Positions 1-43,560 of a stretch of DNA of 43,560 nucleotides are shown here, one piece after another. The notes beneath the pieces are model-generated. The model ran no database searches and was not told where the DNA came from. It saw only the letters and a list, made by a program, of their open reading frames with translations. This DNA comes from a virus: positions 1 to 43,560 of the IMG/VR virus record IMGVR_UViG_3300046318_000105; one strand, written 5' to 3'. How positions within the stretch are numbered: position 1 is the first letter of the stretch; each line of letters begins with the position of its first letter. The position numbers were made by a program, and so were the translations under genes.

Positions 1-243
1 GTCCCTCCCCACACCCAAGAACGTCTAGCTCAACTAGCCCCCCAGGCCAGACTCTTCCGCCACCGCATGCCCGCCGGCCACCCCTACGCCCAGGCTAACC
101 AGGAGATGGACAACATAGTCTCCGAACTCCGCGCTAACGACGTCTCTATTGCCGACATTGCTCGCGCTGCCAACGTTACCCACCGCGCCATTGCCCGCCG
201 TATCCAAGCCTTAGCACACCCCCTCAAAGATAAGTTAGACTAA
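1..243 (+). CDS. Small helix-turn-helix protein, 5' end outside the window
   Basis: Frame 1 is open from the first base to a TAA at 241-243, giving 80 residues with no start seen. An in-frame ATG at 67 would give a 58-residue protein, so the gene may be complete or cut by the window edge. The C-terminal half reads as a helix-turn-helix: an acidic helix, then SIADIARAANVTHRAIARRI, the usual pattern of two short helices with a recognition helix rich in Arg. This suggests DNA binding, perhaps a small regulator or a terminase-small-subunit-like protein; the order of genes before a portal is compatible with either. The stretch is strikingly C-rich on the + strand compared with the rest of the window. 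Specific function is not recognised. Confidence 0.55.
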   Translation, partial: VPPHTQERLAQLAPQARLFRHRMPAGHPYAQANQEMDNIVSELRANDVSIADIARAANVTHRAIARRIQALAHPLKDKLD

Positions 244-247
244 CCAC

Positions 248-616
248 ATGCAGATTCTTTATGACGTATTCCCAGCGCACTTTGTTATTGCGGCTCCGGG
301 TGTCCATACCGACGTCCAGAGTATGTCATCCTCGCCTCCGTCTGCCGACGCCTACTACCTACAGAAGACCCGCGTTATTATTACCGACACCGAAATCGTT
401 GTTGCACAGGACGGTCCTGGCGGCCCCCAGATTATGTTCAAAGAGCCGTACGAGTCTTTTGTGAAGTCCGGCAAAGTAGACCTAGATACTTACGTTGTTG
501 CCAAGTCCGGCAAAACCATCGCCTTTAAGAAAGACACCAACTGCGGCTGCGGATCCTCACTGCGAGGCTGGAACCCATATCGCACCCTAAACTCCATGAA
601 GGACCCGAGTGCTTAA
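248..616 (+). CDS. Conserved actinophage protein with C-terminal NCGCG motif
   Basis: A 122-residue soluble protein starting at ATG 248, 4 bases after the preceding stop. The middle looks like beta strands (RVIITDTEIVVAQD and TYVVAKSGKTIAFKK) and the end carries NCGCGSSLRGWNPY, a compact Cys-Gly motif that I recall from small proteins upstream of portal genes in actinobacteriophages. Two nearby cysteines could bind a metal or form a disulfide, but no full metal site is visible. Its last 8 bases overlap the next gene, so the two are probably translated together. Function is unknown; the call rests on the motif and position. Confidence 0.7.
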   Translation: MQILYDVFPAHFVIAAPGVHTDVQSMSSSPPSADAYYLQKTRVIITDTEIVVAQDGPGGPQIMFKEPYESFVKSGKVDLDTYVVAKSGKTIAFKKDTNCGCGSSLRGWNPYRTLNSMKDPSA

Positions 617-902
617 CAACGTCGACCCCTTCCACTTTATTCTTCTATCCCTAGCTACGTACCGTTTGGCACGTTTGCTAGTTATAGACACAATCTTTGA
701 GCCACTGCGTAACTTCATTTGGAAGCGCAAGGGACCAGAGACCCTAACGGGTTACCTCTTCACGTGCGTATGGTGCCAGTCGATTTGGTTTGGATCACTC
801 CTAACAATCTGGTATACAATAGATACAGCAACGGCGGTAGTATTCACATTGCCGCTAGCCCTTTCGGCAGTTGCAGGAATAATAACCGCACGGGTTGATT
901 AG
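609..902 (+). CDS. DUF1360-like small membrane protein
   Basis: A 97-residue protein starting with GTG at 609, overlapping the previous gene by 8 bases. The pattern YRLARLLVIDTIFEPLR near residues 18-34 followed by TCVWCQSIWFGSLL near residues 52-65 is the signature of the DUF1360 family, whose members have a Cys-x-x-Cys or Cys-x-x-C-like pair at the start of a membrane helix. Two hydrophobic segments (about 54-70 and 74-92) suggest insertion in the host inner membrane. Family function is not established; similar genes often sit near terminase and portal in actinophages. No transmembrane peptidase or holin feature is seen. Confidence 0.75.
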   Translation: MLNNVDPFHFILLSLATYRLARLLVIDTIFEPLRNFIWKRKGPETLTGYLFTCVWCQSIWFGSLLTIWYTIDTATAVVFTLPLALSAVAGIITARVD

Positions 903-937
903 TAGCCACGTTCCGTTATAAATGACAGGAGCCGATT

Positions 938-2737
938 TTGGGCGTTTTTAGCCGTAACCAGAGAGCCGCTAACTCTCAACCGCTGCGTGCGTCAGCTATC
1001 CCTACGCCAGCTGCAGCACTTCCATCTGACTCAGTATTCTTGAGCGAACAGGGCCGCGCCACCGCCGCCGCCTACTCCATCATCCGCCCGCTTGTTGCGG
1101 CGGCTGTTCAGGTAAACCTAAACGACAAGGGCGAAGCAGACCGCTTCAAGAACCGTCGTATTGCACAATCTTCTAGCTGGCAGACCGAAGCCTGGGAATA
1201 CTACGACGCGATTGGTGAAGTCAAGTACGCCTTCAACCTAGTTGCCTCAGTTGTATCTCGCATCCGTCTTTATGCCGCAATTATTCAGGACCCTTCAGAG
1301 GCCCCGAAGCCAGTTCGCCAAGTTGCGAACCTTGACCCAGACCTAGCTCAGGCTGCAGAACGCGCCCTGATTCGTCTAGACAGCGCATACGGAGGCCAGG
1401 CAGGTCTTCTACGCGATGCAGCCCTGAACCTTCTCACCACCGGTGAATGCTACCTAGTTCAGATGCCTACCCTTCCAGGTACTGGAACCCAGGAATCATG
1501 GGACATCCGCTCTGTTGACGAGCTAACCATCGACGCAAAGGGCAACTACATTATTGCCGGACGTCGAGAATACCAGGCTGGCACCTCAACCATGAACGGA
1601 AACGCTCGTGGAGCCCTTCGTCTACCTAAAAATGCGTTCGTTGGACGTATTTGGCGTGCTCACCCACGCTACTCGGACGAAGCTGACTCGAGCCTACGCG
1701 GTCTACTAGACATGTGTGCCGAGCTTTTGCTCCTAAACCGCACATTCCGTGCCACCGCACGCTCTCGCCTCAACGCTGGAGCCCTATATTTGCCTGATGG
1801 ACTGTCTGTAGCGTCCACTCCGGACCCAAATTACCCTTATGAGGACGAAGATGGCCTATATTCCGACCCAACACCGGAAGAATTGCAAGATGAGTTCGAA
1901 GATCAGCTAATTGACGCTATGACCACCCCAATTCGCGACGAAGACAGCGCTTCAGCTGTTGTTCCGCTTGTAATTCGTGGTCCAGCCGAGCTTGGCGACA
2001 AAATTAAGCAATTTAAGTTCGAAAGAAGCTTCGACCCAGCACTTGCACAGCGTGCAGACCGTGTTTTGGAGCGAATTTTGCAAGGTTTGGACGTTCCGAA
2101 GGACATTGTTACCGGTTTGGCCAATGTTAAGTACTCAAACGCCCTTCAAATCGACGAAGCACTCTACAAAGCACACATTGAACCTCTAATGTTGCTCATT
2201 GCAGATGCTTTGACCGTTGTTTACCTTCGTCCTTACCTAATTGCGAATGGCTATAGCGCAGCGGACGTCGACCGAATCGTAATTTGGTACGACCCAAGCG
2301 CAGTTGCGACCCGAAATGACCGTGCGATGGACGCAGACAACGGTTTCGACCGTATGGCAGTGTCTTTCCAGACCTGGAGACGTGCTCACGGCTTCTCGGA
2401 GGCAGATGCACCTAGCCCAACAGAGCTTGGACTACGCATTTTGCTTGAGAAGGGTATGATTACGCCTGAACTCAGCGAAGCGATGCTTGCAGCTGTTGCT
2501 CCAGACATTATTGACGCTGCACGTCAGGCCCAGCAGGGTACCTCAGTAGGCCCTATGCCTGATGATCTGACCCAAATGCTTCAGGGACAGGCTCCGGCCG
2601 CCCCTGCAGGTGAGGGAGCTCCTGCTGAAGCTCCTGCAGCTCCTACCGAAGGAGCTCCGGCTCCAGCACCTCTAGCTGAAGAGTCACCGATCCAGCTAGC
2701 GGAACCAACTACCACCGAATCCGAAATCCCCCAGTAA
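938..2737 (+). CDS. Portal protein
   Basis: A 599-residue protein. The TTG at 938 is chosen because AGGAG at 927-931 sits 6 bases upstream and no in-frame ATG precedes the conserved part. Residues about 75-130 (WEYYDAIGEVKYAFNLVASVVSRIRLYAA) and about 370-440 (LDVPKDIVTGLANVKYSNALQIDEALYKAHIEPLM, broken here by description only) are the typical actinophage portal core that forms the dodecameric ring at the capsid vertex. The last 60 residues are a Pro/Ala/Glu-rich tail ending with LAEESPIQLAE, similar in flavour to the linkers of the giant proteins downstream. It is followed after 12 bases by the Dps-like fusion gene. Portal identity is by family resemblance; no terminase is visible upstream in the window. 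Confidence 0.9.
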   Translation: MGVFSRNQRAANSQPLRASAIPTPAAALPSDSVFLSEQGRATAAAYSIIRPLVAAAVQVNLNDKGEADRFKNRRIAQSSSWQTEAWEYYDAIGEVKYAFNLVASVVSRIRLYAAIIQDPSEAPKPVRQVANLDPDLAQAAERALIRLDSAYGGQAGLLRDAALNLLTTGECYLVQMPTLPGTGTQESWDIRSVDELTIDAKGNYIIAGRREYQAGTSTMNGNARGALRLPKNAFVGRIWRAHPRYSDEADSSLRGLLDMCAELLLLNRTFRATARSRLNAGALYLPDGLSVASTPDPNYPYEDEDGLYSDPTPEELQDEFEDQLIDAMTTPIRDEDSASAVVPLVIRGPAELGDKIKQFKFERSFDPALAQRADRVLERILQGLDVPKDIVTGLANVKYSNALQIDEALYKAHIEPLMLLIADALTVVYLRPYLIANGYSAADVDRIVIWYDPSAVATRNDRAMDADNGFDRMAVSFQTWRRAHGFSEADAPSPTELGLRILLEKGMITPELSEAMLAAVAPDIIDAARQAQQGTSVGPMPDDLTQMLQGQAPAAPAGEGAPAEAPAAPTEGAPAPAPLAEESPIQLAEPTTTESEIPQ

Positions 2738-2749
2738 GGAAAATAAATT

Positions 2750-4345
2750 ATGAATCCAGAAGGACCAGACAACTACAGCAAGGAAGGCTTGGCGCAAGCT
2801 CTAGCTAAACACCTTGGAACAACGATTGTTGCTCAGTACATGGCTCACGGCTATCACTGGAACGTCAAGGGACCAGAGTTTACTCAGTTCCACGACTTCT
2901 TTGGCGAGGTCTACGAAGACTGGACCAGCGTTGAGGACCGCGTAGCAGAATACATCCGTATTCTTGGCTATGACGCCCCACACTCGCTCCAGGAGTTCCT
3001 AGCCCTAGCTTGCCTAGACTCTAAGCCAGCCGCTGGCAACCCACTTGAGATGACAGCGAACCTCTACGAGGCAAACATTGTTCTTCTTAACTGCGTTACC
3101 GACATCTTTGAGCTAGCCACCGCGATCAACGACCAGGGCATTGCCAACTGGGCCGCTGAGCGTATGGACGCACACTCTAAGTGGAACTGGAAGCTTGGAA
3201 CCACCATTGGTGCTGACTCCATGCAGATCCAGAGCCTCCCAACCGATATGGGAAAATCTAAGGCTGAAGTTCTTCTAGAAGTAGTTGACAACGATAACGA
3301 TATGTCACTACCAGAACTTCAGCCTACCCCTGAATCAATGATGCTTGAAATGCTTGAGGCCTCTGGCGGAGCAGGTGCTCCGGCAGAGCTAATCGACCCT
3401 AGAAAGATCCGTAAGGCTCTTAGCGCAGCTGGTCACCTTGTTCCGGAGGAACAGGACCTAGCCGACGCTCTTCTAGAGATCGTCAAAGAGCATGGCAAGT
3501 TTAATGACGACAATACTGGCGTTTGGGTTGGCTACACTCCGGCTTCGGAGAACGAAGACCACGCTGCTATTGGCGTTAAGTGCGGAAACTGCGTTTTCTT
3601 CAATGCACCTAACGGCTGCTCGATTATTGAAGCCGCAGTTGAAGATGGTGGCCTATGCCGCCTAGCAGTTTTGCCTGATGGCGCAGTTACCGCAACAGCT
3701 GGCTCAAAGCCAGCCCCAAAGAAAGACCAGATCAAAGGCTCTGACAAAAACAAGAAGGGTTCGGCAGCCACCGGACGCAAGGTTACGTTCTCGAAGGCAG
3801 TGGAGGAATCCCTAAAGGAAAAAGTCTCCTCCCACAACGAGAGCGTGTCAGCTGATGACAAGAAAGTTACCCTTTCTATGCTCAAGGCAGTTTACCGCCG
3901 TGGCGCAGGTGCTTTCTCTTCTAGCCACCGCCCAGACCAGAACCGTAACTCGTGGGCAATGGGTCGAGTTAACGCTTACCTACACCTAGTTAAGGCTGGC
4001 AAGCCTGCCAACGCTAAGTACACCACCGACAACGACCTACTGCCTGAAGGCCACCCTAAGAGCACCAACAGCAGCAAAACCCTAACTGCGTCTGCCTTTG
4101 CAGACCGTGAACTTTACATTGAACTCAGTGAAGAGAGCATGTATGAATCTCCAGAGCAAGCCTTAGTTGCAATGGCAGAGTATTCAGGACTAGGATATGA
4201 ATCTATTCCAGTTTTCCGCGCTGCATGGCGTCGCGGAGTGGCTAACAACGAGTCAGCTTTTGACAGAGCGGCTAGACTGGCTATAGACCTATACAACAGC
4301 GAAGATTCGGATCTACTTCCGAAGCAAGAACAGGAAGACTGGTAA
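2750..4345 (+). CDS. Dps/ferritin-like domain fused to Cys motif and phage C-terminal domain
   Basis: A 531-residue protein, ATG at 2750 with AAGGA at 2736-2740 overlapping the portal stop. Residues 10-155 are a Dps/ferritin-like four-helix domain: H36 and H48 (YHWNVKGPEF...FH) with D63 and E67 (VEDRVAEYIRILG) keep the order and spacing of the Dps ferroxidase ligands. Residues 278-303 hold four cysteines (C278, C281, C290, C303) in a CGNCVFF arrangement that could bind a metal or an iron-sulfur cluster. Residues about 345-445 contain TLSMLKAVYRRGAGAFSSSH, NSWAMGRVNAYLHLV and YTTDNDLLPEGHP, a domain common in actinophage head genes. Dps proteins store iron and protect DNA; lying between portal and protease suggests a head-associated role. 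The fusion order is clear; activity and virion location are inferred. Confidence 0.85.
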   Translation: MNPEGPDNYSKEGLAQALAKHLGTTIVAQYMAHGYHWNVKGPEFTQFHDFFGEVYEDWTSVEDRVAEYIRILGYDAPHSLQEFLALACLDSKPAAGNPLEMTANLYEANIVLLNCVTDIFELATAINDQGIANWAAERMDAHSKWNWKLGTTIGADSMQIQSLPTDMGKSKAEVLLEVVDNDNDMSLPELQPTPESMMLEMLEASGGAGAPAELIDPRKIRKALSAAGHLVPEEQDLADALLEIVKEHGKFNDDNTGVWVGYTPASENEDHAAIGVKCGNCVFFNAPNGCSIIEAAVEDGGLCRLAVLPDGAVTATAGSKPAPKKDQIKGSDKNKKGSAATGRKVTFSKAVEESLKEKVSSHNESVSADDKKVTLSMLKAVYRRGAGAFSSSHRPDQNRNSWAMGRVNAYLHLVKAGKPANAKYTTDNDLLPEGHPKSTNSSKTLTASAFADRELYIELSEESMYESPEQALVAMAEYSGLGYESIPVFRAAWRRGVANNESAFDRAARLAIDLYNSEDSDLLPKQEQEDW

Positions 4346-4347
4346 GC

Positions 4348-7300
4348 GTGAGCAAGCTAATCGATCAATTTGACAGCAACTTCGAGAACGAAGGGGGAAT
4401 CCGCCACGCTATCGTTGACATCATTGAGTCACGTCGCGCTGAGATCCCTGCTATCCGTATGGTTGAAGAGGACACTCTTTTCCAGGTTGCTGAGCGTGCA
4501 CTAGAGTCAAGCACCGACCTTGAGCCAGACGTCCGCTACTTTGCCGCACTTCGTGAAGTAACCAACTTCATTACGTTTGCCACTGAAGGTGCAATCTCTG
4601 ACATTGTTGCTAAGCACGCTGACCTACTTCCTGCTAGCCACCCAAACTCAAACGAGTCTGCAGTTATGACCGCTTCGGCTCAGCGTATGCTTCGCGCCGA
4701 GTGGATTGCAGCTGACGCTCGTATCACCGACGAGAACGTTCGCGCTATTGTTGCATCTGTTTACGGAAGCAACCCACTTTCGGTTGACTACGCCTACCAC
4801 CTATCCCGCCTAGAGAGCCTAGAAGAGGGTCAGGTCCCTGCTGACCTACTAATCCAGCCTCTACTTGCTTTTGGTGACCCATACGCCGGTAAGAACAGCT
4901 GGTGGCACCGTTCGATGCGTGCTAAGAAGCAGCGTCGTGATGACGAAGGTCAGTTCGCTGAGATGGGTGGCGGTTACCGCTTCTACGTCAAAGACCACCG
5001 CGGCCGTGTCTTCTCGGTTGTTGGTAAGGTTGCCGGTATCCCAGAAAACGACCCTAACGGCATCGACATCGAAGTTAGTGGCGTTGAGGGCATCCGCGAT
5101 GGTATCTACACCATTCCTGCAGCTGCCGGTCACTCATTCAAGGCTATTCTTCCAGAGCACGCCGTATCTAAGCGTATCCGCATCACTGGCGACAACCTAA
5201 ATGCCATTGACCTATCTTCTCTAACTCGTAAAGAGCTTCCTACTAGCTGGTTTGCAACTAAGGGCTCAAACGACAACACCAACCTTGACAACAAGGCTAA
5301 GGCTGACCGTTTCTTTGCTACTGGTGACGGCTATGTTGCTAACCTATACAACAAGCCTGACGAAGAGCTAGGTAAGCGTATCGCTGAAGCTCAGAACAAG
5401 TTTGGCGCTCTTGTATCGAGCGACCAGGGTACCGACACTCTAAACCCAGACAAGCCAGTCTACGAGCTTATCTCCACCAAGCGCGGCCAGCCAGAAGTTG
5501 TTGGCTACGCACAGGACTGGGCCACTCTACAGAAGTTTGCATCTGATGAAGATGACAACCACCCGGATGCTGAGAACGAGCCAATCGCCGTTGAGGAAAG
5601 CTCTACCAAGAAGCCTAAAGCGGCTCCAGAGGCTGCACCAGCTGCACCAGAGAGCATGGACGAGCTAGTTCCAAACTTGCCTGCATACGACGCTGTGGCG
5701 AACGTGCCAGATGGCTGGGTAGACAATGGTGACAACACTTTCACATCTGTTGATGGTAACTACGTAACTAAGTTTGGGCCTACAGATGTTGCCGCAGACT
5801 ATGTCTACTCCTACGACCCTGCGTCGGGACAAGAAGACCTACTACCTACAGGTGCCACCGTTAGCGATGCTTTCGCTACCTACAGCACTAAGGACGGCTC
5901 CGCTGTTGGTGGAGTAAGCTTCGACTGGAACGGTGTATCTGACGCTATCGACTCTGCTGACCAGGTTGAGGAGATGGCATCTCCTACCAAGCTTGACGTC
6001 GAGAACCTCGACCCTGAGCGTACCAAGTACATTGAGCCAGACACAAACATTGCTAAGCGTTCTGACGCTAACGCACCTATCTCTGATCAGCAGAAGAAGA
6101 ACCTACTTATCACAGTAAGTAACCGAGATATTCCAGACGCTATGATTGACGCTTGGGATGAAATGGCGTCGGACTGGCAGGGATTCAACTTTGCTAACGC
6201 TATGACTCTTCTTATCAACATGAACAAGTCTCCTAACCGTGCCGGAGGATACGTAAAGGCTGCTCAGCCTTACGAACGTCAGCGCATGCGTACCGCTCTT
6301 CTAAACCGAGATGTTCCAGAAGAGACCAAGAAGCTTCTTCTAGAGAGCTACAAGGGTATGGGTCAAGCAGACCTTCTCCAGCAGATTGCACTAGTAAACA
6401 CCTTCCCAGAGAAGAACGTTAACCCTAGAGAGAACCTTCAGGGAGAGCGTAAGCCTATTGTTGCTCCAGTAACCTGGGAGCGTGGAAGCACCACTGCAGA
6501 CTCTGCAAGTATCCCTAACCTACGTCCAGTAAATGCTGCACGTCACAAGTTCCCTCCATTCCCTAAGGGATTGAACGCAGATGGCACCGACTTCTACCCG
6601 CTAGTTTATGCCCTTACTTCTGCCTTCAGCTCTAAGGACGTCTCTGAGGACATGGTTAAGTTGTTTGATGACATGCTTAACCGACCTTCGGTTTATGGCT
6701 ACAAAGAGTTTGACCAGTTCATCAAAACTCTTAATAACCTAAAAGAGACCAACAAGAAGCTTGCCAGCACCGCTACTCGCAACCTAGTTAACACCATGAT
6801 GGATATGTCTCAGGGCGTTCCAGCTGAACTAGAAGAGAAGCTAAAGGGTCGCTACATGGCTGACCACGACGAGATCAATGCTCTAATCACTGAACTCATT
6901 CCTTTTGTTCCTGACTACGAGAAACTACAGGGTCGCGCAAAGACTGCAGAAGAGACTGCTGCTGCACGAAACCTAACTTCGGCTACCCCTAAGTATCTTG
7001 CAACAGACCTAACTGCTGACCAGGCTGCTCCTAAGCCTATGCAGCTAGTTATGCTTGAATCTCTAATCGAGAACAAGGACTTCTCTGACCCTGCAGCTAA
7101 GAAGGACCTAGACACCCTTATTGCAGAGCACCGCACCATGCCGTATCCTCTGATTCAGAGCTACATCAAAGAGTTCCAGCAGCTACCATACAAGACTCAG
7201 TTCCAGCCTAATATGCTGCACACCACTATCTCTAAAGAAGATGGTGGACCTACTCCACGTATGCTACGCTCCCTAGAGCGTTCACGTATCAAGGGTCTTA

Positions 7301-10300
7301 TTGGCGAGGACGCTTGGAACGAGATCACCAAGAACGCTCCTACCATGCTTGGTAAAGACCTTGCGGCAAAGTACCTACTTCCTTACAAGGACCTAGAAGA
7401 CAAGTACGATGATGCAGTTCTAGCTCGAAGCATCGAGAATGGCTACGAGATCGAGGGACTACGCGTTCCTGCTAAATCCACTGTATCTATCCCAGAGAAC
7501 TACGTTCCATCTAAGCCAGGAGTTTGGCTAGGAAGCACCGAAGACCAGATCAACGCTCAGCTTGACCTGTACGGAGCAACTAAGACTGACTCTGCCCCTA
7601 GCAGCGCCATGCTTAACGCGCTAAAGGGCCTGAACTCTGTCCTTAAGATCAGACAGTACGAGTCCACCCTTGAGGCGAATGACCTTGACGACTTCCTACA
7701 GCGTGAAGTTCTTCGCGCTGACCTGAAGCGTACTCGTAACGCCATCTCAGGTGCTGCAGCTCAGCTTGCTGACCTACTAGAGTCTAGCCCTGGAACTGCT
7801 GTAAAGGCAGATGCTGCTAAGATTCTTCGCGGTGCTATCGAGGGTCTTACAGACCTACGCTCTGTTCTAAACTTGAAGCGTACCAACGTACTAACCAAGA
7901 AGGAAGTAGACAAGCGTCTATCTGACCTAGCGATTGCTATTCTTCCTGGTGACGGATCATCTAGCCCACTAGGAACTTTGAAGAACAAGTCTCCAGAGAC
8001 CCTAGAAATCCTAGCTCGTGCTCAGAACATTGTTGGCTCTCTCGTTGGTCTATACCAGCAGGGCGGATCTGCTCCGGCTACTCCAACCACTCTAAATGAG
8101 GTTGAAGAGTCTTCGGCCAGTAGAAAGCCTTCTATGAAGTTCTTCTACCCACCAACATTTGCTGGCGAGGGTCTTGACCCACTTCGCGGTATGAACAACT
8201 ACAACGATGTTATTCAGTTCCTAAAGAACAACGACATCTATGTTCTTGACCTCGAAACAACTGGTCTAACCGATCTTGACGACTTTGAAATCAAGAACGA
8301 CCCTATCCAGATTGCTGTTACCAAGATTTCTGGCCTACAGGCTGTAGATTCTTTCAGCACCTACATCAACCCTCAGTCGAAGATCAGCTCTTACACCCTA
8401 AAGAGTGTTGGAGATGGTAAGGGCGGACGTGTCACCCAGGAGTTCCTATCGAGCTTCCCTACCAAGCGAGACGCTATGGCTCAGCTTAAGGAGTTTATCC
8501 CTCAGGGTGCTATTATTGCTGGACACAACTCAACCCTGTTCGACATGGAAGTTATCAACCGCACTATTGCCGAAGCCGGTCTAGACCCTCTAGAGCCTTC
8601 AGGCATGATTGATACTCTTGGTTTCGCTCGCTACATTATGCCTGAGTGGACCCCTGACAACCCTGACGCCCCTTTCAAGATCAATGCCCGAGGCGAGCAG
8701 ACCAAGTCCTTCTCCCTTGAAGCTCTTGTAACTTACTTCGGTCTATCCAATAACGGTCGTCACGAAGCTGACGCTGACGTTAGCTCGACTGTTGAGGTAT
8801 TCCAGAAGATGCTTGACCGAGCCTCTAGAGGTCTTGCTGTAGGTGGACGCGACTTCAACTACGACGAGTCTGATAACGGTTGGAACTACGATTCTTACCT
8901 TGCCGCAGAGACTGCCTACAAGCAGAGCTCCAGTGATTACATCCTGAGCCGTGTTGGAGATATCCTATCTCTTGAAGGTATGGGCCCTGAGCAGATTAAC
9001 TCTCTCATCACCTCTATGATTAACAACATTCAGTCCGGAATCACATCTGGCCAGGAGCAGCCAAAGGGCGAAGTAAATATCCCTGCAACTAACCCGCTAA
9101 GGGATCTGCCTGCTGGCTCTTACGTCCACGACAACTCAACTGGTCGCGCCGGTATCTCTATGGGTATTGTTGGAAACCACGTTCTAGTCGACTTCCCTGC
9201 TGCCTCTGTCTTGGCTGACGGACTTCGCATGGTGGAGAAGGTTCTACCAGAGTTCCTAGTAAACGCTACCCGCGACTTCCTAGCTGCCAACGGAGTCTAC
9301 CTAGACTATGGTATGCAGGTTAAGCACCCAGACCTACCTGGCGGTTACGGATACGTACTAAGTCTATCTGGCGACAAGGGTGGAAACATCTACGCTGGCT
9401 CTGCAGGCTATGCGGCCCAGTTCCCTGCCAGCAGCCTAGAAGTAGTTCCTACAAATGCTCCAGAAGGAAAAGCATCTGACAAGCAAGAGGCTCGAATCAT
9501 CAACCTAGTTGAAGAAGTAGTTTCTGCTGGGATTATGGACAAGGCTACAGCTCTACCTTTCCAGCGCGCTGCTGAAGGCCACCTCTATGACAAGAAGTCG
9601 GCTGGAGACGTTATCATGCGTCTCACTACCTCTCTGAACCAGTTCAGACAGCACGCTGCTAACAACGATATTCAGGTTGAAGCAGGTGAGCACGCTGCTC
9701 CTCAAATTGAGGAAATGGCTGCACCTAAGAAACCAAAGGACGCTAAAAAAGTCGAGGACATTAAGTTCAGCAAAGAGCTTGAAAAAGCAATGAAGGATCT
9801 TGACCTAGCACCTACCCCTGAAGGTAAAAACATCATTGGTGGTATCTCGAACGAGATGTTTATTGTAGTTAAGGCTCTTGCTGGTGTTGGTAAAACTACT
9901 AACCTACGTCTTGCAGCCGACACTATTATGAAGCTTAACCCTGCTATGAAGATTCTATACGCGGTATTCAACAAAGAAAACCAGATGGAAGCTTTGGAGA
10001 AAATGCCAGACAACACCGAGTCTAGAACATCTGACTCGATTAGCGTTATGGCTAGCGCAAACACCCAGCTACGCGGGAAGATGGATGCTCTAGCTCTACA
10101 GAACGAGCCTCACAACACTCCAGTTAACTTCTTTAGAGAAGCAGATATCGCTGATCTCTTTGGTGTAAAGGATGTTACCCTGTCTACAGGCAAGGATGTA
10201 CCTCGCGAGCGTGTAGCTGGCATTGCGTCTGCAGCCCTAAGAGCCTGGGTTCTATCTGACTCTATGAAAATCGATTCAAGCACTATCGACGCTATTGCTT

Positions 10301-13300
10301 CTCAGATGACTGAGAAGGAGATGCCTCAGAACGGCGAGGACTACCGACCATTTGTACGCCTTGTTCAGATGATGTGGGATGACATTACCTCTGAGCACGA
10401 CCCAGAGCGACGCCAGATGGTGGTTAACTTCAACCACCTATTCAAGAACTGGGCACTTACTCGTCCGAACCTTACCGAGGTAGATGGATCTGGAAAGAGC
10501 ATCCACGGCCTTAAGAGTGTCCCTGACTTCCTCCTTCTAGATGAGGCCCAGGACATTAACCCTGTGTTCCGACAGGTAATCCAGGACCAGTACAAGCTGC
10601 ACAAGAACGGCATTAAGATGATCCTTGTTGGTGACACCAACCAGGCTATCTTTGGATTCCGTGGAGCTGAGGATGCCCTTGGTATTGTGGACCGAGACCT
10701 AACCCTTCCACTAACCAAGAGCTACCGAACTGGTCAGGAAGTGCTAGATGCTGCTGCCAACAAGCTACTAGAGATGCTTGGCGAGCCGCTAAGACTTGTC
10801 GGTAAAGATGGCGGTGGCAGCAAGATTGTTGACAATATGCCGCTTGACCGAGTGGACCTAGCTCTTTCTCGTGGAACCGCTGCTATTTTGAGAGAAGCAA
10901 TCGCTGTTCAGGAGCAGTTCGAGAATGGTCGAATCGCTACCACTCTTAACTTTAAGCAAGAACTTTTAAACATGCTTAAAGCCATGACATACCTACAGCG
11001 AGTAGACTACATCAACTACGCTAATGCCGAGGCACGCAAGAACGATCCAAATGCTACTCCTCTGCTTCCACCTAAGCGTCCTATGATTCCTGGAGCATTG
11101 CTAGGTCTAAACTGGGAGACGATGTACGAGCTTCTATCTGAAGGTAAGGGCGACCAGTCTATCCAGCAGATTTGGAATGCAATCCGACGCCACGCTAGTA
11201 AGAACAAAATGAAGATTGGTCCAGCAATGTCTGACCTGCTGAATAATGTTATTCCTAACCTACGAGTAGTTAACCACGAGTTCCACCTACCAGCTGAACT
11301 AGAGTCAATTGGGTCTCTCGGTGGCGGACTTGACTACGAGATCACCGGTGACAAGATCATTATTAGGGATGACCCATCTGCTGGATTCAGTGCCCGTAAG
11401 ACAGCTATTAGCGGTGTCTACAACAACCGCAAGGTTCTTGAGGACTACGGATTCTGGAACCCTAGTAAGGATCAGGCTACCGGACGATACGGCTCATTTG
11501 AATGGGAAATCAACCTATACGATGATGGTCGCGACCAGCTGCAAGACCTTGTCAAGGGTCTCCGAGGCGAGGACGCCATGTTCCGCGTTATGACTGGACA
11601 CACCTCAAAGGGTCTTGAAGCCGATAACGTTAAGATTCTAGACGACTGGCTAGACCTAACACCATTCCTTCCAGGCGGAGACGCTGAGAAGCAGAATGAG
11701 CTGTTGGATCTGTTCCGCAAGCGTGGGCCAGACTTCAATCTTATGGAAGAAATCCGTTTGATGTATGTCGCTACCACTCGACCTCGCGCTCAGCTGGATC
11801 TGGGAAGCCTGAGCTGGATAAAAAACCACAGCCCTGAAGAGCTCAAGGCTGCTGTTGACGATATCCAAAAGCGACTAGCTATGGGATTCGGCGCAGTCGA
11901 GGAGAACGTAGAGTTCAAGACTCCAGAGGAGATTGAAGCTATCAAGAACCGCCCGACTGGTGAAGACGTTTCAGGCCTACAGCCTCGCACGGACTGGGAT
12001 AAAGAAGAGCCAGTGGAAGAGTCTCCTAGAGACCAGAACCTGCCACTTCAGCCTCGTTCCCGTGACAACGCTGAACTAGCCAAACTAAAGGAAGAAAGGC
12101 GCGAGCTCGTTAGCAAGATTGCTACCGCTAAGAGTCAGGGTAAGGAGCCTAGCAAGGCCACCGAGAAGAAGCTAGAGGATGTAAATCAGAAGATCTCAGA
12201 TATTGAGAACGCTGATAACGTTGAAGAATCTTCATCCAGAAAGCGTCCAAGCTCTCCTAACTACCAGGAAGAGTTTGACCGAAAGGTTGAAGGTCTGAAG
12301 ATGGCTATTGCAACTGCCAAAGACATCTTAAAGATCGTCCCTGAAGACCGAACTGGAGACTTCAAGGGCTACGCTGACACCAACATTGAAGAAACTATCG
12401 GCGGACTACAAGAGGACCTAAAGGCCCTACTTGATAACCCAGACATGTTGGAGCGCGACGATGAGGAAGACTACCGCATTGCCGAGCGTCTACTGGCTAA
12501 GCTAAATGCAGATAAGATGGCTAAACTCGACATGGGTGATCTGATGGATGCTCGCCGCATTGTGAAGAACAAGAGCGATATCACTGGAACTGACCAGAGC
12601 TTTGTCTATGGTACTACTCCACCTATCTACCTCAACCGGGTAATGCTGGACTCGCTAGGGAAGATGAAGGACCATCTGTATCGTAAGCTGAAGCACGACG
12701 AGAAGCTGGACTTTGCTCCTTATGTTTCGGACCAGGTTGAAGAGTCATCCTCTCCTGTAGAGGGTATCTCTCCAGAAATGGAAGAGAAGCTCTACAACAT
12801 TGTTGAAGAGGCTGCTAAATTCTACAGCGATCGCTTGATGAACTTCGACGACCCAGGTGCCACTGAGGCAAAGAAGTACGTTGTATCTCGTGGATTCGGT
12901 GCTGCTAATGCCGAAACCTTCAAGGTTGGATATTCTTCGAAGAACTGGGCTGACCTATATCAGCACCTACGTCGCAAGGGATTCTCTGAAGAAGAGATTC
13001 TAGCCTCGGGACTAGTCAACAGAAGTGAAAACAACGGACGACTATTCGATGCCTTGCGCAATAGACTAGTCTTCCCTGTTAGCAACGACAAGGGCCAAGT
13101 AGTTGGTTTCGTTGGACGCTCGATTGACCCTGAAGAATCAATCCGCTACATGAGAACCAAGGGTACCCCGATCTTCCAGAAGTCGAGCACTTTGTTTGGT
13201 CTAGACCAGGCTAAGGATGCAATCGCTGAGTCAGGTGAGATGGTAGTTGTTGAAGGTCAGTTTGACGTTCTAGCAATGCACGCGGCCGGTATCAATAATG

Positions 13301-13788
13301 CTATTGCTGCCTCGGGAACTGCATTTGGCGAGGGCCACATGGACCTATTCAACCAGATTGTTGGCGACAAGGAAAACAAGAGCGTAGTGTTTGCTTTTGA
13401 CCCAGATGACGCTGGAATCAAGGCAGCTGGAAAAGCGTATATGATGCTGACCCAGTCCTACTTTGATGTTACGCCTTACATTGTCTCTGACGAATCTGGA
13501 CTAGATCCTTCTGACATCTACTCAAAGGATAACGAAAACGGTCTTAAGACTCTGATGGATAACAAGCGCCCAATGGCTGAAGTTTTGATTGAAAGACTTC
13601 TGTCTAGCGGTAGAGAGCTTAGCGATATCCGCGACACTATCATTGCAATCCTGATGAATGTCCATGACACTGAACTACAGACTCAGCTAGTCCAGCGCTT
13701 TGGCCCTCAGCTTGGCGAAAACATGGGTGAGCTGTTTGCAGAGGTTAGAATGTATGACCCTAAGCGGAATGCTAAGTACAACATCTAG
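4348..13788 (+). CDS. Giant polyvalent protein: DEDDh exonuclease, UvrD-like helicase, DnaG-like primase core
   Basis: A 3146-residue protein from GTG 4348, two bases after the preceding stop. The N-terminal 250 residues carry RRDDEGQFAEMGGG, shared with other head-module proteins here. Residues 540-1250 are mostly helical with recurring Q/L-rich units and no known enzyme motif. A DEDDh exonuclease follows (D1301, E1303, D1399, H1472, D1477), then an SF1A helicase (Walker A K1849, Walker B D2065-E2066, GDTNQAIFGFRGA at 2095, last motif around R2478), and a DnaG-type primase core with Toprim residues E2969, D3018 and D3020. No CHC2 zinc module is seen. V/I-E-E-S/M motifs at residues 415, 540, 1252, 1787, 2556, 2625 and 2797 bracket the enzyme domains. 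It fits the polyvalent-protein class; packaging in the capsid and later cleavage are inference. Confidence 0.9.
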   Translation: MSKLIDQFDSNFENEGGIRHAIVDIIESRRAEIPAIRMVEEDTLFQVAERALESSTDLEPDVRYFAALREVTNFITFATEGAISDIVAKHADLLPASHPNSNESAVMTASAQRMLRAEWIAADARITDENVRAIVASVYGSNPLSVDYAYHLSRLESLEEGQVPADLLIQPLLAFGDPYAGKNSWWHRSMRAKKQRRDDEGQFAEMGGGYRFYVKDHRGRVFSVVGKVAGIPENDPNGIDIEVSGVEGIRDGIYTIPAAAGHSFKAILPEHAVSKRIRITGDNLNAIDLSSLTRKELPTSWFATKGSNDNTNLDNKAKADRFFATGDGYVANLYNKPDEELGKRIAEAQNKFGALVSSDQGTDTLNPDKPVYELISTKRGQPEVVGYAQDWATLQKFASDEDDNHPDAENEPIAVEESSTKKPKAAPEAAPAAPESMDELVPNLPAYDAVANVPDGWVDNGDNTFTSVDGNYVTKFGPTDVAADYVYSYDPASGQEDLLPTGATVSDAFATYSTKDGSAVGGVSFDWNGVSDAIDSADQVEEMASPTKLDVENLDPERTKYIEPDTNIAKRSDANAPISDQQKKNLLITVSNRDIPDAMIDAWDEMASDWQGFNFANAMTLLINMNKSPNRAGGYVKAAQPYERQRMRTALLNRDVPEETKKLLLESYKGMGQADLLQQIALVNTFPEKNVNPRENLQGERKPIVAPVTWERGSTTADSASIPNLRPVNAARHKFPPFPKGLNADGTDFYPLVYALTSAFSSKDVSEDMVKLFDDMLNRPSVYGYKEFDQFIKTLNNLKETNKKLASTATRNLVNTMMDMSQGVPAELEEKLKGRYMADHDEINALITELIPFVPDYEKLQGRAKTAEETAAARNLTSATPKYLATDLTADQAAPKPMQLVMLESLIENKDFSDPAAKKDLDTLIAEHRTMPYPLIQSYIKEFQQLPYKTQFQPNMLHTTISKEDGGPTPRMLRSLERSRIKGLIGEDAWNEITKNAPTMLGKDLAAKYLLPYKDLEDKYDDAVLARSIENGYEIEGLRVPAKSTVSIPENYVPSKPGVWLGSTEDQINAQLDLYGATKTDSAPSSAMLNALKGLNSVLKIRQYESTLEANDLDDFLQREVLRADLKRTRNAISGAAAQLADLLESSPGTAVKADAAKILRGAIEGLTDLRSVLNLKRTNVLTKKEVDKRLSDLAIAILPGDGSSSPLGTLKNKSPETLEILARAQNIVGSLVGLYQQGGSAPATPTTLNEVEESSASRKPSMKFFYPPTFAGEGLDPLRGMNNYNDVIQFLKNNDIYVLDLETTGLTDLDDFEIKNDPIQIAVTKISGLQAVDSFSTYINPQSKISSYTLKSVGDGKGGRVTQEFLSSFPTKRDAMAQLKEFIPQGAIIAGHNSTLFDMEVINRTIAEAGLDPLEPSGMIDTLGFARYIMPEWTPDNPDAPFKINARGEQTKSFSLEALVTYFGLSNNGRHEADADVSSTVEVFQKMLDRASRGLAVGGRDFNYDESDNGWNYDSYLAAETAYKQSSSDYILSRVGDILSLEGMGPEQINSLITSMINNIQSGITSGQEQPKGEVNIPATNPLRDLPAGSYVHDNSTGRAGISMGIVGNHVLVDFPAASVLADGLRMVEKVLPEFLVNATRDFLAANGVYLDYGMQVKHPDLPGGYGYVLSLSGDKGGNIYAGSAGYAAQFPASSLEVVPTNAPEGKASDKQEARIINLVEEVVSAGIMDKATALPFQRAAEGHLYDKKSAGDVIMRLTTSLNQFRQHAANNDIQVEAGEHAAPQIEEMAAPKKPKDAKKVEDIKFSKELEKAMKDLDLAPTPEGKNIIGGISNEMFIVVKALAGVGKTTNLRLAADTIMKLNPAMKILYAVFNKENQMEALEKMPDNTESRTSDSISVMASANTQLRGKMDALALQNEPHNTPVNFFREADIADLFGVKDVTLSTGKDVPRERVAGIASAALRAWVLSDSMKIDSSTIDAIASQMTEKEMPQNGEDYRPFVRLVQMMWDDITSEHDPERRQMVVNFNHLFKNWALTRPNLTEVDGSGKSIHGLKSVPDFLLLDEAQDINPVFRQVIQDQYKLHKNGIKMILVGDTNQAIFGFRGAEDALGIVDRDLTLPLTKSYRTGQEVLDAAANKLLEMLGEPLRLVGKDGGGSKIVDNMPLDRVDLALSRGTAAILREAIAVQEQFENGRIATTLNFKQELLNMLKAMTYLQRVDYINYANAEARKNDPNATPLLPPKRPMIPGALLGLNWETMYELLSEGKGDQSIQQIWNAIRRHASKNKMKIGPAMSDLLNNVIPNLRVVNHEFHLPAELESIGSLGGGLDYEITGDKIIIRDDPSAGFSARKTAISGVYNNRKVLEDYGFWNPSKDQATGRYGSFEWEINLYDDGRDQLQDLVKGLRGEDAMFRVMTGHTSKGLEADNVKILDDWLDLTPFLPGGDAEKQNELLDLFRKRGPDFNLMEEIRLMYVATTRPRAQLDLGSLSWIKNHSPEELKAAVDDIQKRLAMGFGAVEENVEFKTPEEIEAIKNRPTGEDVSGLQPRTDWDKEEPVEESPRDQNLPLQPRSRDNAELAKLKEERRELVSKIATAKSQGKEPSKATEKKLEDVNQKISDIENADNVEESSSRKRPSSPNYQEEFDRKVEGLKMAIATAKDILKIVPEDRTGDFKGYADTNIEETIGGLQEDLKALLDNPDMLERDDEEDYRIAERLLAKLNADKMAKLDMGDLMDARRIVKNKSDITGTDQSFVYGTTPPIYLNRVMLDSLGKMKDHLYRKLKHDEKLDFAPYVSDQVEESSSPVEGISPEMEEKLYNIVEEAAKFYSDRLMNFDDPGATEAKKYVVSRGFGAANAETFKVGYSSKNWADLYQHLRRKGFSEEEILASGLVNRSENNGRLFDALRNRLVFPVSNDKGQVVGFVGRSIDPEESIRYMRTKGTPIFQKSSTLFGLDQAKDAIAESGEMVVVEGQFDVLAMHAAGINNAIAASGTAFGEGHMDLFNQIVGDKENKSVVFAFDPDDAGIKAAGKAYMMLTQSYFDVTPYIVSDESGLDPSDIYSKDNENGLKTLMDNKRPMAEVLIERLLSSGRELSDIRDTIIAILMNVHDTELQTQLVQRFGPQLGENMGELFAEVRMYDPKRNAKYNI
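8230..8824 (+). other. Domain: DEDDh 3'-5' exonuclease (DnaQ-like), first copy
   Basis: Within the 3146-residue protein, about residues 1295-1492. Exo I is LDLETTGL (D1301, E1303), Exo II is AGHNSTLFDME (D1399), Exo III is HEADAD (H1472, D1477). All five catalytic positions of the DEDDh class are present, so a metal-dependent 3'-5' exonuclease is likely. It starts about 45 residues after a VEESSAS linker at 1252. Confidence 0.9.
9850..11850 (+). other. Domain: SF1A (UvrD/Rep/PcrA-like) DNA helicase
   Basis: Within the 3146-residue protein, about residues 1835-2500. Seen in order: AGVGKTT (K1849), LLLDEAQD (D2065, E2066), VGDTNQAIFGFRGA (about 2094), SYRTGQEV (motif IV), GHTSKGLE (about 2417) and MYVATTRPRAQLDL (about 2472). 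These are the ordered motifs of 3'-5' SF1A helicases. The domain begins directly after the IEEMAAPKK linker at 1787. Confidence 0.92.
12760..13735 (+). other. Domain: DnaG-type primase core with Toprim fold
   Basis: Within the 3146-residue protein, about residues 2805-3130. The order is a DnaG N-terminal helix region (AAKFYSDRL... YVVSRGF), the basic strand RLVFPVSNDKGQVVGFVGR at about 2906, then Toprim motifs VVVEGQFDVLAM (E2969) and FAFDPDDAG (D3018, D3020). The zinc-binding domain that precedes this core in DnaG is absent. The unit begins immediately after the VEESSSP linker at 2797 and ends the protein. Confidence 0.9.
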
Positions 13789-13838
13789 CCCCTCAGGTTT
13801 ATTGGTATACTTGTAAAAGACTAATCAATCGCGATAGT

Positions 13839-13875
13839 TACCCCGTTAATTTGACAACTGCTAATTAACGGGGTA
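13839..13875. promoter_or_regulatory. Perfect 13-bp palindrome overlapping a promoter
   Basis: The arms TACCCCGTTAATT (13839-13851) and AATTAACGGGGTA (13863-13875) are exact reverse complements with an 11-base centre. The palindrome reaches from the first base of the -35 to the first two bases of the -10 of the promoter at 13851-13879. This geometry suits a repressor operator. No T-run follows, so a simple terminator is less likely, though the 3' end of the 3146-residue gene is only 50 bases upstream. Confidence 0.7.
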
Positions 13876-13879
13876 TTAT
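13851..13879 (+). promoter_or_regulatory. Strong sigma70-type promoter for the two small genes
   Basis: TTGACA at 13851-13856 and TATTAT at 13874-13879 are separated by exactly 17 bases, close to ideal for a vegetative sigma factor. The start would fall near 13886, giving a leader of about 23 bases before ATG 13909 with AAGGA at 13899-13903. It is the best promoter in the window and would drive the small paralog pair and possibly the 3957-residue gene. Confidence 0.8.
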
Positions 13880-13908
13880 CAAGGTGTTACGTTTCTATAA
13901 GGACCAGT

Positions 13909-14172
13909 ATGAAAATCTTTGTTGACACCCCTGAGGGCGGAAGCCTCGTTGAGATTGAAGTCTCCACTCTAGATGACAAAAAGCTAAACACGCTTGCTGC
14001 ATCTGGATCTAAAGAAGCACGCGACGAGGTTAAAAAGCGTACTGGCATGGACCCATATAAGCCTGTCTCTGAGCACACATCCGAAGACGTCGAATACTAC
14101 ATCGAGTGGTTAAAAAATAACGACTCTGAAAAATACAATAAAATTGTAGGTAGCGATGAGGACGTTGAATAG
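13909..14172 (+). CDS. Small acidic protein, first of a paralog pair
   Basis: An 87-residue acidic protein starting at ATG 13909 with AAGGA 5 bases upstream. It contains LDDKKLNTLAASGSKEARDEVKKRTGMDPYKP and then SEDVEYYIEWLKNNDSEKYNKI, matching the next gene position by position (L-x-D-x-x-L, G-x-x-EAR, RTG-x-DP-x-K, ED, W, N-x-EK). No known enzyme or DNA-binding motif is seen. It lies between the two giant genes and directly behind the strong promoter with the palindrome, so it may be a regulator, chaperone or inhibitor for its neighbours; this is inference. Function not recognised. Confidence 0.8.
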   Translation: MKIFVDTPEGGSLVEIEVSTLDDKKLNTLAASGSKEARDEVKKRTGMDPYKPVSEHTSEDVEYYIEWLKNNDSEKYNKIVGSDEDVE

Positions 14173-14176
14173 AACT

Positions 14177-14461
14177 ATGGAAGACAACTACGAAGAATAT
14201 CAAGTAGACATGCACGTTACCACTTCAGGTGGCGGCAAAGACTTGAAGTTCCAGATCAAAGACCTTACCGATGAAGAGCTTCGCCAGTTCTACGAAGAGA
14301 CCGGACTAGAGGAAGCTCGCCTAGCTTACCGCGAGCGTACTGGTGATGACCCAGCTAAGAACCTTTGGACCTACGGCCCTGAAGATTTTGCATGGTTCCA
14401 AGATTGGTGTGACCGCAACCCAGAGAAGTTTAAGGAGTTGCGCGCCAAGTATGACGTTTAA
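14177..14461 (+). CDS. Small acidic protein, second of a paralog pair
   Basis: About 94 residues from ATG 14177, 4 bases after the previous stop; an ATG at 14156 would add 7 residues and overlap the previous gene. The later start is preferred because it places the N-terminus level with the paralog. It shares with it L-T-DEEL, GLEEARLAYRERTGDDPAKN and EDF...W...NPEKF. The C-terminus overlaps the start of the 3957-residue gene by 11 bases, which suggests coupled translation. Both paralogs are strongly acidic and probably helical. Function not recognised. Confidence 0.75.
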   Translation: MEDNYEEYQVDMHVTTSGGGKDLKFQIKDLTDEELRQFYEETGLEEARLAYRERTGDDPAKNLWTYGPEDFAWFQDWCDRNPEKFKELRAKYDV

Positions 14462-17400
14462 CCTAGAGTTTTATAAAGACCCAGAAGAGCCTATCGTTGC
14501 CTCCGCTCTAAAGAACGGCAAAGAGTGGGGTTATTGGGCTGACATGCAGCTGCGCGATCCGGGAGGAGAGCGCGGTGGTTGGTTCATCGAGATGGGTGGC
14601 CTCAACCTATTCAATGGTAAAGGTAAAGATGGAAAAACCCGCAGCTATAAAGGTAAGTATATTGGCCCTTCTCCGCTTGGTCAGGGCTATGGCCGCTTCC
14701 TAGTTGAAGGAAACGACGATGGTGTAGAGCCTGGTGTCTACCACGTAAACGTAGCCAACATTGACTCCGTTAAGGGTGTCCTTAGCGACGAGTACCTACG
14801 TAGTCTGGGCCGCGATGTGCCTGTTCAAAAAGAAGGTATCGTCGACCTATCCAAGACTCGCATTGACCCAATCACTCCTCAGGACCTAGAGGACGCCAAC
14901 ATTGAGGCAGACAAGCCTAAGAACCTAAAGAAAATTGCTAAAGACCGCGGTCAGTCTGCTAAAAAGCTAAAAGACCTAAAAGAAGGTGACCTTCTCTACG
15001 ACGAGGGCAACAAGCGCTATGGTGAGGTTGTGTCTGTCCTAGACAAGGATGGAAACTTTAGCCCATGGGTTAAGTGGGAGAACAATCAGATCTCGCAGAT
15101 CCCTAGTGCAGACCCTGAGGCTGAGACCACTGTATGGGCAGCCCCTGAAGTTGAAGAGTCAGCGACCCCTAAAAAGACTGTAAAGGGTAAAGACCTACAG
15201 GTCGGAGACGTTATCCGAGCTTGGGATGAAAACCGCACTATCAAGTCTATCGAGCCTGCTGGTGGCGGAGACCGCTACGTCACCTTCGAAACACCTGGTG
15301 GTGGAGAAGAAGACGGCAAGCTTATCAACATGAAAGATGATGTTGAGCTTGGTCAAGAAGAGGCTCCAGCTGCTCCAGCTGCCCCTGCTGCTACTAAAAA
15401 AGCAAAGCCTGGCAAAGTTCCTGCCTCTGACGTTAAAAAGGGCGACTCTGTTGTAATTAACGGTGAGACCTATACTGTCTCTAAGAAGAGTAATCAGAAG
15501 ACTGGTGGCGAGATTGTCGGTCACAAGATCGAGTTCAAGGCTGAAGACGGTACCACCTTTGAAGAAGAGTTTGCTCCTGATGACCAGCTAGATACCCCTG
15601 CGGCTGAGGCAGTCACAGAAGAAAAAAAGAAGGCCCCACCTACAGTCCTTAAGAGTTTTATCTCGGAGCTTAAGCCTGGCGACGTTCTCGTTACTGGTAA
15701 AAAAGATGCTTTTCAGGAAGTACTTTTTGTATCTGCGGAACCCCTACCGCCAGTAGATAATAACGACACTCGCAAGCGCTACAAGGTGACAGTCCAACTT
15801 GCTGATGGCGGACTTCAGACTGTAGAAGTTGATGGCACTGAAGGTATCCCTCAGCGTGCTGAAACAGGGGCTGACGGCAAAACTAAGAAGGCAAACCGCA
15901 AGGATCAGCTCAAGGTTGCCCCGACCGCGCCAGCTCCAGCTGCCACAGCAAAAAAGAAGCCAGCCACTACTGAAGCTGCTGAAGGCACTACAACTGGAGA
16001 GGTAAAGACTAAGGCCCCAGAAGTAATACCTACCACCCCTATGTCGACCAACCCAGGAGACTCTGGCGAGGTGGTTAAGGGAATCAACTATACAGTTCTT
16101 CCTGACGGTAAGCTCCTTATTCACGGCGGTCGAGTAAACGCCAATAGCCGATCTAAAGACTTAATCAAAACCACTGTACGCGGCGAGATTGACCGATCTG
16201 GTAACGGTAAGGCTGTTAGCTACTTTAACCGCAGTGATAAATCAGACATCGAGTTCCCTGAAGGTGTGAAGAACGGTTGGATCGTAGATTTCACCCCGAT
16301 CAAGGATTCTAAGAAAGACCTAGCTCAGCAGTTCCTAGACAGTCTGCGCGGACACATGGCTAAGGAAAAGGTAGCGTCGTCTGAAGAAGCGGGAACAACC
16401 TTCTCTGGATCTAAGAGCACCAAGGGTAGTATCACAGACACTGCATCCTACGAGATCGATGAGAATGGTACTGTAAAGATTTCTGGCCTAACCGAGGAGC
16501 AGGTTGACCTTGTTGTTGAGGCTATGTACAGTGTTGACGGAACTACTCCGCTTGACCGCCCTGGAAGTGTTTCAACCAAGGTGGACTCTAACAAGGATGA
16601 AGACCGCGCTGCTGTTCTAAAGGCTGTTAGCGATATTCTTGGAGGATCTGCTCCTGCCACAACTACCAAGACTACTGTAGAGCTGGATGGCGGTGAGGAC
16701 GCAGACACTTCTAAGACTGGTACTGAAACAAAGACCGAGACTGAGACCAAAACCGAGACCGAGACAGGTACCGAGGTAGAGGCAGGCACTGAGACCGCTC
16801 AGGAAGAAGACAAGCCTACCGATGAGCAGCGCAAGACTATTGACGACCTCCTCGCTCAGATTAACGACGAGACCAACTTTACTGCCAAGATTGTTAGGTC
16901 AGCACTAGATGGCATGAATAAAGAGGCTGCAGACCAGGCTATTGAGATGCTTAAGGCTGCAGTTGCTAACGCCAAGGCACCTACCACTACTGCCCCTGCC
17001 AAGTCTGTATTTACGCCTGGCCAGATTGATAGCGTTAACCGACGTCTAGACCTACTAACCCCTGAGCAGCAGGATAAGATAAAAGAAGCAATGGCATCCG
17101 CAACTTCTGCGAATGCTAAAGACGTCATGTCTAAGATCATAAATACCCTTGACAACGCTGAACTTATCAGCCGTATCCGTAAGGGAATGCCTGTTGACGA
17201 TATCCTTGCCAAGCGCGAGAACCGAGCTGTCGGGACTAATCTACTCTTTGACCTAGACCGCTCCCCTAAGGAAATCGCCCAGAGACTTGCTACCTATAAG
17301 CCGACTGTAAACCTAGATGGTACCCCAATCACTACCGCTCCGGCCACAACCAAGGTTGAAGAGCCTATTGTAGAAGTACAATCTGTATCTAAGCCAGAGT

Positions 17401-20400
17401 TCTTTGACCCAGCTACACACTTCCCTACTGCAGAGCAGAACAACAACGCTTACTGGGACTGGGCTAGAGAGTCGCTCAAGAATAAGACAATCTCTCCAGA
17501 GGATCTAAAAGAGCTTCTAGGTAGACTGAAGAACGAGCTTATAAGCAGCCAGGTCGCGTCTCACGGTACGGACAAAGATGGTAACGATATTAGGTCTAAT
17601 GTTCTAAAGAGCAATATCCTAAACTACCTAGAAAAGCACCCTGAGGCAGACCTAGAAGAAGTCCTTAATGTTTATGGCGGCACATTAGACAATGAGACCG
17701 CTAAGAATCTTATGAAGTGGGGCGGGCAACTAAAACTTGCTGGCCATGAAGATGCTTACCGAGAGATGCGAGACGGTGCCCTCAAAGAGTTATCCGATCT
17801 AGCCGCTCAATACTACAATGAAGCCAAGGCTGAAAAATCCACCAATACAGAGGGTGCAACTGGAACCGAAGGCGACCAGGCAGTTACCACTGGCCAAGAG
17901 CGTCCAGAGGGCGGTGTTGCAAAGAAGATCTCTGAACTTAACGTTGGAGATCGACTATACGACGAAGAGACCGAATCTATGGCCACCGTTGTTGGTGTCT
18001 ACGAAGACCCTGATCGTGCCGGTCGCATCGTTCTTACTATTCGTTTTGACGATGGTCGAGAAGATGTGTCCTCATACAAGAAGTCGCACACTGTCGAGAC
18101 TTACCCAACTGAAGAAGAGCCTGCTGCAACAACCACATCTAGAACTACTGAAGATGTAGTTGGTGGCGAGGATGCAGATACTTCTAGGACTGAGACCGGT
18201 ACTGAAGCTGATACTGAGGTCGAGGTCGAGGTCATAGAAGAGCCTCAGATTGCAGTGGAGCAGGGTGAAGCTATTGATGCTGAGCCAGGGTCTACTGTTC
18301 TAGATGACCCAGAGACAGAAACTGCTGAACCTACAAAACCTAAGCGTAAGCCAGCTGGTCCTCGTAAGCCTAAAAAGGTAAATCTTTCAGACGTTTCCGA
18401 TGAAGAGCGCGAAGCATTTATTCGCATTTTCGATGCTCTAGAGAACTTCAATCGAGTTGAGGAAGAGTATGGCGGCAAAAAGTACGACCCTAAGTACTAC
18501 ATCGACGAAAAAGACCGCAAGTTTGACAACAAAGATGTAGAAGAGCTAGCCTCTGAGAACACTAAGGGTATTGGCGAGGATCTAGGAGTCCAGCTAATGG
18601 ACCCAACCACAGACGCCTTCGAGCCTGGAAGTGACTGGAGTGTACGTCAACCTACCCCTGGTGCTTTCACTGGCCGCGTTGCCCGCATGCTCGAGGGTAA
18701 GACCAAGTCTGAGGCCAGGGACATCCTTAAGAGCCTTAAGGTTTCTTGGTTTGACACTGAAACTACTGGAATCTCTGGTTTTGACGGGGACCCAACTAAC
18801 AACGATGTTGTGCAGGTTGGTATTGTAAATACACAGGATGGTGAGGTTCTAGATCGTCTAAACATCTACATCAACCCAGGCATCGAGAACGGTGTTCAGC
18901 TAGGCAAATGGTCGGCTGAAAACCTAGTCAGGGATTCACTTGATGACGAAGGAAACCCAATCCTAGGTCCTGATGGTAAGCCTCTAACTGAAAAGGTCAC
19001 TAATGAGTGGCTATCTGAGCAGATGTCGATCACCGAAGCCGTTCAGCAGATTATGGACTTCATGGGCCGTGACCCAATTATTGGTGGTCAGAACGTTCCG
19101 TTCGACCTTCAGGTTCTTCAGCGTATGTTTGATAAGGCTGGGGTCCGCGGCTTCCACATCACTGGAACTATTGACTCTAAAGACCTATCTGAAGAGTTCC
19201 TACCTAAGTACAACGAGTACGAAGGAACCGAAGGCCCTAAGAGATTTGACAAGGCTAAGAATAAGTTTGTACCTACCTCCAGCCTCGGTTATGTGGCCGA
19301 GTTCCTAGGGTTTGGAACTACACGTTGGCACTCAGCCGATGGTGACGCCGAGGATGCTTGGAAACTTGCTTCTGCCACTATGGACCGAGCAGCTGCAGCG
19401 GATCCAGACGGAACTAGCGACCTAATGAACCGGGACGCCATGAGAAAGCGCTACCAAGAGCGTATGGCTAAGTTCCTAAAGACTATTGACCCACGCAACC
19501 CATCTACTGCTAAGCAGCATGGCGCGGTTCGTAAAGAGGGCTTTGGCGAATACCTAGACGACCTAGGTCTCTCCCGCGACCACCAAAACGCCCTATTCGA
19601 GCAGATTAAAGAGATGACTCGCGGTGAGGCCGCTAAGTTTATTAGCACTTTCATTCAAGCCAACCCTCTACCTAAGCCTAGTACTAAGCCTTCTATCCAA
19701 AGAAGAGAGATTAGCCTAAGTCAGGTACTTAAGAATGTCGAGTCACTAGAAAGACTGAAGTCCCAGCCACTACCAGCAGGACTACGCAACCTAGGTAAGC
19801 GTCCAGCCGACCTTAAGGTTCAGCACTCGCACTTTGACTATGAGTTCAAAAAGTTCCTGAAGAAGCAATACCCTGACAAGAGTATCGCTGAGATCTGGGC
19901 ATCTAGTATGACTGACCCTAAGGTCGAGCAATACTTCAACTATTTTTCTAAACTATATGAGAAGACTTTATCACTTCCTTCAAATGAAGCATTCTCTATT
20001 GGCAATGCCACAATCTCAGCGAGGGAGGGCCTGCTTAACGAGCGAGACTTATCTGTTGTCTCTAATGCTCTAGATATACTACAGGGCCGATTCTCTCTAG
20101 GGGAGACACCTATTCGAGTGTCCTACCTACCTCAGGCAGATGTAGACAATCTAGTTGGAAAACAAGGCACTGCTGGATACGCCTACGTTGACGAGCAGGG
20201 CGCTCACATGGTTCTGTCTGAAGGAATCCTAAAGGGCTATGAATCAGACCCTAGAGAGGGTAGGTCTGACAACCAGGTTCTTTCGCACCTAGCCACCATT
20301 GTCCACGAGTACGGACACCTAGTTCATGCAGCATTACTTGGATCTAACTTTACTGAAGAGGAAGAAGCTGACCTAGCCAAAGAGTTCCAACGCCGGTTCA

Positions 20401-23400
20401 AGAAAACTAGGGTCACGGAATACGGTGAAACTAACACAGCTGAGAAGTTTGCTGAAATGTTCTTTGACATGGAGTATAGCCGAATGGAGGGCACCGAGCC
20501 AGCCATCCCAGAGTTCACCAAGTTTATGGAATCTATCAAGGGTCGTAAGGCTGCTATTAAGCCATCCTTCCTAAACAAACTAGGTATTAAAAAACCTCAG
20601 CGACGAGAGATGCCACCAGAGAACACCAAGCCAGAGTTTGATGGAGCTACTAAGCTTTCTGGTGCTGACCTGGATGCTTTCGAAGGCTCCTCTGAGGCAC
20701 TACGTGGCAGTGACCAAGAGGCTGGTTACATTCCTGACCCTAACAATGAAAAAGCCTTTAACGAGTTCTGGCGTCAGGTAAGCCCTAATGCACGCAACCC
20801 TATATCTGAGGTGCAAGCGCGTATCCAGTTTAAGAAGGAAATCGAGAAGGCTAACAGAGATACTCGACGCTACGAAGTTCTTAAGGTTGAAGGTACTAAC
20901 TCCTATATCCGCTATAAGAGTGGGGATGCTTCTCCAGAAGCCATCCAACAGACTATCGATCAAATGCGTGACCTTGAGGACTTCAATGTTGCTGGCGGCA
21001 TTTCTCAGGTCGTAACTCTAGCCAAGCGCGGAACCTTCTCTGTTGCAAGAATGTTTGCTACCACTCAGGGTACCGATGAAGAGATCCACGGATACTCACT
21101 TCTCGATGCAACTGATAGAGGTATTGGTCATATTGTTGTTGACCCTTCTCAGGTGTCTGTGTCCCCTAAGTCTGTAGTAGACGGGTACCACTATGACAAG
21201 GGTGGAACTGACGCTCAGAACATGCTGAAGCGTACCCTAGTTCACGAATATGCCCACAACTGGGCCAAAGTGGTTCTTGGGCACCGCCAGCAAGACAGCG
21301 CAAGATTTGAAGAGTTTGTGCAGAGCGTGGTCCAGAGAGTTCAGACTTCTGACGGAAAGCTTGTCCACCCTATCTCTGAGATCGGAGAGGGTTCGGATGG
21401 TGAAAGCTTCTCTGAGTTCTTTACAGCTGCCTTCTTCCAAATCGTTGAAGGTCGCATGCTCCCTACTAAGGGGTCTCCACTTGATCAGTTTATTCAGTTC
21501 TTCGCTAAGTATGCCGGATCCAATGTTGAGCCGATTATTAAGAATGTCAGACCAATCCCTCAGGTTGAAGAATCATCTTCCGGTGGACAACGACTAAACT
21601 TCCCGAATGTCTGTGAAGGCATCGGCCCTAAAAACATTAACCTAGAGTACGGCCGACGTAGAGAGTTCTACCGAAACGGCCTGGACCCATACGGACGTCC
21701 ACTAAGCGATAGCCGTAAAGAGATGGTTAGCGACTACAGCGACTACATTGACAAGCTAGAGTCGATATACCAAGACACCAAGAGTGCCGATGACTTCGAC
21801 ATTATGACCTCAGCAATGACGGCTCTGAAGCGAATCTATGACTCTATGTTCTTTGCCTATGCTAGAAATAACTCTAGATTCAATGTAGGCACCATTGGTG
21901 ATGATATTGACACCAATGAGCAGAGCTTCCGTAGCTGGACAGCGCCAGTGTCTCCACTATTCTTACCAGAGTCTGAGGGCCCGTTCAAGAATGAAATGAC
22001 TACTGGACGCTACACCGACCCTAATGGCGTTTCGTACCCACTTGTATACATCTCTTCGACTAAAGCAGATGGCCGCACATACACAGCTGCAGTAGCTCTT
22101 AGCCCAGATAACGCTGACTTCGATCTTGCTAGTGCCGATCTAGATACCCTTATCGAGGCATCTGTTGGTAAGATGATCACCATCTCTGATAAAGAGAAGA
22201 CTGGCCAGATCCTTGACCACGTATCTATTGATGGCGACTTCCGTCGCAAAGGTATCGCCACATCCCTCCTGTCGTTTACTAGAAGCAATACAACTAAGAA
22301 GGTTCTACACAAGGGTAACTCTACTCCGGACGTATCTGCCTGGGCTCAGTCGGTTGATAAGTCTGAGCAGTCCTACGTGTCTACTCCACGTGCATTTGAC
22401 GATGCTTCTCACGTTGCTCGCCATAACCGTCACGCTATTAACCTAATCTCCGACCGTGAGCCACCTAAAGAGATCGATACATCAGCGGAAACCCTAGAGT
22501 CTGAAGCGATTCACTATGCTGGAGAGAACTATGGAGAGTTCTACCACCCTAACTTGCAGGACTACACCTCTAGACAAGGTGGCGGTCTCGGTGTCTACCA
22601 CTCTACAGTTGGATATGTTTCAGCTGAAACCCTTAGTTCGATGCGTGGCAATGAGCCTAAAGACCCAGAGAGCGTTGCGAGTAAGGTAGAGGACCTTCAG
22701 GGTGGCGATGGATTCGACCAACCAGTAAGTGTTGTCTATAACCCTCGCACCGGTGAGGCCTATGTAGCCGACGGAAACCACCGCGTCCAGGCTTCGCTAG
22801 ATGCCGGAGTATCCCATGTCCCTACTAGGGTCTTCGTGATGGATGTCCCTCCTGCACAAAAGAACGCTCAGGTAAAGAAACTAGAGCGCGATGGCGGTCT
22901 ACCTCTTCCAGAAGGTGCAGATGAGGTGCACCCATACTTCGTATTCAACAAAAAAGACCTAGTCAACGGAGAAGACCTATCTGACCCTAGCATTGTTGAA
23001 GAAATGTCTTCTAATGTTGTCGTTTGGTCCGGCCGCGGTAAGTCATCTGACCGAAACCGCTCTGCGAAGTTCGATCCAGACCCTAACAATATCTTTGAGA
23101 AACTTGCTCCAGGTGAGTACGTTATGGATAAGAAGACTAACAAGATTTACCAGGTATACGGACAGGACTTCACTACTCAGGTAAATGCGGATGGTGTAGA
23201 AGAAGTTGTATTCACTGGAAAGATTATCGTTCGAGAGTTTGAGGGTAACCTAGACAATCTAGATAGAATTAGAATCTCGACCAACTTTAACAATGGCAAC
23301 ATTCGCTACTCCAGGGTTGGAAATGCTTCGGCTGATGGCTCGTACAACGATGTTAGATCCTACATTGATGAGCTACGCGACCCTGCTGATTTCGAAAATG

Positions 23401-26324
23401 TCACTGACTCATTTATGAAGCTTAGCGATCAGCCTATTCTCATTAATGACACCATGTATTTTGTCCAAACTGAGACTGGTATCAAGGGTAGAATCTCTAA
23501 GTTTGTGTCCCCTGGTGTAGTTAGACTTGATGTTCTAACTGGGTACGATGAAGATGGAAACCCTACCTATGACCAGATTGAATCTCCTGTAACCCAACTT
23601 CTACCGATTCAGAACCAGCAGCAGGTCCCTGACGGTGAACCTGCTATGGAGCATGCCCCAGATATGCAGATATCTAACGCCACCTGGGACTCGATTAATA
23701 CCCTGTCTGCTACGTTGCTTAAGTGGGGCTATCTATCAGAAGATAAGTACAAGGCTATCCAGACGCTAGTTCACGGTAAGTTTATTACTCAGAGTGGTGC
23801 GCTAGAGCTTGAGCGTACGCTTAGAAACCACGATGTTGTTAGACGAGCAAAGATTCGCGGTGTTGCAGTTAAGGCCCCTGTTACCGGCGAGCCTACTACA
23901 CAGGCTCCTGCTCAGCAATCCGCCCCAGCTGCCCCTGCAGCGCCTTCGGTTGGTCAGGGTGAGGCTGGAGGCCGTTCATTTGAGCAGCTTCTAGAGATGA
24001 AGCGTGCCCGCAGTAAGGCTGATGCCGGGCTATCCGTAGAAGAGTTTGCATCTCCTGTCACAAAGACAAAGGTATCTAAGAACCCTCCTACCCAAAGCCA
24101 GATCCTAGAAGTAGAGCGTCTTCTTTCTGAAGATGGTGCGGTAGATTCGCAGCGCGCATTTGATATCCTGTCTTCACTACCTACGCTAAATGCAGACGCC
24201 ACCGAGGCTGTTCTAGATGAGATCCGAGCAGACGTCCTCAACAAGAGGATCTCTAAGGATGAAAGCATCACTGGCCTTGTAGTACCTAAGGGCTTTAATA
24301 CCTCTAAGATTTCTGGGTACCAGCCATCTGTAGAAGAATCAGCCACTGGTTTTGAGATTGATAGGGATGGCGAGCAGCCATCTGAGGGTGAAGAGGATAC
24401 TCCAGAGATAGCTCCAGAAGATGGCAAGCCTGGCATCTCATTCAATGCCCAGCAGAAGTCAGCTATTGACTCTGTAGTCAGCAGCGAGGGTGGCCTATTC
24501 TTCATTACTGGTGGTGCTGGTACCGGTAAGACCACCATTAAGAAAGAGATTGACAAGCGCGAGAAGGCTAAAAATAGAAAAACTATGACTATTGCCCCTA
24601 CTGGAAAGGCAGCGCTTCAGGCCGAAGGAGTTACAATTCACTCTGCCTTTAAGATTCCAGTTGGCCCGCTAACTGACTTCAGCCCATCCGATACTTATGC
24701 TAAAAACATGTCAACTGGCAAGGGTCGTAAGTCTATGGCTGCCCTACGTGCAGCTGACACTATCTTTATTGATGAAGTATCGATGGTCAGGGCAGACCTG
24801 ATGGATGCCATGGATCGAATGCTTAGACTTGCCAAGGGCAACATGTCTGAGCCTTTCGGCGGAGCTAAGATCGTTATGCTCGGAGACTTGGCGCAGCTTC
24901 CTCCTGTAGGAATTGACTCTAGCCCTGAGAACCAGGAACCTCGTCAGCGTTTCCAAGAAACTTATGCCGATGACTACTTCCTGAGCTCTAACGTGTGGGC
25001 ATCTTCTGCATTCGAAGTACATAACCTAACTGAGTCTATGCGTCAGAGCGCAGCTGATGACGCCTGGTTCGAGCAGTTCCTGAGGGAGAGGGCTCGATTT
25101 GCTGATGTTACTCAGGAAGACATGGAAAAGCTATGGGAGATTAGCGAAAGAAACCGAAAGCGTGATGCTGAGGAAGCTAATAAGGCTGAACCTGTCCACC
25201 TTGTATCTACAAATGCCGCTGCAGATGAAATCAATAAGAAGAAGTTTGCTGAGCTAGAGGGTGAAGCGGTTAAGTTTACTGCTGTTATTGACGCTCCAGA
25301 AGGCTCTGACACTAAGCAGTTTGTTCGAAACGGTGGCTTACCTAAAGAGGAAATGGAATACAAGATTGGTGAGCCTGTCATGTTCATCAAGAATGATGAT
25401 GTGCAGCAGCGTAAGGCTGCTGGAGGTAACCTCCCAGACGAGTCTCGCTGGGTAAATGGTAGTCAAGGAATCATCACAAGATTCGACTATGCTGAAGGTG
25501 AAGACGGTAAAACTCCTATCGCTATCTACGTGAAGGTTGGAGATAAGGAACACCGAGTAGTACCTGCTACATGGGAAGATGTAGAGTACGGAGTATCTAC
25601 CAAGATTGAAGATGAGAAGACTATCGTCGAGAAGCCTACTCAGGAAGTACTATCTACTTATACTCAGATCCCTTTGATGCCAGGATGGGCTATGACTACC
25701 CACAAGTCTCAGGGAGCTACCATGGACTCGGCTGTAGTCGACTACGAGGTTAAGTACTCTCCTAACGGAGACATTCTTTCTAAGAATAGTCCTTTTGCTG
25801 CCGGACAAGTCTACGTGGCACTTAGCCGACTACGTAGCTCAGATGGTCTCTACTTGACTAGAAAACTTAAGAGAGATGACTTTATCCGCATCGAGCCTAG
25901 CGTTACAGACTTCTTCAAAGAGGTTGACGCTCAGACGGCTGCAGACCAAGCATCTGAAAGCTCTGCTGTAAAGAAGTTTGACCCGCTGAAGGGATATGTC
26001 TCTGAGGCAGATCTATCTTCTGCACTAGATGGTGGAGAGCTTACTGGTCCAAACGGCCAAAACCTTACGGACTACCAAGCTACTGCTATCAAAAACAAGC
26101 TACGTCTAATGCGCGAGAACCCAAACAGTGCTGGCCGCTACAAGGAAGAAATCGCTAAACTGATGAACTCTTGGTTCGGTATCGAAGAGCCTGGAGACGA
26201 AACTCCAGCTGTAGCCACCCCTATTGAGATCCGTATGGATAACTTCCGTGACCCATCGGAGCGTCAGGCTGCATTGGATCTGCTAACTAAGAGTGGTATC
26301 CCATACACTTTGAAGTATGACTAG
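14451..26324 (+). CDS. Giant polyvalent protein: SH3-like repeats, DEDDh exonuclease, two zincins, GNAT, ParB-like, Pif1/RecD2 helicase
   Basis: About 3957 residues from ATG 14451 (AAGGAG at 14432-14437). An in-frame start at 14343 is possible but the extra 36 residues lie over the coding part of the preceding gene. In order: an N-terminal GGWFIEMGG region (43-51); four xxLKxGDxL SH3-like repeats (170-470) and a fifth near 1160; a Thr/Glu tract (757-785); DEDDh exonuclease (D1435, E1437, D1552, H1627, D1632); HEYGH (1952-1956) and HEYAH (2265-2269) zincins; a GNAT-like domain (about 2500-2650); a ParB-like DGNHR (2774-2778); and a Pif1/RecD2-type helicase (K3360, D3441-E3442, TTHKSQG near 3750). 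V-E-E-x-S/A motifs stand at 234, 2372, 2849, 3196 and 3294. The mix is typical of polyvalent proteins; virion packaging is inferred. Confidence 0.9.
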   Translation: MTFNLEFYKDPEEPIVASALKNGKEWGYWADMQLRDPGGERGGWFIEMGGLNLFNGKGKDGKTRSYKGKYIGPSPLGQGYGRFLVEGNDDGVEPGVYHVNVANIDSVKGVLSDEYLRSLGRDVPVQKEGIVDLSKTRIDPITPQDLEDANIEADKPKNLKKIAKDRGQSAKKLKDLKEGDLLYDEGNKRYGEVVSVLDKDGNFSPWVKWENNQISQIPSADPEAETTVWAAPEVEESATPKKTVKGKDLQVGDVIRAWDENRTIKSIEPAGGGDRYVTFETPGGGEEDGKLINMKDDVELGQEEAPAAPAAPAATKKAKPGKVPASDVKKGDSVVINGETYTVSKKSNQKTGGEIVGHKIEFKAEDGTTFEEEFAPDDQLDTPAAEAVTEEKKKAPPTVLKSFISELKPGDVLVTGKKDAFQEVLFVSAEPLPPVDNNDTRKRYKVTVQLADGGLQTVEVDGTEGIPQRAETGADGKTKKANRKDQLKVAPTAPAPAATAKKKPATTEAAEGTTTGEVKTKAPEVIPTTPMSTNPGDSGEVVKGINYTVLPDGKLLIHGGRVNANSRSKDLIKTTVRGEIDRSGNGKAVSYFNRSDKSDIEFPEGVKNGWIVDFTPIKDSKKDLAQQFLDSLRGHMAKEKVASSEEAGTTFSGSKSTKGSITDTASYEIDENGTVKISGLTEEQVDLVVEAMYSVDGTTPLDRPGSVSTKVDSNKDEDRAAVLKAVSDILGGSAPATTTKTTVELDGGEDADTSKTGTETKTETETKTETETGTEVEAGTETAQEEDKPTDEQRKTIDDLLAQINDETNFTAKIVRSALDGMNKEAADQAIEMLKAAVANAKAPTTTAPAKSVFTPGQIDSVNRRLDLLTPEQQDKIKEAMASATSANAKDVMSKIINTLDNAELISRIRKGMPVDDILAKRENRAVGTNLLFDLDRSPKEIAQRLATYKPTVNLDGTPITTAPATTKVEEPIVEVQSVSKPEFFDPATHFPTAEQNNNAYWDWARESLKNKTISPEDLKELLGRLKNELISSQVASHGTDKDGNDIRSNVLKSNILNYLEKHPEADLEEVLNVYGGTLDNETAKNLMKWGGQLKLAGHEDAYREMRDGALKELSDLAAQYYNEAKAEKSTNTEGATGTEGDQAVTTGQERPEGGVAKKISELNVGDRLYDEETESMATVVGVYEDPDRAGRIVLTIRFDDGREDVSSYKKSHTVETYPTEEEPAATTTSRTTEDVVGGEDADTSRTETGTEADTEVEVEVIEEPQIAVEQGEAIDAEPGSTVLDDPETETAEPTKPKRKPAGPRKPKKVNLSDVSDEEREAFIRIFDALENFNRVEEEYGGKKYDPKYYIDEKDRKFDNKDVEELASENTKGIGEDLGVQLMDPTTDAFEPGSDWSVRQPTPGAFTGRVARMLEGKTKSEARDILKSLKVSWFDTETTGISGFDGDPTNNDVVQVGIVNTQDGEVLDRLNIYINPGIENGVQLGKWSAENLVRDSLDDEGNPILGPDGKPLTEKVTNEWLSEQMSITEAVQQIMDFMGRDPIIGGQNVPFDLQVLQRMFDKAGVRGFHITGTIDSKDLSEEFLPKYNEYEGTEGPKRFDKAKNKFVPTSSLGYVAEFLGFGTTRWHSADGDAEDAWKLASATMDRAAAADPDGTSDLMNRDAMRKRYQERMAKFLKTIDPRNPSTAKQHGAVRKEGFGEYLDDLGLSRDHQNALFEQIKEMTRGEAAKFISTFIQANPLPKPSTKPSIQRREISLSQVLKNVESLERLKSQPLPAGLRNLGKRPADLKVQHSHFDYEFKKFLKKQYPDKSIAEIWASSMTDPKVEQYFNYFSKLYEKTLSLPSNEAFSIGNATISAREGLLNERDLSVVSNALDILQGRFSLGETPIRVSYLPQADVDNLVGKQGTAGYAYVDEQGAHMVLSEGILKGYESDPREGRSDNQVLSHLATIVHEYGHLVHAALLGSNFTEEEEADLAKEFQRRFKKTRVTEYGETNTAEKFAEMFFDMEYSRMEGTEPAIPEFTKFMESIKGRKAAIKPSFLNKLGIKKPQRREMPPENTKPEFDGATKLSGADLDAFEGSSEALRGSDQEAGYIPDPNNEKAFNEFWRQVSPNARNPISEVQARIQFKKEIEKANRDTRRYEVLKVEGTNSYIRYKSGDASPEAIQQTIDQMRDLEDFNVAGGISQVVTLAKRGTFSVARMFATTQGTDEEIHGYSLLDATDRGIGHIVVDPSQVSVSPKSVVDGYHYDKGGTDAQNMLKRTLVHEYAHNWAKVVLGHRQQDSARFEEFVQSVVQRVQTSDGKLVHPISEIGEGSDGESFSEFFTAAFFQIVEGRMLPTKGSPLDQFIQFFAKYAGSNVEPIIKNVRPIPQVEESSSGGQRLNFPNVCEGIGPKNINLEYGRRREFYRNGLDPYGRPLSDSRKEMVSDYSDYIDKLESIYQDTKSADDFDIMTSAMTALKRIYDSMFFAYARNNSRFNVGTIGDDIDTNEQSFRSWTAPVSPLFLPESEGPFKNEMTTGRYTDPNGVSYPLVYISSTKADGRTYTAAVALSPDNADFDLASADLDTLIEASVGKMITISDKEKTGQILDHVSIDGDFRRKGIATSLLSFTRSNTTKKVLHKGNSTPDVSAWAQSVDKSEQSYVSTPRAFDDASHVARHNRHAINLISDREPPKEIDTSAETLESEAIHYAGENYGEFYHPNLQDYTSRQGGGLGVYHSTVGYVSAETLSSMRGNEPKDPESVASKVEDLQGGDGFDQPVSVVYNPRTGEAYVADGNHRVQASLDAGVSHVPTRVFVMDVPPAQKNAQVKKLERDGGLPLPEGADEVHPYFVFNKKDLVNGEDLSDPSIVEEMSSNVVVWSGRGKSSDRNRSAKFDPDPNNIFEKLAPGEYVMDKKTNKIYQVYGQDFTTQVNADGVEEVVFTGKIIVREFEGNLDNLDRIRISTNFNNGNIRYSRVGNASADGSYNDVRSYIDELRDPADFENVTDSFMKLSDQPILINDTMYFVQTETGIKGRISKFVSPGVVRLDVLTGYDEDGNPTYDQIESPVTQLLPIQNQQQVPDGEPAMEHAPDMQISNATWDSINTLSATLLKWGYLSEDKYKAIQTLVHGKFITQSGALELERTLRNHDVVRRAKIRGVAVKAPVTGEPTTQAPAQQSAPAAPAAPSVGQGEAGGRSFEQLLEMKRARSKADAGLSVEEFASPVTKTKVSKNPPTQSQILEVERLLSEDGAVDSQRAFDILSSLPTLNADATEAVLDEIRADVLNKRISKDESITGLVVPKGFNTSKISGYQPSVEESATGFEIDRDGEQPSEGEEDTPEIAPEDGKPGISFNAQQKSAIDSVVSSEGGLFFITGGAGTGKTTIKKEIDKREKAKNRKTMTIAPTGKAALQAEGVTIHSAFKIPVGPLTDFSPSDTYAKNMSTGKGRKSMAALRAADTIFIDEVSMVRADLMDAMDRMLRLAKGNMSEPFGGAKIVMLGDLAQLPPVGIDSSPENQEPRQRFQETYADDYFLSSNVWASSAFEVHNLTESMRQSAADDAWFEQFLRERARFADVTQEDMEKLWEISERNRKRDAEEANKAEPVHLVSTNAAADEINKKKFAELEGEAVKFTAVIDAPEGSDTKQFVRNGGLPKEEMEYKIGEPVMFIKNDDVQQRKAAGGNLPDESRWVNGSQGIITRFDYAEGEDGKTPIAIYVKVGDKEHRVVPATWEDVEYGVSTKIEDEKTIVEKPTQEVLSTYTQIPLMPGWAMTTHKSQGATMDSAVVDYEVKYSPNGDILSKNSPFAAGQVYVALSRLRSSDGLYLTRKLKRDDFIRIEPSVTDFFKEVDAQTAADQASESSAVKKFDPLKGYVSEADLSSALDGGELTGPNGQNLTDYQATAIKNKLRLMRENPNSAGRYKEEIAKLMNSWFGIEEPGDETPAVATPIEIRMDNFRDPSERQAALDLLTKSGIPYTLKYD
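14965..15870 (+). repeat. Four tandem SH3-like (KOW-like) protein repeats
   Basis: Coding repeats in the 3957-residue protein: LKDLKEGDLLYDEGNKR, GKDLQVGDVIRAWDENR, ASDVKKGDSVVINGETY and ISELKPGDVLVTGKKD begin about 75-80 residues apart and share a x-L-x-x-GD-x-V/L core followed by beta-rich sequence. A fifth, ISELNVGDRLYDEETES, lies at about 17930. They are divergent at DNA level. Such small beta-barrels often mediate protein or nucleic-acid contacts; role here unknown. Confidence 0.7.
18723..19400 (+). other. Domain: DEDDh 3'-5' exonuclease (DnaQ-like), second copy
   Basis: About residues 1425-1650 of the 3957-residue protein. WFDTETTGI gives D1435 and E1437, QNVPFDLQVL gives D1552, and RWHSADGDAED gives H1627 and D1632. 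The complete DEDDh set is present. It is clearly divergent from the copy at 8230-8824, so this is an old duplication or separate recruitment. Confidence 0.9.
19980..20550 (+). other. Domain: zincin-like metallopeptidase 1 (HEYGH)
   Basis: About residues 1845-2035. IVHEYGHLVHAALLG supplies H1952, E1953 and H1956, and AEKFAEMFFD supplies a plausible third ligand (E1998 or E2002) about 45 residues on. This is the gluzincin-like arrangement found in many phage polyvalent proteins. Target unknown; host or self-processing are both possible. Confidence 0.8.
20880..21520 (+). other. Domain: zincin-like metallopeptidase 2 (HEYAH)
   Basis: About residues 2145-2360. LVHEYAHNWAKVVLG supplies H2265, E2266 and H2269, followed by ESFSEFFTAAFF with a likely glutamate ligand about 50 residues later. 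It has the same layout as zincin 1 and ends just before the VEESSS linker at 2372, so the two may come from a tandem duplication. Confidence 0.8.
21960..22420 (+). other. Domain: GNAT-like N-acetyltransferase
   Basis: About residues 2505-2655. DHVSIDGDFRRKGIATSLLSF resembles GNAT motif A, in which a beta strand is followed by R/Q-x-x-G-x-G/A that holds acetyl-CoA. The second glycine position is Ala in RRKGIA. Preceding strands (YPLVYISSTKADGRTYTAAVALS) fit the fold. Substrate unknown. Confidence 0.6.
22590..22848 (+). other. Domain: ParB/sulfiredoxin-like
   Basis: About residues 2715-2800. QPVSVVYNPRTGEAYVADG then NHRVQASLDAG and HVPTRVFV match the ParB/Srx fold core, where the D-G-x-H-R motif sits in the nucleotide-binding loop. 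Such domains recur in phage polyvalent proteins as nucleases or nucleotide-binding units. Confidence 0.75.
24438..25910 (+). other. Domain: Pif1/RecD2/Dda-type SF1B helicase
   Basis: About residues 3330-3820. FNAQQKSAIDSV, GGAGTGKTT (K3360), PTGKAALQAEG, IFIDEVSM (D3441, E3442), MLGDLAQLPPVG (about 3477), TTHKSQGATMD (about 3749) and VYVALSRLRS (about 3785) are the ordered motifs of this 5'-3' helicase family. It begins soon after the VEESATG linker at 3294. Confidence 0.93.
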
Positions 26325-26347
26325 CAAAATAACAGCGACACTAATAC

Positions 26348-26356
26348 TGATACAAT
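26348..26356 (+). promoter_or_regulatory. Possible extended -10 promoter for the protease gene
   Basis: TG at 26348-26349, one base, then TACAAT at 26351-26356 form an extended -10. No good -35 is found 16-18 bases upstream. It lies in the 93-base gap after the 3957-residue gene, 61 bases before ATG 26418, which has a strong GGAGGA at 26404-26409. Confidence 0.45.
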
Positions 26357-26417
26357 AGACTCACGGCTATTAAATCATATGCCTCTGTTTTTTATGCTCC
26401 GTCGGAGGAACTTATAG

Positions 26418-29400
26418 ATGAGTGATTCAGAAAAAGACCCTATGTACTTAGGAAACTCTGGATCCCTTGCGCTCTTCGCGCTAGGTGAGAAGGCCGTAGT
26501 AATTGACACTACCCACAACCTAGTTGTGAAGTCTGGCACCATCTCTGAACTATCTGCATCTGACGATTGGAATGAGAGCTCTTCGGAAGTTAGTGCTGTA
26601 AGCCTAGAACTAGCTAGCGCATCTCTAGTAGATCTAAACATCAATGTAGTTACTGTTGCTGCAGCTAGTAGACTCTATACCATCCCTAAGGGTGCAAAGG
26701 CGGAGGCCGAAAAAGCGCTAGAGTGGCATAAAGAGCACAAGCGCGGTGGAACACCGGTTGGTATGAACACTGCTCGTACTCTTGCCCGTGGTGGTCAGAT
26801 TGGTATTGAGAAAGTTCGCCACATTGCTAAGTATTTCCCTCGTCACGAAGTTGATAAAAAGGGTAAAGGCTGGGCACCTGGCCAAGACAACTTCCCTAGT
26901 AATGGTCGCATTGCTTGGGCACTCTGGGGCGGCGATGTTGCATGGCGTTGGGCTCAGGCTATTGTTGAGCGTGAAGATAAAAAACCTAGAACTGCTTCAG
27001 TAGTTGGGCCGGACCTAGAGTCCTTTAATAAGGCTATGACCTTAGACTATGCTTCAGCTCCAGAGTTTCTAGTCCGTGTTCGTATGGACGGCTCTGGTAT
27101 CGACCGACTATATAAGGTTGATCTAGATGGATCTATTTACGTTTGGGACGATGGCTGCTGGGATGACCTAGGCAGTATTCAGGGTGACGTCTATGTCTAT
27201 GACAAAGCACTAGATGATCCTTATGACCTAGTTGAAAAATCACACGTTCCTATTGACCCAGACTCGGCTATTATCGTTGCCGCCAAGCAGCACCAGAACC
27301 CAGACCGCTACATCTCTGTTGCAGAAATTGACGCTGAAGAGGCTGCTCTAACTATGTTTGCGGCAAATGATCTTGACTGGAAGTTTATCGACTATACGAT
27401 GACTGCTGCTGGTGTAAACCCAACCGACAATGTCTACAGCCCTCAGGAGCGTTCACAGAATGCTACGTCCCAGAGGCGAGGCAGGGGCGGAAAGTTTGCT
27501 CCGCAGGGTAGCAAGTCGGGTGCGCCAGCTCAGCAGAATGCTGTTGGAAGTCAGGGTGGTCAGATTGAAGACTCCCTACCTCTAACTGATTTTGACCAGC
27601 CTCTAGATGTTTCCGGTATTCTTGGTGAGCCTCGAACTCCAATCGACCAGCCTTACGCTCAGCTTGATGGAACCCTGCCAGCAATGACAAAGGACGACCT
27701 GCACGACGTTCTCTACAACTGGCCAGCCTGGGTACAGGAGCAGCGTTCATCTTTTAAGCCTCTAGCTGCTGCCGGCTCTGAAGAGGAAAAACCTGAAGAA
27801 AAAGAAGAGCCTGACGACGAAGAAGTATATAACCACCCGCTACTGAAGCGTTGGCGTTTAAATGTAAAACGTCGTAAGGACGATCAGCCAAATAGCGAAT
27901 GGGCTAGCCCGATTGTAGCGGCACCAGCTGCCCCGAAGTCAGAGGCAGTGAAGTCTAAAAAACTTACTCCAGAGACTTCAGATGTAAAGCCACTATATTT
28001 TGCAGTTGTTGCAGAGGATGATCCGCGTGCTGTATTGGATTTAATCTCAATTGTTCCAACCAGCTCTACCTCAAACTCGCCTATGGCGTACAAGCGTGAC
28101 AAGGGTAGGTGGGTACGCGACGAGGCGACAATCAACGACCTAAAGTCCGCGACCCCTCCTCCAGTTATCCCTCTAGATAGCAAAACTCTAAATGAAGTTC
28201 TACTCCAGGTTGATGACGCTACGGTCACCGCTTCTGGGGTGTTTAGTGTTGACCACCTACTAATGGTTTTGTGGGGTCCTCAGCAAGAAATCATCGACAC
28301 TTACGGCGATGCATTCTTCGAGGTTGTGGATAAAAATAACGATTTTGACACGAATCTCAAAGCAGTTTTTTCTATGGTCGCCGCTGGTGGCTTAGACCGC
28401 AACAGGGGTCAAGCGGAGAAACTCCGCAAGTATTGGACCGTCGGTAAAGGCGCTGCTAAGATCCGCTGGGGTATGGGTGGAGACTGGTCTCGCTGTGTTA
28501 AGAACCTATCTAAGTACATGGGCCCTCGCTCAAAGGGATACTGTGCTCTCCGTCACAAGGAGATGAATGGTGTCTGGACTGGTGACAAGCGTCACCGCCA
28601 AGTTTACGGCCGTAAGAAGGGTGGATCGCGTGGCTTGTTTAGTACCGAGTATATTAACTCTACTGCACAGACCATTGACAACGCTTTTATTTCAGCTAAG
28701 GCCGACGATGCCCGCGAACGTTTTGGTATTGTAGCTACCGGATTACCTGAGAACGGGGCCAAATTCTATATCCCTCTACTTATTCCAGAGGGTATGGAGT
28801 CTGGTGACGGCCGTAAGTTTAAGAAGGGCTCTATCACTTGGAGAGACCTACCGCTCCCACTTCTATGGCAGATCAAAACTGCTGATGGACATGATGGATC
28901 TGTGGTTGTAGGTCGTATTGACACTATTGAGCGTGTTGAAGATGGCCTCGGGCATGCGTATGGTGTGTTTGACACTGGAGCGTATGGCCGAGAGGCTGAG
29001 CGTCTAGTCCGTAACGGATTTATCCGTGGTATTTCAGCTGATATGGATCAGTTTGAAGCAACAGAAGAAAAAGAAGACGTAAGTCCAGAAAACTCTGAAA
29101 AAGACGATAAGCACGTAGGAAAGAAGAAAATTACTATAAATAAAGCACGCGTAATGGCTGCTACAATAGTACCTAAGCCCGCTTTCCAAGAATGTTCTAT
29201 CACGCTAATAGAGAATGGCTTACCGACTACCCAGGAGGGCACTATGATTCCTGATGGAATCTATGTAGACGACGTAGACGCTGCAGATGCCGAGGCACTA
29301 GTTGCCTGCGGTATGGTTGCCGGCGCTATCCCTGTCGTCCCACCACGCGAGTGGTTCGATAACCCACGACTAAAGAAAGCTACCCCGCTGACTGTCGATG

Positions 29401-30920
29401 ATGATGGCCGTGTCTATGGTCACATTGCGTCATGGGACACTAACCACATTGGTCTCGCTTATGGTACGAAGCCACCTCGTAGTCGTAGCAACTATGCTTA
29501 TTTCCACACTGGTGTTTGCCGTACAGATGACGGCTCAGATGTCCCAGTAGGTCAGCTAACTCTTGCTGGTGGACACGCTTCGCTAGAAGCTTCTGCCATG
29601 GAAGCAGTTAAGCACTACGATGACACTGGCTCGGCAATCGCTGATGTTCACGCAGGCGAGGATGCCTACGGCATCTGGGTTTCTGGTGCACTACGCCCAG
29701 CAGCTCAGCCAGAGCAGATCCGTGCACTTCGTGCTTCGGCTCCTTCAGGTGACTGGCGTCCAATCCGCGGTGGGCTTGAGCTCGTTGCTGTATGTCAGGT
29801 AAACGTTCCTGGGTTCCCAATTGCTCGTGCCCGCGTTGCCTCGGGTGCCGTTATGGCTCTAGTTGCAGCAGGTGCCGCAACCCTAGCTAAACTTAAGGCT
29901 GACCCTGTAGCTGAGATGCAAGCTCGCATTGAAAAACTAGAGAAGATCACCACACCTACCGAAGAGCTACAGGCTCGTGTTGCTTCATTGAAAGCTAAGG
30001 TAGATGAGGTGAAGTCAGAGTTTGGGCTAATTTCTCGTGACGAGCGTATGAAGTTGGCTGAAAAGGGCGAAGCTCTTCCAGACGGCTCTTATCCAATTCG
30101 TAACGTTGAAGACCTGAAGAATGCTATCCAATCTTATGGCCGTTCAAAAGAGTCTGACCGCGCAAAGGTTCGCAAGCACATTGAAAAGCGTGCTCGTGGT
30201 CTAAACGTTCGTCACCTAATTCCTGAAGAGTGGAAGACGGCAGCAACAGATGCCGTTACTGCTAGCGCCGAGAGCCTTAAGGCTCGTGTTGCCGCTGCTC
30301 AGGAGGCCCTGGGAAAACCTTCGGCGGTTGAGGATGCCCCTGTAGTTGAAGATGTAGTCGACGAGACAATGAAGGACGGCGAAGTTGACGCTCCAGCATT
30401 CCGCGATTACAAGTTCACTCCAGGAAAGAATCAGCCGCGCGACATAGAAGGTCGTTTCCGTCAGGTTCTAGCTCGATTGAGTCAGGATCTAGGAGACTCT
30501 GGCCTACAGGACGTAGTAGAGAAGATCAAAGAAGTAGAGAACATCACCGGTCTCGGTGACTACTCTGATGCAGCTAAGGCTGGTAATGAACTTCTAAATA
30601 TTCTAGACCGTCTAGACGAGGGATCATTAAATAAAATTTCATTGGAGAACGTACGAAGCACAGCTGCAGAGCTTGGCAAAGTAATCTCTAACCTACCGCT
30701 GCCATTTACCAACCAGGCTCAAAAGGTGCGGTTCTCAGATCTTCCTCCAGCTCTTAAAGACCTTATGACTAATATGGTCGAAAGAGTGGAGAAGAAAATA
30801 GGTAAAGACGACGCAGCTGAGGCTACGCAGGAACTTAAGGGCTTTATGTCCGGAAGCGACTTGTATAGCCAATCGGACATCTCTTCGCAGATGGCTCGAA
30901 TGCTGCGCCTACTTACCTAA
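26418..30920 (+). CDS. Multidomain prohead (capsid maturation) protease
   Basis: A 1500-residue protein, ATG 26418 with GGAGGA 8 bases upstream. Residues 95-190 (GGTPVGMNTARTLARGG, NGRIAWALWGGD) and 655-735 (QAEKLRKYWTVGKGAAKIRWG, KYMGPRSKGYC) are short domains known from actinophage head proteins. The HK97-type prohead protease is at about 760-935: ITWRDLPLPLLWQ, GHDGSVVVGRID (H825) and RGISADMD (S873). The normal actinophage extension follows (VYGHIASWDT, RTDDGSDVPVGQ, GEDAYGIWVSGALRP, 990-1150), then a coiled coil and a DUF6582-like segment (about 1211-1275) and a C-terminal region with RDIEGRF (1341). Actinophage proteases of this type are usually a third to half this size. It should cut capsid and scaffold, and possibly the giant proteins. 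It directly precedes the capsid gene. Confidence 0.88.
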   Translation: MSDSEKDPMYLGNSGSLALFALGEKAVVIDTTHNLVVKSGTISELSASDDWNESSSEVSAVSLELASASLVDLNINVVTVAAASRLYTIPKGAKAEAEKALEWHKEHKRGGTPVGMNTARTLARGGQIGIEKVRHIAKYFPRHEVDKKGKGWAPGQDNFPSNGRIAWALWGGDVAWRWAQAIVEREDKKPRTASVVGPDLESFNKAMTLDYASAPEFLVRVRMDGSGIDRLYKVDLDGSIYVWDDGCWDDLGSIQGDVYVYDKALDDPYDLVEKSHVPIDPDSAIIVAAKQHQNPDRYISVAEIDAEEAALTMFAANDLDWKFIDYTMTAAGVNPTDNVYSPQERSQNATSQRRGRGGKFAPQGSKSGAPAQQNAVGSQGGQIEDSLPLTDFDQPLDVSGILGEPRTPIDQPYAQLDGTLPAMTKDDLHDVLYNWPAWVQEQRSSFKPLAAAGSEEEKPEEKEEPDDEEVYNHPLLKRWRLNVKRRKDDQPNSEWASPIVAAPAAPKSEAVKSKKLTPETSDVKPLYFAVVAEDDPRAVLDLISIVPTSSTSNSPMAYKRDKGRWVRDEATINDLKSATPPPVIPLDSKTLNEVLLQVDDATVTASGVFSVDHLLMVLWGPQQEIIDTYGDAFFEVVDKNNDFDTNLKAVFSMVAAGGLDRNRGQAEKLRKYWTVGKGAAKIRWGMGGDWSRCVKNLSKYMGPRSKGYCALRHKEMNGVWTGDKRHRQVYGRKKGGSRGLFSTEYINSTAQTIDNAFISAKADDARERFGIVATGLPENGAKFYIPLLIPEGMESGDGRKFKKGSITWRDLPLPLLWQIKTADGHDGSVVVGRIDTIERVEDGLGHAYGVFDTGAYGREAERLVRNGFIRGISADMDQFEATEEKEDVSPENSEKDDKHVGKKKITINKARVMAATIVPKPAFQECSITLIENGLPTTQEGTMIPDGIYVDDVDAADAEALVACGMVAGAIPVVPPREWFDNPRLKKATPLTVDDDGRVYGHIASWDTNHIGLAYGTKPPRSRSNYAYFHTGVCRTDDGSDVPVGQLTLAGGHASLEASAMEAVKHYDDTGSAIADVHAGEDAYGIWVSGALRPAAQPEQIRALRASAPSGDWRPIRGGLELVAVCQVNVPGFPIARARVASGAVMALVAAGAATLAKLKADPVAEMQARIEKLEKITTPTEELQARVASLKAKVDEVKSEFGLISRDERMKLAEKGEALPDGSYPIRNVEDLKNAIQSYGRSKESDRAKVRKHIEKRARGLNVRHLIPEEWKTAATDAVTASAESLKARVAAAQEALGKPSAVEDAPVVEDVVDETMKDGEVDAPAFRDYKFTPGKNQPRDIEGRFRQVLARLSQDLGDSGLQDVVEKIKEVENITGLGDYSDAAKAGNELLNILDRLDEGSLNKISLENVRSTAAELGKVISNLPLPFTNQAQKVRFSDLPPALKDLMTNMVERVEKKIGKDDAAEATQELKGFMSGSDLYSQSDISSQMARMLRLLT
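28700..29220 (+). other. Domain: HK97-family prohead serine protease
   Basis: About residues 762-935 of the 1500-residue protein. The likely catalytic His is H825 in DGHDGSVVVGRID and the Ser is S873 in RGISAD. The run IPLLIPEG...ITWRDLPLPLLWQ is the usual N-terminal part of actinophage capsid maturation proteases. Confidence 0.87.
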
Positions 30921-30934
30921 AATCAACAAAACAA

Positions 30935-31029
30935 AAACAATGTACAATTGTTTATAGGTGGAGTGCCTTCATGCGACCGTGCATGTAGTCCCTTTACCTT
31001 GACCCAAGCGGTGGGAGAAGTACTCCCAC
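30935..31029 (+). promoter_or_regulatory. Three hairpins in the leader of the capsid gene
   Basis: The 131-base gap before the capsid gene holds three inverted repeats in a row: AAACAAT/ATTGTTT (30935-30953, 5-base loop), CATGC/GCATG (30970-30985, 6-base loop) and GTGGGAG/CTCCCAC (31011-31029, 5-base loop). The first is AT-rich and could end transcription from upstream; the others may stabilise a capsid transcript. AGGAGG at 31042-31047 follows. No convincing promoter is seen. Confidence 0.5.
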
Positions 31030-31051
31030 TCAACTGTCCTTAGGAGGATCA

Positions 31052-33094
31052 GTGGACCAGATCAAGTCGCAGGTTGATAGCCTGTCTGAGCTGAACGACG
31101 AACAAGTCGCAGCTCTACAGGAAGCTATCGTAGGCGAATTTGAATCGTACGAGTCCCAGGATACTTCTGTCGAGTCAGTTGACGCTATGACAACCCTAGC
31201 CGATATGCTGGACACCGTCAAAGGTGAAGTTCAGCGCCGCGAGGCAGCTATGCAGGAGCTCACATCTCGAGCTGCTGAAGCTGCAATGCGTGTAAAGGGC
31301 GAGGATGTCCAGGAGGATGGCATGGAGGAAGAAATTCCTACAGAAGAGCCAACCGAAGCCCCTGCAGAAGAGCCAGGCGAAATGCCTGAAGCTCCTGAAG
31401 AGGAAGTCGGAGAGACTCCTGCAGAAGAGGACGAGGAAAAGAAGAAGAAAGACATGAAGTCTTATTCCACCACCGAGTCTGCTGACGCGTCTACTACTGC
31501 GATCGAAGGTTCTGAGTTCTCGAACGAAGAAGAAATCGCTGCTGAAACTGTAGTTGAGGAAGCTGTGGCTGAAGAGCCAGTTGCTGACGAAGCTGTTGTA
31601 GAAGCAACCCCAACAGAGGCTGTAGAGCTTTCTGTTGAAACCGAAGAAGCCACCGTGGTTTCGGAGGAGGTCGTTGAGACCGAAGCTGAAGTTGAGACAG
31701 AGTTCTCGGCAGAAGCAGAAACAATTGAAACCGATAACGCTCTAGTAGTAGAGCAGGAAGAGCAGGCCCCCGTGACCGCCGCAGCAGAACAGCCTTTCGA
31801 GGCCCCAGCTGACCGTCAGCCTGTACTCCAGGTTTCGGAGCCAGCTAAGGTAGCAATTACCGCTGGTGCCGACATTCCTGGCTACACCGCTGGCAGCACC
31901 ATCAACGACATGTACGAAGTAGCTTCGGCTATGGAAAAGCGTATCCACTCGCTTCGTCGTGTCAACGGAGGAGATGGAGAGCAGCACATCGTTGCATCTC
32001 TAACAACTCAGTACCCAGAGGAGCGCACCCTCTCGACCAACCCTGAAGAGAACCAGGCTAAGATCAATGCTGTTGTAGGCCAGGAGGCACTTGTTGCTTC
32101 TGGTGGTCACGCTGCACCGTTCGAAGTTAAGTATGACATCTTCGGTATTGGCTCGACCACTGTCCGCCCACTTCGCGATGCACTTCCGAAGTTCCAGGCA
32201 GACCGCGGTGGTGTACGCTTCGTAACCCCACCTAGCTTTGCAGCTGGTACCTATGCTAACGCTGTTGGCATTTGGACCTCGGCAAACGACTCAGCAGAGA
32301 CCCCTAGTCCTTCGACTAAGACCTCGTTGACCGTTACCGCTGCTTCAGAGCAGACTGCACAGACTGACGCTGTAACCCTACAGCTACAGTTCGGTAACCT
32401 AATGACCCGTGCTTACCCAGAGCTAATCTCTCGTCACAACGAGCTAGCTCTAGTTCAGCACGCTCGTGAGGCAGAAGAGAACCTAGTTTCACTTCTAAAC
32501 TCTGGTTCGACAGCTGTTACAACCACTAACCTAATCGGTTTTGGCCGTGACTTCCTAGTCCAGATCCGCCGCGCTGCAGTTGCTTACCGCAGCCGTCACC
32601 GCATCGACCCAAACACTCAGCTTCAGGCTGTAGTTCCTTTCTGGGTATACGACGCAATGGCTGCTGACCTAACCCTTTCGATGCCTGGCGATGGAACCAT
32701 CTCGGTTGCTAAGTCGGAAATCGATGGTTACCTATCACACAGCAACGTTACCCTAGTCCCTGTTTTGGACAACACAAACAGCACTTCTCCTTCGTCGGTC
32801 TTCGGATCACAGGGTGCAAGCTCGCTTCTTGAGTTCCCAGACAGCTTCAAGTGGTTCCTATTCTCTGAAGGAACATTCTTGTTCCTAGACGGTGGAACTC
32901 TTGACTTGGGTATCATCCGCGACAGCACACTAGTCGGTACAAACGACTACAAGATGTTCATCGAAACCTTCGAAGGTATCGCAAAGGTAGGTATCGAGTC
33001 TCTCGCTATCACCTCGACCATCTCGATCAACGGTGTTGCTGCAGCACTTCGCGACACAACTGGTGGTACAGCTGCCGCTACTATCGAGCTCTAA
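31052..33094 (+). CDS. Major capsid protein (HK97 fold) with acidic scaffold-like N-terminal domain
   Basis: A 680-residue protein from GTG 31052, AGGAGG 4 bases upstream. Residues 1-90 look helical, 90-255 are very rich in Glu, Ala, Pro and Thr, and the capsid body starts near VAITAGADIPGYTAGS (about 267). The body contains EVKYDIFGIGSTTVRPLRDALP, GGVRFVTPPSF, YRSRHRIDPNTQLQ and a C-terminal TNDYKMFIETFEG, patterns of actinophage HK97-fold major capsid proteins. The N-terminal 265 residues probably act as an internal scaffold (delta domain), removed by the upstream protease. No separate scaffold gene is present between protease and capsid, which supports this. Confidence 0.9.
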   Translation: MDQIKSQVDSLSELNDEQVAALQEAIVGEFESYESQDTSVESVDAMTTLADMLDTVKGEVQRREAAMQELTSRAAEAAMRVKGEDVQEDGMEEEIPTEEPTEAPAEEPGEMPEAPEEEVGETPAEEDEEKKKKDMKSYSTTESADASTTAIEGSEFSNEEEIAAETVVEEAVAEEPVADEAVVEATPTEAVELSVETEEATVVSEEVVETEAEVETEFSAEAETIETDNALVVEQEEQAPVTAAAEQPFEAPADRQPVLQVSEPAKVAITAGADIPGYTAGSTINDMYEVASAMEKRIHSLRRVNGGDGEQHIVASLTTQYPEERTLSTNPEENQAKINAVVGQEALVASGGHAAPFEVKYDIFGIGSTTVRPLRDALPKFQADRGGVRFVTPPSFAAGTYANAVGIWTSANDSAETPSPSTKTSLTVTAASEQTAQTDAVTLQLQFGNLMTRAYPELISRHNELALVQHAREAEENLVSLLNSGSTAVTTTNLIGFGRDFLVQIRRAAVAYRSRHRIDPNTQLQAVVPFWVYDAMAADLTLSMPGDGTISVAKSEIDGYLSHSNVTLVPVLDNTNSTSPSSVFGSQGASSLLEFPDSFKWFLFSEGTFLFLDGGTLDLGIIRDSTLVGTNDYKMFIETFEGIAKVGIESLAITSTISINGVAAALRDTTGGTAAATIEL

Positions 33095-33122
33095 GCCTCG
33101 CTAGAAACGCTGTAATCGTTGA

Positions 33123-33146
33123 GGGGGGCCCGGAAACGGGTCCCCC
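33123..33146 (+). terminator. GC-rich hairpin after the capsid gene
   Basis: GGGGGGCCCG and CGGGTCCCCC form a 10-bp stem (one G-U pair) capped by GAAA, 28 bases after the capsid stop. No T-run follows. It may be a terminator of the type without a U tract, or a 3' stabiliser that raises capsid mRNA level. Confidence 0.65.
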
Positions 33147-33187
33147 AATACGAAATCAAATAGACTTTTAAAATTTAAGGATCAGAA

Positions 33188-34060
33188 GTGGCTCTTCCAA
33201 AGAACGGTGTAATCGAAGCACCGAAGATTGTGCCCTCGGCGTTCGGCCTACTCGCTGTAGTAGATGAGCAGACTGCTGAAGAGGACCGTTGGATCCGTGG
33301 ATTCTCTCAGGAATGGGAAACTGACCTATATGGTCTCTACAATGTCGATGACACAAATGCCGACGAAACTCTTATTGCCGGAACTGGTAACGTAAACTAC
33401 TACGACGAAATCAAGCCGTTTTTCGTCGAGGTCCAAGAAGACCGATCAACTTTTGCTTTTCTAGGAATTGACCGACTAGAGCGCTTAAAGCGCCAGTGTG
33501 ACGCAGCCACTCAGCGCGCTGTTGAGCAGGAGCTTTGGGACGGTGCAATCCGTAAGGCTGCAGGCCACACCAACCGTGCACTTACCTCCTCGGGTGTTAC
33601 CGTCCTTAATGGCGGTGCTGCTGTGTCACCTAAGCGTGCCCTAGCTATTCTTGAGCAGGGTATTGCCGAGGCTTCCCACGCTGGTGAGCAGGGAATTATC
33701 CACGCAACTCGCGACGTTATTGCTTTGCTTTCTAGCAACAGCCAAATGCTTTTCCACAACAAAGACAAGGACCACCTACAGACTATGGGTGGAACTCCAG
33801 TTGTTGTGGGGTCCGGATATACAGGTACTGGACCAGATGGTGACGAGAATGCTACGGCAACCGTCTCTAATAAATGGATTTACGCTACCGGCACCGTTCG
33901 AGTATTCCTCGGAGATGTTGATATCGTAAACGACAGTCTAAGCCAAGCTTATGATGTGTCGGGTAACGCGAATGACATGCGTATCAAAGCAATCCGCCCA
34001 GCTGCGGCCTACTTCGATACATCCATCCACCTAGCTGTTCGAGTCGATCTAACAGCCTAA
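33188..34060 (+). CDS. Second capsid-like head protein
   Basis: A 290-residue protein from GTG 33188 with AAGGA at 33177-33181. Residues 90-180 (LERLKRQCDAATQRAVEQELWDGAIRKAAG) form a helical part and residues 200-250 (GGTPVVVGSGY... WIYATGTVRVFLGD) look like the strand-rich part of HK97-fold capsid or encapsulin-like proteins. In actinophages a second gene of this kind after the major capsid often makes a pentamer or minor capsid subunit. It is much shorter than the 680-residue capsid and has no acidic N-terminus. A decoration or vertex role is possible; identity is moderate. Confidence 0.6.
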   Translation: MALPKNGVIEAPKIVPSAFGLLAVVDEQTAEEDRWIRGFSQEWETDLYGLYNVDDTNADETLIAGTGNVNYYDEIKPFFVEVQEDRSTFAFLGIDRLERLKRQCDAATQRAVEQELWDGAIRKAAGHTNRALTSSGVTVLNGGAAVSPKRALAILEQGIAEASHAGEQGIIHATRDVIALLSSNSQMLFHNKDKDHLQTMGGTPVVVGSGYTGTGPDGDENATATVSNKWIYATGTVRVFLGDVDIVNDSLSQAYDVSGNANDMRIKAIRPAAAYFDTSIHLAVRVDLTA

Positions 34061-34078
34061 CCTAAGGAGAATAGCTAA

Positions 34079-35164
34079 ATGGCTACTCAAGAATATGCTG
34101 CTAGCATCCAGGGTGTGTCGATCCGCGTCACTCGCCTGAACGCTGACGGCTCCCTCAGCACAACTGCAGGCGACAGTTACGTAACTTCCGCCTTCATGCG
34201 TGTATCTTTCACCCCAGAGTATGAAGAAGGCGATGAGATCACAGAAAAGAACGCTAACGGCGTTGTTTGCGTGACCTATAAGTCTCCAGACACTCTAAAG
34301 CGTATCACCATGGAACTTGCTATCTGTGAGCCAGATGCAGAACTTACCAACCTAATCTCGGGTGGTCTACTTCTTCGCAAGAACCTAGGCACCTACGCAG
34401 CCCCGAACAACAAGTCAATCGGTTGGGCAGCTCCAGCTGTTGGCGATGACCCTGCTGGTTACGGTGTAGCTATCGAAGCTTGGTCACACGCTATCAAGGA
34501 CGGTAAGAAGAGCGCTACTCTTCCTTACTTCCACTGGGTATTCCCATACGCTAAGCTCCGCCAGTCGGGCGACCGCGTAATTGAGAACGGTATGCTTGCA
34601 ACCACTTTCGAAGGCTATGGTTTAGGTAACGTTGAGTTCGGTTCGGGTCCTGACGGCCGCTGGGAGTTCCCGGTTGCTTCAGAGCGTCCTTACTCGTACG
34701 CACGTACCACGTGGGCCCCAGTTGGTCTAAATGGTTTCTACACCTGGACTGATGGCTCAGCTACTGACGAAATCGTAGTTACTGACATTGCTCTAACATC
34801 TAACGAGGCTACACTAACTCACGATGGCGCAGCTAACGCTATCGTTACTGGTGACCAGATCCTTGTTTCAGGTATCAACAGCACGTTTAACACTGTTGGA
34901 GCTAGCTACGTCATTGTAACTGACCACACAGCTGACACTATCACCTATGCTAAGACTGCTGCTAACGTTAGTTCAACTGCTGCTCCTGCTGGCGCTAAAA
35001 TCACTATCATCAATGCTACCAGCGAAACACCTGCCTACACTGCAGTCACTGACTTCTCTGGTCAAACCTCGGGTACCGCTTACAACGTTCCTGGTAACGT
35101 CAACTTCAACGCTGACAACACCGTGGACCGTATTATCGCTTCTAACGAAGACCCATCTGCTTAA
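34079..35164 (+). CDS. Major tail (tube) protein with C-terminal Ig-like module
   Basis: A 361-residue protein, ATG 34079 with AAGGAG at 34063-34068. Residues 10-230 (SIQGVSIRVTRLNADG, FTPEYEEGDEITEKNANG, AICEPDAELTNLISGG, FHWVFPYAKL) are the long-tailed actinophage major tail protein. From about 235 a module reads LTSNEATLTHDG, VTGDQILVSGI, FNTVGASYVI, DTITYAKTAAN. The same pattern reappears in the Dit-like protein at 42303, so the module is likely a surface-exposed, exchangeable Ig-like domain. The C-terminus ends with a low-complexity TSGTAYNVPGNVNFN region. It sits between the capsid pair and the connectors, which is a less common order. Confidence 0.85.
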   Translation: MATQEYAASIQGVSIRVTRLNADGSLSTTAGDSYVTSAFMRVSFTPEYEEGDEITEKNANGVVCVTYKSPDTLKRITMELAICEPDAELTNLISGGLLLRKNLGTYAAPNNKSIGWAAPAVGDDPAGYGVAIEAWSHAIKDGKKSATLPYFHWVFPYAKLRQSGDRVIENGMLATTFEGYGLGNVEFGSGPDGRWEFPVASERPYSYARTTWAPVGLNGFYTWTDGSATDEIVVTDIALTSNEATLTHDGAANAIVTGDQILVSGINSTFNTVGASYVIVTDHTADTITYAKTAANVSSTAAPAGAKITIINATSETPAYTAVTDFSGQTSGTAYNVPGNVNFNADNTVDRIIASNEDPSA

Positions 35165-35181
35165 TAGCAGAAGCTGATGAA

Positions 35182-35222
35182 GGCGGCGTGCCTTGGTATG
35201 CAAGACATGCCAGCACGCCGCC
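35182..35222 (+). terminator. Long hairpin after the tail tube gene
   Basis: GGCGGCGTGC (35182-35191) and GCACGCCGCC (35213-35222) pair perfectly over 10 bp; inside, GGTATG and CATGCC continue the stem with a 5-base loop CAAGA. No T-run follows. It lies 17 bases after the tail tube stop, so it may terminate or stabilise its transcript. Confidence 0.7.
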
Positions 35223-35248
35223 AGATTCATATCTAGGAAGAAAGACTT

Positions 35249-36361
35249 ATGGGAACTGCACTTTGGATCCAGCCAAGTGAGCTGGGCAACTATGCAAATA
35301 CTGAGTTCGCTCAGGAAGCTTGCGAAACTGCGTCATTCCTACTCTGGGCCATGTCTGGTCGCAAGTATACTGGCGAAGTAACTGTAACTGAGCGTTACGT
35401 CTGTGCTAAGCGTGCCTACCGGATGGGTCCTTCTTCCAAAAACTACTACGGCGTTCTTATGGCCGGTGAAGTTTACAATATTCCGATTACCGACTTCCAG
35501 GAATACGCTGAGTTGGTTTCGGATGGCCTCTCTCCCGAGTCCCGCATTAAGTTGCGCGGTCGTCCGGTTACTAAGATTCACACTGTCCGTACCCGTGACG
35601 GCCGTATTCTCGATCCAAGCAGCTACTACCTGGTGGATCACTCCACCCTACAGGCCGCTGCTGGTGTTCCTTGGACTCCTTGTAACGTCGAGATCACTTA
35701 TACTTACGGCTCAACTATCCCTGCTTCTGGAAAGATGGCTGCTCGCACTCTTGCTATGGAGTTTGCCAAACTTTGGGCCGGCGACGAGGACTGCGCTCTG
35801 CCTCAGCGCGTTACCTCCATTTCTCGTCAGGGCGTTTCTTACACACTTCTGGACTCTCAGGACTTCATCGATGATGTTCGCACTGGTCTATATGCTGTTG
35901 ACCTTTTCCTAAAGACTGTCAACCCAGATAAAGCTCGCGCTCGCTCACGAGTATTCTCTCCTGACCAGCCACGCGCTCGCCGTTATACCCCGAAGGGTCT
36001 TGCACTAGCGGCCAACGCAAACTTTGACATTAGCGTTGTTAGAAACACCGCTGCTTCATGGACTTCGGTAGGTAAGACAGGTGTGGATGTTTCTATCTTC
36101 TTTGACGAAGCTGGTTGGACCCCACTTCTAACTATTAGAAACAACTCTGGCAATAAAGCTTTGGACATTGAGTCTAGCTACGTAACAACCGATGAGGGTG
36201 CTGAGTCAGTATCCTTCAGTGTCACATATGATGACGCATACAAGACCCTGGGAATGGTTGACCCAGGCACATGGACCCTATACGCTGTCAAGACTGTCGA
36301 AGGTGTTGAGACCGTATCGGAGCTTGAAACTGGTAACCTCCAGATCAAGTTGTACAACTAG
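35249..36361 (+). CDS. Head-to-tail adaptor with C-terminal beta-domain
   Basis: A 370-residue protein, ATG 35249 with AGGAAG about 10 bases upstream. The N-terminal 240 residues (WIQPSELGNY, ETASFLLWAMSGRKY, VEITYTYGSTIPASGKMAA, DEDCALPQRVTSISRQGVSYTLLD) resemble actinophage head-to-tail adaptors that dock on the portal. GVSYTLLDSQDF followed by TGLYAVDLFLKTVNP is the usual end of that family. Residues 255-370 form an extra beta-rich domain (AASWTSVGKTGVDVSIFF, WTPLLTIRNNSGN, GTWTLYAVKTVEG), which the family does not usually have. Neighbours are connector genes. Confidence 0.75.
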   Translation: MGTALWIQPSELGNYANTEFAQEACETASFLLWAMSGRKYTGEVTVTERYVCAKRAYRMGPSSKNYYGVLMAGEVYNIPITDFQEYAELVSDGLSPESRIKLRGRPVTKIHTVRTRDGRILDPSSYYLVDHSTLQAAAGVPWTPCNVEITYTYGSTIPASGKMAARTLAMEFAKLWAGDEDCALPQRVTSISRQGVSYTLLDSQDFIDDVRTGLYAVDLFLKTVNPDKARARSRVFSPDQPRARRYTPKGLALAANANFDISVVRNTAASWTSVGKTGVDVSIFFDEAGWTPLLTIRNNSGNKALDIESSYVTTDEGAESVSFSVTYDDAYKTLGMVDPGTWTLYAVKTVEGVETVSELETGNLQIKLYN

Positions 36362-36377
36362 GAAAGATAGGTAAGTA

Positions 36378-36578
36378 GTGTCAGGAATTCAGACAAACTT
36401 CCGTGCAGAAGACATGCTTGGTGGTGCAAAGCAGGAGGTTGTAGCCCCTAAAAAGGTTGCTGCTCCGAAGGTTGCCCCTAAAAAGGTCGAAGCTGTAGTA
36501 GAGGCTCCAGTAGTAGAAGAGGTCGTCGAGACTGCTCCTGCTGTTGAAGAGCCAGCTGCTGAAGAAGCCGGAGAATAA
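36378..36578 (+). CDS. Small Lys/Ala/Pro/Glu-rich protein
   Basis: A 66-residue protein from GTG 36378. The first 15 residues (SGIQTNFRAEDMLGGA) look ordered, the rest is low complexity: alternating PKKVAAPKVAPKK basic runs and then VVEAPVVEEVVETAPAVEEPAAEE acidic runs. No fold can be assigned. It sits between the adaptor and the next connector with an intact reading frame and spacing, so it is likely translated, but it may be a short disordered tether in the neck. Confidence 0.6.
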   Translation: MSGIQTNFRAEDMLGGAKQEVVAPKKVAAPKVAPKKVEAVVEAPVVEEVVETAPAVEEPAAEEAGE

Positions 36579-36583
36579 CCAAA

Positions 36584-37090
36584 ATGGCGATGGCAGTGGA
36601 TATTAGTGACATCCATGAGGATGCCCTCAATCTGAGGGACATGATGAGCGGTGTACTCGACAGAGTATGTACCGTTTTTCAGTCATACAATATTCCACTG
36701 CCTAATCGTCGTTATTGGACTATGGGGACTCCAGTTGTAGACTGCGACCAGGTTGTAGTTTCCCTAAACTCTCTATACCTAGGCCCTCCAGGTGCTCCTG
36801 TGAGTGAACCTATGCGTTGTAACCAACCTAGAACTGCTACAGTAACCATCAGCATTGCTCGTGGTGTCCCTGTTGTTGGAGTAAACGGTCGTCCGCCTAC
36901 AGCAGAGAAAATTGAAGAAGCTTCGCAGATCTCGGCTATTGACGCCTGGGTTCTGATGATGTCTCTAAACTTGTTTGACCAGTGGGATGACGGAAGCTAT
37001 GGACTTGGTGTTATTGCTAATGTTGATGTACTTGAGCCAGAGGGTGGATTCCAGATTGTCAGCATGGAGCTTACGCTGGCGGTGCCATAA
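36584..37090 (+). CDS. Head-tail connector / tail terminator candidate
   Basis: A 168-residue protein, ATG 36584. VVVSLNSLYLGPPG, PMRCNQPRTATVTISIARGVPVVG, IDAWVLMMSLNLFDQWDDG and PEGGFQIVSMELTLAVP are hallmarks of a family that is widespread in actinophages between the connectors and tail genes. It may be the tail terminator by position and by its size. Its TAA overlaps the next ATG in the form TAATG. Exact role is not settled from sequence. Confidence 0.65.
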   Translation: MAMAVDISDIHEDALNLRDMMSGVLDRVCTVFQSYNIPLPNRRYWTMGTPVVDCDQVVVSLNSLYLGPPGAPVSEPMRCNQPRTATVTISIARGVPVVGVNGRPPTAEKIEEASQISAIDAWVLMMSLNLFDQWDDGSYGLGVIANVDVLEPEGGFQIVSMELTLAVP

Positions 37091-37512
37091 TGGCTAACAT
37101 AAAAATGCAGATCAATACAAGAGTATTAGATCGAGTATTGAATAACCCCAAAGGCGAAATGGGTGTAGAACTCTATAAAAGAGCTAAACGTATGGCTCGT
37201 CATGCAAAGAACCAAGCTCCTATTGGAAGCGGCCCATCTGCTGGAAGACTTAAGAGATCTATCAAAGTCTACCGCCATGCGCGCTACACTAAAGGTCAGA
37301 CTATACGAATCGGTACATCTGTCCCATATGCCCCCTATGTTCACAATGGAACCAAACCTCACTTAATCCTACCTAAGAATCCTGCAGGTGCTTTAAAGTT
37401 TGTACCTAAGGGTGGAACCATGGTTATCGTCACTAAACGAGTCAAACATCCTGGATCCCGCCCGAATCGCTTCCTCACAGATAATGTAAAATATATATAT
37501 CTGCCTGGATAG
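37090..37512 (+). CDS. HK97 gp10-like neck protein
   Basis: A 140-residue basic protein whose ATG overlaps the previous stop. It has ELYKRAKRMARHAKNQAPIGSG, GRLKRSIKV, RIGTSVPYAPYVHNGTKPH and the Arg/His-rich KHPGSRPNRFL end, which is the typical HK97 gp10-like (tail completion/neck) layout. The motif YAPYVHNGT is the best clue. Confidence 0.85.
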   Translation: MANIKMQINTRVLDRVLNNPKGEMGVELYKRAKRMARHAKNQAPIGSGPSAGRLKRSIKVYRHARYTKGQTIRIGTSVPYAPYVHNGTKPHLILPKNPAGALKFVPKGGTMVIVTKRVKHPGSRPNRFLTDNVKYIYLPG

Positions 37513-37548
37513 TCCGGGTTGATTGTCTATTAGGAAGAAAATACAAAG

Positions 37549-37884
37549 ATGGCTAGATTCAAAGATTTCGGCTCAGGCGACAGTGTCAACGCTGAACCAA
37601 TCGTATTCAAACTTTATGGTGAAGAGTTCACCTGTATCCCATCGATCCAGGGCAAAGTTTTGCTAGAGATCGTTTCAGACTCGGCGTCAGATGACGTTGT
37701 AAAGTCTAGTGCAGTAACTCTGCGCTTTTTCCGCAGTGTCCTTAATCACGACAGCATGGTCCGTTTCGACGCATTGCTAGACAGCAAGGAAACTGTTGTA
37801 TCTCTTGAAACACTAACTGATATCTCAGCTTGGTTGATCGAGGAGTACACAAGCCGCCCGGAAGCGCAGCCAGAGGCCTCCTAG
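37549..37884 (+). CDS. Tail assembly chaperone, short form
   Basis: A 111-residue protein with AGGAAG at 37532-37537 before ATG 37549. AEPIVFKLYGEEFTCIP and LEIVSDSASDD, SVLNHDSMVRFDALLD are typical of the first tail chaperone (G-type) upstream of a tape measure gene. The C-terminus SRPEAQPEAS is replaced in the longer product made by a -1 frameshift. Position immediately upstream of the tape measure supports the call. Confidence 0.85.
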   Translation: MARFKDFGSGDSVNAEPIVFKLYGEEFTCIPSIQGKVLLEIVSDSASDDVVKSSAVTLRFFRSVLNHDSMVRFDALLDSKETVVSLETLTDISAWLIEEYTSRPEAQPEAS

Positions 37885-38294
37885 ACTGGGGGATACACCT
37901 CTGGCCATATGTTAATGGCAAAGGAATAGCGCATGGATTACGTCTGGCAGAGATGGATGCATCAGACATGCTAGACGTAATTCACTACTTCTTTGAGGAC
38001 GACTATCGATACTCTACTAATGAAGAATCCATCTACAAAGATGAGTTCAGAAAGAGTTTCTATAGCCGAGTATATAACTACACATACAAGTACGCCTCTG
38101 AGGATAGGGAGCCATCTCAATCCTATAGAGACTTTGATGCAGAGTTAGATGACTCTACGGACGAGCCGGAAGAAATAATTCAACCGTTCAGCCCTAGAGA
38201 GCAGAAGGCTACTAAAGCCTTTGTTGAAGCTACCCCGATCGTCGGGGACGAGATTAAGCCATTTGGCTCAATCTTAGATGGACCGATTGGTTAG
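37830..38294 (+). CDS. Tail assembly chaperone extension made by -1 frameshift
   Basis: The -1 frame is open from 37821, after a TGA at 37818-37820, to the TAG at 38292-38294. TTG 37830 is not credible as a start because it lies in the middle of the overlap; the long form would begin at 37549 and shift before 37884. Conserved GLLDWGIHLWPYVNGKGIAHGL, EMDASDMLDVIHYFFEDDYRY lie at and after the overlap, as in other actinophage G-T fusion chaperones. No classic X-XXY-YYZ slip site is present; the nearest is C-CCG-GAA at 37857-37863. The long form should bind the tape measure during tail assembly. Confidence 0.8.
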   Translation: MVDRGVHKPPGSAARGLLDWGIHLWPYVNGKGIAHGLRLAEMDASDMLDVIHYFFEDDYRYSTNEESIYKDEFRKSFYSRVYNYTYKYASEDREPSQSYRDFDAELDDSTDEPEEIIQPFSPREQKATKAFVEATPIVGDEIKPFGSILDGPIG

Positions 38295-38310
38295 GAGGTG
38301 AGTATATAGT

Positions 38311-41300
38311 ATGGCCGACCTTAGAAATCAACTTGCCGAAATTTATGTAAAAGTTGTAGCTGATACCAAAGAGGCTGAGAAAAAAGCTAGAGAGCAAGCT
38401 AAGACATCTTTTAAACAAGCAGAGGCCGATCGCAAGCGCGCTGAGGCTGCTAAAAAAGCCCAGGAAGAAGTAGCCAAGCATGGAGATAAGATCTCCAAAA
38501 AAAAGCTTAAAGATATTCTAAAGCAGTCTGGGCTAGAGAATATACTGACCAAGGATCAAATTAAGGTCCTAGAGGAAAGATCTAAAGCTGAAGAAAAAGC
38601 TGGTAAAAAGAGTGAAAAACTAGCTGATAAAAGAAAGAAGCAGCACGAGCTAGTTGAGTCTCACATCATGAGCCTTATGACTAAGTTTAGGGACTACTCA
38701 GGGCGTCTAGACGATGAAGAACTAAAACTCAATAAATCTCGTAATGCTCAAAAGCTTGCTAACTATGAAAGCTTCCTAAGTAGGGCGTCCAGCGAGCACA
38801 GCAGGTTTGCTACCCGCCTCGACCAGCGTGACATGACCGCAAGTACCATTGAAAATATGCGTCGTGGTTTTGAAAAGGGTATCCTTGTAAGTAATAAATG
38901 GCACAAGGATGAGAATACTATGCAGCGCCTTAGTAGGTCTGTTGGTATTATGGGCTCTGCGTTGCAGAAAACCAAAAATGATTCCGAGATGGCTGCTAGT
39001 AGGTTTGCTTCGCTACAGCGAGTCGGCTATGCTATGCAGGCTGCTATTGGAACCCTTGGAGGGTCTATCGGATCCCTTGGTGGCGGCTTACTTTCACTTG
39101 TAGGTATAGCTGGCACAGCCGCATACTCACTAGTTGCTGTAGGTAGCGCATTCGCTAGCATGGGTGCTGGTATGATTGCTGCTAAGATTGCACTTGGCGG
39201 TGTCGGTCAGGCTGTAACTGCAATGCTCGACCCGCAAAGAAAACTTCAAGCTGCTCTAAAAAATACTAAACGTGCACTACGCGATCTACGTTTTGAAGCT
39301 GAAGAGGCTGCCCTCTCTGAAGAAGAGGCAGCAATCAACCTTGAAAAGGCTCGTGAAGAGCTTGCTCGTGTACAGGACCTACCGCCAGATAGCCGAGTCC
39401 GCCGTGAGACCGAGCTTCAATACCAACAAGCAGAGCTAGCTTACCGTCGAGCAAAGGCTCGAAATAAAGATGCTCGCGAAAATCTAAAGAAGGGACCGCT
39501 TGGCGGTCAAGTGGCTGACCCTCTAGCCAAACTTACTGAGTCCCAAAAAGATTTTGCTAAATATCTTGTCACATTGAAGCCCAAGATGGATGAGCTAAAA
39601 GAGGCTGCTGCTAGTGGATTCTTACCTATACTTCAAACTTCTATTCAGACACTAGTCGACAAGGCATTCCCTACACTTAAGTCCGGGCTAAATATTCTTG
39701 GAACTGCCATGGGAAATGCTTCTAAGAGTTTTGCCGATGCATTTACTACCCCTGAAAACTTAAAGTTACTAGATAGCTTCTTTAAAAATTCACAACCTAT
39801 TATCGAAGCATTTGGCAGGATTCTCGGGAATGTTTTGGGTGGGGTTTTAGGTATGCTTAATGCAGCTAAGCCGCTCACAGATAGATTTATTGCGTGGATT
39901 GAAAAGTCATCTGAAGGCTTCGAGAGCTGGGGTAAAAGTAGTGGGCTACAGAGCTTCCTAAATCTGGCAGGTGACGTTGCAGCATCTCTGGGCGGAATAT
40001 TTAAATCCGTTTTCGGAGGGCTAAAGAATGTCTTGGATGCTACATTCCCTGGCGGGAATGTAAACGCCGGGGCCGGTGGAATCCTCCTATCGTGGCTTCA
40101 AAAGCTTGCTGATGGTTTTAAGGCATTTACCGGAACTAATGAGTTCGCATCGTGGCTTCAGGGCACTACCAAAAATGCTACTACAATGCTTAGCTCTATT
40201 GGAACCCTACTAAAGCCGCTATTCGACATCGCTGCCATGCCAGAGATCGGAGAGTTCTGGACAATCCTTAAAGGTGCCGCTGAGCCGATTAAAAAGATGC
40301 TAGAGGACGGTGCTAAAGCCGGTCCCGAGTTCGCGGCTCTACTTGTTAGCATCGCAAAAATGTTTGCTCAGTTCTCTGACTCTGGTGCTTTAGAGTCCTT
40401 CTTCAATACCTTAAATGCCATCTCTCAGGCAGTAACTGGAATACTACAAGTCTTGAAGCCGATACTAGACTTCTGGGGTCGAATCCATGGTGCACTTCTT
40501 GCATTTGGGTTGGCTATTATGGCTGGAAAAGCTGTACTAATGGTTATGGCTGGAATTATCGGAAACGTATTCGGTGCCATCGGTAAGACTGCCGCAGCTA
40601 TGACTAAGTTTGCTGTAGTCACCACCACTGCAAAAATAAGATTTGATGCTCTCAGGGCCTCCGGCTTAAGTACGGGTAAAGCCGTCAAGGGTGTCAGTGA
40701 TGAGTTTATTAAGACTGTAAGACAGGCTCAAGCTACTAGACGAGCTGCTCTTCTTGTTCAGATGGCTAAAGATGCTGGTATGTCAACTGCAAAGCTAAAG
40801 CAGCTTGAGAAGCAGCTCGATCAAGTCATCATGAAGCAGGGGATCTATAGTAAGTCTGGAATGATTGCCGCTGTTCAAGCTGGAACTACTAAGGCCGGTA
40901 AGCCTACTGCGTTGGCTAAGGACCCTGCACTGACAGCAGTTGGCAAGACAGGTGGAGCTAGGTTTGCTGGCGGTCGTGCGGCAGCAGGTCTTGCCGGTGG
41001 AGCCATGATGCTAGGCAGTATGGCTAGCACTGGCGGCGGAAGTGCTTTGACTCAGGGGCTTGGTATGGCTTCAATGGTTGCCTCGTTCCTACCTGGCCCA
41101 CTTGGCCTCATCTCTAGTGCCGTACTTGGTATTGGTACTGCGATCTCTTCTGGTTTTGATGCTGCAGCTCAGGCTGAAAAAGAGAAAAAGGCCGCTGATA
41201 AACAAAGAAAAATAGAAATTCAGGCTCAAAATGCTGAAATTATTGCTAAGAATCTAGATACACAGAGGTCTGTTACCCAGGGGTTAGTAGATGAGGGGGC

Positions 41301-42306
41301 TACATATAAAAATGTACAAGATAAGATTGCAAACGCAACCTCTGTTATAAGTGAAGCTGCTATCCAGGGAGTGACTGACTCAAAAGAAGCTCTCAATACT
41401 ATGATTAAATCTGGGTTTGCTGATACCTTTGCTAAAGGTTCAGCAAACCAGCAAAAGGCTTTGCTTGGTAACATAAAGAGTCTTATGGATGCCACTGGCT
41501 ATACTTTTGATCAGGCTGCCGAACTTCTAGGTGGTATCTATAAAGAGGGTGGTAAAGGATCTAAAGGTCTTAAGGCTGTAAAAGACTATATAAAAGATAC
41601 AGGGGCAGCTGATACTGTAACAATAACTGACACCACTGGAACTAAAGAGAGCTTCACAGTTTCTAAATCTGAGGCAGCTCGCCTTCGGGCCGAGTGGGCA
41701 GCAAGAGATGCAAAAGCTGTAGGTTTAAAAACTGAATCTGCCAACATTGCAGCAACGAGTGCGGGTCTTAAGGGGCTTGATGAGAACCTACCTTATGCGG
41801 TGCAAACCAGCGGTGATAACTTTACTAGCTGGAGTAATCCTCAAGTAGTAGCAGCCCTTGGGATGACCGATAAACAGTTCCAAGAAAAGTTTTTTAATAA
41901 TAGCTCAAATACCTGGATGCTACAGGAAATTAGGGATGCCTTAACTAAAGCCAATGCTGAGGCCCAGGCTAGGTATAACGCATACTTAACTCCCACCGCT
42001 CCCACTGCTCCGGCAGCCCCTACTGCCCCAGCTATCCCTGGCGTACCAGTTACTCCTCGAAATGCGCTACTTCCAGACATGCCAAGGTATGTGCCACCTG
42101 TGCCTGGTGCCACTGCTGCTCCAACTGGACCTAAGGGCACTCCAGGAGAACCGTTAACGGTTTCTGATCCAAGCTTAACTGGCCTTGGTCCGGCTATTAC
42201 TAAACTTGCCAATGCCACTCCGACTGTTGTAGTTATGCAGATTAAGAATGCCAGTGACCTTGCTGCGCAGTTCAGAAGACTAGGATTAAACGTACCTGAC
42301 ACATGA
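38311..42306 (+). CDS. Tape measure protein
   Basis: A 1331-residue protein, ATG 38311 with AGGAGGTG at 38293-38300. The first 200 residues are charged and coiled-coil, then come three Gly/Ala-rich hydrophobic regions at about 239-300, 723-770 and 884-950, and a long helical middle with amphipathic repeats. Residues about 1226-1290 are Pro/Ala/Thr-rich with APTAPAAPTAPAIP and a collagen-like GPKGTPGEP. At about 1.5 angstrom per residue the tail would be near 200 nm, so a siphovirus. It overlaps the next gene by ATGA. Confidence 0.92.
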   Translation: MADLRNQLAEIYVKVVADTKEAEKKAREQAKTSFKQAEADRKRAEAAKKAQEEVAKHGDKISKKKLKDILKQSGLENILTKDQIKVLEERSKAEEKAGKKSEKLADKRKKQHELVESHIMSLMTKFRDYSGRLDDEELKLNKSRNAQKLANYESFLSRASSEHSRFATRLDQRDMTASTIENMRRGFEKGILVSNKWHKDENTMQRLSRSVGIMGSALQKTKNDSEMAASRFASLQRVGYAMQAAIGTLGGSIGSLGGGLLSLVGIAGTAAYSLVAVGSAFASMGAGMIAAKIALGGVGQAVTAMLDPQRKLQAALKNTKRALRDLRFEAEEAALSEEEAAINLEKAREELARVQDLPPDSRVRRETELQYQQAELAYRRAKARNKDARENLKKGPLGGQVADPLAKLTESQKDFAKYLVTLKPKMDELKEAAASGFLPILQTSIQTLVDKAFPTLKSGLNILGTAMGNASKSFADAFTTPENLKLLDSFFKNSQPIIEAFGRILGNVLGGVLGMLNAAKPLTDRFIAWIEKSSEGFESWGKSSGLQSFLNLAGDVAASLGGIFKSVFGGLKNVLDATFPGGNVNAGAGGILLSWLQKLADGFKAFTGTNEFASWLQGTTKNATTMLSSIGTLLKPLFDIAAMPEIGEFWTILKGAAEPIKKMLEDGAKAGPEFAALLVSIAKMFAQFSDSGALESFFNTLNAISQAVTGILQVLKPILDFWGRIHGALLAFGLAIMAGKAVLMVMAGIIGNVFGAIGKTAAAMTKFAVVTTTAKIRFDALRASGLSTGKAVKGVSDEFIKTVRQAQATRRAALLVQMAKDAGMSTAKLKQLEKQLDQVIMKQGIYSKSGMIAAVQAGTTKAGKPTALAKDPALTAVGKTGGARFAGGRAAAGLAGGAMMLGSMASTGGGSALTQGLGMASMVASFLPGPLGLISSAVLGIGTAISSGFDAAAQAEKEKKAADKQRKIEIQAQNAEIIAKNLDTQRSVTQGLVDEGATYKNVQDKIANATSVISEAAIQGVTDSKEALNTMIKSGFADTFAKGSANQQKALLGNIKSLMDATGYTFDQAAELLGGIYKEGGKGSKGLKAVKDYIKDTGAADTVTITDTTGTKESFTVSKSEAARLRAEWAARDAKAVGLKTESANIAATSAGLKGLDENLPYAVQTSGDNFTSWSNPQVVAALGMTDKQFQEKFFNNSSNTWMLQEIRDALTKANAEAQARYNAYLTPTAPTAPAAPTAPAIPGVPVTPRNALLPDMPRYVPPVPGATAAPTGPKGTPGEPLTVSDPSLTGLGPAITKLANATPTVVVMQIKNASDLAAQFRRLGLNVPDT

Positions 42307-43560
42307 TAAACGATAACTTACTACCTAACCCGTCTTTTGACGATGGAACAACTGGATACTCTATATCCGACCCTACCCGTACAGTCACGACCCGGTCTCT
42401 GACTTCTAACGTTGTTACCCTAGAGACGTCGGCTGCTCACGGTTTTATAGTAGGGACCCCTGTATCTGTGTCTGGAGTAGACTCAGTTATTACTGTAACC
42501 ACGAGGTCGAGAACACTAACTACAGTCACGTTAGGTTTTGCTTCTACTACTCATCAGTTTATTGCTGGCGACACTATTGTTGTCTCTATTGGAGATGTGA
42601 ACTACGATGGGACCTATACCGTAGCTGCGTCTCCTGCCCCATCCACTACCGCAATCAGCTACGCTAAGACTAGCGCTACAACAGAGTCTTCTACTGCTGC
42701 TACTGGAAATATTTCCCTAAGTGTTCCGGTCTACAATGGCAACTTCGTAGTATCAAATGTTGTATCTACTACCTCATTCTCATACGCTGTTACTCATGCT
42801 AATCTGGCTAGCATCTCCCACGGCGGGTCAGTTCAGGCTCAAACTGCTCTGGCTTCAACATCCTCTGACTATTTTATTAGCGGGTCATCGCTTGAAGTTA
42901 CTAGAAGCGGTGCGACATTCTCTGGAGTTATTTCTGGTCTAGTTCCTGTGTCAGCTGGTAGCACCTACACAGTATCTGGCTATGTTAAAGTCCCTACCGG
43001 AGAAACTTTCGGTGGGTTTGTAGCAAAGATTACCTACTACAACAGCTCTAACGTATCTACAACAAATGTAATCAGCTCTACGTCTACCATCTCAGATACA
43101 AGCGGTTGGGTGCGCCTAACAGCTACCAAGGCCTCCGCTGCTGGTGACGCATACGTCTCCATCTCTATCTATCAAGTTGCTTCTGGGGCTACAGGTAAAA
43201 AGTTTTTAGTCGACTCTCTGAAGATCGAAAACTCTACCGAAGCTACTCAGATTTCTGATGGTATCCCTCAGGCTCAAGAGACCGATGTAGTAAATGATGC
43301 CTTACGTAAAGTTCATCCTGGTGACCTGGAGACTCGTCCGTATATCACTGGACTAAAACTTGAAGGTGATATCAGCATCAATGGTTTGGTATTAAATACC
43401 ATTGATGAGAACAAGGTGGTTTGGATCTGCACTGATATTACTGGTTGGTGGTCTCTACCAGCCCCTGAAGTTCCCAACATCCCCCGAGGCCTTGACGACG
43501 GTGCCTACGACGTGCGAGGACGCTGGCTACCGCGCGAGATCACTCTTGAAGGTTCAATAC
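42303..43560 (+). CDS. Dit-like minor tail protein with N-terminal beta-sandwich modules (partial)
   Basis: ATG 42303 overlaps the tape measure stop by 4 bases and the frame is open to the window end, giving 419 residues. The N-terminus NLLPNPSFDDGTTGYS is typical of carbohydrate-binding modules. Residues 30-140 hold modules LTSNVVTLETSAAHGF, VGTPVSVSGV, and DTIVVSIGDVNYDGTYTV with ISYAKTS, like the module in the tail tube protein. A CBM-like jelly roll follows (about 165-325, GWVRLTATKASAAGDAYVSISIY). From about 335 NGLVLNTIDENKVVWICTDITG, WWSLPAPEVPNIPRGLDDG and YDVRGRW are the actinophage Dit-like core of distal tail proteins. The rest lies outside the window. Confidence 0.8.
   Translation, partial: MINDNLLPNPSFDDGTTGYSISDPTRTVTTRSLTSNVVTLETSAAHGFIVGTPVSVSGVDSVITVTTRSRTLTTVTLGFASTTHQFIAGDTIVVSIGDVNYDGTYTVAASPAPSTTAISYAKTSATTESSTAATGNISLSVPVYNGNFVVSNVVSTTSFSYAVTHANLASISHGGSVQAQTALASTSSDYFISGSSLEVTRSGATFSGVISGLVPVSAGSTYTVSGYVKVPTGETFGGFVAKITYYNSSNVSTTNVISSTSTISDTSGWVRLTATKASAAGDAYVSISIYQVASGATGKKFLVDSLKIENSTEATQISDGIPQAQETDVVNDALRKVHPGDLETRPYITGLKLEGDISINGLVLNTIDENKVVWICTDITGWWSLPAPEVPNIPRGLDDGAYDVRGRWLPREITLEGSI

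Follow-up and report, generated by a model that had tools for sequence, protein, structure and literature searches.

The question raised by this locus is why one short peptide, V/I-E-E-[SMF], recurs at the borders between enzyme domains of two giant phage proteins, and what should read it. The window analysed here is the whole of a 43,560-base virus record, whose closest relatives are uncultured IMG/VR contigs, and these phages are uncultured actinobacterial phages with giant multi-enzyme proteins. A first-pass annotation had proposed that the peptide, below called the tag, is a prohead protease site and that the giants are a polyprotein cut during head maturation.

Gene organization

The genes lie in the order of portal, Dps-like protein, GIANT1, GIANT2, capsid maturation protease fusion, major capsid protein, and tail genes. 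Gene starts were set mechanically, and the relatives used for comparison are mostly fragments of uncultured phages. The main genes are as follows.

938..2737, + strand: portal protein, tag-free
2750..4345, + strand: Dps-like protein between portal and giants, with no full tag and one VEESLK match
4348..13788, + strand: GIANT1, a 3146-aa polyvalent protein with exonuclease, UvrD-like helicase, and DnaG-like primase
14451..26324, + strand: GIANT2, a polyvalent protein of about 3957 aa with exonuclease, two zincins, and PIF1/RecD2-like helicase
26418..30920, + strand: capsid maturation protease fusion, a 1500-aa gene, judged an unlikely reader of the tag
31052..33094, + strand: major capsid protein, tag-free
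38311-42306: probable tape measure, a tail gene

Since the first 36 codons from GTG 14343, where the open frame of GIANT2 begins, overlap another small ORF, ATG 14451 is probably the start of this gene. The Dps-like protein is possibly another packaged internal protein, and relatives have a longer gene (664-743 aa) in its slot. Between GIANT1 and GIANT2 are two tandem, apparently paralogous small proteins of about 85-100 aa (13909-14172 and 14156-14461), which share a core RTG-x-DP-x-K and are found only in some of the motif-bearing lineages. Judged by the protease fusion, the nearest named phages are Actinomycetia phage DSL-LC01 and phages of Microbacterium and Arthrobacter, which have one giant gene in the same portal-to-protease slot. 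In L119 (G011), L210 (G028), and L218 (G035), one open frame between portal and protease has a length of 5850-6550 aa, which is very large for a phage protein. Upstream of its head genes, DSL-LC01 (L001) encodes what is annotated as a subunit of an HslV-like ATP-dependent protease (2960-3649).

Enzyme modules

The modules assigned in the two giants are listed below.

8242..8802, + strand: RNase_T (DEDD) exonuclease domain of GIANT1 (Pfam PF00929, E=6e-17)
9862..11796, + strand: UvrD-like helicase of GIANT1 (Pfam PF00580, PF13361)
12856..13512, + strand: DnaG-like primase of GIANT1, DNAG_N and Toprim (Pfam PF08275, E=1e-32; TIGR01391)
18672..19574, + strand: second exonuclease domain, in GIANT2 (phrog_192, E=1e-20)
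19980..21602, + strand: zincin-like metallopeptidase domain pair of GIANT2, a candidate reader of the tag
24417..25058, + strand: PIF1/RecD2-like helicase core of GIANT2 (Pfam PF05970, E=4e-31; TIGR01448)

The first-pass annotation had placed the tags at 8101, 9706, and 12736 ahead of exonuclease, helicase, and primase, respectively, and Pfam supports all three assignments, as RNase_T-type exonuclease (aa 1299-1485), UvrD-type helicase (aa 1839-2483), and DnaG-type primase (aa 2837-3055). A homologous DnaG-type primase module is placed in the second giant in G011 and G017. The zincin motifs of GIANT2 are HEYGH at 20304 and HEYAH at 21243, with the downstream Glu-containing segments AEKFAE and GESFSE. 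Sequence-profile and fold searches for this pair point to zincin metallopeptidases, with globally weak matches (TM about 0.2) and a structure model of moderate confidence (pLDDT 73.5). GIANT2 also shows weak GNAT/ParB hints.

Tag sites in GIANT1 and GIANT2

All twelve V/I-E-E-[SMF] sites of the first-pass annotation are present, with the coordinates and residues that it gave. The first seven are in GIANT1 and the others in GIANT2.

5590..5607, + strand: VEESST; VEESAA in L011
5965..5982, + strand: VEEMAS; kept in L011, and at the same border IEDMSS in L013 and LDRISP in G001
8101..8118, + strand: VEESSA, ahead of the exonuclease; pLDDT about 25, with several different versions in other lineages
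9706..9723, + strand: IEEMAA, ahead of the UvrD-like helicase; pLDDT about 25
12013..12030, + strand: tag-like VEESPR, the weakest site, not kept in the 86%-identical relative
12220..12237, + strand: VEESSS; VEEFSS in L011
12736..12753, + strand: VEESSS, ahead of the DnaG-like primase; IDKMAA in G001 and IEEMAT in L013
15150..15167, + strand: VEESAT; at the same border LDKMAA in G001, EQEMAG in G016, and QLMAFK in G003
21564..21581, + strand: VEESSS, directly after the second zincin
22995..23012, + strand: VEEMSS; elsewhere at this border IDKMAA, MFMQYE, IQEMAI, GFAQAA, and IVDPLR
24036..24053, + strand: VEEFAS; elsewhere at this border IDKMAP, QFMRFP, and SVDRKV
24330..24347, + strand: VEESAT

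Across GIANT1 and GIANT2 the pattern [VI]EE[SMF][SAP][STAR] matches 12 times; residue shuffles gave 0.038 matches on average and first-order Markov shuffles 0.094, with a maximum of one match in both. When the window's other head proteins, including portal, protease, and capsid protein, were scanned with the tag pattern, none was found to carry it. When aa 1182-1860 of GIANT1 were modelled with AlphaFold, at low overall confidence (pLDDT 59.9), both sites of this segment fell in stretches with pLDDT of about 25-28 and better-folded parts on either side, so that these two tags are in predicted disordered linkers.

Two other accounts of recurrent letters in the giants were dropped. Shine-Dalgarno-like DNA or internal starts at VEE-M do not fit, since the M is missing at most sites and the codons of other lineages are unsuitable, and MTA|SA by the N-terminus of GIANT1, considered as a conserved propeptide cut, is not kept across lineages.

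Tags in related phages

In L011/L025, which are 86% identical to the window, 11 sites are kept with small changes within the motif. In more distant relatives VEE is missing at the same borders, and each has one other peptide that recurs at almost every border of its giants. These motifs, mostly found by a motif search without a prior pattern, have 4-18 copies within the giants of their own lineage.

G001: [IL]D[KR]MA (IDKMA), 14 sites against 0.06 expected
G003 and G004: P[QM][LF]Mx[FY], about 10 sites each
G007 and G008: GFAQxPG, 18 and 14 sites, with 0.1 expected for GFAQ
G009: NMA[VI]P, 4 sites, an assignment on few sites
G011: P[IV]VD[RKA][KM], 8 sites
G015: VNYAP, 7 sites counting near variants, an assignment on few sites
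G016: QEM[AS], 7 sites
G017: SAVD[RKA][KM], 8 sites
G028: GPSPKxE, 18 sites against 0.000 expected
G029: PSQNRE, 10 sites against 0.000 expected
G039: P[IV]YH (P[IV]YHS), 7 sites, one PIGHP match being left out
L013: IE[DE]M[SA], 5 sites

Wherever whole contigs were scanned, the lineage motif was essentially restricted to the giants, and for GPSPKxE and PSQNRE 100% of the matches in the contigs of G028 and G029 are inside the two giants and on the coding strand. Homologous borders carry differing tags. Ahead of the conserved PPxFxG with which the exonuclease module starts, the window has VEESSA, and L013, G001, L020, G011, G017, G003, and G004 have IEDMSI, IDKMVS, IDRMID, IVDRKI, AVDKMI, QLMSFK, and QLMAFE, respectively; a comparable series precedes the UvrD module and segments B.4 and B.5. 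Many of the window's motif-delimited segments have an aligned counterpart in other lineages whose beginning or end is only a few residues, and at most about 20, away from a motif of that lineage. Tag-free borders also exist, e.g., at the primase in G011, G016, and G017, and motif-free relatives have Pro/Glu-rich linkers instead. The motifs have no universal scissile residue across lineages; a universal [MFY]-[AS] core was considered and rejected, being plausible in several lineages and failing for GPSPKxE and PSQNRE.

Concerted turnover and probable selection on the peptide

The mean BLOSUM score is +16.7 among paralogous tags within a genome and -2.0 among orthologous tags between genomes; the difference was reached in none of 5000 permutations. 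The 6-mers compared were aligned to the motif by visual inspection, and the orthologous score is somewhat too low for this reason. In the sister phages G028 and G029 (giants 61% and 42% identical), many shared borders read GPSPKxE in the former and PSQNRE in the latter. The first-pass annotation had expected the motif to be kept in related phages; taken literally it is not conserved, yet it is swapped in concert.

Codon identity among the tag sites of the window is 0.46, against 0.42 expected from codon usage. At the codon level the sites are thus about as dissimilar as expected, and the unit of selection is most likely the peptide. DNA-level copying of linkers is not supported by these codon statistics, and recent copying is unlikely. 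Something should then read the tag, and its replacement in concert rather than its loss points to a different, fast-changing reader. One short site at many domain borders, with the sites drifting together, is the arrangement found in a self-processed polyprotein.

Zincins as candidate reader

Zincin-like domains with HExxH, intact in the window, would be a putative protease encoded within the giants themselves. Every one of the 16 genomes with a motif has such domains in its giants, as do 4 out of about 27 genomes with none, a count that leaves out a few partial giants (L013, L075) and in which zincins outside the window were scored by the HExxH pattern and not by structure. The zincin-containing genomes with no clear motif are G014, G037, G038, and Mimi, and about two dozen genomes have neither zincin nor motif. 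Since zincin-less giants of 5000-6500 aa (G031, G034, and G035) are tag-free, size alone does not explain the link; overall, the zincin-free large giants without tags range from 4611 to 6548 aa. Genomes that have both zincin and motif also share ancestry and module content, which confounds the association: Fisher values ignore the tree and are descriptive only, and in the independent sample alone the association is not significant (p=0.17). Zincin types vary among motif genomes (HEYGH, HELTH, HELAH, and HEIGH). Unusual divergence of zincins between phages with different motifs was looked for and was not found.

Alternative readings

The first-pass annotation had the adjacent prohead protease cut after VEE in head maturation, in the manner of T4. 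That the adjacent 1500-aa gene encodes a protease is confirmed by its capsid maturation protease domain, and its position beside the giants favours this reading, as do the letters of the tag, a T4-like hydrophobic-x-E in which VEE|S resembles the Glu-P1 prohead sites AXE|S of SPN3US (PMC10052503) and E120|S121 of P1 (PMC9024508). The likeness is one of letters, and the behaviour across relatives is against it. A prohead protease would be expected to cut mainly the major capsid protein, yet this protein is tag-free in every lineage checked. Genomes with VEES, IDKMA, P[QM][LF]MxF, and GFAQxPG have protease cores of 71-78% identity, in which some segments are near-invariant. Most other lineage motifs have no Glu at a common position, and in most relatives the pattern enriched in protease and capsid protein is [VIL]xA[SG], not VxE. 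A substrate of the T4 gp21 type should have the tag in the major capsid precursor and keep the P1 Glu where the protease is closely similar, and neither was found. Given the tag-free capsid protein and the conserved protease core, we consider the prohead protease an improbable reader, and from the earlier proposal of a polyprotein we retain the punctuated borders, with a real motif, modelled linkers, and flanking motifs of each lineage's own, but not the protease.

Docking without cutting is the main rival, though a rather unlikely one: the tags would bind a partner, whether a domain of the giants themselves or a scaffold, packaging adaptor, or the capsid interior, and their many copies would serve to load the giant into the head or to fold and assemble it there. 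Being short, linear, multivalent, linker-borne, and co-evolving, they have the traits of docking motifs, and capsid-targeting peptides are known from P1 DarB (first 30 residues) and T4 IPIII (PMC9024508). However, the tags are spread over most module borders instead of being confined to one end of the protein, and no partner is obvious, since capsid protein, portal, and protease are similar across lineages with unrelated tags; conservation of the portal and capsid proteins therefore argues against both as partners, unlike the giants, which themselves diverge fast. The tandem small genes beside GIANT1, which were also rejected as a general reader, occur in some motif lineages only. A host protease or other host factor that reads the tag after injection, with tags tracking host changes, would account for conserved virion proteins not co-varying with the tag, but it leaves the zincins in every motif genome unexplained, and we regard it as very improbable. 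Least probable of all is a neutral linker, in which modules were joined by linker copying and the tag has no reader. The tags are indeed located in linkers, and motif-free relatives have Pro/Glu-rich ones, but the codons have diverged as codon usage predicts while the 86%-identical relative retains the residues and G028 has 18 copies of its motif. Neutral copies of such age should no longer be recognisable.

Concerning the head proteins themselves, the relatives L002, L003, L004, and L006-L008 show a strong excess of [VIL]-x-A-[SG] in the protease fusion and in the pro-region of the capsid protein; the Big4 protease has 17 matches against 5 expected. This pattern is reminiscent of VxA|S, the herpesvirus assemblin consensus, and may be what the prohead protease really cuts. 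In nearly all lineages checked, a conserved stretch like [VM]TA[SA] precedes the mature part of the capsid protein.

Proposed processing of the giants

The tag is repeated, essentially confined to the giants, located between modules, kept at the protein level, and turned over in concert between lineages. The reading that we prefer, and to which we give an even chance, is that the tag is a recognition peptide at which the giants are cut into modules, likely by their own zincins and not by the prohead protease. Each giant would be synthesised as one long chain, which cleavage at the tags would divide into individual enzymes, i.e., exonucleases, helicases, primase, and others, presumably in the head or after injection. 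The cutter may be a zincin-like domain inside the giants, a step that we propose more tentatively than cleavage itself. The concerted drift of the tags would follow from such a reader, since a trans-acting protease with shifting specificity would make all of its sites drift together.

Comparison with known systems

Polyvalent proteins were named by Iyer et al. (2017), who proposed self-processing by zincins, citing P1 DdrB, and described N4 vRNAP as packaged uncut (PMC5512222). The present giants fit this class, since like P1 DarB/DdrB and N4 vRNAP (PMC5512222) they have many enzymatic domains per chain, including nuclease, helicase, primase, and zincin, and are encoded beside head genes; packaging and injection are putative. 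The zincin MPTase is the commonest hub domain of polyvalent proteins and is not obligatory (PMC5512222). A DNAG primase is listed there for polyvalent proteins of conjugative elements only, whereas here (12856-13512) it is in a phage one. The text of PMC5512222 does not mention 'linker' or 'short motif', and we found no repeated border peptide described in it. The tags may be the missing processing sites of polyvalent proteins, and the expected properties are present.

Compared with the substrates of T4 gp21, SPN3US gp245, and P1 Pro, the tag has a similar Glu-P1 site, and head proteins may hold several prohead-protease sites in propeptides (PMC10052503). The differences are the tag-free capsid protein, the protease conserved despite tag change, and the mostly unmatched Glu. 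The giants of DSL-LC01, of the Microbacterium phages Big4, Pumpernickel, Cece, A3Wally, and Zooman, and of the Arthrobacter phages Atuin and Mimi occupy the same slot and have partly homologous modules; unlike those of the window, they have Pro/Glu-rich linkers and no repeated tag, and HExxH is found only in Mimi.

No description of concertedly evolving domain tags was found in the literature searched, with most subscription journals outside the search. The tags give a concrete candidate for how polyvalent giants are split, a step predicted in 2017, when the sites were unnamed. At least ten lineage-specific address peptides, together with candidate readers, form a natural series in which the simultaneous change of a recognition code at many sites can be studied, and from which orthogonal site-specific proteases or binders could possibly be obtained. 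Should the tags instead be docking peptides, they would be a code for cargo loading into phage heads.

Polyproteins of picornaviruses and alphaviruses have a self-encoded protease and one short site repeated at the borders. The giants are alike in having many enzymes in one chain, a repeated border site, and joint drift of the sites, and are unlike in that they belong to a tailed dsDNA phage, that their cleavage is presumed, and that the site changes into unrelated letters between relatives. We put forward, as a suggestion with less than an even chance, that the early-infection enzymes of this group of tailed dsDNA phages are made as true polyproteins, with a built-in zincin and a lineage-privatised cleavage code that turns over in concert at up to 18 sites, which would perhaps avoid cross-processing by co-infecting relatives.
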